Assembly (NCBI GenBank): GCA_022414725.1
Contig: CM039464.1
Coordinates: 38,525,420-38,589,419, forward strand
Reading direction: 5' to 3'
DNA length: 64,000 bases
DNA from: Microglena sp. YARC
Lineage: Eukaryota; Chlorophyta; Chlorophyceae; Chlamydomonadales; Chlamydomonadaceae
This document shows positions 1-64,000 of the stretch, piece by piece; the first letter of the stretch is position 1; each line of letters begins with the position of its first letter. The translations under genes were made by a program, and so were the position numbers. The notes below the pieces were generated by a model, which saw nothing but the letters and a program-made list of their open reading frames with translations, was not told the DNA's origin and did not search any database.

Positions 1-11
1 CATTCAACCCC

Positions 12-140
12 TTGCATTGCATAATCCCCCTCCACTCCCTCCACTCCGTCACCCCTTCCCCATGCACCCCCTTGCATTGCAGAGCCGGTGCATCATACAT
101 TTCCAATCTGCAAGCATGGCTGCCATCAATAAGCGGGAGG
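12..140 (+). repeat. Acceptor-side copies of exon a
   Basis: CCTTGCATTGCAGAGCC and the following bases at 68-130 repeat the acceptor and the first part of the exon at 247. A shorter partial copy lies at 12-25. Confidence 0.7.
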
Positions 141-246
141 AAAGAATCCCCCCCCCCCCTCCCCTTTCAACCTCCCCCCCCTCCCCCTTCAACCTCCCCC
201 CTCCTCCTTCAACCTCACCCCCTCCCTCCACCCCCTTGCATTGCAG

Positions 247-375
247 AGCCAGTGCGTCATCCATTTGCGAGCTGCCAGCATGGCTGAACTCCACGTGGAG
301 AGGACAAAGGTGAAGGTGGAGGAGGAGGAGGGCAAGCTGAAAGTGTTGAACAGAAAGCTGGACCAGAAAAAGAAG
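247..375 (+). CDS. USP gene, exon a (charged coiled coil)
   Basis: Acceptor CATTGCAG, donor AAG|GTAACT, 43 codons, phase 0 at both ends. The peptide is rich in K and E (VERTKVKVEEEEGKLKVL) and would form a helix or coiled coil. It joins in phase to the next exon. Confidence 0.6.
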
Positions 376-2033
376 GTAACTAACCACCTGCAGTTGCAAC
401 TGAACTTAACCACCTGTAATTGCAACCGAACATAACCACCTGCAGTTGCAACTGAACATAACCACCTGCAGTTGCAACCAAACGCAACCACCTGCAGTTG
501 CAACCAAATTAACCTCCTGCAGTTGCAACCAAATGTAACCGCCTACAGTTGCAACTGAACGTTACCTGACTTGACCTCTTGAACAACTTGGACTAGCCCC
601 TCCTAGGAATCTATAGTTGATAATAATCGATCTTGATGTATGCTAAATTCCAGGGGTAGCCACACAGGCTGAAGAAATCAGTGTTGTTGCTGTTGTTGTC
701 ACAGTCCAGGGGTAGGCCAAATAGGCTAAAGGGACTTGCCCTACCGTGACAGGAGGGGCTACTACGAAAAGCACTGATGAACCCCAAACAATCGTTTTTT
801 TGAAGGGAATGGCCTATCCCTCTCTGCTTTGGTAGAGTAATCCATGATTTCTCTTCTCTATTTTTCTGTTAACGTCCAGGGGTACCAACCCCAACCCCAA
901 ACCCCAACCCCCCCCAACCCCCCAACAACAACCTCAACCCCCAACACCAAACCCCAACACCAACCTCAACACCCCTAACCTCGTCCCCCCCCCCCCCCAA
1001 CCTCAACACCTACACCTACACTCAACACCAACACCCAACCTCAACCTCAACCTCCAACATCCAACCCCAACACCCAACCTCAAGACCCGACCTCCCCCCC
1101 CCCAATACTCAACACCCAAAACCCAACCTCAACCCCGACCCCAACCCCCACATCCATTCACAAACACATACAGAGCCACACCTGAGTTACAGAATCACAA
1201 GCTCCACCACCAACCCACAAACCCCCTCTCTGCCTTGCAGGCTGACCTCAACTCAGACAGACCGCGGCTTCTGAAGGATCGGGAGGAGGTGGAGTTTGCG
1301 CTTCGCTTACACAGGTGTGGCTTTTTTATTTAATGAATGGATGTTCACCTCAGGATGAGGAGCTTGTGATTCCGGAACCCACTTTTTCTCTGTTTCTTCT
1401 CACGATCTTCCCCCCTCAGGAGGTGGATCCAAGGGGGGGGCAAAAAAAAGTTAAAGACCCCTCCCCCCAAAAGTGTGAGACACCCTTCTGAAGACCCCCC
1501 CCCCCCCCCCCCCCCCCCCGGCTCCAGAACCCACTGTACAGCCACTATCTTAGCCACCACTTAGTGTTATGGTGTCTAATTAAGCTCATTTTACAGGTTT
1601 TTTAAAGGCCTATTCATTGAGGTTGGTCTAGAAACCATAATGAATGTTTGAAACATAGAAAATCACCATCATCAATGTCGCTGCCACTGTTGCCATCGCC
1701 CCGTCAGCTGCCGTAGCGCTCAAAGGCTGGAAAACTCTGGTAATCAAATGCTTTGATGCGCTGCTGAATCTCGACTTCTGTTCGACTGCGGCCAAGCAGG
1801 CAAGAAAATTATGATGGCGCCCTAACTTTCCATGGTCGCCGCAGAGCAATTTTTTACCGCACTTGTCGCAGGTAGTGCCCTTGGATTGTGGGTCAATACA
1901 ATAACATCAACAATAGAGACCAAAACGAAAACAGATGCACAGTGAGGGGAAGGGAAAAAGAAGAAGCATTGAAATACCACGAGGTCTCGCTCTGTACGTC
2001 GTTGTACAAGTGTTGGTTACGGCGTTGTGTGTG

Positions 2034-2067
<34 letters not shown>

Positions 2068-5000
2068 CTGCCCCCCTCCCCCCCCCTCTGCCCTGGGCAA
2101 TCTATGTGGGTCTCTCCCCTAATAGCATATATGGACTGGTATTTAGTAGAGGAACATCCTATTTCCACTCCATGTCATTCTGAGGGCTAGAAAAAAAGTG
2201 CCAGAAAAGCGGGGGGCCCTCAGGAAGTTGCTCGTGTACCGCATGCCGGAATCGGGGCCGGAAGGGGTCGTAAGCCCCGGAACCATCGAAAAAAGTCGGA
2301 AAATGTGTCGGGTGGGTAGATATCGACCCCTCAAAAAGAGGGGGGGGGGGGGGGGGTCCGACGGCTTTCAGAAATTTCCTCTGATGAAGACTGTTAGAGG
2401 CCAAAAATTCCTCAGTACTCGGTCTCTGCTAAAATTAAGCAGACATATGAAACAAGCTCGGCGAGATCTTTCCGAATCCACCCTTATTTCCGACAACCGA
2501 GTAAAATATGGAGGCGTGATCCTCTAGATACTGTCTAGATCCAAGTCGAGGCACCTGCCAGGCTGGCAGATCCTCGTTCAGGGGTCGAGCCGGTTTCGGA
2601 AATATCTTCGTAACTTCCTCACCAGACGGAATCTGACGAAGATAAGCATACCCACGAAACTCGTTCGACGAGAGCATTCCGACTCCGCGAATGTTTTCGA
2701 GAATGAGTAAATGTGTCGTGGTAGTGCTTGAATAGTGACCTCCACAGGTTCTAAATACATTAAGTGTGAAGGTTGGGTCAAACCAGAAACTCAATATTTC
2801 CTCCCCAAACTTCTTGGGTATAAGGAGGGTACTTGGGCGTGCGACTTAGGCTAAACACCACCTTCAAATTCTCAAACACCAACACTAGCTAGCTCAGCTC
2901 AGAATCAGGACTAGGAAAGGGTGTTTGCTTGACCATGTTGTCTTTGATCAAATCCAAATGTAAGACCACAAATGGATAGAGCACGTCGAGGGGATCATTA
3001 TAGACCCTACTTTGACCCCCGTAATTATATTTTTTTTTGTGGAGATATGGGCCTATGAGGGGCTGGGGGGGGGGGGGGGGGGGGGGGGGGCAAGGCTGAT
3101 TACAAAAACTTCCGGCATAGGTATATGAAAAAAACTTCCTGAGGGACCCCTGCAGAAAAGTACCTATTTTTTTGAAAATGTCAGATTTTCCCTCGGCCCC
3201 CACCCTCCCCCCCCTGCAGCCCCAAACTTACGAGGACCATTACTTTGTTTCTACTGGGCCAAATTAAGAAATAAGACCAGATTCCTCATCCTCTCTATGA
3301 TATCTACAAAGTTGGACGATGGGGTCTTTTTGGTTAGAAGTTGCCCCCCCCCCCCTGGGTGGAGCTTGTGATTCTCTAACAGGTTGTCTCTGTCTGATGT
3401 GTGCGTGACTGAATATGAAGATCCATTTCTGTCAATGCTTTCATTCCTGTCAATGCTGTGAGCTTGTGATTCTGTAACAGGTTGTCTCTGTCTGATGTGT
3501 AAGTGACTGAATATGAAGATCCATTTCTGTCAATGCTTTCATTCCTGTCAATGCTGTGAGCTTGTGATTCTGTAACAGGTTTTCTCTGTCTGATGTGTGC
3601 GTGACTGAATATGAAGATCCAATTCTGTCAATGCTTTCATTCCTGTCAATGCTGTGAGCTTGTGATTCTGTAACTGGTGTGGCTCTGTATGGTGTGTATG
3701 ATTCAGTGGCTCTGTATGATTCTGTAACTGGTGTGGCTCTGTGCTTGTGAATGAATATGGTGCTGTGGTTGCTGCCATTTGTGAATGCTGTCAATGCTAT
3801 CTCTGATATCATTGCTGTCAATGCTGTCTCTGATATCATTGCTGTCAATGCTGTCAATGCTGTCTCTGATATCATTGCTGTCAATGCTGTCTCTGATATC
3901 ATTGCTGTCAATGCTGTCAATGCTGTCTCTGATATCATTGCTGTCAATGCTGTCAATGCTGTCTCTGATATCATTGCTGTCAATGCTGTCAATGCTGTCT
4001 CTGATATCATTGCTGTCAATGCTGCCAATTCTGTTTTGCTTCTGTCAATGCTGTCTCTGATATCATTGCTGCCAATGCTGTTTTGCTTCTGTCAATGCTA
4101 GCTCTGATGTCACTGTATCCTTGCTGTCAATGCTGTCTCTGATGTCATTGCTGCCAATGCTGCCAATGCTGTTTTGCTTCTGTCAATGCTAGCTCTGATG
4201 TCACTGTATCCTTGCTGTCAATGCTGTCTCTGATGTCATTGCTGTCAATGCTGCCAATGCTGTTTTGCTTCTGTCAATGCTAGCTCTGATGTCACTGTAT
4301 CCTTGCTGTCAATGCTGCCTCTGATGTCATTGCTGTCAATGCTGCCAATGCTGTTTTGCTTCTGTCAATGCTAGCTCTGATGTCACTGTATCCTTGCTGT
4401 CAATGCTGTCTCTGATGTCATTGCTGTCAATGCTGCTAATTCTGTTTTGCTTCTGTCAATGCTAGCTCTGATGTCACTGTATCCTTGCTGTCAATGGTGT
4501 CTCTGATGTCATTGCTGTCAATGCTGCCAATGCTGTTTTACTCCTGTCAATGCTAGCTCTGATGTCACTGTATCCTTGCTGTCAATGCTGTCTCTGATGT
4601 CATTGCTGTCAATGCTGCCAATTCTGTTTTGCTTCTGTCAATGCTAGCTCTGATGTCACTGCATCCTTGCTGTCAATGCTGCCTCTGATATCATTTCTGT
4701 CAATGCTGCCAATTCTGTTTTGCTTCTGTCAATGCTAGCTCTGATGTCACTGTATCCTTGCTGTCAATGCTGTCTCTGATATCATTGCTGTCAATGCTGC
4801 CAATTCTGTTTTGTTTCTGTCAATGCTGTCAATGCATTGACTGCTAATGCCATATCTAATGTTACTGATGTCATTGCTTCCAATGCTGTTTTGTTGCTGT
4901 CAATGCTGTCAATGCTGTCTCTGATATCATTGCTGTCAATGCCGCCAAAGCTGGTTTGCTTCTGTCAATGCTGTCAATGCATTGACTGCCAATGCTATAT

Positions 5001-8000
5001 CTAGTGTTACTGATGTCATTGCTTCCATTGCTGTTTTGTTGCTGTCAATGCTGTCTCTGATGTCATTGCTGTCAATGCTGCCAATGCTGTTTTGCTTCTG
5101 TCAATGCCATCTACAATGGAACTGATGTCATTGCTGTCAATGCTGTTTTGCGGCTGTCAATTCAATCTCTAATGTTACTGATGTCAATGGTGTCAATACT
5201 GGCAGGGAACCCTTGATCAGGAAATCTCACCGTCAAGTACCAGAAGGCTTGTCGCAGATAAAACCTCCGCCGGAAGTCCCCATGTTCTCGGGAAAAGCTT
5301 AGGTAGAGAACAGAGGGCGATTGTATCTTGTTATGTATCCTGTCCCTGGTCCCTGTAGCCTACTTGGTCTTAGCAGCGCAGGCGCGACTTACAACCAGGC
5401 CAGGCGGGAAGCTCATGCAACCAGTCCTGAAAATGAACGCCAGGTTATTAATCAGACAAGACGTGAACCTCATGCTGCGAGACAGGCTGCCGCGCACAAT
5501 TCGCAATATAGCATCCTCTGCATCAACGTCATGCCATCGCATTGTCTGGTCGGCAGGCAATTATTGTGAGATATTTTTGAATCTCTTCAGACCTCAACTG
5601 GCATTACCTACCCTACGCAATATGGCCCTTGCACCCCTTATCCAAAATCTTTTCATTGTTGCAAGCAGTGATACATCGGTTGCTTAGCATGTTGCGATAT
5701 AAGACTGGCTGTTATTTCCTGGTCAAAACAACAGCTGCAGACCCAACTATGTTCCGCGCAAAGAAGAAGATGCAGGTATGTCGCTTTGTGATTGCGCACG
5801 CCTGGTATTATCAGCGGGTCAGCTGCTGGTGGTTCAGGAAAGAGAGGGTGGGGGGGAGGATCGAGGGTGGCCCAGAATGGGTGTAAATGACTGGGGTGAG
5901 GGGAGGGGAGAGAAAGAGAAAGAGTGTTGATGGGGTGGGAGGGGGAAGGGGGGCATGCGTTGGAGGAAATATCTTGCCTGTGTGTATGCCAAGGGGAAGA
6001 TGAGGGGTGCGGGTGGCATAGGGGAGTACATACAAGGACGTAACCCGTTACCCAGAGTTACATTCATACATACATACATACATACATACATACATACATA
6101 CATACATACATTACAATAATACATGCACCCCTTCTGTCAACCTCTCCCCCTTCACTTCAGCTGTGGACCCCCACCCTCTATCACACATGCATACCAATCC
6201 GCCCCACCCCCAGCCAGACCCACAGAATCCTCTATTTTTCTGGACCTCTACCCTGTCCCTCACCCCACCCCATCTAGACACACTCTTATCCACCCCCCCC
6301 ACACACCACCACCACCACCACCACTACCACTATCCCCCACCCCCACCCCCACCCCCCCACACACACAGCCATCCCACACAGGGTGGGGCCACCCTCAACC
6401 CTCGGCCCTCCTACCAACCCTCCCTTCCCCCCAACCACCGACACGCACACACACTTCCCCCCTCATCCCTACCCCATACCCTTCACTCCAGCTGTGGGCT
6501 TTGATCGTGCAGAAAGAGGGGATTAAGTGCAGACTGCGAAATGAACGCACCAACAACTTGCAAGCGCTCATATTCCGATCACGCCGAGAACACCGGACCT
6601 GCACAATTGCAAAGCTACAAACCCGCCGCTTCTTCTTCTCGCGCAGTGGCCCAGTTGGACAAACTTCGCCTTACATTTCGTCAACACTTGCAACAGCAAT
6701 TTCCGCAGCAACATATTTCAGTTTAGTTGATACAAAGAAAATAGCTTGCACAGATGGGATGCACTGGGGGGCGGAATGGCAATGGCGATCTGAAGGCAGT
6801 CAAATAAATCGAAACAACTGGCTGCTTACCATGACGAATGCGATGCGATAGCATGGCATGGCGAAAGTGCGCATGCGTGAGATGAATTGTGGGAAGGCTT
6901 GCAGGGGAGGAGACAAAACTGGTAATATGAACTTTCCGACATCATCTTTCCCTCCCCCCCCCCCTCCCCCTGCCCACCCAACCCGAACCCACCACCCACC
7001 ACCTCCCCAACCCCAAACTCCACCCCACCCTTCAACAGACCCCCACCCCAATCTCCACCAACCCCCACCCCCACCTGCCCACTGACCGCTTAAATCTGCT
7101 CCCATTCCTCTGTAGCTTCAGGCCAACCCTTCAACCCCACCCAACCTCCACCAACCCAACCCCAACCTCCACTATCCCCCACCCCAACCTCCACCATCAT
7201 CCCCACCCCAACCTCCACCAACCCCCACCCCAACCTCCACCATCCCCAACCCCAACCTCCACTAACCCCCACCCCAACCTCCACCAACCTCCACCAACCC
7301 CACCCCAACCTCCACTAACCCACCCCAAACCTCCACCCACCCCCCACCCCGACCTCCACCATCCCCCACCCCAACCCTCCACCAATCCCCACCCCAACTT
7401 CCACCAACCCCCACCCCAACCTCCACCAACCCCACCCAACCTCCACCAACCCCCACCCCAACCTCCATCAACCCCCACCCCAACCTCCACCAACCCCACC
7501 CTAACCTCCACCAACCAACCCCAACTTCCACCAACCCCCACCCCAACCTCCACCAACCCCCACCCCAACCTCCACCAACCCCACCCCAACCTCCACCAAC
7601 CCCACCCCAACCTCTACCAACCCACCCCACCCTCCACCAACCCCACCCTGCCCCCTGACCGCTTGCATCTGCTCCCATTCCTCTGCACCCCAACCTCCAC
7701 CATCCCCCCACCCCAACCTCCACCATCCCCCACCCCAACCTCCACCAATCCCCTCCCCAACTTCCACCAACCCCCACCCCAACCCCCACCCCAACCTCCC
7801 ACCCAACCCAACCCCAACCTCCACCAACCCCCACCCCAACCTCCACCAACCCCCACCCCAACCTCCATCAACCCCACCCCAACCTCCACCAACCCCCACC
7901 CTAACCTCCACCAACCCCACCCCAACTTCCACCAACCCCTACCCCAACCTCCACCAACCCCTACCCCAACCTCCACCAACCCCCACCCAACCTCCACCAA

Positions 8001-11000
8001 CCCCACCCCAACCTCCACCAACCCCACCTAAAACTCCACCAACCCCACCCAAACCTCCACCAACCCCACCCAAACCTCCACCAACCCCACCCTGCCCCCT
8101 GACCGCTTGCATCTGCTCCCATTCCCCTGTAGATCCAAGAGCACCCGTCCCAAGGACCTCTTCATTGAGGTAAGTCAGCGTCCCGTGACTTGAATTTTAA
8201 TTTGTTACATGGCTTCTAGCTGTCTTCCAATTCCAAGCACCCCGAGACCAGAGAGCACACTAAGGGGATAAGACCGTTTAATGTCCCTTGACAGTTGTTT
8301 GTCGCTACCACACCACACCACTACCACACCAAACGTCACCAACGCTACACTAACATCAACGACACACCAACACCACACCACACCAAAATCACACCAACAC
8401 CACACCAACAACACACCAACAACACACCAACAACACACCAACAACACACCAACAACACACCAACTCACCACAACACACCTCACCAACAGTACACAAACAC
8501 CACAACACATCAACACACCTCAATCCACACTAACTCCACACCACAGCAACACCACAAGACAGTAACACCGCAACACAACACCCCTCCCCAAACCACATCA
8601 ACACCACACCAACACCTCAACACAGCAGCACCACAACACACGGCACAAACGCTACACAAACACCACCCCTCACCAACACCCCACACCACACCAACACAAC
8701 CCACACCACACCAACTCCACACCAACCCACCAACACAGCAACACTGCACCACACAAACACGACACCACAACACCACTCAACACCACACAAACACCAAACC
8801 AACACCACACCACAACACACCAACACACCCCGCCCCACTCCAACACCACACCAACACAGCAACACCACAACACACCACAACACACTACAAGGCACCACAC
8901 CAACACCAAACCAACACCACAACACACCAACACACCCCGCCCCCACGGTTCCCAACACCACACCAACACAGTAACACCACAGCACACCACAACACACTAC
9001 AACACACCGCACCAACACCAAACCATCACCACAACACACCAACACACCCCGCCCCACACCAACACCACACCAACACAGTAACACCACAACACACCACAAC
9101 ACACTACAACATACCGCACCAACACTGCACCAACACCACAACATACCCCGCCTCACACCAACCCCACACCAACACCACAACACAGCAACACTGCACCACA
9201 CCAACACGACACCACATCACCACTCAACACCATTCATGCTGCAGATCTTCATGTATGGTCCGTTCATTGACCTCATGGCCACGTGTCAGACACTGCTTTT
9301 CAAATGCGCCGTTTACATTGAGCGCAGCCACCTCGAGGCGAGGCGCGCAATTGTGTCGGTGGGTAGCAGTGTATACATGGTATTCTGCTTTGTATGTGTG
9401 TAGAAGCGGCTGGATTCTATTCTGTTGTGTACGTGTGTAGGAGTGGCTGGATGGCACCTCACCCCACCCCTTCACCCCCTCCCTCCCTCAAACCTCACCC
9501 ACCCCTTTCGCTCCCTTCCCTCCAACCTCGCCCCATCCCTTCACCCCCTCCCCCTCAAACCTCACTCACTCCACCGTTTCCCTCCTCCAACCTCACCCCC
9601 CCCCCCCCCCTTCCCCTCCTCCAACCTCACCCCCCCCCTTCCTCTCCTCCAACCTCACCCCACCCCTTCACTCCCTCCCCCTCAAACCTCCCCCCCCCCC
9701 CCCCTCTTCCCCCACCCTCAAACCTCCCACCCCCCCCTTCCCCTCCTCCAACCTCACCCCACCCCCCCTTCCTCTCCTCCAACCTCACCCCCCCCCTTCA
9801 CTCCCTCCCCCTCAAACCTTCCCCCCCCCCCCTCCCCCCCTCCCCCCCTTCACCCACCCTCAAACCTCACCCCACCCCTTCCCCTCCTCCAACATCACCC
9901 CACCTCTTCACCCCCTCCCTCTCCAACCTCACCCCACCCCTTTACATCATCATCCATGCTTGTAGACGTTCCAAAAGAGGAACTACCTAGCAGGAGGTAT
10001 CTTCTGGGACGCATCCAACATCTGTGTGTCCTTGTGGAAGGAGCAGCTGCTGAAGAAGATGCAACAAGAAGTGGAGGACAGCCTTCTTATAACTGTGAGA
10101 CCTGTGCATGTTGTCTTGTGTTTTTATCGTCATGTGTGTGCGGGTTTGCATGCCTTATGCCTGTGTATGCGTCTCTGCGAGTGTGTGTGTTTGCATCCAA
10201 CATCTGTGTGTCGTTGTGGAGGGAGCAGCTGCTGAAGGCAATGCACCAAGGAGTGAAGGACAGCCTTCTCATAACTGTGAGACCTGCGCATGTTGTCTTG
10301 TGCTGTTGTCGTCATATTTGCGTGGGTTTGCATGCTTGTGCGTGTGGCTGTTTGTGTGTGTGTTCGCATCCAAGATAACTGTTGGAACTGTGTGTCAGGG
10401 ATTTGTTTTCAGTTCAGAAAGTTTTGTTTTAATAGCTGGGTGTGTTGGCTTGGTTAAGGCCTCCTCCAGGGATAGCGTCCGTATTGCGTTCTAGGGCCAT
10501 TGAAAGCCATAGATTTGGGTTCTTTATAGCGGCCATTTAGGGCCATAGATTTGGGTTCTTTACAGCGGCCATTTAGGGCCATAGATTTGGGTTCTTTATA
10601 GCGACCATTGAAAGCCATAGATTTGGGTTCTTTATAGCGGCCATTGAAAGCCATAGATTTGGGTTCTTTATAGCGGCCATTTAGGGCCATAGATTTGGGT
10701 TCTTTACAGCGGCCATTGAAAGCCATAGATTTGGGTTCTTTATAGCGGCCATTTAGGGCCATAGATTTGGGTTCTTTATAGCGGCCATTTAGGGCCATAG
10801 ATTTGGGTTCTTTATAGCGGCCATTTAGGGCCATAGATTTGGGTTCTTTATAGCGGCCATTGAAAGCCATAGATTTGGGTTCTTTATAGCGGCCATTTAG
10901 GGCCATAGATTTGGGTTCTTTATAGCGGCCATTGAAAGCCATAGATTTGGGTTCTTTACAGCGGCCATTTAGGGCCATAGATTTGGGTTCTTTATAGCGG

Positions 11001-12267
11001 CCATTGAAAGCCATAGATTTGGGTTCTTTATAGCGGCCATTGAAAGCCATAGATTTGGGTTCTTTATAGCGGCCATTTAGGGCCATAGATTTGGGTTCTT
11101 TATAGCGGCCATTGAAAGCCATAGATTTGGGTTCTTTATAGCGGCCATTTAGGGCCATAGATTTGGGTTCTTTATAGCGGCCATTGAAAGCCATAGATTT
11201 GGGTTCTTTATAGCGGCCATAGAAAGCCATAGATTTGGGTTCTTTATAGCGGCCATTTGGGTAGAATGTTGTCTCAAGTAGCAAAAGCTACATACAGCGG
11301 GGAAAAAGGGGGGGGGGGGGGGATCTCTGCTGTGTGTGTATTTGCATGGATACTGAAGCCATCTTGTTGTATGTTAGTAGTAGCCTTGTGTGTCTGTTTA
11401 TGTGTCTGTGTGACTTCATATTTGTGCGCATGTATGTGTTTTGGATACACCAGTTGCATAATATGGATGCGCAAGGGCGTTGGGGTGTGTGTGGACGTGT
11501 GTGTGCGTTGGGGTGTGTGTGCATGTGAGTGTGTGCACGCAAGATGCCATGGATTCTCTAGCGCGTATGTGAGTGCACTTAACAAATATTTACATTATAT
11601 TACATTGTATTATACTGTATTATTTCAGACTATATTATATTTCATCACTCTACATTATATTACATTGCATTATATTATATTATATTATATTATATTATAT
11701 TATACTGTATTACATTTCATTAGTTTACATTATATTACATTGCATGATTTCTATATTATATTATACTATATTACGTTTTATTCTAGTACATTATATTACG
11801 TTTTATCATACTGCACTGCATTACATTACATTTCCATAGAATGTTCATTGTTGGCCCAAGACAAACCCGCTCCACATAACCTTTGAACCCCCTATCTTTA
11901 CAAGAGGAGGATGCTGGAGTGAACAGCAAGGCGACATGCCCCCCCCCACACCACCACCACCACCACCTCCACCACCACACCACCACACACACACACCACA
12001 CTACAAACTACACACACAACCACACACACACAACCATGCACATACACACACCTGTCTTGACTGGAGGGGACATAGGAGTAAACAGCAAGGCGACCTAGCT
12101 CCCCCCCCACCACCCCCCCCCACACACACAGCCATACACACACACAACCATGCACATACACACACACCTCTCTTGACAGGATGAGGCGCTGGAGTGAACA
12201 GCAAGGCTTCTTAACCCACCACCACCACCACACACACACACACACAACCTTACACACACATAACCAT

Positions 12268-12307
<40 letters not shown>

Positions 12308-12400
12308 CCATACACACACGCAACCATACACACACCTCCGCCTCTTTTGACAAGACGAAGATGCTGGAGTGAACAGCAAGGCCACCTAGCCCCCCCCCCC

Positions 12401-12446
<46 letters not shown>

Positions 12447-15400
12447 ACCTCTCTTTACAGGAGGAGGACGCTGGAATCAACAGCAAGGGAGGAAGCAGCA
12501 AGGCGGACAAGAAGAAAAAGAAGAAGAAGGGCAAGGCAGGGGCAGCCAAGCTTGTGAGGTAAGGAAGAATTGATTGGATGGATGGATGGATGGATGGATA
12601 GATGGATGGATGGATGGTAAGTCAGGGGGAACTAAGCTTGTGAGGTGAGGGAGAAATGATTGATTAGATGGATGGATGGATGGATGGATGGAGCAACTAA
12701 GCTTGTGAGGTGAGGGATAATTGATTTATTTGACAGATGGGTGAATGGATGGATGGCAAGTCAGGGGGAACTAAGCTTGTGAGGTGAGGGAGAAATGATT
12801 GATTAGATGGATGGATGGATGGATGGATGGAGCAACTAAGCTTGTGAGGCGAGGGATAATTGATTTATTTGATAGATGGGTGAATGGATGGATGGCAAGT
12901 CAGGGGGAACTAAGCTTGTGAGGTGAGGGAGAATTGGATGGATGGATGGATGGATGGCAAGTCAGGGGCAACCAAGATTGTGAGGTAAGGGAGAATTGAT
13001 TGGATGGATGGCAAGTCAGGGGGAACTAAGCTTGTGAGGTGAGGAAGAAGTTGATTTTGATTTTTATATGCCGTATAAACGGATGAACGGATGAACGGAT
13101 GCATATAAATAGGGAGCGGCAGGGGGGGGGGGGGGGTAGCTGGATAGTGCTACCAAGCGCTACTCGCGCTACCTGCCGTGCTCGCATAGCTGGTTTTCAG
13201 CTATCAATGTCGGTAACTTGTCCTCGAAGTTGCTATTTGGTACCGATATTGCATAGCTTTTCACAAGGAATCCGAATTTCGCATTCGCGAAGCGTGATTC
13301 CGTTCATACAGCAAGGTAACCCGGAACCTGTTGCGGCCTACCCTTTCTCATGGTAAGATTTTCAATGGCTACATTTGGCTAAGTTAGCTCCCAGCTATTA
13401 GGACTAACCCAGCTATTAGGACTATTCGTCCTACTTTGGGCTGCGGTTAGGGCTACCTGCCGCTCCCTACATATAAACGTATGAAAACGTATGAGAATTT
13501 TATGAACTTCTGGAGAAAATACTTTCACATGTGTTCCAAGGTATTGCCACGTAGCTTCCCAAGCCTACAAGTAATACAGATAGACAGACAGACAGACATA
13601 AACATACATACATACATGCATACACAGATATATTTCATCTGCTAGTAATACAGATTATAATTGAGCTGTTAATCGACTGGTCAGTGGCAGATTTTGTTTA
13701 TAGCTGTTCAGTGAATGACTTGGAGTTGGGTCTCATAGTTAGTAGTCAGTTCCTCCACTGTATAAGGCTGAATTTCTGACAATTCTCATCATTATCAGAA
13801 TTCTGGATTCTCAGGCCAAAATGTCGGAACAACGACCTACAAAGTGTTTTGAAAACCCAAATCCCAATCATCCGCTGAATGGCTATAAGAATCAGATTAA
13901 GAATGGCAATTCAGGGGCAAACAAGTCTGTGAGCTGAGGACGAATTATGGCGCTGGGTCTGGCAGCTCATCATCACCACCATCATCATCACCATTATCTC
14001 CACTCCCCTTCCCACCTGTAGGCACTCCTTTGACTCAGATGCTGAGGGCAATGAGACCTTCCTAAGCCCACGGGAGGTGGTGTGTGAGGCAGCTCATCAT
14101 CACCACCATGGCCACCATCATGATCATCATCACCTCCATCATCATCACCATCATCGTCCCTCCCCTTCCCACCTGTAGGCACTCCTCTGACTCAGATGCG
14201 GAGGGCAAGGACACCTTCCCAAGCCCACGGGAGGCGGGTGGTTAGGCAGCTCTACATCACCACCATAGCCACCACCACCATCATAATCATCATCATCATC
14301 CCTATCATCCCCATCATCACCACCATCACCACCATCACCATTATTACCCCCCCCCCCCCCCCCCCCTTCCCACCCGCAGGCAATCCTCCGACTCAGATGC
14401 TGATGGCAAGGAGACCTTCCCAAGCCCACGGGAGGCGGTGCGTGAGGCGGCTGAAGAGGAGGAAGTGGTGGTGGACGGCAAGCGCTACATCGTCATTGAC
14501 GGGCTTCGTATATTGATGCAAGAGATTGACTTCAAGGAGGCGGCTGAAGACGACGTAGAGGAGGGCGCGGACGACTGCCATGGTAAGACCCTACATGTGA
14601 ACTTCCTTCTAGAACTTATAACAACTATTATGTTCTAGGAGGCGGGTGAAGGAAAGAGAAACCCTACATGTGAACTTGTTTCTAGAACTTGTTTTGACCA
14701 TGGAGTTTGAGGAGACGGGTGAAAGCGACGCAGAGGAGGGCGCGGACGACAGCAATGGTAAGACCCTGCATGTGAACTTGCTTCTAGAACTTGTTACAAG
14801 TATTACGTTTGAGGAGGCGGGTGAAGGCTAGAGAGACCCTGCATGTGAACTTGCCTCTTGAACTTATTTCAACCATGGAGTTTGAGGAGACGGGTGAAAG
14901 CGACGCAGAGGAGGGCGCGGACGACAGCAATGGTAAGACCCTGCATGTGAACTTGCTTCTAGAACTTGTTACAAGTATTACGTTCGAGGAGGCGGGTGAA
15001 GGCAAGAGAGACCCTGCATGTGAACTTGCCTCACTTGGGGCCTTTTGCCCCTGAACTGCAGGGCCTCTGTTGCCTTCAGGGGCAACTGAACTTTTTGCCC
15101 CGGAACTGCAGGGCCTCTCTTGCCTTCAGGGGCAAAAAAATATAAACAGCAACAAAATCAAAACAGCAAGGGCAAGAGAGGCCCTGCAGTTCCGGGGCCT
15201 TTTGCCACTGAACTGCAGGGCCTCTGTTGCCTTTGCCCCTGAACGTGAACTTGCCTCACTTGGGGCCTTTTGCCCCTGAAGGCAAGAGAGACCCTGCACG
15301 TGAACTTGCCTCTTGAACTTATTTCAACCATGAAGTTTGGGGAGGCCGGTCAAGGCGAGTGAGAGGAGGGTGTGGAGGACGTACATGGTAAGACTATTTC

Positions 15401-18400
15401 TTGTGTGCGACGTGTCACCATTCTGTCGCTGCATGGCAATGCTTGTGTCGGGCTAAACTAGTCAGGAATGCCTCCCCCCCCACCAACCCCAACCCCAACC
15501 CGCGGGGTTCGGCACGCAGCGCGCCGCACTGGTGTCGAACTGAGTCGCTCATTTTGCGACGCACACAAACAAAGCAGTACCTGGTAAGAGTCACATGTGA
15601 AGAACAAATTGTTGGTTTGTAATAAATCAATCAATATATTTTATTAAACGAACGGATTTTTGGTTAAGAAATAAATAAATAGTATAAATAAATAATTACC
15701 ACAATGCGTGAGGTTAAGGGGGCCAGCCCATATGCTCGCACAGGGGCCAACCACCAAAAAGTCTTAAATGGTTTAAATATGAGGTAACTTCAATCAGCCC
15801 TTCCTGTTAATCTATAAATGTTCTTGATTATTCGAGGATGTGTACGTCCCTCATGCCTAGTTGGCTACCCTCTGGATTGTAACAACGTACAATACGCTAC
15901 TACTGTCTGCAGCAGATACTGTTGCTGGCTTTGCCCTGGTATCCCTACACCCCATCACTGTAACTTTGGAGGGCTCACTTCTATCCCCCAGCCACCCACC
16001 CCCCAAGCCAACCAACCCTCCAGCCACTAAACTGTCTTACCATCCAAACCTCCAGTCCAGGGCCAATGCCTTCCCACCCCCACTCCCCAAACACCCAACC
16101 TTCCCACCCCCCAAACACCCAACCTTCCCACCCCCACCCCCCAAACACACAGCCTCCCCACCCATACCCCCAAACACCCAACTGCCAAACCCTCCAGCCC
16201 CCCCAACCCTCCAGCCCCCCAGCCTTCCCACCCTCACCCCCCAAACACCCAACCTTCAACTACCAAACCCTCCAGCCCCCCCAACCCTTCAGCCCCCCAG
16301 CCTTCCCACCCCCACCCCCCAAACTTTCAACCTTCAACTACCAAACCCTCCAGCCCCCCCAACCTTCCCACCCCCATACCCCAACTCCACAGATGTTGAT
16401 GCTGACAAGATCAAAGCCGTCATTGCCATCCTCACTCCCGAGCAGCGAGCAGAGAAGCGAGCACTTAAGCATTTTGGACTGGCCGACTTGGATGAGCTGA
16501 GTGAGAATTGCCATCTCGTGGCTGACTTCACGGACGTCGTTGCAGGGTGAGTCGCTGAGTCTTCTTTTTCTTTTACTACGTCTTCTACTTCTTCTTCCTT
16601 TCCTTCTTCCTCTTCTTCTTCTTCTTATTATTAGTATTAGTATTCTTCTTCTTATTCTTCTTCTTATTTTTATTCTAATTCTCATATCTTGGTCTCTAAA
16701 TGTCATTTGGAGGAGTAAAATGATAGGAAAAACTCCTGAGGAGGGCTGACCCCCCCCCCCCCCTCCCTAAATGAGGTGCTCAGAGTGACTTGAAAATTAG
16801 CTCAAAACATAGCCAAGAAGTATGCCATTATAGCCCCATTCCCGGGGGGGGGGGGGAGGGGGGGGGGCAAATCGGCATTGGAATATGAATAACTGACTTG
16901 GATGAGCTGAGTCAGAATAACCTCAATTCCTCTTCTTCTTCCAACTAAGGGCCCTTCTGGTAATGTATAATTGTAAATATATTAATTAATAATTTGGTAG
17001 ACCCCCCCCCTCCCCCTGTAAGTTGTGTGTTGTGGACTTGTCTTTAGTCAGCACAGACCAGCCTATTATAATTTTAATGAAATGAATAGTACCCGACATT
17101 TGTGGGCATCAGTGTACCAGGGTACTACATTTTGTCAAATTGGTCTGCGCTTAGAGTGTACAAACGTCAAATTGGTCAGCGCTTTATGGTGCAAAAAGCG
17201 CAAAAATGCGCGCTGCGCCCACAGGAGGGTGAAAAAACTGTGCGAAACGCGCAGTGGGGCTCAAAAAGCGTGCACAAAATCGCGCTGCTGCGCACGCTTT
17301 GTAGTACCCTGCAGTGTACCATTGACATGGACAAACTGGTATTTAAACTATATTGTTGACTGAAATTATCACTGTAGCACAAACCCAGGGCCCCCCTCAG
17401 TAAAATGGTTGTCTGGGGTTCAGTTTATCAATGCCTTTTCTTTTCAGCCCTTCCTGTTACAGTTGGGCAAGTCCTTTATGCCCATTTGGCCTACACCTGG
17501 ACTGTATTATGTATACATATAACTAGGGACCAGCATATCACATGATACCGACCAAAGGCGAGTATGATATCATACAAATTGCATCATATGATATGGTTTA
17601 TAAAAGGTAACTTTAGCCTAGTCAGACTGCCGGCATCATATTTCTGTTCTCTACATACCATCTGTGTGTACACCCTCACCCTCCTACATTTGTAAATATG
17701 CACATATATGTGATTTCTTGGTTTGCATATGTATTGACTCGTTTTCCCGTTCCCTACATACCATGCATGCGTACACCCCCGCCCTCTTTCATTTGTTAAT
17801 ATGCACTAATCTGTGATTTCTTGGTTTGCATATGTAATTGACTCGTCTGTCCGTTCCCTACATACATCTGACATACCTCTGGATTACAATATCATACATG
17901 ATACCCATAATTAGTGTGTGTGTGTGTGTAGACTGTGATAACATACATGGTACTTAAAATTAGTGTAGGTGTGTGTGTGTGTGTGTGTAGACTGTGACAA
18001 CATACATGATACTCACAATTAATTTATCCTAATACTGTACAGGTTTCTGATGCAAGAGAAGGCTGCAGTCGCCAAAGCTGCCAAAGCTGCTGCTGCTGCT
18101 GCCGCCACTGCTGATGATGGATCTGCTTCTTCTGCTGAAGCCGGTACTACCCATTCAGCCGACTCAACCACATCAACCACCAAGCTGCAGCTGCAAAACG
18201 TTGCCTCTTCTCCCGCCGCCGTCCTAAAACCCAGTCCAGCCTCTGCTCACGCACCCAGCAAAAAGGGACGTGACGCACCGGGGCGCTTGGCCCATGGCCC
18301 ATTTCCACCTCCTCCACCACCTCCACCACCACGTGACCCAGCACATGCACGTGCACAGGCAGCAGCGCTGGCAGCAGCACAGGCACCAGCACAAGAGCAG

Positions 18401-21400
18401 GCACCAGCACGTGCGCAGGCACCAGCACAGGCACCAGGAAGAGAACAGGCACCGGCACATGCACCAGCCCCAGAGCTTGTGCCTGTTCCTTCCCCACCCG
18501 CCGCTGACCCCATCCCAGCCCAGAGGCCAGCTATGGCTGACCCAGTGGAAGAGGCCGAGAGGCCAGCTGTGGCTGACCCAGTGGAGGGGGGCGAGAGGCC
18601 AGCTAAGGCTGACCCAGTGGAGGGGGGCGAGAGGCCAGCTATGGCTGACCCCGTGGAGGAGGGCCAGAGGCCAACTATGGCTGACCCAGTAGAGTCCCTT
18701 CGACTTCCTGAGACTTGGGAGGACCTTTCGGCAGACGAAGCCGTACCGCCGGACCCTGTACTGCAGGTTCACTCCCCGACCAACCATGGCCAGACATTGT
18801 CCTTGGACCCACAAGCCAGCCCCTTCAGCCCCCCCCCACCTAGGGAGCTGAACTTTAAGGAGAGGAAACAGAAGGAAGTGGAGAAAAGGAAGGCAAAGAA
18901 GGAAAAGGAAAGGCTAGCACGCGAAGATCGTGGTGGTTCTGATCAACATCAAGACCAGCGGAATGAGCAAGGCCAGGTGGCTTTGCCTAGGGACGAGGGC
19001 GGAGAGGGCGATTGGATCAGTGGTGGGCGGGGCAAAAAAGGTGGCGGTGGCGGTGGCGGGGGTGGCCCTGTTGGTGATGGCGTTAACCGTGCCCGTCGCG
19101 GCAGTGCTGGTGATGGCGGAGGTGGCCGTGGTGGCAGTGGCGGTGGCGGCCCTGCTGTTGATGCGCTCAGTGGTCCCAATGGTACCAATCCTCTCTTAGG
19201 ACCCAACAGACCCCGTGGATCCATTGGTGCCAACGATTCCCAGAGGGGTGGTAGACTCTCTGGACCTATGGGTTGCCCTGACCCTCGGGACCGTGGCCCC
19301 AATGGGCCGCTTGAGCCTGGCATGGAGCAAGGGCTGAGGAAGAAGAAGGGAGGAAAAAGGGAGGATTCAAGGGAAGAAAGAAGAGGAAAGGGAGGAGGAA
19401 AGAACAAAGACGAGCAGGCTGGAGGCAAGGGCGCAGGAGGAGGAGGAGGGGAAGGTGGCGGCGGCAGAGGCAATCTGGGGGGGCGGGGGCGCCAAGAATG
19501 GGTGTGGGCGTCAAGGGGGGGGGGCTCCAGAGGCCATGGACCAGCATGCGCTTGCATTCAATGGGGGTCCTGAGCCCGGGCTCAACAAAGCTCCCAACGG
19601 GGGTGAGCTCCAGCACGAGCACGGCCACGAGGGAGCGGGCCACATGCACGAGGACATGGGATACATGCAGCACGGTGAGGGTGGTCACATGCAGCGAGAT
19701 GAGAGTGGACGCATGCTGCACGAGGGGATGGGCCACTCGCAACAGCTGGAGTATGATGCGATGAGACACCAGCAGCAGCAACAGCAGGATTACGAGGGGA
19801 TCCGTCACATGCAGGAGCAGGAGCAGGAGTATGAAGGGATGAGTCACATGCACCAGCAGCAGGACTACGATAGGATGGGTCAGCACCAACAGCAGGAGTA
19901 TGATGGGATGGGTCAGCAGCAGCAGCAGCAGGACTACGGGGTGATGGGTCGGCAGCAGGAGTATGAGGAGTATGAGAGGAATGGTCAGCAGCAGCTGCAG
20001 GATTATGAGGGGGCAGGGCACATGCCCCAGGAGTATCAAGGACATACCCTTGGGTTGCCATCAGCAGTTGGTGATGCCTCTGATTCAGCCACAGCTGCCG
20101 CTGCTCACCTTCAGCTCCTAGGAGGCAGCACACTCGCTGCATTTGAAGGGGCGGTGAATCCTTGGAGTAATATGCAGCAAGAGCAGTCTCCACGAGTTGG
20201 GGGTGATATCTGGAGCATGGGGTCGGGTCAGACTGACTCGGGGGGGTCAGCATGGGGACGAGCAGAATCCGGTGGTCCAGCTAGCTCCACTATACTGAGG
20301 CCAGGGGGGTCCTCTAGTGCCTGGAGTACCCAGGCAGGTCAGGGGGGCGAGGACCTTGTGAGTCAGCCCCCCCAGAAGGGAAGTTTCATGTCCCCCATCG
20401 GCCAAACAAGGCCTCCAGGCTTCAGCCAGGGTATAGACTTCAGCCAGAGTAGAGCCCTTGAGCTTCAAGGCCAAGGTATCCCACCTGGCTATAGCCAAAG
20501 TCAAGCCTTGCCAACTGGCCTGGACTCGCAAGGCCTTGGTATGCCACCCGGCTATAGCCAAGGTCAAGCCATGCCAACTAGCCTTGATGCTCAGGTTCGG
20601 AACGGGCCTCCTGGCTTCCTTCATGCGCTGGGCAAGCCGCCTGGCTTTGATGCTCAGGGTCACAGCATGCCACCTGGTTTCAACCGAGGGCCGTCTGGCT
20701 ATGAAGCACAGGGTCAGGACCATGCAAGCCATCAGGATGCTCCTGTTTCGTTTTCTAGCGTAGAGGATCTGGCATCCACTCACGACCTCCACTCATCAGC
20801 TGCCGGACAGCTTCATCCTCCCGCGCACGCGCTCCCCATACTAGGGCACCTCCGTTCCAGCTTCCCAGCCCACATCCAGCCCCATGGCGTCCAAGCTGGC
20901 AGCCGGGCTGGCAGTACAGACACCTCCACCCTTCTCACGCATCCCCCTCTCGTACAGCCCAACATGTCCCACTTACCCATGCACCTCTACCCATCGAGCA
21001 TGCCCCACCTGAACTCCTCTCAACAGTACACCACCCACCCAACCCACATCGACCTGCATCACACCCAGCAGCAACAGCACCACCTACCCCAATCCTTCGG
21101 GCACCAACAGCTACCACCTGGTGCTCAGCCACTCCGAGAACAGAACCCAGACCTGAGTCCCGCTAAGTTCGGAGTTGAGGACGAGGAGGAGGAGGATGAT
21201 GAGGGGGGATTGATAGACCTCATGAGCCTCTGTTGTGTCGCAGTCACAGAGGCTGAGCCCCCGGCGGTGTTTGAGGAGATGCCAGCGGATGCCTACCTGC
21301 ACCCTGCCACACAGGCGGAGGGGGGCTCAGGACAGGGAGGGGGAGGGCAGACGTCAGCATGGCAGGTGCCACTGCACCATGAGGTAAGCTGGGTGTTGTT

Positions 21401-24400
21401 TAAATTGAACTTGGTTACTTGGTAGAAGCTAGCCCCTTTCAGTGATAAACAATGGTCTAGTTGTAGACCAGATCGCTTGAGGATGAAGAGTCGGGGGGGC
21501 GACTCCCCCTTTGGTCGCTCTTGGCGTTGCAGGTCGTTGTACTGCGATGGAAGCTTGTCCAGTTGAGGTAGGAGACCGCTCCCCACCCGCATACAACGGG
21601 CTCCCTCAACACCAAGCCCTACCAGGCGTTATCATCATTATGGTAGAATCTACTGCTGCTGACATTGCAAAGGGGTGGAGTCAGGTTTAGTGTTAGTTAA
21701 GAGAACCAGGGTACTACAAAGCGCGCGGCAGCGCGATTTCGCGCACGCTTTTTGAGCCCCACTGCGTGTTTTGCGCAGTTTTTTCACCCCCCTGTGAGCG
21801 CAGCGCGCAGTTTTTGCGTTTTTTTTGCACTACAAAGCGCTGACCGATTTGACAAAATGTAGTACCCTGAACAGAACGGCATTTCTGGATCTGATTAAAG
21901 TTTCCATAATTCATGGGTTCTTGGATTAAATAAGTAGGGTGTCACTTTTGTCCTGGTTCCAAGATAATCGTACGACGTCAGCATGACAGGTGCCTCAGCC
22001 GCATGGGGTGAGCAGGGTGGTGTTAAAATTGGACATGGTTACATGGTTACTTGGCCAGCAATGTGGCCAGCAAATAAGTAGGGTGTCACTATTGTCCCGG
22101 TTCCAAGATTATTGGAAGACGTATCGTACGACGTCAGCGTGGCAGGTGCACTGCAGCATAAGGTGGGCAGGGTGGTGTTTAAATTGGACATGGTTACAAG
22201 GTTACTTGGCTACATGGCCAGCAGTGTGGCCAGCAAATAAGCAGGGTGTCACTATTGTCCCTGTTCCAAGATAATCGGAAGACGTATCGTACGACGTCAG
22301 CATGGCAGGTGCCACTGCCGCATGACGTGAGCTGGGTGTTGTTTAGATTGGACTTGGTAGGGTTAAGAGAACGGCATTTCCGTATGGGACTAAAGTCTCC
22401 ATAATTCACGGGTTCTTAAATCAAATAAGTAGGGAGTAACTATTGCCTGCTTATGTTATTATTGCCTACTTCTGTTATTAGATTGCCTGCTAGAGCCTTT
22501 TGGGGTTCCTTTCAGTCTTCTAGGGTTGCTTTAGGGGGCCAAAGAAGCTGCTAGTAGCACTCTCAAGGCTACCAGGGGAACCATGGAGCTAGATGGAGAC
22601 ACTGGTTCCTTTCCTTTAAAACGCTAGAGTCTTATAGCGTTGCTTTAGGGGGCCAAATAAGCTGCTAGTAGCACCCTCAATTCACATCTCTCCACACTGT
22701 TTGTTTTAGCAAGCAAACCATAGAAAACAAGTTCTATGCAGCGTCGCCTGCGAGTCTAAAAATGGCGGAGAGTGGTCGCGACGGAGCGACAGGCGGCAAC
22801 GGAAGCGAGTTAGTTACAAGACCGTTTGCTGACGTGTCAGGCTTCATCACGGTCAGACGGTCGGATGGACAAATGGGTAAACATGGGGGCTCCCGCCCCC
22901 CCAGAAGGGGGGGCTCCGCCAAAAACGTAAACAGCGCATGACCCTCCCCCGTCTGCCCCCACTCCCTTGACGAGGCAATAGTGAGGGTCGCTGCTATGGA
23001 TATTTCTCAATTCCCTTTTCTCCTCACTGCTTCCTTTGCAAGCGACCAATATCAAAACTCACTCAAATATATAAAAAATGACCCTCTCCTGTCTGTCTCT
23101 ATCCCCTAACCGGGCACCAGTGGAGTTCGCTCCTGTCGAGAGCTCTCAATTCCCATCTCTCCACACTGCTTCCTTGGCAAGCGACCAATATCAAAACACA
23201 CAGAAGTAAATAAAACATGACCCTCTCCTGCCTGCTCCCACTCCCCCAACCAGGCACCAGTGGGGGTCGCTGCTGTCGAGAGCTCTCAATTCCCATCTCT
23301 CCACACTGCTTCCTTTGCAAGCGACCAATATCAAAAGACACACAAATATATAAAGCATGACCCTCTCCCGTCTGCCTCTATCCCCCCAACCAGGCACCAG
23401 TGGAGGTCGCTGCAATGGAGATTTCTCAATTCCCATCCCTCCAAGCAGCTGTGGAGCCTCCAAAGCCTAAGGCGTGGAACACAGTAGTAGCTGCGTCCCA
23501 GCAGCCTGCCCAACCACAGGTAAGAAGGACTGGGGGTAGAAGAGGGGGGGGGGGGGGGTACAAGAGGGGGGGCAGGGGGCGGGTAGAAGAGGCAGAAGAG
23601 GGGGGACAGGGGTAGAGGGGGGGGGGGGGGGGGTAGAGTAGTTGCAGGAGGGGGGGGTATCCATCCATCCATTTATATCTCTATCCATCCATCCATCTTT
23701 TCGTCCAACTGCATGCACCTCCTCCTTCCCTCTCCCCGTCTGACATCCCCTGTCACTTCACCTCCGGTGGCAGCTCCTGTGAATGATAAGGATGATGTAT
23801 CCATCCGTCTCCTCCTTACCCATCCACGTCTGACATCCCCTTTCACTTCTCCTCAAAGCCTTTTGACATAGTCCCAGGTGGCCCTGTGGTGGTGGATGAA
23901 GATGATATATCCATCCATCCATTCACCTGCACCCACCTCCTCCTTTCCTTCCCCGACTAACACCTTAAACCCTTTTGACGTAGCCCCAGGTGGCTGCTGC
24001 TCCTGTGGGGGTGGATGATTAAGATGATATATCCATCCATCCATTCATCTCCTCCTTTTCTATCCCCAACTAACTCCCTTAACCATTGTGACATAGTCCC
24101 AGGTGGCTGCTGCCCCTGTGGTGGTGGATGATGAAGATGATATATCCATCCATCCATTCACCTGCACCCACCTCCTTTGTTCTATCCCTGACTAACCACT
24201 GTTCTGTCACCGACTAACCACGACAATTAGTCCCTTGTTTTGGCCTACTAATAACAAAAACAACAACAAACGGTCAATTAACTGGCGACTTACCCTGAAA
24301 AAGCGACCACAACCATCTGATTTGTATTGTTATTTTACTACCGGTAGTGAGCACCCTGACCCATTTTGACATAGCCCCATGTGGCTGCTGCCCCTGTGGT

Positions 24401-25943
24401 GGTGGATGATGAAGACGATGTATCCATTCATTCTCCTGCACCCACCTCCTCCTTTTCTATCCCCGACTAACACCTTCAACCCATTTGGCGTAGCCCCAGG
24501 TGGTTGCTGCCCCTGTGGTGGTGGATGATGTATCCATCCATTCACTTGCACCCACCTCCTCCTTTTCTATCCCCGACTAACACCTTAAACCATTTTGACG
24601 TAGCCCCAGGTGGTTGCTGTCCCTGTGGTGGTGGATGATGAGGATGATGAGGATCTACAGAGGGCGTTGAAAGAGAGCATGGAGATGAGCCAAGGAGGAG
24701 CAAGCGAGCGTGAGAGCGCTTTGAACGAAATGCAACAACACATGAGCACAGGTAGGTGTGGAAAGGGGGGGGCGGGGGGGGGGGGGGGGGGGGGGGAATA
24801 GATGGATGGCAAGATGGGTGGATGGATGGATACATCATCCTCAGGAGCTGCCACTGGAGGTGGAGTGAAAGGGGGGATGGCAGACGGGTGGGTGGGTGCG
24901 TGGGTAAATGTGTGTGTGTGGCAGTATGTGGGTGTGGGTGACAGTATGTGGGTGTATGCTATGAGCGAAATGCTGCAACACATGAACACAGGGGGGATAG
25001 ATTGGATGGATGGATGGATGGATCATCCTCAGGAGCTGTCACCGCAGGTAAAGTGAAAGGGGATGTCAGACGGGTGGGTGGGTGGGTAAATGTGTGTGTG
25101 ACAGAGTGAGGGGGTGTGGGTGTTTGCTTTGAGCGAAATGCAGCAACACATGAACACATGTGGGTGGGTGGATGTGGGTGTGTGACAGAGTGAGGTGGGT
25201 GGGTGGGTGTTTGCTTTGAGCGAAATGCAACAACACATGAACACAGGTGGGTGGGTGTGGGTGGCTGGCTGGATGTGTGTGTGCGTGTGTGTGACGGACT
25301 GTGGGTGGGTGGGTGGGTGTATGCTTTGAGTGGAATGCAACTACTCATGAACACAGGTAGGCAGGTGGGTGGGTGGTTAAATATGTGTGTGACAGAGTGA
25401 GGGTGGGTGGGTGGGATTATGTTTCTCAACGCCAAAACAAGCAGGCCGATACAAAACAACTGATCAACCCTAACACCAACACAAATCTCCTTCCACCAAC
25501 ACAAACCCCCGCCCACCAACACAAACCCCCTCCCAACAATACACCCCCCCCCCCAACAACAACAACAACAACAACAACAACACACACACACACAGGCTCT
25601 GTCTCTGGCCAGCGCCAAAGGGCATGGCAGGGCGGCAGGCGCAACAAAAACAGGCAGCCCCTTGCATCCGGCATAACAAACCGCAGTGGCGAGTACACTT
25701 GCTCTCTCAAATTCATCATCAAGTCAAAAAGACAGGCCATCACACAATAACTGATCACACACACACACACACACAGGCTCTGTCTCTGGCCAGCGCCAAA
25801 GGGCAGGGCAAGGCGGCAGGCGCAGCAAGATCAGCAGCGCTTTGCATCCGGCATAATGAACCGCTGTGGCAAGTACTCTTGCTCTCTCAAATTCATCATC
25901 CAGTCAAAAATACAAACCATCATACAATAAATGATCACCCCCC

Positions 25944-25980
<37 letters not shown>

Positions 25981-28900
25981 GCTCTGCCAGTGGCCAGCGC
26001 CAATGGGAAGGGCAGGGCGGCAAGAAAGGCAAAAACAGGCAGCCCCTTGCGTCCGGCATAATGAACCGCAGTGGCGAGTACAATTGCTTTCTCAACGTCA
26101 TCATCCAATGCCTCTGGCACTGCGAGGTCTTCCGTAAAGAGCTACTCAACCTGAACCCAGCGCGCTTCTCAGCCCACCCTGTGGTCAAATCCTTGATGGA
26201 GCTGTTCCATCAGCTAGATGAGGCCACAAGGGGGGCTCAGAGAGGACAGGAGCAGGCCGGTGTGGACCCTACAGGACTGAGAGAGGCACTGGACTTGCTG
26301 CCAGGATACCAGTTCAGGTGTGTGGGTGGGAAGGTGGTGGTGGTGTGTGGGTGTGGTCAAGTCCTTGATGGAGCTATTCCACCAAACTGAGATGGCCCAG
26401 AGGGGGCAGGAGCAGGCTGGTGTGGACCCAACAGAACTGAGGGGGGCACTGGACATGTTCCCAAGATACGAGTTTAGGTGTGGGTGGGTGGGTGGGGAGG
26501 AGAGCAAGTGGCCCTGGATCTGTCTGAACTGACTCGGCATGTCATGTCATTGGCGTAGCACAACAAAACAACTGATAATCCCAGAAATAGACACGCACAT
26601 ATACACAAACACCACCACATACTCCACTTACATGGCGGCATTCTAATGCGGCACTCTTCATACACACCACGACACACTCTCACACACGCACTCTCTCACA
26701 CACACCCTCACACGCTCTGGCACACCCCTCACTAATACGTGCACACACTCAACCCAGGATGGGCAAGATGAGCGACCCCTCGAGGTATTGATCTCTATCT
26801 TTGAGTGCCTGCCGGCATTCTAGTGCGGCACACCTCACACACACACACCACCTCACACGCTCTGGCACTCACCATTACTAACACGTGCACACACTCTACC
26901 CAGGATGGGCAAGATGAGCGACCCCTCGAGGTATTGATCGCTATCTTCGAGTGCCTGGCAGCATTCTAGTGCGGCACACCTCACACACACACCACCTCAC
27001 ACGCTCTGGCACTCACCATTACTAACACGTGCACACACTCTACCCAGGATGGGCAAGATGAGCGACCCCTCGAGGTATTGATCTCTATCTTCGAGTGCCT
27101 GCCGGCATTCTAGTGCGGCACACCTCACACACACACACCACCTCACACGCTCTGGCACTCACCATCACTAACACGTGCACACACTCTACCCAGGATGGGC
27201 AAGATGAGCGACCCCTCGAGGTATTGATCGCTATCTTTGAGTGCCTGCCGGCATTCTAGTGCGGCACACCTCACACACACACACCACCTCACACGCTCTG
27301 GCACTCACCATCACTAACACGTGCACACACTCTACCCAGGATGGGCAAGATGAGCGACCCCTCGAGGTATTGATCTCTATCTTCGAGTGCCTGCCGGCAT
27401 TCTTGTACGGCACACCTCACACACACACCACCTCACACGCTCTGGCACTCACCATCACTAACACGTGCACACACTCTACCCAGGATGGGCAAGATGAGCG
27501 ACCCCTCGAGGTATTGATCTCCATCTTCAAGTGCCTGGCAGCATTCTAGTGCGGCACACCTCACACACACACCACCTCACCTAGTGCGGCACAGACACAC
27601 TACCTCACACACACCACCTCACACGCCCTGGCACACGCACACCTCACTGACACGCGCACACGCACTTCCCAGGATGGGCGAGATGAGCGACCCATCTGAG
27701 GTATTGATCGCTATCTTCGAGTGCCTGGCCAGCGCCAAGGAGCTCATCCACCAAAAAGGCAAAGACACTATGGTGAACCAGCTATTCGGCATGTCGGTCT
27801 CTGAGCAGCTCCAGTGCAGGTCATGCGGAACCGTGAGCCATGTAGTGCCTAGCCATGTGGAGTACTTCCAAATCGTGCAGGCCACCTCCCTCCGGGCCAT
27901 CCACCTAACTGAGGGAGGGCGTATGGGGGAGAAGATCCACCTGGCTGATTCCCAACTGACCAAGAAGTGCGACGAGGATATCGAGGGTTGCAATGCCCCA
28001 GGGGTACCCTCCAAGTCACTGAAGTCTCTACCGTCAGTGTTCACCTTCCTCCTTGCGTGGGAGCAGAACGTGAGCTCCGAGGATATCGCCTGTACCATGC
28101 TGGCCGTGGATCTGGAGGTGAGAGGGTGGGTGGGTAGTTAGGCTACAAATACCACGCCCTACTACTTTCCTAGGACCAGCACTATCAAACCCAACCCTTG
28201 AAGCATGCTCTACTACACAAGTCCCCACAACTTGCCTGAACCCATGAACCCTGCTTTACCTATGCAGGTCACCCTTCGAGGTTTTCGGTGGCAGAGCCCC
28301 TAACTCGGAGCCCTTCTACTTTCCTATGGCCAGAACTATCAAACCCGAACCCTTAACCATGCTCTGCTACTCAAGCCAGCACCATCAAACCCAAATCCAA
28401 AGCCATATTGTGCCCTTCTACCTCCCTATGGCCACCACTACCACGTCTGAACCCATGAACCCCATCTTCACTGTGAAGGGTACCCCCTAGGAAGTCTTTG
28501 GTGACTGAGCCCCCCCCTTAGAGCCCTTCTCCCTCTCTCCATGTTTTGCTAATACGACCAGCACTATCAACCCCAACCCCCAAACCATGCTCTGCTACTA
28601 TTTCCACCACTACCACGCCTGAACCCATGAACCCATGAACCCCACTTCGCGTGTGCAGGTCAGCCCTTCAGAGGTTTTTACACCCACACACCCCACTGTC
28701 CACCAATGCCCCCACCCACCCACCCACCCCCCACACACACACACACTCTGTCCATCACTGCCCACACCCACCCCCTCCACACATAGGTCACCCCTTCAGA
28801 GGTTTTCGGTGGCCGAGCTCCCATTTCAGATCCCTTCTACCTGCGCTCCATGTTTTGCTACTACGGCCAGCACTACCATGCCTTTGTCTACCGGCGCGAA

Positions 28901-29029
28901 ATCAAACAATGGGTTATGTTTGATGACATGACTGTGGCCACGGTGGGCAGCTGGAAGAAAGTGCTTAAGAAGTGTGAACTAGGTCGCATCCAGCCGTCTG
29001 TGCTGTTCTACGTACGGAATGAGAGGTAG
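247..29029 (+). CDS. Large DUF629/USP-type ubiquitin C-terminal hydrolase-related protein, 3' part, 14 exons
   Basis: Predicted deubiquitinase that would cleave ubiquitin from proteins. It continues upstream of the window. Exons: 247-375, 1241-1314, 8133-8169, 9245-9358, 9966-10094, 12461-12558, 14380-14582, 16393-16546, 18043-21383, 23394-23519, 24610-24751, 25981-26317, 27673-28117, 28787-29029. Every junction is GT-AG and every phase matches. With one extra base removed from a G10 run at about 19515 they encode 1856 residues plus a stop. Seen: an N-terminal charged coiled coil (about 10-65), a K-rich and acidic stretch (165-260), a 1113-residue disordered exon (314-1426), a UIM (about 1478-1494) and a USP fold. 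The USP fold has Cys1551 in GEYNCFLNVIIQ, His1807 in GQHYHAF and Asp1822 in WVMFDD. The Cys box GEYNCFLN matches the plant family (Arabidopsis At3g47910 type) rather than canonical USPs. Exons before 18043 are placed by phase and coding look only. Confidence 0.82.
376..560 (+). repeat. Intron-start tandem repeat (AACCACCTGCAGTTGCAAC)n
   Basis: About seven copies of a 25-27-bp unit begin at the donor of exon a. Confidence 0.8.
640..870. repeat. Dispersed repeat, CCAGGGGTA...GCACTGATGAA type
   Basis: Related sequence occurs near 30225-30330 and 58450-58560, with GGCCAAATAGGCTAA-like and GCACTG(A/G)TGAAC-like blocks in the same order. Confidence 0.5.
880..1150 (+). repeat. C/A-rich tandem repeat before exon b
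   Basis: Irregular AACCCC and AACACC units fill the intron end before the acceptor at 1240. Confidence 0.8.
1241..1314 (+). CDS. USP gene, exon b
   Basis: Acceptor TGCCTTGCAG, donor CACAG|GTGTGG. It encodes ADLNSDRPRLLKDREEVEFA and onward, and ends in phase 2. The split Arg codon is completed by the first base of the 37-nt exon at 8133. Confidence 0.6.
1320..3360. other. Intron stretch with homopolymers, no gene seen
   Basis: It holds a C run at about 1495-1519, GA repeats at 2038-2065, and G runs at about 2341-2356 and 3062-3090. Short minus-strand ORFs around 2140-2800 have ordinary composition but no recognisable family. Confidence 0.5.
3362..3740 (+). repeat. Tandem repeat of about 97 bp
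   Basis: Units start GAGCTTGTGATTCT and include GTCTGATGTGTGCGTGACT. There are three to four copies. Confidence 0.8.
3784..5200 (+). repeat. CTGTCAATG satellite
   Basis: A nested array. The first part uses 27-36-bp units (GCTGTCTCTGATATCATT). The second uses about 93-bp units that also include TTTTGCTTCTGTCAATG and CACTGTATCCTTG. Both strands stay open for long ORFs because units are multiples of three. Confidence 0.9.
5314..6730 (+). other. Unique-looking stretch with short ORFs in the long USP intron
   Basis: Non-repetitive DNA between repeat tracts. A frame at 5321-5569 reads ENERQVINQTRREPHAARQ, and another at 6541-6726 reads SYKPAASSSRAVAQLDKLRL. Both have ordinary amino-acid composition, unlike the repeat ORFs around them. 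They could be remnants of an inserted element; no family is recognised. A CATA microsatellite lies at 6062-6111 and C/A-rich repeats at 6170-6480. Confidence 0.25.
6950..8132 (+). repeat. CCCCAACCTCCACCAAC satellite with acceptor copies before micro-exon c
   Basis: Units of 15-18 bp fill the region. The sequence GACCGCTT...CTGCTCCCATTCC(T/C)CTGTAG, which is the real acceptor tract of the exon at 8133, also occurs at 7083-7117 and 7658-7686. Confidence 0.85.
8133..8169 (+). CDS. USP gene, micro-exon c (37 nt)
   Basis: Acceptor CCCCTGTAG, donor GAG|GTAAGT, which is a consensus donor. It encodes SKSTRPKDLFIE after completing the split Arg, and ends in phase 0 as the next exon needs. It sits after a 6.8-kb intron and would be missed by most gene finders. 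Confidence 0.55.
8200..9240 (+). repeat. ACACCAACACCAC minisatellite
   Basis: Degenerate ACACCA/ACCACA units occupy nearly the whole intron between exons c and d. Confidence 0.85.
9245..9358 (+). CDS. USP gene, exon d
   Basis: Acceptor CATGCTGCAG, donor TCG|GTGGGT. It has 38 codons starting IFMYGPFIDLMATCQTLLF, phase 0 to 0. The amphipathic helical sequence is unlike the surrounding low-complexity DNA. This supports real coding, perhaps part of a DUF629-like region (inference). Confidence 0.65.
9450..9955 (+). repeat. CCAACCTCACCCC tandem repeat
   Basis: C-rich units around CTCCAACCTCACCCCACCCCTTC continue up to the acceptor of exon e. Confidence 0.85.
9966..10094 (+). CDS. USP gene, exon e
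   Basis: Acceptor ATGCTTGTAG, donor ACT|GTGAGA. It has 43 codons, TFQKRNYLAGGIFWDASN and onward, ending SLLIT, phase 0 to 0. A second, still open copy of its 3' two thirds lies at 10191-10284. Confidence 0.62.
10187..10379 (+). repeat. Donor-side copies of exon e
   Basis: Positions 10191-10284 repeat GCATCCAACATCTGTGTGTC through the donor ATAACT|GTGAGA. A fragment lies at 10363-10379. The longer copy has no stop. Confidence 0.85.
10396..11329. mobile_element. hAT-like MITE with internal 36-bp minisatellite
   Basis: Starts CAGGGATTTGTTTTCAG and ends GGATCTCTG. It is flanked by the 8-bp duplication CTGTGTGT (10388-10395 and 11330-11337). Its 5' end matches the elements at 36901 and 37692. The interior (about 10497-11260) is about 21 copies of a 36-bp unit in two variants (TTGAAAGCC and TTTAGGGCC). 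The minus strand of the array is open for 276 codons. Confidence 0.8.
11585..11840 (+). repeat. AT-rich minisatellite (TTACATTATATTACATTGCA)
   Basis: Degenerate ATTATATTACATT units occur in the intron before exon f. Confidence 0.8.
11890..12390 (+). repeat. Acceptor-side copies of exon f
   Basis: Four copies of TCTTTACA...GAGGATGCTGGAGTGAACAGCAAGG occur (about 11894, 12053, 12172, 12347) before the real exon at 12461. CA repeats separate them. Some have lost the AG. Confidence 0.88.
12461..12558 (+). CDS. USP gene, exon f (lysine-rich)
   Basis: Acceptor TCTTTACAG, donor GTGAG|GTAAGG. It encodes EEDAGINSKGGSSK followed by a run of lysines, then AGAAKLV, and ends in phase 2. The basic patch could be a nuclear-localisation or RNA-binding stretch (inference). 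It is flanked by edge copies on both sides. Confidence 0.65.
12575..13070 (+). repeat. Donor-side copies of exon f
   Basis: At least six copies of (GGGG)AACTAAGCTTGTGAGGTGAGG follow, each with a donor-like GTGAGG or GTAAGG and GGAT tetramers. One more copy lies at 13905-13945. Confidence 0.88.
13110..13469. mobile_element. MITE with TAGGGAGCGGCAGG terminal inverted repeats
   Basis: Perfect 14-bp inverted termini (TAGGGAGCGGCAGG and CCTGCCGCTCCCTA) are flanked by the 8-bp duplication CATATAAA (13102-13109 and 13470-13477). It is 360 bp with no transposase. The 8-bp duplication points to a hAT-like class. Confidence 0.88.
14010..14260 (+). repeat. Acceptor-side copies of exon g
   Basis: Two copies (14009-14095, 14156-14245) of CCTTCCCACCTGTAG plus GACTCAGATGCTGAGGGCAA and the following exon part precede the real exon. 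CATCAC repeats separate them. Confidence 0.9.
14380..14582 (+). CDS. USP gene, exon g (acidic)
   Basis: Acceptor CCCGCAG, donor CATG|GTAAGA. It encodes QSSDSDADGKETFPSPREAV, an acidic stretch, then YIVIDGLRILMQEIDF and a second acidic stretch ending in DDCH. The first base completes the Arg left by exon f, and it ends in phase 1. Confidence 0.7.
14583..15380 (+). repeat. Donor-side copies of exon g
   Basis: GAGGAGGGCGCGGACGACAG plus (C)AATGGTAAGACCCTGCA recurs at about 14733 and 14912, with shorter copies to 15390. Units of about 180 bp share GTGAACTTGCTTCTAGAACTT. Confidence 0.88.
15400..15950. other. Intron stretch, no gene seen
   Basis: Ordinary unique-looking DNA with an AT-rich block (15615-15705). 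No supported exon. Confidence 0.5.
15960..16390 (+). repeat. Pyrimidine-tract repeats before exon h
   Basis: Units around CCAAACCCTCCAGCCCCCC and AACCTTCCCACCCCC recur up to the acceptor at 16392. Confidence 0.8.
16393..16546 (+). CDS. USP gene, exon h
   Basis: Acceptor ACTCCACAG, donor GCAGG|GTGAGT. It encodes DVDADKIKAVIAILTPEQ and onward to FTDVVAG, with a compact helical look. Phase 1 in and phase 2 out, which matches both neighbours. Confidence 0.7.
16887..16935 (+). repeat. Donor-side copy of exon h
   Basis: GACTTGGATGAGCTGAGTCAGAAT repeats the middle of exon h. One copy only. Confidence 0.7.
17118..17311 (+). mobile_element. hAT-like MITE, CAGGGTACTAC family, copy 1
   Basis: Termini CAGGGTACTAC and GTAGTACCCTG are perfect inverted repeats. 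The exact 8-bp duplication is CAGTGTAC (17110-17117 and 17312-17319). The interior is rich in GCGC and CAAATTGGTC. No coding capacity. Confidence 0.92.
17524..17650 (+). mobile_element. Fragment of the TAGGGA...CATATCATATGA element
   Basis: TAGGGACCAGCATATCACATGA and the following ATGATATCAT blocks resemble the complete element at 31077. The other end is missing. Confidence 0.55.
17690..18035 (+). repeat. Two local tandem repeats before exon i
   Basis: GTGATTTCTTGGTTTGCATATGT occurs twice. ACATACATGATAC(T/C)CA(C/T)AATTA with TG repeats occurs three times. Confidence 0.7.
18043..21383 (+). CDS. USP gene, exon i (giant disordered exon)
   Basis: A 3341-nt exon with acceptor TACTGTACAG and donor GAG|GTAAGC. 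It encodes about 1113 residues, nearly all low complexity. In order these are an Ala-rich start, a Pro run, APAQ repeats, five repeats around RPAMADPVEEG, a Lys/Glu helix, a Gly/Arg-rich block, a Met/His/Gln-rich block with units like QQDYDGMGQ, and repeats around PPGYSQGQAMPT. The reading frame moves by +1 near a run of ten Gs (about 19515-19524). The upstream frame stops at 19573 while the downstream frame stays open to the donor. I read this as one extra base in the assembly or a recent frameshift. The block may serve scaffold or condensate roles (inference). Confidence 0.72.
21707..21869 (-). mobile_element. hAT-like MITE, CAGGGTACTAC family, copy 2
   Basis: Inverted relative to copy 1. 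Same termini. Flanks AAGAGAAC and AACAGAAC form a 7/8 target duplication. Confidence 0.88.
21965..22345 (+). repeat. Donor-side copies of exon i
   Basis: Three copies (about 21976, 22132, 22294) of ACGTCAGCATGGCAGGTGCC, the end of exon i, are followed by a GTGAGC- or GTGGGC-like donor and GGGTGGTGTTTAAATTGGAC. Confidence 0.9.
22345..22680. other. Intron stretch with one local duplication
   Basis: GTTGCTTTAGGGGGCCAAA and GCTGCTAGTAGCAC occur at about 22526 and 22636. No gene seen. Confidence 0.5.
22680..23390 (+). repeat. Acceptor-side copies of exon j
   Basis: Copies at about 22676, 22975, 23110 and 23252 carry (GG)CACCAGTGG..GTCGCTGCTGT and CTCTCAATTCCCATCTCTCC, the start of exon j, plus about 80 bp of intron end. 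Confidence 0.9.
22741..22935 (+). mobile_element. Dispersed element with GGCTCCGCC hairpin end, copy 1
   Basis: Shares GGCAACGGAAGCGAGTTAGT, GACGTGTCAGGCTTCATC and ACAAATGGGTAA with 57059-57252 (inverted) and 61495-61740. It ends in a G/C hairpin (GGGGGCTCCCGCCCCC...GGCTCCGCC). Confidence 0.7.
23394..23519 (+). CDS. USP gene, exon j
   Basis: Acceptor CCAACCAG, donor CACAG|GTAAGA. It has 42 codons beginning APVEVAAMEISQFPSLQ and containing KPKAWNTVVAAS, phase 0 to 0. The FPSL...KAW pattern looks like a short linear motif. The partner is unknown. Confidence 0.7.
23530..23655 (+). repeat. G-rich intron start after exon j
   Basis: Runs of up to 18 G alternate with GTAGAAGAGG and GTACAAGAGG. Such runs are prone to assembly error. 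Confidence 0.7.
23755..24545 (+). repeat. Acceptor-side copies of UIM exon k
   Basis: Six copies (about 23765, 23876, 23988, 24100, 24378, 24497) of CCCAGGTGGCTGCTGCCCCT plus GTGGTGGTGGATGATGAAGATGAT precede the real exon. The UIM itself is never copied here. Confidence 0.92.
24610..24751 (+). CDS. USP gene, exon k (ubiquitin-interacting motif)
   Basis: Acceptor GCCCCAG, donor CACAG|GTAGGT. After VVAVPVVVDDEDDE comes DEDLQRALKESMEM, which fits the UIM consensus (acidic cluster, hydrophobic, invariant Ala, Ser two turns later). A UIM next to a USP domain would help bind ubiquitin chains. It ends in phase 1; the Gly codon is completed at 25981. Confidence 0.8.
24945..25365 (+). repeat. Donor-side copies of UIM exon k
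   Basis: Four copies (about 24958, 25128, 25215, 25326) of GAGCGAAATGCAACAACACA plus TGAACACAGGTGGGT, the last exon part and donor, are separated by GTGGGTG repeats. Confidence 0.92.
25590..25930 (+). repeat. Acceptor-side copies of catalytic exon l
   Basis: Two copies (25595-25740 and 25777-25925) of CACACAGGCTCTGTCTCTGG through the start of the Cys box. They read SGEYTCSLKFII and CGKYSCSLKFII and then depart from the exon. Both keep a CACAG acceptor. Confidence 0.93.
25981..26317 (+). CDS. USP gene, exon l (catalytic cysteine box)
   Basis: Acceptor CACACATAG, donor TTCAG|GTGTGT. It contains SGEYNCFLNVIIQCLWHCEV. The catalytic Cys codon is at 26085-26087, in the Cys box typical of plant DUF629/USP proteins. 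The exon continues with the helical finger region ending LDLLPGYQF. Two degenerate copies of its 5' half lie upstream and one copy of its 3' half lies downstream. Confidence 0.9.
26345..26490 (+). repeat. Donor-side copy of exon l
   Basis: Repeats GTGGTCAAGTCCTTGATGGA through the exon end and donor TTTAG|GTGTGG. The copied part is 79% or so similar by eye and carries indels. Confidence 0.9.
26680..27560 (+). repeat. Six acceptor-side pseudo-exon copies of exon m
   Basis: Units of 144-146 bp; GATGGGCAAGATGAGCGACC starts at 26758, 26904, 27048, 27194, 27340 and 27484. Each keeps a CCCAG acceptor. All share CCCCTCGAGG in place of CCCATCTGAGG, a one-base loss that gives an early stop (TATTGA). 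Confidence 0.95.
27673..28117 (+). CDS. USP gene, exon m (finger domain)
   Basis: Acceptor CTTCCCAG, donor CTGGAG|GTGAGA. It encodes MGEMSDPSEVLIAIFECLAS, then LFGMSVSEQLQCRSCG, and later KKCDEDIEGCNAPG. CRSC and the later Cys pair are plausible zinc ligands, as in the plant family. The last base of the preceding exon plus the first G here give Arg. Six frameshifted copies of the 5' part precede it. Confidence 0.9.
28140..28700 (+). repeat. Acceptor-side copies of last USP exon n
   Basis: At least three degraded copies (about 28266, 28478, 28657) of GGTCACCCTTCGAGGTTTTC plus CCCTTCTACTTTCCTATGGC occur. Further fragments around CCAGCACTATCAAACCC occur from 28170. Confidence 0.85.
28787..29029 (+). 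CDS. USP gene, last exon n (catalytic His and Asp)
   Basis: Acceptor CACACATAG. It has 80 codons plus TAG (29027-29029). It contains CYYGQHYHAFVYR, with the catalytic His codon at 28877-28879, and WVMFDDMTV, with the third catalytic residue. It ends QPSVLFYVRNER, the normal C-terminus of this family. Confidence 0.92.
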   Translation, partial: VTPSEVFGGRAPISDPFYLRSMFCYYGQHYHAFVYRREIKQWVMFDDMTVATVGSWKKVLKKCELGRIQPSVLFYVRNER

Positions 29030-29117
29030 AGAGCAGGAGACGAGATAGGAGCGTATGGAGCAGAATCGACTGCAGGCTCATGTTTGAAAGCTTGCATTTG
29101 GCCCCATTGGGTTGCTG

Positions 29118-29195
29118 AAGTGACAGTGCCCTCGGTCGCATGTAGCTATCCATGCTGTGCTACAGGCTGAGGGAGAGGGAGAGAGCAGGAGACGG
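29118..29195 (+). repeat. Copy of the 3' end of last USP exon n
   Basis: CTCGGTCGCATGTAGCTATC, then GTGCTGTGCTAC and GAGAGAGCAGGAGACG repeat the last coding bases and the start of the 3' UTR in degraded form. Confidence 0.7.
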
Positions 29196-29273
29196 GAATG
29201 GGAATGGGATTTCGCAGAAATGGGACTGGGCGGTCATGTTCGGCAGCATGGGTGGGCTGGATCTAGTGGTATC

Positions 29274-29478
29274 CAAGGTCGTTCAGGGTGCTGTGTCCTC
29301 CGTCGCAGATGCAACGACGAAGAGTCCGTTGCGTTGCGTCAGGTGTGTGTGTGTTGGGGTGGGGGGGGGGGGGGGGGGTCCATTGACTAGAAGGAAGGGT
29401 CGGTTGCGTCGCAAGACGCAGGCTATACAATTGGTTGCGTCTCAGGCAGCAGAGATGGGGTCCACCTGAAGTACCTGG
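29274..29478 (+). mobile_element. hAT-like MITE, CAGGGTTGTTCAGG family, copy 1
   Basis: Starts CAAGGTCGTTCAGGG, ends CCTGAAGTACCTGG. Exact 8-bp duplication GTGGTATC (29266-29273, 29479-29486). The interior has repeated GTTGCGTC/GACGCA motifs shared with the other copies. Confidence 0.85.
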
Positions 29479-30326
29479 GTGGTATCTATAAGCAAAATGA
29501 TTCTGATAAAACAAACTAGGTAGATTTTGAGGGGGAAAGGGGGGGGGGGGGGGGGGGGCTTGTGGCATGCGCAGATATTTCGGCAGTTTTGGTCAGCTGA
29601 TGCACTTGGTTGCCAAGAAGCTGCCAAGAAGCTGCTGATCAGCATAATGAAAATAGCAGTTCTGTTTTCCTGGATTCGTTTCCCTGTTTTGTGGTACATG
29701 TGTGTCGTTTCAGCTCATAGGCTCATTAGCCTGACGTGCAGTACGGCATAATATTACAACGGGTGCGGAGCCCCAATACCTAAGGGAACCCGCGACATGG
29801 GCTGGTCACCCCTGATAGGGGCAGTCAGCTTGTTTACATGCCCTACAGTAGCATTGCCAAGGCATAACCGGCCAACAAGGCGACACTGTAATGTTGTTTG
29901 CCGTCCTGCACTTTCTCGATGCTTCTGAATTTGAATTGTAACATGCTTTTTCAGCCGACTAAGGGCTCCTCGCCATCTCCCAATTCCAAGTCCCCCCGCA
30001 CGAGACCCATGGAAACCAGGGAGCATGCATAGGGGAGTAGACAATTCAAAGACCTGTCTAGGTCAGGATTGGATTGGATACTTCGTCTATAAGTCTTGAG
30101 GCTGGCCGTCGTCTGCAGGCGTAGTAAACATGGGTGGCCTACACACCATTACATCACACTCCTGGGTACAGAATGCAATCACACTCCGCTAGTTACGTCG
30201 AATGAAGTGTGTGTACAGTATGCTCCAGTCCAGGTGAGGGGAAGCCAAAGAATCTAGAGGGACTTTCCCAACCTCGATGTCAGCAGAGGCTTTAGTGTAT
30301 ACAAGCACTGATGAACGGATGAGATA

Positions 30327-30501
30327 CAGGGTTATTCAGGACGCTGGGTCCTCTGCTGTAGACGCAACGCCAAAGGGTCCGTTACTTCGTTGCGTCGCAG
30401 GACGCAATGTAGGGAGGCTCCGTTGACCAGAAGGAAGGGTCCGTTGCGTGATTGAGTCGTGCCTCAGGCAGCAGAGCTGGGGGTCCTCCTGAGATGCCCT
30501 G
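30327..30501 (+). mobile_element. hAT-like MITE, CAGGGTTGTTCAGG family, copy 2
   Basis: Starts CAGGGTTATTCAGG, ends CCTGAGATGCCCTG. Flanks ATGAGATA and ATGAGTTA (7/8). Confidence 0.85.
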
Positions 30502-31076
30502 ATGAGTTAGTGAGAACAAAAAAACAGGGGTACAACTGGGGAGCCGTTGTTCGGTTAACCGGTTCTTGGTCGCTGAAGTTGTGTTGCTTTTATTACTTGG
30601 TCTATCAGCCCGCAGGCTGCTCACCCGTCAATCTGCTGTTGGTTCGGATTAGACAACTAAACATGGGAAGTACCGGTCAGTACAAACAGATTATACACTG
30701 ACTCAGTGAGTACAGAATGCAAGCACCATGGTTTTTGACAACAATACCTAGGCAGGTGCGAAAACCAGGGGCAAATCCAATTAAAATCCCCTACCCATGC
30801 CAATCCAGTCCAAATCCAATATAAAAAAATCAGCGTGGTTTGTTTCGGGTGAGAACTTAGTATTGAATTTTGTTCCATGGCTCAGTCGCTCCAGCCATTA
30901 TAACACTACAGCGGACGATTTGGGATCGACAGTCGTAGGTCTTGTTTAGAAGCTCCACAGTTTCGAAAATAAAATTCCAAATCACACAACATTTTCAGTT
31001 TCAATTTTGTAGCACACCATCGTGTTACAAAAAAGGTACTAGGTTCCTTTAGAGAAACTTTCCTTTCCATAATAAT

Positions 31077-31269
31077 TAGGGAACGGCATATCATATGACG
31101 TTGACCAAAGACGAATATGATATCATAAAAAAATCATATGATTTAATACCATATGATATGATGGCCCAGGCCAAAGTTACCTAGTAAGACCGCCGGTTTT
31201 TTATGAAATCATTTGACATCATATGATGACATGATATCGTATGATATCATATTGCCTACCGTATCCCTA
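31077..31269. mobile_element. MITE with TAGGGA(A/T)ACGG ends and CATATGAT palindromes
   Basis: Ends TAGGGAACGG and CCGTATCCCTA. Exact 8-bp duplication ATAATAAT (31069-31076, 31270-31277). The interior is full of ATGATATCAT-type palindromes. Confidence 0.85.
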
Positions 31270-31305
31270 ATAATAATACAACTGGCAAAGGGGACAGCTG
31301 TCCGG

Positions 31306-31474
31306 CAGGTTACTTCAGGCACCCCAGCTCTGCTGTTGTTGGGCCTGAGACGCAACCAATTATGTAGCTTGCTTCCTGCGACGCAACATACCCTCCCCAC
31401 GTTGCGTCCTGCAACGCAATGGACCCTTTGACGTTGCGTCTGCGACAGAGGACGCAGCATCCTGAACAACCCTG
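31306..31474 (-). mobile_element. hAT-like MITE, CAGGGTTGTTCAGG family, copy 3
   Basis: Inverted: starts CAGGTTACTTCAGG, ends CCTGAACAACCCTG. Flanks CTGTCCGG and CTGTCTTG match at 6 of 8. Lies 36 bp from the previous element. Confidence 0.8.
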
Positions 31475-32104
31475 CTGTCTTGTTTGGGCATGGTGATAAT
31501 TAACCCTGATATATCAAACCCGTTTCCCTTTCTTTTTTAAAGTACGATTTTCGCCTGAAAATGTGGGTCCCCCTAAGCTAGCCTCGTACTACTAAAATAA
31601 TTACATGTGATTGGAAGAGTTACTCTGACTCGGAACGAGTAGGTAACCTTAGGCCGGCGGGCCCACTATCTATTGAACTGGATCTACTGAACTCAGAGGT
31701 GAGGGAACAAGTCTGAGCACATCAAGCCAAGCCAAGCCAACTCCCCCAGATGTGAGGGACAAGTCTGAGAACGCCAAGCCAAGCCAACTCCGTGAGCAGT
31801 GCTTAATTTCAAAAGATTGAATTCGCTCTCTGAAAGTGAAGTGGTCGCCCTACGACCAGATCACCAATTCACGGTCCTAGTCATCGCACTCCAGTATTCC
31901 TACGACAATTTCCACGCAATCCTTGATCCTATAGCCGCGTCTCCGTATGCCTGCATTAATTCCTGCTTGATCTCGATCCCTTTCTGTTCATCACTCGACC
32001 AGAAAGCATCAGCATCAGCATCCTACTACCCTTTCTCATACTCGGGCTCCCAACCCTGCCGACTCGACTAATTTAGTGCGCGTAATTGCCGCCAGTTCCT
32101 CGCG

Positions 32105-32299
32105 ATGCTCGCGATGAATAGCCTGAACAGTCAGCATGGAGCTCGCCACCTACCCCGACATCGCCTCCCCAGCCCATCGACACCCTTCCGGTCAGCCTTG
32201 ACCTACACCCGCCAGGCCAACGGCCTCCTACCCAACATCGCAGCGTTGCCGGAGCTAGCAACCATTCTAAGCACCTCAGCGCAATATCACAGCGCCGTG
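32105..32299 (+). CDS. STN-like kinase, first exon (transit peptide)
   Basis: First ATG after an in-frame stop at 32069. The peptide starts [12 protein letters not shown], is rich in Ser, Arg, Ala and Thr and poor in acids, as chloroplast transit peptides are, then reads [18 protein letters not shown]. The phase-0 donor at GTG|GTAGCA is a guess; the frame stays open to 32380 and other donors are possible. Placement rests on position and on the similarity of the segment before the membrane helix to STN8 (recalled). Confidence 0.45.
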
Positions 32300-35200
32300 G
32301 TAGCAGCGAGCACCGCCTCCCAGCTCGGGTCGGGCCAATTTCTAGCTACGTCTGAGAGAGAACCAATCCCTCACCGATAGGGAAGCTTAGCTTCCTAGCG
32401 CTTTCAGACCTAGCTCCGATGCTGGGCTCGGACCGGGCAGCAAGCGGACGTGGAATTTACTGCCGAGCTTGCTAGAACAACCCAACCCGATGGTGGTGGA
32501 TTTCAATTTCATTCCTGAATGGCCTACCCGGCTCTCAGGACGCGATTGACCCTCCTGACACTTGACATTGCCAGCCTGGCCCAGTTTCAACCCACTCTGC
32601 CTGGCCTTGCCAGGTTGTCGGTAAGTGTCCCACCTTGCAAGGGTAATTTTTGAAGGGAAATAACCAGTGTTTTTACATAGCAACATGGTGCTCCAAGTCG
32701 CGTTTGGGCCCCCAAAAGCAACCCCGGAAGCGGAAGAGTTTAACTTAGCTCGCACCACCTGCAAGGGGCTCAATTGCAACCCCAGCAGAAAAAATGCAAA
32801 CATGGCTCATTAAATCAGGAATATTCTGCTTCATGATTTATTTAAGTATCTCCTTAGTTGCAATCCGAAGTCCCTGGACTTAACATACGCGCACATACCC
32901 CTAGACTGTAAAATACATACTCACACTCTGCCCTACAGAATTCGCTGTCCCACAACTGTCGAAACCTTGGGCTAGCCAGTGGCTGGCTCAGGGAACTGCC
33001 TAGAACCTTCTTCTCGTAGTGCTGACAAGAAAACGATGCTTACAAACACCAAACATTCGGCTTGTGCCACGCTTCAACACCCAACCCTCCCACCCTCACC
33101 CGCCCCTCCTCCCTCACCCCCCGAAAACCACCCACCCTCCAGCCACCCAGCACCCCTCACGCTCACCGCAAAACCACCCAAACCCTCCAAGAAGTGGGCA
33201 CCCTCTCGCTCCCGCCACTCTCGCTCCTCTCACTCTCTGGCCCTTCCCTCACCCCAAAACCACCCAACCCTCCAGCCACCCAACCCTCCCACCCTCATCC
33301 CCTCCCTTTACTGCCTCGGGTTTGGAAGCCTCCCTCACCCCCCTTCCTCCCCCACCCTGCGCGCAAGCACCCAACCCTCCCACCTTCACGTTGAAAGGTG
33401 CCTCCTGCCCCTCAGGGCGTCTGCTACTTGTTATTGACCAAGCCCAACCCTCCCACACCTCATCCCGCTGCCCCACCCCCCAAGCTTTATAGGGCAAATG
33501 GGAAATGCATACGACCCTAAATCTGTGTCTGAGACACATTTTTTGTTGTTGTTGCAAAGCCGCAGCGTCTTGAACCAACCCTGATCTTCACTCTAAACTG
33601 CCCCTCAGGCGCGTAGTGGTCTAGCTACTTGCTACTGACCAATTTGAGCCCAACCCTCGAAGAGCGTTTGAAAAGGTGGTTAACCACCTCATCCCCCCAA
33701 GCACCTTAGGTGCGCCCTCCCACCCTCACCCCCCAAGCACCTTACCCTCCCACCCTCACCCCCCCAAGCACCTTACCTCCCACCCTCACCCCCCAAGCAC
33801 CTAACCCTCCCACCGATCCCTCCACCTTCATCCCCTCCTGCCCCTCAGGGTGCGTACTACTTGATTTTGACCACAAGCCCAACCCCTCTCTCCCATGGGT
33901 TCCTCACCACCCTCAACCTTCCGCCCCCTCCCTTCCCTGACCCCCCAAAGCATCCAATCATCCAGCCAACCAACCCTCCCACCTTTTCAGCCCCTCCTGC
34001 CCTCGACCCCTCCCTCTCCCCTCCCCAAGCACCCCCCCCTCCAGCCACCCAACCCTCCACCCTCAACCCCTCCTCCCCTCCCTCCCCCCCCCCCCCCCCC
34101 TCCAGCCCCCTCCCCCCCTCCCTCCCTCACCCCCCCCCAACCCCCCCCCCCCCTCCAGCCCCTCCCCCCCCCCTCCCCCCCTCCCCCCCTCTCCTCCCCC
34201 CCTCCCCCCCCCCCCCCCCTTCCTCAGGCGCTGTCCCCCCTCCCTCCCTGACCCCCCCAAGCATCCAATCATCCAGCCAACCAACCCTCCCACCCCCTAC
34301 CCCTGCGGCGCCCTGCCCTCGACCCCCTCCCTCTCCCCACCCCCCAAGCACCCAACCCTCCCCACCTCACCCCCTCCCTCCCTCACCCCAAAACCACCCA
34401 ACCCTCCAGCCCCCAACCCTCCCACCCTCAAACCCCCTGCCTTCCCTCTATGGGCCCCCCCCCCCCCCTCCAGCCCCTCCCCCCCCCCCTCCCTCGCACC
34501 CACCGCGCCCTCCCCCCCCCCCCCCGCCCCCTCCAGCCCCCCCCCCCCCCTCCCCCCCCTCGCCTCCCTCACCCCAAGCACCCAACCCCCTCAGGGCGTC
34601 TACTACTTGCTATTGACCAAGCCCAACCCCCTACTGGGCATCCTGGACTTCTAACATAATCGGGGGCCGCTATATGGGGCACTGGGGAAAAGCGTACAGG
34701 TCCTCGGACTTCCTGCTGCGAGACAAGCTCGGCGGTGGAAATTTCGGTACCGCTTTTGAGGGGCTCCTCTTGAAGGTACGCAATCACTCTCTTAGTACAG
34801 TCCAATACCACATGCAAATAATCGGGCCGCTATATGGTGGCCCTGGGAAAGCGTACAGGTCCTCGGACTTCCTGCTGTGAGACAAGCTCAGGGGCGGGAA
34901 TTTTGGTACCGCTTTTGAGGGGCTTCTCTTGAAGGTACGGCAGTACAGCAGTATGCATACTAATTATCAGAGTATATGGGGCCCTGGGAAAGGCAGACAA
35001 GTCGTCTAACTTCTCACTGCGAGATAAGCTCGGCGTAGGAAAATTTGGTACTGCATTTGGGGGGTCCACTTGAAGATACAGCAGTCCGCCCGTACAATCA
35101 AACTTGATTTTGCGAGAAAGTTAAAAGACAAACAAGCAAACAAACAGACAAACATATATATAAGATGAGCACAGGCAAAAAAAAACATGAACACAATCAT

Positions 35201-38200
35201 TCAAGCATACAACCTGGCAAACAAAAAAACGACAAACAAACCGACGAGTAAACAAATCCTGTTCGCCTCTGGTTGTTGCCGGCATGCAGGAGAGGGGACG
35301 TTACCCACTCCACCTCACCCAACCCAAAGCCCCCTCCCCCCCCACCTCCCCCCCCCCCTCCCCCCCCACACACACAAAAATCCCCTAGGTCTTTGATTCT
35401 GGTTTGCAGTCAGGAGAGCGACATAGCTAGTGAAGGCTAGGTTAACCACAAGTACCATTCACCACATAAGCTATCCCCATGGTTCCCCACCCACCAACTC
35501 AACACCGACCAAATAGACAACCCACCCACCCACCCACCAACCATCAAACAAACCCCAATGCCCCCTTGTCTCTGATTGTGGTTGGCAGGCAAGAGAGGCG
35601 ACACAGTTAGTGAAGGCTAGTTGAACCACAACGACGACAACCATCTTCTTGTTTACCACCCACCAACTCACCAACCAAATAGCTACCCACCCACCCACCC
35701 ACCCACCCACCCACCCACCAACCATCAAACAAACCCCATGCCCCCTTGTCTCTGATTCAGTCATGAGAGAGGTAACATTTAGTGATGGCAAGGTTGAACC
35801 CCAACAAGGATGACTATCTTCTTGTTTAACACCCACCAACTCACCCGACCGAATAGACAACCCACCCACCCTCCAACCATTAGACAAAGAGGCAAACTCA
35901 ATGACCCCTTTGTCTCTGATTCTGACAGGTAGGCAAGAGAAGGGACACAGTTAGTGAAGGCTATGTTGAAGCACAACTACCATTCACAACATAGCTATTC
36001 CCATGGTTCCCACACCAACCATCAAACAAACCCCATGCCCCCTTTCTCTCTATTTCTGGTCGGCAGGCAAGAGAGGCGACACAGTTAGTGGAGGCTAGGT
36101 TGAACCACCACGACGACAACCATCTTCTTGTTTAGCACCCACCAACCCACCCAACCGAATAGACAACCCACCCACCCTCCACCGAATTAGATGACGCACA
36201 AGAGGCATCCTCTCACACAAACTCAATGACCCCTTTGTCTCTTTAATTTTCACAACATAACCATCCTATTGTTTCCCACCCCCACCTTCACCCAACCGAA
36301 TAGAAAAACCCACCAACCAACAAATAAACCCACCAACCAACAAACAAAAAACAAACACAATGTCCCCCTTTGTCCTAATTTCTGGTTGGCAGGCAGGGAG
36401 GGGCGCAGTTAGTGAAGGCTAGGTTGAGAGACGTTTTATTCACAACATAACCATCCTATTGTTTCCCACCCACCAACTCACCCAACCGAATAGAAAACCC
36501 ACCAACTAACAAATAAACCCACCCACCAACCAACCAACCAACAAAACAAACACTATGTCCCCTTGATTTCTGGATGGCAGTCAGGAGAGGGGACGCAGTT
36601 GGTGAAGGCTAGGTTGAGCAACGTTATGATTCACAACATAACCATCCTATTGTTTCCTACCCATCAACTCACCCAACCAAATAGAAAACCTCCTAACCAA
36701 GCAGCAAACCCACCAACCAAACAACCAACCAAACCAACCAGCAACCAACCAACCAACCAACCAACCCAACCAACCACCAACCAACCAACACAATGTCCCC
36801 TTTATGTCTATTTCTGGATGGGAGCCAGAAGAGGGGACACAGCTAGTGAAGGCTAGGTTGAACCGCAACGACGATTCTCAACAGCAACAAGTCAACATAA
36901 CAGGGATTTTTATTTCCGCTATATATAGCGATCGCTAGTTTTGACCCCGTTACAGCGAAATTATCGCTTTAAAAAAGTAAAAAAAAAAGTTTTCTTTTCT
37001 TTTTGCTCTAAATAGCCCTAAAAAGCTACAAAAAGCTGTAAAAAAGCTATAGAAAGCACCGCAAAACGCTGTCCCTGGAGGAGCTTAAAACCTTAAAGCT
37101 AGAGAAACCCACTTCAGATTTGAAAAAAAAAATCACTGCAACATAACTATATTCTTTGTTCCCCCCCCACCAACCTACTCACCCAACCAAATAGCAAACC
37201 CACCAACCAACCATCAAACAAACAAATACCATGCCCCTTTGTCTCTATTCCTGGTTTACAGGCAGGGGAGGGGACGCAGCTAGTGATGGCTAGGTTGAAA
37301 CCACACAACGGCGATAACCATCTTCTTGTTTAACACACCCACCAAACTCATCACCAACCAAATAGACAAACCGCACCCACCCTCCAACCATTAGACAAAG
37401 AAACAAACTCAATGCCCCCTTTGTCTCTGATTGTGGTTGACAGGCAGGGGAGGGGACGCAGTTAGTGAAGGCTAGGTTGAACCACCACTACCATTCGCAA
37501 CATAGCCATCCCCACGGTTCCCACCCACTAACTCACCCAACCGAATAGAAAACCCACCCACCCACCAACCATTAAACAAACACCCACCAACTCACCCAAC
37601 CGAATAGACAACACACTCACCCTCCAACCATTAGACAAAGAAACTAACTCAATGACCCCTTTATGTCTATATTTGGTTGACAGGCAGGGGGCAGTGATTT
37701 TGTTTTCAAATCTGAAAGTGGGTTTCTCCTAGCTTTAAGGTTGTAAGCCTCCTCCAGGGACAGCGTTTTGGTGCTTTCTACAGCTTTTTACAGCTTTTTG
37801 TAGCTTTTTAGGGCTATTTAGAGCAAAAAGAAAAAAAAACTTTTTTTTTTACTTTTTTATAGCGGCGATAATTTTCGCAAAAACGGGGTCAAAACTAGCG
37901 ATAATAAAATAAATAAATAGGAAATAAAAATCCCTGGCGGGGGGGGGGACGCAGTTAGTGAACGGCAAAGATTGGAGTTACGTTTTTTATTCAAACATAA
38001 ACTATCCTTATGTTTTCTCACCCACCAATTCACCAAACCAAATAAACAACCCACCAAACACCCAACACAACCAACCACAATGTTTTTTTTTTCCCCTTTT
38101 CTTTCTCTTTTCTTTTCTGGATGGCAGGCAGGGGAGGGGACACAGTTAGTGAAGGCAAGACTGAGCGACGCTCAGAAGGAGCGACGTGTGGTGATGAAGA

Positions 38201-41200
38201 AGGTGGATGGGGATGGAGCAATGAGGTGAGCTGCGTGTATGTTGGTGTAGTTCAGGGGTGGTCAGCTTAGATAGACGGGGTGGGGCGATGAGGTGTGCTG
38301 TGTGTATGTTGTACTGCTGTGTAGATGTTGACCAATCGCAGTTGTGTATGTTTTTCTGTTGTGTGGATGTTGACCAATCGCATTTGTGTACGTTGTACTG
38401 TTGTGTTCTGTTGTGTAGCTGTTGATCTGCATTGCAGTTGTGTACGTTGTTCTGTTGTGTTCTGTTGTGTAGCTGTTGATCTGCATTGCAGTTGTGTATG
38501 TTGTACTGTTGTGTTCTGTTGTGTGGACGTTGACCAATCGCACTTGTGTATGTGGTGGGCTGCTGTGTTTCTAGTTGTGTAGCTGTTGATCTGCATCGCA
38601 GTTGTGTACGTTGTTCTGTTGTGTTCTGTTGTGTAGCTCTTGTTCTGCATTGCAGTTGTGTACGTTGTGCTGCTGTGTTCTGTTGTGTAGATTTGATCTG
38701 GCATTGGCATTTGTGTATGTTGTTCTGTTGTGTTCTGTTGTGTTCTGTCTTGTAGATGTTGATCTGCATTGCATTTGTGTATGTTTGTTCTTGTTGTGTT
38801 TCTGTTTGTGTAGCTGTTGATCTGCATTGCAGTTGTGTACGTTGTTCTGTTGTGTTCTATTGTGTTCTATTGTGTAGATGTTGACCTGCATTGCTTTATT
38901 TATTTCATTGTTGTGCTCCAGCCGCACAACTACCTGATTTCATCTCTCCGCTTTCCTATATTACTATGTAGGGTTGACTTCCTCAAGTTTGGCACCGTGG
39001 CCAGTGGTGGTGCCGAAACCGCCCAAGTCGAATCCTATATGTGTTCGAAGATCAAGCGCAATCTGAGCGCCCGCACCTCCTGCGCTGAGTACCTTGGCTT
39101 TTTTGTTGTGGAGCAAAGCAGAGGTGGTGGGCAGTACACCGAAGGATCTCAATGGCTGATCTGGAAGTACGAAAGCGATTCTACTCTAGGAGGTGGGTAG
39201 GGAGGAGTTTTGTGGTGGTGGTGTGTGTGGGAGGTGGGGTGGGGAGTGGGTGTGGGGAGGTGGTGGGCATTAGTACAAATACCGAAAGATTTCAATGGCT
39301 GCTCCTGGAAGTACGAAGCGATTCTACTCTAGGAGGTGGTAGGGAGGAGTTTGTGGGGTGGTGTGTGTGGGGGGTGGGGTGGGGAGTGGGTGGGGAGGTG
39401 GTGGGCAGTACAAAACCGAAAGATTTCTCAATGGCTGCTCTGGAAGTATGAAAGCGATTCTACTCTAGGAGGTGGGTAGGGAGGAGTTTGTGGGGTGGTG
39501 TGTGTGGGGGGTGGGGTGGGGAGGTGGTGGGGCGCAGTACACCGAAAGATCTCCAATGGCTGCTCTGGAAGTATGAAAGCGATTCTACTCTAGGAGGTGG
39601 GTAGGGAGGAGTTGTGGTGTGGTGTGTGTGTGGGGTGGGGTGGGGTGGGGAGTGGGTGGGGAGGTGGTGGGCAGTACACCGAAAGATCTCAATGGCTGCT
39701 CTGGAAGTATGAAAGCGATTCTACTCTAGGTGGTGCGGTGGTGGGGAGGAGTGTGGTGTGTGTGGGGTGGGTGGGTGGGGGGGGGGGTATGGAGCAGAGC
39801 AGAGCTGGGAGGTAGGCAGTACACCGAAGGATCTCAATGGCTGATCTGGAAGTACGAAAGCGATTCTACTCTAGGAGGTGGTAGGGAGGAGTTTGTGTGG
39901 GGTGGTGAGCTGTGTGTGTGTGTGTGTGGGGTGGGGGGGGAGTGTGTGTATGGAGCAGAGCAGAGCTGAGGAGGTAGGCAGTACACCGAAGGATCCCAAT
40001 GGCTGATCTGGAAGTATGAAAGCGACTCTACTCTGGGAGATGGGTGGTGGTCGTGTGTGTGTGTGAGGGTGTGTGTGTGTGGGGGGGGGGGGATGGCAAG
40101 TTACACCGAAAGGATCTCAATGGCTGGATCTGGACGTATGAAAGCAACCCTAGTCTAGGAGGTGGGTGGGGAGGAGTGTGAGGGTGTGGGGTGGTGTGGG
40201 GAGTGTGTGTGTGTGTGGAGGGGGGGGGAGCGGTGGGTGTAGGAGGGTAGTACACTGTGGGATGACACCCCTGGCTGTGCTATGCGTACATGCACTGACT
40301 CATTGTCTTAATGTCTCACTGACTCATTGTCGTTATTTTTGTGTAGATGCAATCCTCAGGCGTGCTGGTTGACTTGGGTGTGTGGGGAGGTGTGGGGTGT
40401 ATGTGGGGTGTGTGTAGCGGGGGGAGGGGGGTGGGGGTGGGGGGGGGGGGTTGGAGGGTTGTACACTGTGAGATGACACCCTGGCTTGTTGCTACGTACA
40501 CAGCGATTCTACTCTTGGAGGTGGTGGAGAGGAGTGGGTGTGTTTTGTAGGGTGGAGGTGGTGTGTGTGGAGGTTTGAGGGTTTTGGTGGGTGGGGTGGG
40601 GGGGGGGAGTGGGTTTAAAAATGGTGGAATGACACCCTGGCTTGTTGGTATGTACATGCACTGACTCATTGTCTTATTTTTGTGTAGATGCATTCTCAGG
40701 AGTGCTGGGCGACTTCCCGTACTGCCATTGACAGTTACATGAGTGGCGATCAAATGGCATGATGCAGAGAAGAGGGACTGTTTGCGTAAGTTTTACACAT
40801 GCATGGTTTGGTCATTGTTTGGCATGTTTTGGTCATGGTTTTGGCACTGTTTAGTTATCTGCACTGTAGGTCCGGATTGTTGCCATGGCTGTGGTCAATG
40901 GTGTGGTGATGGTCGGGAAAAAAGGCACTAATTAGTTAGCTTTCACTCATAGGGACCAGGATTTGTTGTCATCGGTTGTCAGGACCTGTGGTTTGTGTAT
41001 GGAGGATGTGGTTGTGGTCTCCGGACTACTGGAGTGGTGAAGGATGCAGAGAAGGAGGCACTATTTAGTTAGCTGCACTCGATAGGGTACGCTGGATTGT
41101 TGCCATGGTTGTGGTCATCGGATCGTGGTTGTGGTCTGGAGGTGGTGATGGGATGCAGAGAAGAGCCACTATTTAGTTAGCTTGCAACTCATAGGGTACG

Positions 41201-44200
41201 CGAGGATTGTTTTGTCAATGGTTGTCATGGACGTGGTTGTGGTCATGGAGGTGGTGATGGATGTCTAGGAGTATCAGAGGCACTATTTAGTTAGCTTGCA
41301 CTCATAGGGGTACCGGATTGTTGTCATGGACGTGATTGTGGTCATGGAGGTGGTGATGGATGCAGAGAAGAGGCACTATTTAGTTAGCTCTTGCAGTCAA
41401 ATAGGGTACCGGATTGGTTTTCATGTTGTCAAATGGATGTGGTTGTGGTTCATGGATGTGGGTGATGGATGCAGAGAAGAGGGCAAACTAATTAGTTAGC
41501 TTGCAACACACATAGGGTACCGGATTGTTGTAAACCTGGTTGTCATGGACGGGTGGTTGTGGTCATGGATGTTGGTTTGTGTCATGGAGGTGGTGATGGG
41601 ATGCAGAAAGAGGCAAACTATTTAGTTAGTTGCACTAATAGGGTACCTGAATTGTTGCCCATGGTTGTTTGGTCATGGATGTGGTTGTGGTCATGGATGT
41701 GGTTGAGTGGATGCGGAGAAGGAGCGCACTAATTAGTTTAAGCCTTGCAACTCAATCCATTATGATTGCGTCTATATGGGTACCGGGATTTGTTGTCATG
41801 GTTGTCATGGAACGTGGTTTCCGTGGTCATGATGTGGTTGTGGTCATGGAGGGTAACGGTATGAATGGGACTTGCAAGAGAAGAGGAGCTATTTAGTCTT
41901 TATGTCGATTCTAGCTTTGCNNNNNNNNNNNNNNNNNNNNNNNNNNNNNNNNNNNNNNNNNNNNNNNNNNNNNNNNNNNNNNNNNNNNNNNNNNNNNNNN
42001 NNNNNNNNNNNNNNNNNNNNNNNNNNNNNNNNNNNNNNNNNNNNNNNNNNNNNNNNNNNNNNNNNNNNNNNNNNNNNNNNNNNNNNNNNNNNNNNNNNNN
42101 NNNNNNNNNNNNNNNNNNNNNNNNNNNNNNNNNNNNNNNNNNNNNNNNNNNNNNNNNNNNNNNNNNNNNNNNNNNNNNNNNNNNNNNNNNNNNNNNNNNN
42201 NNNNNNNNNNNNNNNNNNNNNNNNNNNNNNNNNNNNNNNNNNNNNNNNNNNNNNNNNNNNNNNNNNNNNNNNNNNNNNNNNNNNNNNNNNNNNNNNNNNN
42301 NNNNNNNNNNNNNNNNNNNNNNNNNNNNNNNNNNNNNNNNNNNNNNNNNNNNNNNNNNNNNNNNNNNNNNNNNNNNNNNNNNNNNNNNNNNNNNNNNNNN
42401 NNNNNNNNNNNNNNNNNNNNNNNNNNNNNNNNNNNNNNNNNNNNNNNNNNNNNNNNNNNNNNNNNNNNNNNNNNNNNNNNNNNNNNNNNNNNNNNNNNNN
42501 NNNNNNNNNNNNNNNNNNNNNNNNNNNNNNNNNNNNNNNNNNNNNNNNNNNNNNNNNNNNNNNNNNNNNNNNNNNNNNNNNNNNNNNNNNNNNNNNNNNN
42601 NNNNNNNNNNNNNNNNNNNNNNNNNNNNNNNNNNNNNNNNNNNNNNNNNNNNNNNNNNNNNNNNNNNNNNNNNNNNNNNNNNNNNNNNNNNNNNNNNNNN
42701 NNNNNNNNNNNNNNNNNNNNNNNNNNNNNNNNNNNNNNNNNNNNNNNNNNNNNNNNNNNNNNNNNNNNNNNNNNNNNNNNNNNNNNNNNNNNNNNNNNNN
42801 NNNNNNNNNNNNNNNNNNNNNNNNNNNNNNNNNNNNNNNNNNNNNNNNNNNNNNNNNNNNNNNNNNNNNNNNNNNNNNNNNNNNNNNNNNNNNNNNNNNN
42901 NNNNNNNNNNNNNNNNNNNNGGGGGAGATGCAGAGAAGAGCACTATTTAGTTAGCTGCCACTCATAGGGTACATGGTTGCATGGATGTGGTTTGTCATGG
43001 AGGTGTGCCATGGCAGAGAAAGGCCCAAATGATTAAACTTACAACTCATAGCCAGGTACCGATGCTTGCCATGGTTGTGACTATGGATGTGGTTGTGTCA
43101 TGGAGTGGTGATTTAGCAAAGAAGAGCCACTATTGTTAGTTAGCTGCCACTCAAGAGTACGGGATTGTTTGCCAAGTTGTGGGTCGGAGGTCTGGTTGTA
43201 GGTCCATGGCGGTGTGATGATGCAAGAGGCAAGAGAGCACCATTATTTAGTGCAGCTTGCACTACATAGTGCGACCGAGACGTGCCATTGTTGTGGCAGA
43301 GTTGGTTGTTGTCATGGAGTGTAAGATGAGGTCACAGAGCACTATTTAGATCGAGCTTGACTACTATGCATAGAGCGTAACTACGGGATGACATTGTATA
43401 GTCATGGTTGTGCAACTGGCTTTGTTCATGGAGTGTGCAGATGCAGGAGAAAGAGGCACTATGTAGTTAAGCTTATGCAACTCCATGAGGGAGACGAGGC
43501 ATACGTATTGCTTTCAGGTGCATCGTCTGAATGTGGTCGTTGTCCATGGAGTGGTGCATGGATGCAGAGATTGAAGAGGCACTATTAAAGCACTGCTACA
43601 CGCACTTAGTGAGCTCCTTTTTGTTCATGAATTGTTCTTCACTCATAGGTAACGGATGGTTGCCACACATCACCTCATAGCGTTCGAAGAGGCACGATGG
43701 ACGTTGGTTTTGGTCATGGAGTGTGATTGTGCCATTTGTCATGGAGTTTCTGTTGAAAGTGAGTCTGGTGATGGATGCAGAGAAAGCACTATTTAGTTAG
43801 CTATGCACTTCATAGTACCACTGGTTGCTTTCATCGCACGCGCTATTGTTGTCATGTTACATGACGTGGTTGTGGTCATGAGACGAGGTGGTGACATGGA
43901 TGCAGAGAAGAGGATGTGTCGTGGTCATGGAGGTGGTGGATGGCATGCCAGAGAAGAGGCACTTCATTTAAGTTAGGGTACACCTCTGTTCTTTTTTTTC
44001 TTTACACCGATTGTCATATGGTTTTGTCAATGGAGCGAATGATGGTTGTGTCTAGCAATCGGAAGGTGGTGATGAATCTCCAGAAAAGAAGGAACTATTT
44101 AGTTAGCTGCACACTCATAGGGTAACCTGACGGGATTGTTTTCATGGTTGCTCATTGGACGTGTTGCGGCATATTGGAGTGGTGATGGAGCAGCGAAGAG

Positions 44201-47200
44201 CACTATTAGTTAGCACGTTGCACTTCATAGGGATACCGTTCCGTTGTCATGGGTTGTCATGGAACGTGTTGTGGTCTCTGTGTCATGGATCGGGTGGTGT
44301 GGTGCATGAGGTGGTGCAATGCAGAGAAAGAGGCCAACAACATAATTAGTTAGCTTGCACACATAGGGTACCGGATTGTTCATGACTCTTGCACGAGGTG
44401 CCACATGGATGGTTGTGGTCATGGACGTGGTTGTGGTCATGGAGCATGCAGAGAAGAGGCACTATTTAGTTAGCTTGCACTCATAGGGTACCGGCCCATT
44501 GTTGCCATGGTTCTTTGTGTGGGCGATGGATGTTGTGGTCATGAGACGTTGATGGATGCAGAGAAGAGCACTATTTACGTTAGCTTGCACTCATAGGGTA
44601 CCGTGACCGGATTGTTTGCCAATGAGGTTGTGAGCTTATGGATAATCGTGGTTGTGGTCATGGACGGTGGTGATGGATGCAGAGAAGAGGCACTATTTAG
44701 TTAGCTTGCACTCATAGGGTACCGGATTGTTGCCATGGTTGTGTCATGATGTGGTTTGTATGGTCATGGAGGTGGTATGGATGCAGAGAAGAGGCACATT
44801 TATTATTGCACTCATAGGACCGGTTGCCTAATGGGTTGGTTATGGATGTGGTTGTTGTGGTCATGAGGTGGTGATGGATGCAGAGAAAGGCACTATTTAG
44901 TTAGCTTGCACTCATAGGGTTAGGATTGTTGTTCATGGTTTGTCATATGGACGTGGTTGTGGTCATGGAGCGTGGTGATGGATGCAGAGAACGAGCAGAA
45001 GAAGATGGCACTAATTAGTTAGCTTGCACCCAAGAACTCCTTTTCCATTACCGATTGTGTCATGGTCGTCATGGACGTGGTTCGTGTTCGATGGATGTGG
45101 TTTGTGTCATGGAGAGTGGTGATGGATGCACGAGAAGAGGCACTATTTAGTTGCTTGCAACTCATAGGACCGGATTGTTGCATGGATGTGCGTTTGTCTC
45201 TCTGTCATGGAGGTGGTGATGGATGCACGAGAAGAGGCACAATTTAGTTAGCTTCTTGCACTCATAGCGGTACCGGATTGTTTCCATGTTGTGGTCATGG
45301 ATGTTTGTGGTTTCATGAGGTGGTGATGGATGCAGAGAGAAGATGGCACTATTTTAGTTAGCTTGCACTCATAGCGCGCGGTACCGGATTGTGCCATGGT
45401 TGGGTCATGGTTCGTGGTCATGGAGGTGGTTGTGGAGAGAGGCCACTATTTAGCATCTCTCACTCATAGGAGTTGTGCCATGCGTGATGGATGCAGAGAA
45501 GAGGAAAGAAGGCACTATTTAGTTAAGCTTGCACTCATAGGCCGTAAACCGGATTGTTGCCATGGTTGTGGTCGATGGATTACCGTGGTTTGTGGGTCAT
45601 GGAGGTGGTGATGATGCAGAGAAGAGGCACTATTTAGTTAGCTTGCACTCATAGGGTACTATACTCTGGATTGTTGGTTTGTGGTCATTGATGGGATGGT
45701 GATGGATTGCAGAGAAGAGCACTGGTTGGGCACCGGAATGGTTCCTTATGGATGTGGTTGTGGTTGTGGTCATGGAGCGTGGTGATGGATGCAGAGAAGA
45801 TGGCACTTATTTAGTTAGCTTGCACTCTCAAGGTACCGGATTGTTGGCGGACACGTGGTTGTGGTCATGGAGGTTGGTGTTGGATGCAAGAAGCAGGCAG
45901 CCTTGCAATCATGGATTGTTGTCATGGACCTGGTGGTCACTCAAAATGAGCACCAAAAAGAGAAGCGAGGCACTTAAATTAGTCATTGCAGAGAAGAGGC
46001 ACTATTTATTAGCTGCACTCATAAGAACCATCGGTACCGATTGGTTAGCCATGGATTGTTTGTGGTCGTCATGGACGTGGGTGTGTAGATGCAGAGAAGA
46101 GGCACTATTTGAGTTAGCTTGCACTCATTAGCAGATGCTACCGGATTGTTTTTGCCATGGTGTGTCGTCATGGATGTGATGTTTGTGTCATGAGGTGGTG
46201 ATGGATCAGAGAAGAGGCACTATTTAGTTAGCTTGCACTGTCATAGACGGTACCGGATTGTCCTGCCATGGTTGTGGTCATGGATCGTGGTTTTTTGTGG
46301 TCATGGAGGTGGGTGCGATGGATGCAGAGAAGAGGCACTATTTAGTTAGCTTGCACTCATAGTAGGGCCGCTAAAACCGGATTGTTGCCATGGGTTGTGG
46401 TCATGCGAATGTGGTTGTGGTCATGGAGTGGTGATGGGATGCAGAGAAGAGGCACTATTTAGTTAGCTGCACTCATAGGCGTCCACCGATGGTGTTGTGT
46501 CATGGTTGTCATGAGGTGGTTGCAGACACTATTTAGTTAGCTTGCAACTCATAGCGGGATTTTGCATAATGTGATTGGTCATGGCGTTGCGGGTATTAGT
46601 CATGGAGGGGTGAGAAGAGCACTTAAGCTGCACTCATAGAGTTGTACTAGATTGTTGTCACATGCACGAGAAGAGCACTATTTAAGCATATAGCGTACTG
46701 TTGCCATTGGGTTGTGTCCATTGTGATGGTGGTTATGGCCGAGCTTCATAGGCGAGTACCGGATTGTTTCCATACATGATGTGGGTTGTGGTCATGGAGA
46801 AGAATGGTTATGATGCGAGCAAGAATAAGAGGCATGTTAGCTTGCACTCATAGGGTAAGCCGGATTGTTTGGTGGTCAATTGGTTATAGTGGTCATTGGA
46901 GGTGGTGATGGATGCAGTAGAAGAGGAACACTTTCACAAGCTTGCACACATAGGCGTCGTGCACCAGCATGGAGATTTCCAGGTTGTGTTCATATGGATG
47001 CAAGTATTTAGTTAGCTTGCACTCATAGCACGTACCGGATTGTTGCCATGGTTTGTGAAGCATGTGGTTGTGGTCATCGGGAGGTGGTGATGGACTGCAG
47101 AGAAGAGGCACTATTTAGTTAGCTTGCACTCATCCAGTACCGGACTTGTTCACCAATGGTTGTCAGCGGATGTGGTTGTGAGTCATGGAGCAGAGAAGAG

Positions 47201-50200
47201 CACTCAATTTAGTTAGCTTGCACTCATAGGTACCGGATTGTTGTCATTTTTCATGGTGTGTGGTCATGGACATACTCGTGTTGTGGTCATGGACGTGTGA
47301 ATGCAGAGAAGCAGGCACTAATTTGTTTAGCTTGCACCATAGGGTACTGGAATTGTTGGATGTGTGCATGCATGATAGGGTAACGTCTATACTTCCAGAT
47401 GCAAGAGCAACCACTCTGAAATGTCTCTCTAAAGAGAGTACCGGATATTGTTGCCATGCTCCTGTGCTCATGGCATGGTGTGAATGGCATGCAGAGAAAG
47501 GCACAATTTGTTCAAACCTGTTTCCATGGTTGTGGTCAACCAATGATGTGTTTGTGTCTGCAGATATCGCATTTACCCTGAGCATTTAGTTAGCTTGCAC
47601 TAAATAGGGACCGGATTGTTCCATTGTTGTGGTCACATGGAGGTGCGTTGTGGTCATGGAGGTGGTGATAGGATGCAGAGAAGAGGCACTATAGTGCTTG
47701 CACTCATTAGGGTATTCCGGATTGTTGCCATGGTTTGCATCTCGGAATGGCCATAGGTTGTGTCATCACATCCGGGTGGTGATGACAAGATGGCAGAGCA
47801 AGAGGCACGTATTTAAAGTTAGCTTTGCACTCATAGGGTACCGGATTGTTGTCCGTCATGAATGTAGTTTGCGGTCCATGGGTGTGTGATGGATGCAGAG
47901 AAAAAGGCGTTTTGGAGCTTGCACTCACACGGTTTTTGTCATTGTACAAATTGCCATTACACTGTAATGTTATCCTACCCTCAACGCATATCCATTCCTG
48001 ATCATCGAAAACACCGCAACCATCCCTGGCCACAAACCCTGGCCGCAAAAAAAACATTCACCCTGACCTTACCGTAGTGCTTCAGGCAAAACAATAAAAT
48101 ATCACGATTGGAAGTGGTGTTTACTTCATGCAATCATTCCAGATTGATGAAGGGCATCATTATACATAACTGTCATACACTGCCAATGTCAACAATCCTG
48201 CCATCATCGCACTGTGACAAGAAGGGCTAAAAAATGTAAAGCTGCTCTCACCCTGCCCTCACCCTGCCCTCTCCCTGCCCTCTCCGTGCTGCTATATGCA
48301 TCCATTATACATCATCCAGAGCATCATTATACACACTGTCATTACACTGTATTGTCAACATCCTACCATCATCGCACTGTGACAAGAAGGGCTAAAGAAT
48401 ATAAAGCTGCCCTCGCCCTGCCCTCACCCTGCCTCTCCCTGCTCGCCGTCTGCTAATGCATCCCGTTGTGCACTATGAAGAGCATCATTATACACACTGT
48501 CATAACACTGCCATGTCAACATCCTACCATCATCGCACTGTGACAAGAAAGGGATAAAAAATATAAAGCTGCTCTCTCCCTGCCCTCACCCTGCCCTCTC
48601 CCTGCCCTCGCCGTGCTGCTATATGCATCCGTTATGCACTAAGAAGAGCATCATTATACACACTGTCATAACACTGCCATGTCAACATCCTACCATCATC
48701 GCACTGTGACAAGAAAGGGATAAAAAATATAAAGCTGCTCTCTCCCTTCCCTCACCGTGCCCTCTCCCTGCCCTCACCGTGCCCTCTCCCTGCCCTCGCC
48801 GTGCTGCTAAATGCATCCATTATACACCATGAAGGGCATCATTATACACACTGTCATTACACTGCCATGTCAACATCCTACCATCATCGCACTGCAACAC
48901 ACATCCACTTATGAACATCAGAAACACCACCACCACCCCTGGCCCCAAACCTGGCTGCAAAAATAAAAACTATTTTTATCACCCTATTTTCATCACCCTA
49001 CTTTCATCACCCACATTTTTACCAAACTGCAGATCATCAAGGGTATCATGAGGCAGCTTCTGCTGGGCCTTAGCCGATTGCACAACATGGGCATCGTCCA
49101 CAGGGACATCAAACCTGAGAACTTGCTGATCACTGTGGAAGGAAGGTGAGAGGGGGGCTTGGTGTTGAGTGTTTGTTTTTTGGGGGGGGGGGGGGTAGTG
49201 GGTGGGTGGGTGCATCAAACCTGAGAACAAGCTGACCACTGAAAAGGAAGGATAGAGGGCAGGGGGTGTGGTTGACTGTTGAGTGTTAAAGGGATTGGGG
49301 GGGGGGGGGGCGGTAGGCGGTGGTGTGATGGTGTGTGTGGGGGGGGGGGTGATGACATCAAACCTGAGAACTTGCTGATCACTGTGGAAGGGATGGTGAG
49401 AGGGTGGGCTTGTGGCTGAGTGTTGATGGGATGGTGTGTGTAGGTGTGGTGTGGGAATAAAACCTGAGAACAAGCTGACCACTGAAAGGGAAGGTTAGAG
49501 GGCGAGGGTGTGTGGTTGACTGTTGAGTGTTAACAGGGATTAAAGAGGGGGGGGGGGGCGGGGATGGTGAATGACATCAAACCTGAGAACTTGCTGATCA
49601 CTGTGGAAGGGAATGTGAGAGGGTGGCTTGTTGACTGAGTGTTGATGGGATTGGGGGGGGGGGGGGTAGGTGGTGGTGTGTGGTGCATGTGGTGGTGTGG
49701 GGGGGGTATGATGACATCAAACCTGAGAACGTACTCATCACAGTCGGAGGGAAGGCAAGAAGTGTAGTGCTATATGAGTGAGTGTAGTGCTAGTGTAGTG
49801 CTGTATGGCTGAGTGAATCCTAAACACACCAGATCAAAAGCATTGATCAGGGAGCTGTCATAAACATGTGTGCCAATAATATTATAACCAAAACCCTACC
49901 GCCATCAACCCTAGATTCTCCAGGTCAAGATCATTGATCTAATACCCCTCTTCAGCATGTTACCAACACCAATCCAACCCATACCAACCCATACCAGCCC
50001 AATCCAACCCATACCCAATACCAGCCCAACCCAACCCATACCAACCCATACCAGCATGTTACCAACACCAATCCAACCCATACCCTATCGCCGTCAACCC
50101 TAGATTCTCCATATCAAGATCATTTATCTAAAAGCTGCTGTGGACATGTGTACCGGCATTAGTTTCAACCCAACACTTATCGTGTTGAACCCTAAACCCT

Positions 50201-53200
50201 CCAGATCAAGACCATTGTCGACATGTGTACCGGCATTAAGTTCAACCCAACACTTTTCGCCATGAACCTTAAACCCTAAACCCTAAACCCTCCAGATCAA
50301 GATCATCGATCTAGGAGTCGCCGTTAACTTGTATCGGCATTGATTTCAACCCAACACTTATCGCCTTGAACCCTAAACCCTCTAGATCAAGATAATTGAT
50401 ATAGGAGCCACCGTGGATATGTGCACTGACATTCATTTCAACCCAAACCCTATCGCCTTGAACCCTTAACCACAAACCCTCCAGATCAACATCATCGATC
50501 TGTAAGATGCCAATCAACTTGTACCAACACTGATTTCAACCTATCACTTATCGCCTTGAACCCTAAACCCTTCAGATCAAGATTATCGATCTTGGAGCTG
50601 CCGTCGACATGTGTACCGGCATTAATTTCAACCCGGAGGCTGGCATCCTTGATAGGCGGTACAGCCCCCCTGAGCAGCTGGTGATGCCCCGTTGTGAGTA
50701 ATTTGGATGTACATAAATTATAGCCCCATTCCAGCCCATTATCAGAAAAAAACGATCGGCCTGCCTGAATAATTGGAGGCCTGGGCTAGGCCTGGGTTAC
50801 TCCATTTTATGTGTTATTTAGCGGTGCTGCACCCCTGAGCAGCAGGTGATGCCCCTTTGTGAGTCATTTGCATTATTACACCGCTTTTTTTGATTAAATT
50901 GGGCCTATATTTGGTCTGTCTTTGTTTTGTCGTTCTTATTTTGGGCATCCTGGATCAAAGGTACAGCCCCCCTGAGTAGCTGGTGATGCCCCGTTGTGAG
51001 TAATTGGCATGATTACACCGCTTATTTTGATTAACTATGGCCTTTTTGAAAATCTGATTTGGGGCATTCTGGATCGGCAGCGCAGCCCCCCTTAGCAGCT
51101 TGTGATACCCCGTGTGAGATATGTGTATGTTAATGTGCTATTGTCAGGTACAGCCCCCTTGAGTAGCTTGTGATGCCTCGTTGTGAGTAATAGGCTAGGT
51201 TATGCCGTTTAATTTGGTTCATTTTGGGCCTATCTTGGGTCTGTCTTCGATATTTTATTCTTATATTTCGCATTCTGGATCGTCGTTGCAGCTGGTGTTG
51301 CCCCGTTGTGAGTAATTTGCATTCTGGATCGTCGTTGCAGCTGGTGTTGCCCCGTTGTGAGTAATTTGCATTCTGGATCGTCGTTGCAGCTGGTGTTGCC
51401 CCGTTGTGAGTAATTTGCATTCTGGATCGTCGTTGCAGCTGGTGTTGCCCCGTTGTGAGTAATTTGCATTCTGGATCGTCGTTGCAGCTGGTGTTGCCCC
51501 GTTGTGAGTAATTTGTATGGCTTCGCCGTTGATTTTACTTTATTTTTGCCTATTTTTGTATTTTTAATCTTATTTCGGGCATCCTGAATCGGCAGCGCAG
51601 AGTAGCTGGTGATGCCTCATTGTGAGTTATTGGCATGATTACACCGGTGATTTTGATCTATTGGGCCCATCTTTGGTCTGTCTTTTTATTTTTGTTCTCT
51701 TTTTGGGCAACCTGGATCGGCGGTACATCCCCCCTGAGCAGCTGGTGACACCAGGTTGTGAGTTATTGGCATGGTTACGCTGTTTATTTTGATTTATTTG
51801 GGGCCTATCTTTGGTCTGTCTTGGTTATTATGTTCTCATTTGAGGCATCCTGGATCGGCGGTGCAGCCCCCCTGAGCAGCTGGTGATGCCCGGTTGTGAG
51901 TATTTGTATGTTGGTGTGCTGTTGTGCGGTACATCCCCCCCTGAGCAGCTGTCGATACCAAATTGTGAGTTATTGGCCTGATTACACCGGTGATTTTGAT
52001 TTATTGGGGCCTATCTTCGGTCTGTCTTTGTTATTTTCTTCTTATTTTGGGCAAACTGGATCATCGGTGCAGCCCCCCTGAGGAGCTGGTGATACCGCGT
52101 TGTGATTTATTTGTATGTTAATGTTCTACACCTACCCATACTACATCTACCCACCCACACTACACACACAAGCTGCTCGTTGAATGCACAAACCAAATGA
52201 TTCCCCCCCCCCCCCCCCAACACCCCCCCAACACCCCCCCCAACACCCACACACACACCCACACACACACGAATGATCCCTCCCCCCCCCCCCCACACAC
52301 ACACACACCACCACCACACACACACACACACACACGCTGTGCAGACTTCCCCAAGATATCAATACCAGCAGGGCAAGCAGCGCTGTCCCCCCTCGCTTGG
52401 GCGTGGGCAGACCCGACCTGTTCGACTCTTATTCAGTCGGGGTCGTCTTCATGCAAATGATGGTCCCCAAACTGCGCACCAAAAAGGGGGCCTTGTCATT
52501 CAACATGGATCTGCTGACCTGCTACCATGACCTGGACTAGTGAGTGTGGGTGGGTGGGTGGTACTGGCCGGTGGCGGTGTGGTGAAGAGGGGGGGGGGGG
52601 GGGGGGGGCTGTTTGTCTATCACCTTTGTTTCGCTGCAGGGAAGAAACTGCACACCAAAAAGGGGGCTTTGTCATTCAACATGGATCTGCTGACCTGCTA
52701 CCATGATCTGGACTAGTGAGTGTGCTCGGTGTAGTGGTGGGGGCGTGTGTGTGTGGTGGTGGGGAGGGATGGGGATGAGGGGAGCTGTTCAACTGTCGCG
52801 TTAGTTTTGCTGCAGTGTACAAATTGTGCACCAAAAAGGGGGCTTTGTCATTCAACATAGATCTGCTGACCTGCTACCATGATCTGGACTAGTGAGTGTG
52901 CTCGGTGTAGTGTTGGGGCGTGTGTGTGTGTGTGGTGGTGGGGGAGGAATGGGGTGGGGGGGAGCTGTTCAACTGTCGCGTTAGTTTTGCTGCAGTGTAC
53001 AAATTGTGCACCAAAAAGGGGCTTTGTCATTCAACCTGGATCTGCTCACCTGCTACCATGACCTGGACTAGTGAGTGTGCTCGTGTTAGTGGTGGGGGCG
53101 TGTGTGTGGTTGGGGTGGGGGGTGGGGGGGGGGGGGCATTTGTTTTCGCTGCAGTGAACAAAGTGAGGACCAAAAAGTTTGCCTTGTCATTCAACCTGGA

Positions 53201-55685
53201 TCTGCTCACCTGCTACCATGATCTGGATTTTGTATTAATTATTTATTATTATTATTATATTATTATTATTAATTTGCGCATCAATTCCTGCTCCTATGCT
53301 TTATGCCCATGAAGGTGGCTTTAGAGCTTGATTTTTTAGTATTATTATGATTATGATTATTATTTGCACATGACACCCTACTTCTATGCTTTATGCCCCT
53401 GCAGCTTGCTTTAGAGCTATATCTTTTGTATGAGTACTATTATTATTTATTTGCATTATTATTATTATTATTATTATTATCGGGAGGGTGACATACAAAA
53501 AATATCTGGTACCCCCCAGAAAAGTTGGAAGGGTCAAAAAAGGGGGGGGGGGGTACCCCACCCCACCAAATTTAGATAACACCTAGCCTATGTTGTGGCA
53601 AATCATCTCCTTTAGTACCCTGCATTTTCAAAACCCCAGGGAATGTTGTGGATTGTTTTTTAACACGATCTGACCACGATTACAAATTAATACAATATGC
53701 ACCCTAGATAACTCAATATTTTAGCTTCCTTATAGTTCCTTGCTTTCCTTTAACATCGTTTATAACTGACTTGCCTAATATTGGCCTAAAACCTGCATGG
53801 GCTTGCTACACGAAACCCACCAAAAGGTCTAAATGTAACGCCCACCTGCGCCCACCATGATTATGTCAGCTTCGAGGTGCACTAGCATGCTTTAGTTTGG
53901 GCTGAATAGCCAGCCAGGGGAGCTGCCTACAAGCTGCTGCCTGTGGCCTGAAATAGGCCAAGAAACCCTTTGTAGTAGCACTCCAAGGCACCTCGGTAAC
54001 ACAATGGGCCTCGGTAGGACAGTGGAGCTGGTAGGGGTTATTCTCACAGAATGGCTGAGGCCACTCCATAGGCCTCCAACCTTGGCAGATAGTTTGTTGG
54101 GGCTCAGCACTTGCAGTTGCATCATCTCCATCAAGTGACTGTGGCTGCTGTGGCTGTGCTGGTTTGACTCCAAAGAAGTTGCAGATTTTCTGCTGTCCAG
54201 AAAGGGTTTCAGGGCTTTGTACACAAAGCAAGATGCTCTGTGCGTCTCAAAATCATCAGCAGCTGCCCAGACCTTCCCACACTGACATGGAGGGATTTTC
54301 GCCTGAGTACCCTTGCAGAACTTCTTGTGCTGCTCGAACTGTTGCGACCCCGCGAAATCAGCACCCAAAGAGGACATGTGCATCCGTCATCGTCGTCAGA
54401 CAGCAGGCGACTATCGCTCAGGTCGACATGCTGCCTCTTGGATGGACTTTCGTCGTGAATAGACTCCTCGATGGTCCCACTTTGCAGTGCTAATTGATAC
54501 ATCCATGCCAAACCCAGACCAGGATAAGCAGCAGATCACCGGTACAGCAACGTTTCGAACTCGAACGCGAATTCGAGCTTGAATTACATAGCAGGTGTCT
54601 GGAAAGTATGGAATTAGAACGTTTGCATTGAGACGAAGTCGTTGCACTTCTCCAGAGATGAAACGGAGCAGTCAGAAAAAAGTTAGGGGGGGGGGGGGGG
54701 GGGGGGGGGGGTACCTCCCTAGAAGGTGCCCAGAATATCGCCGGACCCGGGGGTATCGATAGATCACGCGATCCCCTAATAGAAACCACTGCCCGATACC
54801 CCAACATGGGCCGTGCCGGACTTTCTATGGCTCCTGGCATCCTCCTGTTATTACTATTTTTTTTTTTATTTTTTTTACGCAAATGCACACATGCATGTTG
54901 GTGGGTGTCCATGCAGGTGGGTGCCATGTAATTGTGGGGAGGCTACCTGCTCCCCAAACAGTGAGTGTGACTGCTTTTGTAAGCACACCATGTCAGCGCG
55001 CGCGAAATATAACTCTGGACCATCTCCTTTGAATAGGGGGAGGCTGTAGTCTGAACTTGACCAGATTGTGGGAACAACTTCTTAACAATGACCTCAAGGG
55101 ATTCTGAGAGTCTGAGGCTTATAGTTGAGGTCTAACAACATCTACAGATGTTTTAGTTTTTAATCTGATTTTTCAGGTTGTTTTTGAAAAAAAGCCATTT
55201 TCAAATTCAAATTCAAACATGTGGATGTACTACTGTAGCTTACTTGATGATTCATATGTGTTCTACTACTCTTGAAGTTGATGCTGTAAAACATTCCATG
55301 CGATTTGAGAAATATATGATCCTTTGATTCCACTTTTCCCTAAACTGATTTTTTGTATTACCGGTAATACACAGCAAAATATTATTATAATTTGCACATC
55401 AACTCCTGTTCCTATGATTTATGCCCATGCAGTTGGCTTTAGAGCTTTATTTTGTAATATTGTTTATTATTGTTATTATTTATTTTGTATTATTACTATT
55501 ATTTTTTTGTATTGTTATTTTTATTATGATTTGTATTTTTTATTAGTATTATTATTAGTATTATTATTATAATAATTACTTTGATTTGCAAATCAACTCC
55601 TGCTCCTATGCTTTATTCCCATGCAGCTGGATTTATTTTGTTAAACTGTTTATTTATTTATTTTGTATTATTATTATTATTATTA

Positions 55686-55735
<50 letters not shown>

Positions 55736-55944
55736 TGCACACCAACTCCTGCTCCTATGCTTTATGCCCATGCAGCTGGCGAGTCAGTAAAGGCGCCGAC
55801 AACGACTTCACTTTGTTGGACCGCAACAATGAGGCTGGATGGGACCTGGCCAAGCAGCTAATGAAGGAACGGAATGTTTTCAACAGAGGTCGGCTGTCAG
55901 TGACTGGAGCATTACTGCATCGCTTCTTCTTGCCAGAATTTTAG
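32105..55944 (+). CDS. STN8/STN7-like thylakoid serine/threonine protein kinase, 8 exons placed
   Basis: Predicted chloroplast kinase of the STN7/STN8 family, which phosphorylates photosystem II core or light-harvesting proteins in thylakoids. Exons: 32105-32299 (donor uncertain), 34595-34775, 38128-38225, 38972-39192, 40688-about 40723, 49033-49145, 50576-50693, 52345-52539, 55776-55944. Seen in order: a transit-peptide-like N-terminus, a short hydrophobic segment, P-loop [19 protein letters not shown] (ATP lysine), [36 protein letters not shown] (DLG in place of DFG), YSPPEQ, and a C-lobe ending [16 protein letters not shown] then TAG. About 440 residues are recovered, against roughly 495-560 recalled for the plant relatives. 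The piece between FPY and IIKGIMRQ is missing, probably in or near the gap. Three single-base frame breaks (34654, 49145, 52408) may be assembly errors or decay. The C-lobe looks closer to STN8, the WKYES stretch closer to STN7. Confidence 0.78.
32380..33060. other. Intron stretch, no exon supported
   Basis: Unique-looking DNA. A possible acceptor CCCTACAG at about 32938 precedes a short open frame ([19 protein letters not shown]), but nothing supports it. Confidence 0.35.
33065..34590 (+). repeat. C-rich array with acceptor-side copies of the P-loop exon
   Basis: CCAACCCTCC units and C runs. CCCCTCAGGGCGTCTGCTAC plus TTGTTATTGACCAAGCCCAA at about 33409, with weaker copies at 33601 and 33840, repeat the acceptor and start of the exon at 34595. 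Confidence 0.85.
34595..34775 (+). CDS. STN-like kinase, exon with membrane segment and P-loop
   Basis: Acceptor CCCCTCAG, donor [28 protein letters not shown] matches the end of the single membrane helix and the following KPG-like segment of STN kinases. After one extra A near 34654 the frame continues [20 protein letters not shown] and [15 protein letters not shown], the nucleotide-binding loop. Without removal of that base a TAA at 34652-34654 ends the frame. Confidence 0.75.
34825..35085 (+). repeat. Donor-side copies of the P-loop exon
   Basis: Two copies (about 34826-34937 and 34970-35080) of the exon's 3' two thirds. The first has a TGA in place of the Arg codon, the second lost the donor frame. 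Both still read GNFGTAFEG or GKFGTAFGG. Confidence 0.93.
35270..37690 (+). repeat. Acceptor-side copies of the lysine exon
   Basis: About twelve copies of (GG)CAGGCAGGGGAGGGGACACA plus GTTAGTGAAGGCTAGGTTGA occur, with units of about 130-190 bp containing CCCACCAACTCACCCAACC. Two MITEs interrupt the array. Confidence 0.93.
36901..37138 (-). mobile_element. hAT-like MITE, CAGGGATTTTTATTTC family, copy 1
   Basis: Starts CAGGGATTTTTATTTCCGC, ends AAAAAAAATCACTG. Exact 8-bp duplication CAACATAA (36893-36900, 37139-37146). Inside is TATAGCGAT...ATTATCGC and repeated AAAAAGCT. Confidence 0.9.
37692..37936 (+). mobile_element. hAT-like MITE, CAGGGATTTTTATTTC family, copy 2
   Basis: Inverted copy of the previous element, 553 bp further on. 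Starts CAGTGATTTTGTTTTC, ends GAAATAAAAATCCCTG. Flanks GCAGGGGG and GCGGGGGG (7/8). Confidence 0.88.
38128..38225 (+). CDS. STN-like kinase, exon with ATP-binding lysine
   Basis: Acceptor GATGGCAG, donor ATGAG|GTGAGC. It encodes [16 protein letters not shown], then [15 protein letters not shown]. The VMKK lysine is in the position of the kinase VAIK lysine. Phase 0 in, phase 2 out. About twelve degraded copies of the 5' part lie upstream. Confidence 0.78.
38230..38910 (+). repeat. TG-rich repeat (GTTGATCTGCATTGCAGTTGTGTACG)
   Basis: About ten units of 54-60 bp occur between two kinase exons. The unit may descend from the donor region of the exon ending at 38225, since the first copies read GATGAGGTG(A/T)GCTG(C/T)GTGTATGTTG. 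Confidence 0.85.
38972..39192 (+). CDS. STN-like kinase, exon with hinge region
   Basis: Acceptor TATGTAG, donor GGAG|GTGGGT. It encodes [20 protein letters not shown], later [15 protein letters not shown], and [14 protein letters not shown], the hinge. CAE(F/Y)LG and WL(I/V)W are recalled STN-family signatures. Phase 2 in, phase 1 out. Confidence 0.85.
39255..40160 (+). repeat. Donor-side copies of the hinge exon
   Basis: Seven copies (about 39277, 39414, 39538, 39676, 39819, 39979, 40104) of ACACCGAAAGATCTCAATGG plus TATGAAAGCGATTCTACTCT and AGGAGGTGGGTAGGGAGGAG, the exon end and donor. A short one lies at 40502. Confidence 0.95.
40340..40690 (+). repeat. Acceptor-side copy of the short kinase exon
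   Basis: GACTCATTGTC..TTATTTTTGTGTAGATGCA is present at 40320-40350 and again at 40651-40692. The first carries an indel in the exon part. Confidence 0.8.
40688..40723 (+). CDS. STN-like kinase, candidate short exon after the hinge
   Basis: Acceptor TTTGTGTAG in the correct phase. It reads [11 protein letters not shown](Y), comparable to the segment ending EFPY/SFPS after the hinge in STN kinases (recalled). An in-frame TGA follows 15 nt later, so the exon either ends near GTACTG or is damaged. A copy with one indel lies at 40348. The end is not resolved. Confidence 0.45.
40745..47930 (+). repeat. Noisy tandem array of about 85-100 bp units
   Basis: The unit reads GATGCAGAGAAGAGGCACTA, TTTAGTTAGCTTGCACTCAT, AGGGTACCGGATTGTTGCCA and TGGTTGTGGTCATGGAGGTG. 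Tens of copies occur on both sides of the gap, with many single-base indels. The first unit begins at the end of the candidate exon at 40688, so it may be a donor-side edge array too. Confidence 0.9.
41921..42920. other. Assembly gap of exactly 1000 N
   Basis: Exactly 1000 Ns lie inside the tandem array of the kinase intron. The round number suggests a placeholder, not a measured length. Reading frames across it are meaningless. Confidence 0.99.
48130..48900 (+). repeat. Tandem repeat of about 180 bp
   Basis: Four copies of CATCATCGCACTGTGACAAG plus AAAGCTGC and CCCTGCCCTC(A/T)CCCTGCCC occur before the catalytic-loop exon. Confidence 0.9.
49033..49145 (+). CDS. STN-like kinase, catalytic loop exon
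   Basis: Acceptor AAACTGCAG, donor [31 protein letters not shown], then [25 protein letters not shown] is the catalytic loop of an active kinase. The exon ends in phase 2 whereas the next exon needs phase 0. The downstream copies of this edge at about 49380 and 49606 have one more base and would be in phase, so a one-base loss here is likely. Confidence 0.9.
49200..49770 (+). repeat. Donor-side copies of the catalytic-loop exon
   Basis: Five copies (about 49213, 49351, 49458, 49575, 49714) of GACATCAAACCTGAGAACTT plus GCTGATCACTGTGGAAGG occur. The HRD part is not included. Confidence 0.93.
49825..50570 (+). repeat. Acceptor-side copies of the DLG exon
   Basis: Seven copies (about 49829, 49921, 50107, 50195, 50293, 50388, 50482) of CCCTCCAGATCAAGATCATC plus GATCTAGGAGC and GACATGTGTACCGGCATT occur, period about 92 bp, each with ACCCTAAACCCTCCAG ahead. 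Confidence 0.95.
50576..50693 (+). CDS. STN-like kinase, DLG and activation-segment exon
   Basis: Acceptor CCCTTCAG, donor CGTT|GTGAGT. It encodes [20 protein letters not shown] and [18 protein letters not shown] replaces the usual DFG, and PPE replaces APE, both seen in STN7/STN8 relatives. The 5' half is copied seven times upstream and the 3' half about fifteen times downstream. Confidence 0.9.
50815..52130 (+). repeat. Donor-side copies of the DLG exon
   Basis: About fifteen copies of GGTACAGCCCCCCTGAGCAG plus CTGGTGATGCCCCGTTGTGAG occur, with units of 49 to 140 bp. Five in a row at 51270-51512 have a strict 49-bp period and lack the PPE part. Confidence 0.95.
52345..52539 (+). CDS. STN-like kinase, C-lobe exon
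   Basis: Acceptor GCTGTGCAG, donor GACTA|GTGAGT. It encodes [19 protein letters not shown], then, after a one-base frame break near 52408, [20 protein letters not shown] and [17 protein letters not shown] and PD(L/R)FD.YS are family hallmarks (recalled). With one base restored the phases agree with both neighbours. Confidence 0.85.
52630..53230 (+). repeat. Donor-side copies of the C-lobe exon
   Basis: Four copies (about 52645, 52827, 53006, 53166) of CACCAAAAAGGGGGCTTTGT through CTGGACTAGTGAGTGTGCTC occur. They carry the last 80 nt of the exon and its donor. The last one has lost the donor. Confidence 0.95.
53265..53480 (+). repeat. Acceptor-side copies of the last kinase exon, first group
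   Basis: TTTGCGCATCAATTCCTGCT plus CCTATGCTTTATGCCCATG(A/C)A occurs at 53273 and 53365. ATT repeats surround them. Confidence 0.85.
53866..54511 (-). pseudogene. Antisense zinc-finger-like ORF remnant inside the kinase intron
   Basis: Between the last two kinase exons, on the opposite strand, three overlapping frames give protein-like sequence. One has FEQHKKFC and [20 protein letters not shown] (positions 54383-53892), a Cys/His pattern that could bind zinc. The next frame has [19 protein letters not shown] and later [17 protein letters not shown] (54231-53866). The frame must change at least once, so this is either a spliced gene or a decayed one. It may come from a transposable element. 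I do not recognise the family. Confidence 0.35.
54490..55380. other. Intron stretch, no exon seen
   Basis: A G run at about 54686-54711 and T runs. The rest is unique-looking. No supported coding sequence. Confidence 0.5.
55385..55775 (+). repeat. Acceptor-side copies of the last kinase exon, second group
   Basis: TTTGCACATCAACTCCTG(T/C)TCCTATG through CCCATGCAG(T/C)TGG at 55390 and 55586, then the real one at 55736. An ATT microsatellite (55660-55735) separates them. Confidence 0.9.
55776..55944 (+). CDS. STN-like kinase, last exon
   Basis: Acceptor CCCATGCAG completes the split Tyr codon. It encodes [20 protein letters not shown], then [13 protein letters not shown] and [19 protein letters not shown], with TAG at 55942-55944. 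This is the end of the kinase C-lobe. The protein stops right after it, as STN8 nearly does. Confidence 0.88.
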
Positions 55945-57058
55945 GAGGAGCAGAGGGGGCTGGATGGGACTGTGCCAAGCAGCTCATGGAGGAAAGGAAT
56001 GGTTTCAATAGAGGTCCGCTGTCTGTGACTGGAGCATCACTGCATCTCTTCTTCTTGCCAGAATTCTAGGTAGAGCAGAGCAGTTGCGCTTTGCTACGTG
56101 TCTAATATGAGGCTGCTTTCAGGCTGTACACAAAAGGTCAGCTGTCTGTGACAGGAGCATCGCTGCGTCAGTTTTTCTTGCCAGAATTCTTGCAAGATTT
56201 GAGGGGGCTGGAGGGAGCTTGTCAGGTTTATGTTGAAAGGAAGACATGTGATCAACTGAGGTCAAGTTGATGCATCGCTTCTTCTTGCCAGAATTCTGAG
56301 AAGAGCAGTGGAGGCCGGATGGGACCATGCCAAGTAGCCCACGGAGGAAAGGAATGTTTTCAACAGAGGACAGCTGTCAGTGATTACTGCATCTCTTTTT
56401 CTTACCAGATTTTTAGGGGGCTGGAGGGAGCTTGTCAGGTTTATGTTGAGAGGAAGACATGCAGTAAAACCTAGGTCGAGTTGCTGTATCGCTCCTCTTG
56501 CCAGAATTCTAGGAGGAGGAGGGGGGCCCTGCCAAGCAGCTAATAAATAAGATGGGACTGTGCCAAGCAGCTAATGGAGAAAAGGAGCCTCAGATAGAAT
56601 TATAGGAAGAGCCGGGGGGGCTGGGTAAGGTCTGGCCAAGCAGCTCATGGAGGAAATGAACGTTTTCAAGAGAGGTCGGTGTCAGTGACTGGAGCATTAC
56701 TGCATCGCTTCTTCTTGCCGGAATTTTAGGAGGAGCAGAGGGGGCTGGAGGGACAGTGCCAGGTTCATGTTGAAGGGAAAGCATGCCATCAACCTAGTTC
56801 GTGTTGCTGTATCGCTTCCTATTGCCAGAATTCTGGACAGATCAGAGCAGTTGCGCTTTGCTACGTGTCTAATGTGAGGCTGCTTGCAGACTCTACACAG
56901 AAGGTTGGCTATCTGTGACCGGCGCATCGCTTCATCGGTTTGTCTTGCCGGAATTATAAGCAAAGCAGTTATGTTTTGCTATCTGTCTAATGTGAGGCTG
57001 CTTGCAGACTCAACACAGAAGGTTGGCTATCTGTGACCGGCGCATCGCTACATCAGTT

Positions 57059-57252
57059 CTTGGCGGAGCCCCCTCTTCAAGGGGGCGGGAGCCCCCATGT
57101 TTACCCATTTGTCCGTCCAAACCAAACATACAAAAATTGAGACCCGACACGTCAGCCAACGGTCGCGTAACTAACTCGCTTCGGTCAGCTCCATCGTTGC
57201 CACCTTTCATTCCGTTGCCAATACACTCCGCCAATTTTCCGCGTCGCTTGCG
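57059..57252 (-). mobile_element. Dispersed element with GGCGGAGCC hairpin end, copy 2
   Basis: Inverted relative to 22741. It interrupts one of the kinase-end copies. Flanks CGCTACATCAGTT and CGCTACATCGGTT suggest a 13-bp target duplication with one mismatch. Confidence 0.75.
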
Positions 57253-57677
57253 ACGCTACATCGGTTTTTCTTGCCGGAATTATAAGCAGAGCAGTTATGT
57301 TTTGCTACGAGTCTAATGCGAGGCAGCTTGCAGGCTCCACACGAATGGGCAGCTGCCTGTAACTGAAGCGTTGCAGCATCGGTTCTCCCTACCAGAATCC
57401 TACACAGAGCAGTTATGCTATGCTGTACTATGCTATGCTACGAGTGGCAGCTTGCAGGCTCAACACAGAAGGTCAGCTTCTGCCTGTGGCTTTCGCATTG
57501 CTGCATCGCTTCTCCCTACACAGAGCAGTTATGCTATGCTATACTATGCTATGCTACGAGTGGCAGCTTGCAGGCTCAACACAGAAGGTCAGCTTCTGCC
57601 TGTGGCTTTCGCGTTGCTGCAGTGGTTCTTCCTACCAGAATCCTACACAGAGTAGTTATGCTTTGCTACGCGAGTAC

Positions 57678-57872
57678 CAGGGTAATACTTCTTGCCAAAT
57701 TGGTCAGCGTGTCAAGCGCACAAACGTCAAATTGGCCAGCGCTTTTTAGTGCAAGAAGCGCAAAAACTGCGCGCTGCGTCCTCAGGGAGTTGGAAAAACT
57801 GCGCGAAACACGCAGAGGGGCTCAAAAAGGCAGCGCGGCACCGCGCTGCCGCGCGCGCTTAGTAGTACCCTG
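57678..57872 (+). mobile_element. hAT-like MITE, CAGGGTACTAC family, copy 3
   Basis: Starts CAGGGTAATAC, ends GTAGTACCCTG. Exact 8-bp duplication GCGAGTAC (57670-57677, 57873-57880). It lies within the array of kinase-end copies. Confidence 0.92.
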
Positions 57873-58299
57873 GCGAGTACGCGTGGCACCTTGCAGGCTC
57901 TACACAGAAGGTCAGCCGCCTGTGACTTTCGCGTTGCTGCAGCGGTTCTCCCTACTAGAATCCTACACAGAGCAGTTATGCTTTGCTACGCGAGTGCGCG
58001 AGGCACCTTGCAGGCTCTACACAAAAGGTTGGCTGCCTGTGACTTGAGCGCTGCTATATTCGGAATTCTAGACAGAGTAGAGCAGTTATGTTCTTCTACG
58101 TGTATACTGCATGGTAGCTTGCAGGCCCTCAAAACAAAAGGTCAGCTGCCTGTTCCTGGCGGGGTGCAGCATCGGTTCTTTCTGCCAGAATTCTAAACAG
58201 AGTAGTTATGCTTGGCTTTGTGTCTAACGTGTGGCAGCTTGTAGGCCCTTTGTAGACTGGAGCCTTCTTGCTGGAATTCTGGACTGCCTGGCTAATGGA

Positions 58300-59100
58300 G
58301 CTGGCTGGAAGCTGCCATGCCTTGCCCACAACAGGAACAGTGGTAGCAACTTGGCTAGACAGAGCAGAAAGATTTGGGCGTGACCCAATGGCTGGCTAAT
58401 AGAGCTGGATGGAAGCTGCTACACGTAGCCCCAATGTGTGTGTTTTACAGTGTAGCTGGTAAAGGCTTAGCCAAATGGGCTAAGTCACTTGCCCAACCTC
58501 AATATTGGGAAGGGCTGTATATAAAACAGGCACTGGTGAACTGAACCCCGATAAATCGTGGGAAACGGGCCCCTTAAAGAAACAGGGGTGACCGGTGACC
58601 CAAGGCTTGATCACGTGATGAAATCTCATAGGTTTACAAAGTTGATAGCATTTCAGCAGATGATTTGGAATCGACAGACATAGGTGGTACTTAGTACCTC
58701 GACTTACTCATGCAAAATTGACGGCAATTCTCCCATAATTCTCGGAGTTCTCGGGATTTCAGGCCAAATCTGAGGTACAGGTGGCCTGTTTCGAAATATC
58801 AAAATCCCAATCATCCGCTGAATTGCTATACAGACATGTCTAGGTTCAGGACTTGACTGCGTAGTGGCCGAGGCCAGGGTTTACATCCCCCAAAGTAGGG
58901 CCAGGGTGGCTAATGGAGCTGGATGGAAGCTGCTTCGCGTAGCCCCAAAAAATAATGGTGGTGACAGGTACCCCAATAATGTACCGCGCAATGCAATCAC
59001 ATAGGTTTGCGCATTTAATGCCGTCAAAATGGTAGCGAATCTAATGCAAATCTAGGGTCTAGGAAAAACCCTCGACCCACCTAGAGACAACTAGAGATTC
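58300..59100. other. Intergenic stretch with dispersed repeats
   Basis: GAGCTGGATGGAAGCTGCT(A/T) and GTAGCCCCA recur at 58401, 58916 and inverted near 61130. No gene seen. Confidence 0.5.
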
Positions 59101-59128
59101 GCTACCTTTTTGAAACACGGGAGGCCAT

Positions 59129-59430
59129 CAGGGTTGTTTTGGACGCTGCGTCCTCCGCCGACATGAGGGTATTTGCGGGAATCGAACACATGACCTCTCG
59201 CAAGCCCGTCTCGTAGCACAAATCACGAGCCAACTCCGCTGGTTGCAACCAGGGTTGTTCAAAACGCTGTGTCGTCCGCCGCAGATGCAACGTTGAAAAG
59301 TCTGTGTCGTCGCAGGACGCAACGTGGGGAGGTTCTGCTGACCAGAACGAAGTCCGTTGTGTCGTAGGACGCAGGCTATACAATTGTTTGCGTCAGGCAG
59401 CAGAGCAGGGGCTCCTCCTGAAGTACCCTG
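59129..59430 (+). mobile_element. hAT-like MITE, CAGGGTTGTTCAGG family, copy 4, with tRNA-like insert
   Basis: Starts CAGGGTTGTTTTGG, ends CCTGAAGTACCCTG. Flanks GAGGCCAT and GTGGCCAT (7/8). After 31 bp comes about 90 bp of foreign sequence, then a second CAGGGTTGTTC start at 59250 and a whole element. Confidence 0.75.
59165..59245 (-). mobile_element. tRNA-like (SINE-type) segment inside MITE copy 4
   Basis: On the minus strand GGAGTTGGCTCGTGATTTGT resembles an A box, and TGTTCGATTCCCGC resembles a B box. No full cloverleaf is apparent. Confidence 0.4.
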
Positions 59431-59639
59431 GTGGCCATCAAAGCTGCAAAACACCAGAAAGACTAAAAGACATGACCAGGCCAAGGTGGCAAAAGACTTC
59501 ACCGCGTACTAACTGAGGCAAGGGTTTACAACCTCCAAACTAGGGCCAGCGGCAAGGGTTTACAACCTCAAAAATAGGGCCTGAGGCAAGGGTTTACAAC
59601 TTCCAAGCTAGGGCCAGAGGCAAGGGTTTACAACCTTTA

Positions 59640-60310
59640 AGCTAGATACCCAAGGAAACCAGGGAGCATACTAAGCGGATTAGGCACTTAAAAGCTACTA
59701 GGTAGATCCGCCACCTGCTACTGGGAAGCCGCTTCTAGACAGCTTGGCTGCCTGTGACTGAAGCACAGCTTGTAGGCACTGTGTATTCCAAGTCACCTCG
59801 TGAGATACCCAAGGTAACCAGGGAGCATGCTAAGCGGATTGTGCAGTTAAAAGCTACTAGTTAGATTCGCTGTCTGCTACTGGTAAGCCACTTGACAGAC
59901 AGCTTAGCTGCCTGTCAATGGAGCACAGCAGGTAGGCACAGTACATTTCAAGTCCCCCTGTGCGATACTCAAGGAAAACAAGGGGCATACTGAGCGCATT
60001 GTACAGATTAAAGCTACTAGATAGATCTACTGTCATCTACTGGGAAGCCGCTTTTAGACAGCTTGGCTCCCTGTGGCTGGATCACAGCTTGTAGATATAT
60101 TCCAAGTTCCCCCGTGCGATACCCAAGGAAAACAGGGAGCATACAAAGCGGAGTATACAGTTAAAAGCTACTACTACTAGATAGATCCGCTGTCTGCTAC
60201 TTGGAAGCCGCTACTAGACAGCTCGGCTACCTGTGACTGAAGTACAGCTTGTAGGTGCTGTATATTCCAAGTCCCCCCGTGCGATACCCAAAGAAACCAG
60301 GGAGCAAATT
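59640..60310 (+). repeat. Tandem repeat of about 158 bp
   Basis: About five copies of GATACCCAAGGAAACCAGGG plus AGCATACTAAGCGGATT and TAAAAGCTACTAG(A/G)TAGATC occur. Related single copies lie at about 8217-8285 and 29977-30060. Confidence 0.88.
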
Positions 60311-61060
60311 AATCAGATTTTCAGACTGGTGCAGGTGCTATCGGGTTGGGTCAGAAATGGTATGTGTGTGTGTTACACACTGTGTGTTGTCCTGCCTATT
60401 TAAACGTTTTCTACCCACAAAAACAGGGAGCATACTAGGGAGATTAGACTGTTTAAGACTACTCCAGGTTCCATTAGGATAGGTCAGAAATGGTATGTCT
60501 GTAATGTAATGATAACGCCTGGTGGGGCGTAGTATTAAGGGAGCCCCGTCTTACAGCGGTAGATAACAGGCTGCTACTTTACCTGGACAAAGCTACCATG
60601 GCGGTTGACAGCGACTGCGAACTCTTAAGCGCACCCGTATGTTTGTATGTTACACACATACGGGTGTTGTCCTGTCTATTCAAATGTATGTCACCTACGG
60701 AAACTAGGAAGCATACTAAGCGGATTAGATAGTGTAAAGTTTCTAGATAGGTTGGCTGTGTGTGACTGGAGCGCAGTTTCTAGATAGATCCTTGGTCGGC
60801 TACTGAAAGCAGCTTCTAGCTGGGTTGGTTTTGTGTGACTGAAAAGCAGTTTCTAGATGGGTTGGCTGTGTGTGACTGAAATGCAGCTTTTAGACAGATC
60901 CACTGTGTGTAACTGACAAGCAGCTTCTACATGGGTTGGCTGTGTTTGACTGGAAAGCAGCTTTTAGACAGATCCACTGTCTGCTACTGGAGCGCAGCTT
61001 CTAGATGGGTTGGCTGTCATTAACTGAAATCAGGTTCTAGATAGATCTGCCATCTGCTAC
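60310..61060 (+). repeat. Tandem repeat TTCTAGATGGGTTGGCTGTGTGTGACTG
   Basis: Short degenerate units from about 60735 to 61040. Diverged copies of the previous repeat precede them. Confidence 0.8.
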
Positions 61061-61365
61061 CGGAACGCTGCTCATATATAGATAGATCATTAACTTGTGT
61101 TATACTGCAGCTCTGTTTCTCATTTGGGCTACGTGCAGTAGCTTCCATCCAGCTCCATTACCCAGCGATTGAACCCCCCCCCCCCCCCCCCCAAGCTTTC
61201 AGCTTTATTGGAATGCCTGTCATGTCAGCTTTCAGACACACTAGCTATCTTAAGGTTTGGTCAAAGGACGGGGAAAGGGAGCTGCCTAGAAGCTGCTACG
61301 CATAGCCCCCAAATAGAACAGTGAGATATGTAGATATACTATATGTTTGTGTGCAACTGACATGA

Positions 61366-61436
61366 GCCCTGGCTTGGTTGGTACAGAAGTATCCTATTGA
61401 ACTACCAGGCCGGGGGTTCAAACCCGTTGCTATGTT
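61366..61436 (+). mobile_element. tRNA-like (SINE-type) segment
   Basis: TGGCTTGGTTGGTACAG fits an A box, and GGGGTTCAAACCCG a B box, 45 bp apart. I cannot fold acceptor or anticodon stems, so a SINE head is more likely than a tRNA gene. Confidence 0.4.
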
Positions 61437-61449
61437 CACAATCACCGAC

Positions 61450-61484
<35 letters not shown>

Positions 61485-61494
61485 AGATCTATGC

Positions 61495-61740
61495 CGCGTC
61501 AGCTGCGACGCTAAAAATTGGAGGAGAGTGTTTCCGATGGTGCGACAGGTGGCAACGGAAGCTAGTTAGTTACGAGACAATTGGCTGACGTGTCAGGCTT
61601 CATCTCGGTCAGACGGTCTGCCTGTCGGACGGACAAATGGGTAACCCTTGGGGGCTCCCGCACTAGACTTTGCACTTATGACAAGAACTGCAATGCTCTC
61701 ATTCAAGTACCGGCCCTTGAGGAGGGGGCTTTGCCAAAAA
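61495..61740 (+). mobile_element. Dispersed element with hairpin end, copy 3
   Basis: Shares the GGCAACGGAAGC(T/G)AGTTAGT and GACGTGTCAGGCTTCATC blocks with copies at 22741 and 57059. The hairpin is split by about 55 bp of other sequence (61661-61712). Confidence 0.7.
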
Positions 61741-61853
61741 GAGGCTGACACGGCTGCTACAAACCAAGTGGCTGACAAGGCTGTGACAAACCAAGTGGCT
61801 GACAGGCTGTGAAAAACCAAGTGGCTGACAAAGTGACAAGGCTAGAACAGACC

Positions 61854-63671
61854 TTAGTTGTAGGTCACCTCACAGGCGCTGATAACCAGAACTGCCTGAA
61901 GTGCATCACAGCCGATATGACGCAGTTTGCGCAGATTGCAGCACGCTGACAGGGCTGTGATGTCTAGAAGTCGCTGACAATAAGACAGGTCCAGGGTGTG
62001 CAGACTGCCACACGCTGACAAGGCTGTGATGTCCTGAAGTCGTGCACACCAAGACAGGTTCAGGGTGTGCAGACTGCCACACGCTGACAAGGCTGGGATG
62101 TCCTGAAGTCCCTCACAATAAGACAGGTTCAGGGTGTGCAGACTGCCACACCTTGACAAGGCTGTGGTGTCCTGAAGTCGTGCACACCAAGACAAGTTCA
62201 GGGTGTGCAGACTGCCACACCCTAACAAGGCTGTGATGTCCTGAAGTAAGTAACAGTGAGATAGGTCCAGGGTGTGCAGACTGCCACACGCTGACAAGGC
62301 TGTGATGTCCTGAAGTCCCTCACAATAAGACAGGTTCAGGGTGTGCAGACTGCCACACGCTGACAAGGCTGTGATGTCCTGAAGTCGTGCACAACAAGAC
62401 AGGTTCAGGGTGTGCAGACTGCCACACGCTGACAAGGCTGGGATGTCCTGAAGTCCCTCACAATAAGACAGGTTCAGGGTGTGCAGACTGCCACACCTTG
62501 ACAAGGCTGTGGTGTCCTGAAGTCGTGCACACCAAGACAAGTTCAGGGTGTGCAGACTGCCACACCCTAACAAGGCTGTGATGTCCTGAAGTAAGTAACA
62601 GTGAGATAGGTCCAGGGTGTGCAGACTGCCACACGCTGACCAGGCTGTGATGTCTAGAAGTCGCTGACAATAAGACAGGTTCAGGGTGTGCAGACTGCCA
62701 CACGCTGACAAGGCTGTGATGTCCTGAAGTCGTGCACACCAAGACAGGTTCAGGGTGTGCAGACTGCCACACGCTGACAAGGCTGGGATGTCCTGAAGTC
62801 CCTCACAAAAAGACAGGTTCAGGGTGTGCAGACTGCCACACCTTGACAAGGCTGTGGTGCCCTGAAGTCGTGCACACCAAGACAAGTTCAGGGTGTGCAG
62901 ACTGCCACACCTTGACAAGGCTGTGATGTCCTGAAGTAAGTAACAGTGAGACAGGTCCAAGGTGTGCAGACTGCCACACGCTGACAAGGCTGTGATGTCC
63001 TGAAGTCCCTCACAATAAGACAGATTCAGGGTGTGCAGACTGCCACACGCTGACAAGGTTGTGATGTCCTGAAGTCGTGCATACCAAGACAGATTTAGGG
63101 TGTGCAGACTGCCACAAGCTGACCAGGCTGTGATGTCTAGAAGTCGTTGACAACGAGACAGGTTCAGGGTGTGCAGACTGCCACACGCTGACAAGGCTGT
63201 GATGTCCTGAAGTGCCCAACAACATGACAGGTCCAGGTTGTGCAGATTGCAGCAAACTGACAAGGCTGTGAGATCCTGAAGCTGTTGACAATGAGACAGA
63301 TCCAGGGTATGCAGCCTGCAAAACGCTGAAACGGCTGATATATTAGTCAAGAAGCGCCAGTGTGTGGATTTGAGAGATTGCAGGGCAGTGCAACACTCCA
63401 AGGCGGCTAGACTGGTGTCTGGGAAGGGAGGCAGTATAGCCTCCTCAAGCTGAGCCAGTGCTGTCAAGGGAGACAAAGCATCAGCCATGTAGAGATCACT
63501 TAGCCCATACCCTCCGTCCCTATTGAGGCGAGTCCGCGTGATCTGAACTTCAAGACGACGCAAGCTGGCCGGCAAGCCAGCTAGGGCAAGACCCCTAGGA
63601 GCGTTCAACACGCGCACTCTCTGAAGCTCAGGGTACAGGGAGCGGATAGCCACGTGGGGTTCATCATTATT
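61854..63671 (-). CDS. Leucine-rich-repeat protein, about 20 near-identical LRRs, 5' end not in view
   Basis: A long minus-strand frame with TAA at 61856-61854. The frame is open to 63707 but has no ATG at its start. A good acceptor (pyrimidine-rich then CCCTGCAG) precedes 63671, so this is probably the last exon of a split gene. The N-terminal 100 residues are unique (ELQRVRVLNAPRGLALAGLP). They are followed by about 20 repeats of 23 residues with the pattern LHTLNLSxCxxLQDITALSxCGS and a degenerate cap (LRKLRHIGCDALQAV). This is a Cys-containing LRR fold, likely a protein-binding solenoid. No signal peptide, membrane segment, F-box or NB-ARC domain is visible here. The partner is unknown. 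Confidence 0.8.
   Translation of the reverse strand, partial: NNDEPHVAIRSLYPELQRVRVLNAPRGLALAGLPASLRRLEVQITRTRLNRDGGYGLSDLYMADALSPLTALAQLEEAILPPFPDTSLAALECCTALQSLKSTHWRFLTNISAVSAFCRLHTLDLSHCQQLQDLTALSVCCNLHNLDLSCCWALQDITALSACGSLHTLNLSRCQRLLDITAWSACGSLHTLNLSWYARLQDITTLSACGSLHTLNLSYCEGLQDITALSACGSLHTLDLSHCYLLQDITALSRCGSLHTLNLSWCARLQGTTALSRCGSLHTLNLSFCEGLQDIPALSACGSLHTLNLSWCARLQDITALSACGSLHTLNLSYCQRLLDITAWSACGSLHTLDLSHCYLLQDITALLGCGSLHTLNLSWCARLQDTTALSRCGSLHTLNLSYCEGLQDIPALSACGSLHTLNLSCCARLQDITALSACGSLHTLNLSYCEGLQDITALSACGSLHTLDLSHCYLLQDITALLGCGSLHTLNLSWCARLQDTTALSRCGSLHTLNLSYCEGLQDIPALSACGSLHTLNLSWCARLQDITALSACGSLHTLDLSYCQRLLDITALSACCNLRKLRHIGCDALQAVLVISACEVTYN
61960..63330 (-). repeat. 69-bp LRR units with 345-bp higher-order repeat
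   Basis: Each LRR is 69 bp. Identical blocks recur every 345 bp (five LRRs), for example at 62042, 62387 and 62732. Confidence 0.93.
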
Positions 63672-63904
63672 CTGCAGGGCAACAAGGAAGGGATTGTTGG
63701 AATTGCATTATTTGGGTTTTAGGCGCCTTGAGGCGTATGGAACAGAGTAATACTGCTTCTTCATCTTCTACAGGACCCAAAAGGAGGGTGCCAAACGCCA
63801 TACAAGGTCCGGCATGGTCTGAGCGCAGGTACCGGATCATCTATCGCTAGCCGATAGCCACGTAAGGTCTGAATAGTGTCGAGATCTCGAAGTGTACCCC
63901 GTCC

Positions 63905-63990
63905 TTTTGATCCCCTTTCAACAAATGGCTCAATGGTATTGCTCGAAGAAACAAGGTGCGGGGTTAGAATCCCTACGGGTGCGCTTAGGG
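63905..63990 (+). mobile_element. tRNA-like (SINE-type) segment at the window end
   Basis: AATGGCTCAATGGTATTGC resembles an A box and GGGGTTAGAATCCCTAC a B box. It may continue past the window. Confidence 0.4.
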
Positions 63991-64000
63991 GTTCGCGATC

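Follow-up and report, generated by a model that had tools for sequence, protein, structure and literature searches.

Several described systems come close to the arrays reported here, as far as the accessible part of each source describes them. In potato RdRp, a single internal tandem duplication across an intron-exon boundary made a new intron (PMC4974935), and in human duplicated genes the expansion of minisatellites over exon-intron boundaries has elongated both exons and introns (PMC2812944). Our arrays resemble the potato case in that the unit runs from the 3' end of an intron into the 5' part of the exon that follows, and they differ from it in that introns have apparently been lengthened, from both sides, in many genes and with many copies. 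With the human repeats they share a tandem repeat expansion that overlaps exon-intron boundaries; that report lists 27 intron modifications with units of about 30 bp on average, whereas units here are mostly about 100-200 bp and 33 of 106 sampled exon edges are affected. An earlier note on this DNA knew of no named class of intron growth that fits. Ordinary exon duplication indeed fails to describe the arrays, as does introner insertion for the one array tested, but tandem duplications that cross a boundary have been published before, in the accessible parts of the two reports just cited.

Other precedents are more distant. The tandem genomic duplication model, in the accessible part of a review (PMC3443670), likewise lets local duplication and splicing turn exon-derived DNA into intron; there, an exonic AGGT segment is duplicated and a new intron results, whereas the unit here holds a pre-existing junction. 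Repair-mediated duplication (PMC2671141) also places short copies near their source, with partial exon or intron donors in 4 of 824 cases; the copies described in the available text are single, occur in vertebrates and include one inverted case, whereas ours are direct and amplified. Introners (PMC9860276) similarly repeat a sequence within introns, and are described there as elements copied into many genes, unlike the array tested here: a 301-base piece of one array, searched against the whole genome with very common words skipped, had no match beyond itself and three sites in the array it came from, and an introner origin was rejected for it. Relatives of Chlamydomonas are conspicuous for their long introns; the accessible text of a comparative paper (PMC8226300) calls it unknown what advantage this length brings and considers the mechanism behind it likely to be ancient. 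Among titles and abstract openings, we found no description of a genome-wide padding of introns by exon edges.

The window, by which we mean the whole stretch of 64,000 nucleotides that was analysed, sits on contig C3 of a 568-Mb genome. Each of 13 exons of its two long genes was compared with the window by self-BLAST together with 150-bp flanks, and matches with at least 15 exon bases and an E value of at most 1e-3 were kept. All 13 exons had edge copies. The 92 matches were all on the plus strand, with 5' parts of exons upstream of their exon and 3' parts downstream, at identities to the exon of 67-95%, and 91 of them came to within 3 nt of the exon edge or ran past it; the single match that ended inside its exon, short of the edge, lies at 56551-56586. 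Thus the arrays that the earlier note had read by eye are real, and counting them by side and by junction span, as it had proposed, bears out their geometry. As direct repeats with units longer than 10 bp, they belong among tandem repeat or minisatellite arrays over an exon boundary. A copy of a whole exon with both splice sites was found in none of the 92 matches, and ordinary exon duplication was rejected on this count and on that of the chaperonin genes described below, where only one exon (exon 5 of locus G) came near it. The copy counts previously given for exons 12461, 24610, 38128, 38973, 50576 and 52345 were broadly matched, and six exons beyond that list (14380, 23394, 25981, 27673, 28787 and 49033) also had edge copies.

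Gene 1, which contains two stretches with UCH-domain matches, has edge copies at every exon examined (all features in both genes are on the plus strand and, unless stated otherwise, come from self-BLAST). Exon 12461-12558 is preceded by 4 acceptor-edge copies within 11887-12381 and followed by 6 donor-edge matches within 12690-13946. Exon 14380-14582 has its first 73 nt repeated twice upstream, at 13968-14251, and 3 donor-edge matches at 14710-15394; exon 23394-23519 is preceded at 22936-23303 by 3 copies of its first 50 nt. Ahead of exon 24610-24751 lies an array built on its first 39 nt, at 23766-24530 (5 matches; 6 in the distance-decay analysis), and 4 downstream copies of its last 34 nt occupy 24958-25361. 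Both UCH-domain exons are accompanied by copies as well: exon 25981-26317 by 2 upstream copies of its first 125 nt (25580-25902) and 1 downstream copy of its last 138 nt with the donor (26352-26492), and exon 27673-28117 by 6 upstream copies of its first 55 nt with a period of about 146 (26633-27539). The last exon, 28787-29029, ends in a stop codon; it has 3 upstream copies of its 5' edge (28266-28678), and its only downstream copy, at 29131-29197, spans that stop.

Gene 2 is, judging from the names of its relatives P0133 and P0194, an STN8/STL1-like chloroplast kinase; the best relatives of the kinase query are at about 50-55% identity, and the exon order was confirmed against them by reading. 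Exon 38128-38225 has 9 upstream matches of its first 32-43 nt at 35464-37968 (11 in the distance-decay analysis) and 1 weak downstream match, and exon 38973-39192 is followed at 39257-40574 by 8 copies of its final stretch (about 72 nt). The exon encoding HRDIKPEN (49033-49145) is followed by 5 copies of its last 41 nt at 49213-49755. Around exon 50576-50693 we found 7 upstream matches of its first 59 nt (49814-50541) and 14 downstream matches of its last 20-52 nt with the donor (50821-52118); exon 52345-52539 is followed at 52645-53227 by 4 copies of its last 72 nt. By reading, two homologous parts of the latter exon are out of frame with each other across a run of CCCCCC, an apparent frameshift or sequence error. 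The predicted protein P0211 joins two gene 2 exons as in the gene model built here and uses the expected copies at two exons, the splicing being read from geometry and prediction. It takes in just the initial exons of the kinase gene (window 32106-39192) and ends before the array-rich intron.

The terminal exon of gene 2 (55776-55944, stop codon TAG at 55942-55944) had been credited with downstream copies that carry a GT donor. The downstream copies exist, at 55958-58282 by motif count and self-BLAST, and what they carry is the end of the coding sequence and the stop rather than a donor. Self-BLAST gave 4 of them and the motif count more: at no more than 4 mismatches, 11 copies of the stop region were found downstream beside the original, against 0.015 expected from a mononucleotide shuffle. 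Upstream of this exon no copy passed the self-BLAST filter; the copies seen there by reading comprise the intron end and only a few exon bases.

To see how far the pattern extends, we used a sample of chaperonin genes, in which a Cpn60/TCP1 family search gave 64 matches and 12 loci with 53 exon matches were taken. This sample represents one protein family, its splice sites were set by a simple score, and two of its loci (B and L) are the same locus. The nearest named relatives of the chaperonin are P0005 of Chlamydomonas leiostraca (81%) and Volvox (78%); together with the relatives of the kinase, they put the genome close to Chlamydomonadales. The gene models match the predicted protein P0001 except for two residues at one junction. 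Edge copies were present at 26 of the 53 exon matches, a count that includes duplicate locus L and a pseudo-exon in G: 18 had upstream copies of the 5' edge, 15 had downstream copies of the 3' edge and 7 had both, so that about a third of the exon edges were affected. Edge copies were looked for at loci F, H and J as well, and none were found there. Ten matches fell outside the edge classes; 4 overlap the exon match itself (A two, D two), 1 is a copy of part of a neighbouring exon (G) and 5 are interior pieces (B, D two, G and I). The one approach to whole-exon duplication, exon 5 of G, is a copy of the 3' part of the preceding exon.

Two kinesin loci, chosen because their protein matches already displayed copies, have long two-sided arrays. 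In a non-exhaustive reading of the kinesin search, 10 partial matches adjoined a fuller match, and 9 of them share its 3' profile end if downstream or its 5' profile start if upstream, the exception (C1:30457694) lying inside. In eight random 5-kb stretches of the genome, tandem sequence made up 31% on average, with a range of 0-84%, and inverted sequence 0.7%; the chaperonin loci cut into 5-kb pieces were 40% tandem and 1.9% inverted. Local copies are direct: 94 direct clusters were counted, and of the inverted pairs, 26 in all, 8 were palindromic self-matches and no other lay within 600 bp. Since local copies that cross exon boundaries are numerous, lie on both sides of exons and occur in many genes, introns have grown by such duplication, as the earlier note had proposed.

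Could the arrays be produced or inflated by errors in long reads? Two places in the assembly invite the question. From 41029 to 47900 the window holds about 7 kb of indel-rich copies of a roughly 105-bp unit around a gap of 1000 N (41921-42920), and the sequence from about 41.0 to 47.9 kb reads like unpolished long-read sequence. In addition, one chaperonin locus of genome G000 is present twice on C2, at 59.86 Mb (L054) and at 59.95 Mb (L037), with one version full of single-base indels; the pair may be an assembly duplicate or an uncollapsed haplotype, and B and L were accordingly rejected as two separate genes. Against a general artefact, the copies mostly differ from their exon by about 5-33%, and both C2 versions have the same second copy of an exon end, though the reads may be common to both. 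We regard an artefact as the least likely of the explanations considered, and very unlikely indeed.

The copies were also said to decay with distance, which holds only weakly: in the 21 arrays with at least 4 copies, the median Spearman rho was -0.13 and 15 of the 21 values were negative. Neighbouring copies were closer to each other than to the exon in 10 of these arrays, and arrays seem to expand on their own as well. If selection kept the extra splice sites as working decoy or alternative sites, an excess of intact sites would point to it, and acceptors do have a small one, with AG retained at 113 of 122 copy positions against 1928 of 2280 exon positions. Copies within one array are, however, not independent, and GT is retained at donors at the same rate as in exons (122/138 against 2137/2433), which leaves functional decoys unsupported for donors; these counts, like the offsets and exon shares given below, include duplicate locus L and the G pseudo-exon and pool in the ascertained window. 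Nor does such a role apply to the arrays of stop codons. Maintenance of decoys is therefore quite unlikely, and the copies appear to decay roughly neutrally.

The earlier note further held that growth is centred on exon-intron boundaries, and it named copies not centred on splice junctions, in a genome-wide analysis, as a finding that would count against it. In the chaperonin sample they are not so centred. Using TRF-masked self-alignment of the chaperonin loci, we found that tandem segments spanned 14 of the 36 best-supported (intron-paired) junctions, 6 of the 21 single scored splice sites (20/57 for both together) and 10 of the 45 bare profile-match ends. The paired junctions do not exceed the background either inside the same 18 introns (2240/4343 points, which is 52%, or 44% when the 18 introns are averaged one by one; p 0.14) or at non-exon points (6166/17674, 35%; p 0.60). 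All chaperonin edges together, a set that drops duplicate locus L and one G pseudo-exon and in which two edges, between exons 3 and 4 of E, are no junctions, were spanned at 30 of 102, compared with the same non-exon points (p 0.30), and an earlier pass that included the duplicate locus gave 32 of 106 edges against 1142 of 3503 random non-exon points, the G pseudo-exon being counted there as well. Set against points that lie between the outermost exon matches (5083/10738), 30/102 gives p 0.0003, but this comparison is unfair and is no proof of depletion, since bare profile-match ends, which may fall inside exons, make up 45 of the 102 edges; depletion at junctions was dropped as a reading. Because the points are non-independent and the sample is small, the result is that no enrichment of tandem segments was detected among 36-57 junctions, a number with which a modest enrichment would still be compatible.

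A process directed at junctions, whether by splicing, R-loops or exon-boundary chromatin, would duplicate across them and make introns grow from their ends. Some features of the window suit it: array coverage is 0.87-0.92 at 100-400 nt from junctions and 0.45 at more than 800 nt, tandem segments span 16 of 26 junctions as against 2008 of 3811 other points, and several introns appear to be made of little besides edge copies. The chaperonin sample leaves room for a modest effect, too. The same sample, however, gave no enrichment at junctions, and coverage of its introns by arrays did not fall with distance from the junction, staying at 0.39-0.56 over all distance bins, while coverage of exons went from 0.33 in the first 15 nt from the edge to 0.06 beyond 150 nt (coverages that include locus L and the G pseudo-exon). 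Similar arrays lie in random stretches of the genome, and stop-codon edges (exons 55776 and 28787) are copied just as splice edges are. With copies not concentrated on junctions, at the limited power of 36-57 of them, we set a junction-directed class aside and consider such a process unlikely.

Nor did we find support for a need of a separate two-sided mechanism, since uniform duplication and a filter at exons give a two-sided pattern in a toy simulation. When tandem duplications were placed uniformly and copies landing inside an exon were rejected, exons of 330 bp retained only edge copies on the correct side, exons of 200 bp nearly only these, and exons of 120 bp 77% edge copies and 23% whole-exon copies. 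We therefore think it probable that widespread local direct duplication, filtered by selection, fills the introns with decaying exon edges. A widespread mutational process would make local copies in the same orientation, at offsets of mostly 100-200 bp, and the arrays would then expand. A duplication wholly within an exon would alter the protein and mostly be removed, one wholly within an intron would be neutral, and one across a single exon edge would be neutral as well, one copy still working while the other turns into intron. Such an edge-straddling copy should be harmless because the copy attached to the rest of the exon keeps working; this would be the downstream copy where the acceptor is straddled and the upstream copy where the donor is. 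Repeated events would lengthen the introns and store 5' edges upstream and 3' edges downstream. We observed the arrays, their geometry, their recurrence in other genes, the duplication of stop edges and the scarcity of local inverted copies, and we infer the filter by selection and the use by splicing of the exon-joined copy. On this evidence from sequence, the best explanation would be a known kind of event, internal duplication across a boundary, at an unusual density.

The offset of units at exon edges is independent of reading frame, with remainders modulo 3 of 0, 1 and 2 in 17, 20 and 15 cases. The exon share of the duplicated unit had a median of 0.39 (quartiles 0.27-0.50) where the simplest duplication model expects 0.5, and this non-uniform share counts against that model. 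With the exon part mostly under half of the unit, intron gain of the Rogers type through an exonic AGGT was rejected.

How the first copy arises bears on the form of the process. Within 600 bp we found 19 exact two-copy events, a set that leaves out duplicate locus L and the window from 32 to 48 kb (the latter also excluded from the 102-edge analysis), and 17 of them have a spacer of 8-321 bp while 2 are head-to-tail, which runs against simple contiguous duplication as the founding event. Nine two-copy events were read: in four of them (C, I and two in K) the spacer, 57-127 bp long, was judged unrelated to the copy, and in the other five (A, D, E, J and L) the spacer itself contains copy sequence. 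The spacer of event I holds an intron end with its pyrimidine tract, which suggests that the copy was inserted at a distance.

These spacers invite a reading in which break repair inserts nearby DNA close by, giving copy, spacer and copy, and unequal exchange then enlarges the array. This would be a variant of filtered local duplication and compatible with it. The spacers in 17 of 19 events and the unrelated ones in 4 of 9 agree with repair, as do the proximal duplications in human, up to 619 bp long, in the accessible part of PMC2671141. Copy sequence within the spacer in 5 of 9 events does not, nor does the lack of local inverted copies beyond palindromes, given the inverted case in the accessible text of that report, and later deletion may also produce spacers. 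A toy model of spaced copying with exons of 200-330 bp predicts that about a third of copies should lie in the exon interior only, and few such copies were found. A repair origin is possible, if doubtful, and slippage, template switch or repair copying may each have been the founding event. More tentatively still, a lineage-wide and still active short-range copying would leave edge arrays at about a third of exon edges, intron length in this algal group would largely be set by boundary-crossing duplication, and the founding copies would be spaced rather than strictly head-to-tail. If true, a copy-spacer-copy founding event would be a distinct mutational signature.

Part of intron growth is legible in this genome, because an exon edge kept in an intron can be aligned with its living exon and dated from it, and such edges can be counted. 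Some arrays place one presumably used splice site beside similar unused ones, up to 14 of them at exon 50576, and so are a natural test of splice choice. The arrays also carry a warning for annotation, in that decayed exon edges score as protein-domain matches and the predicted P0211 stops short of the array-rich kinase intron.

Paralogous chaperonin loci differ by an intron at RRVPKDDL^RRIARATG, which is absent from one of the paralogues (L042/L043 vs L045/L046); in its counterpart the intron is 1.8 kb long and contains copies of the exon edges on either side of it. This is a candidate for intron gain or loss. In the paralogues E and G, the main exon pairs are 77-83% identical and the introns hardly align beyond the exon edges, so that no empty site can be read there. 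Arrays also occur within long open frames, where, in contrast to the frame-independent offsets at exon edges, the periods are for example 30, 36, 48, 63, 69 and 345. A leucine-rich-repeat open frame of 617 aa on the minus strand of the window (61854-63707) is made of 69-bp tandem units and looks like an in-frame counterpart of the array habit. Finally, a recurring GGGAGCCCCCAT-like element, possibly a transposable element, was found by reading at 22860-22900 and 57060-57115 of the window, where it adjoins arrays, and at locus K (L053).
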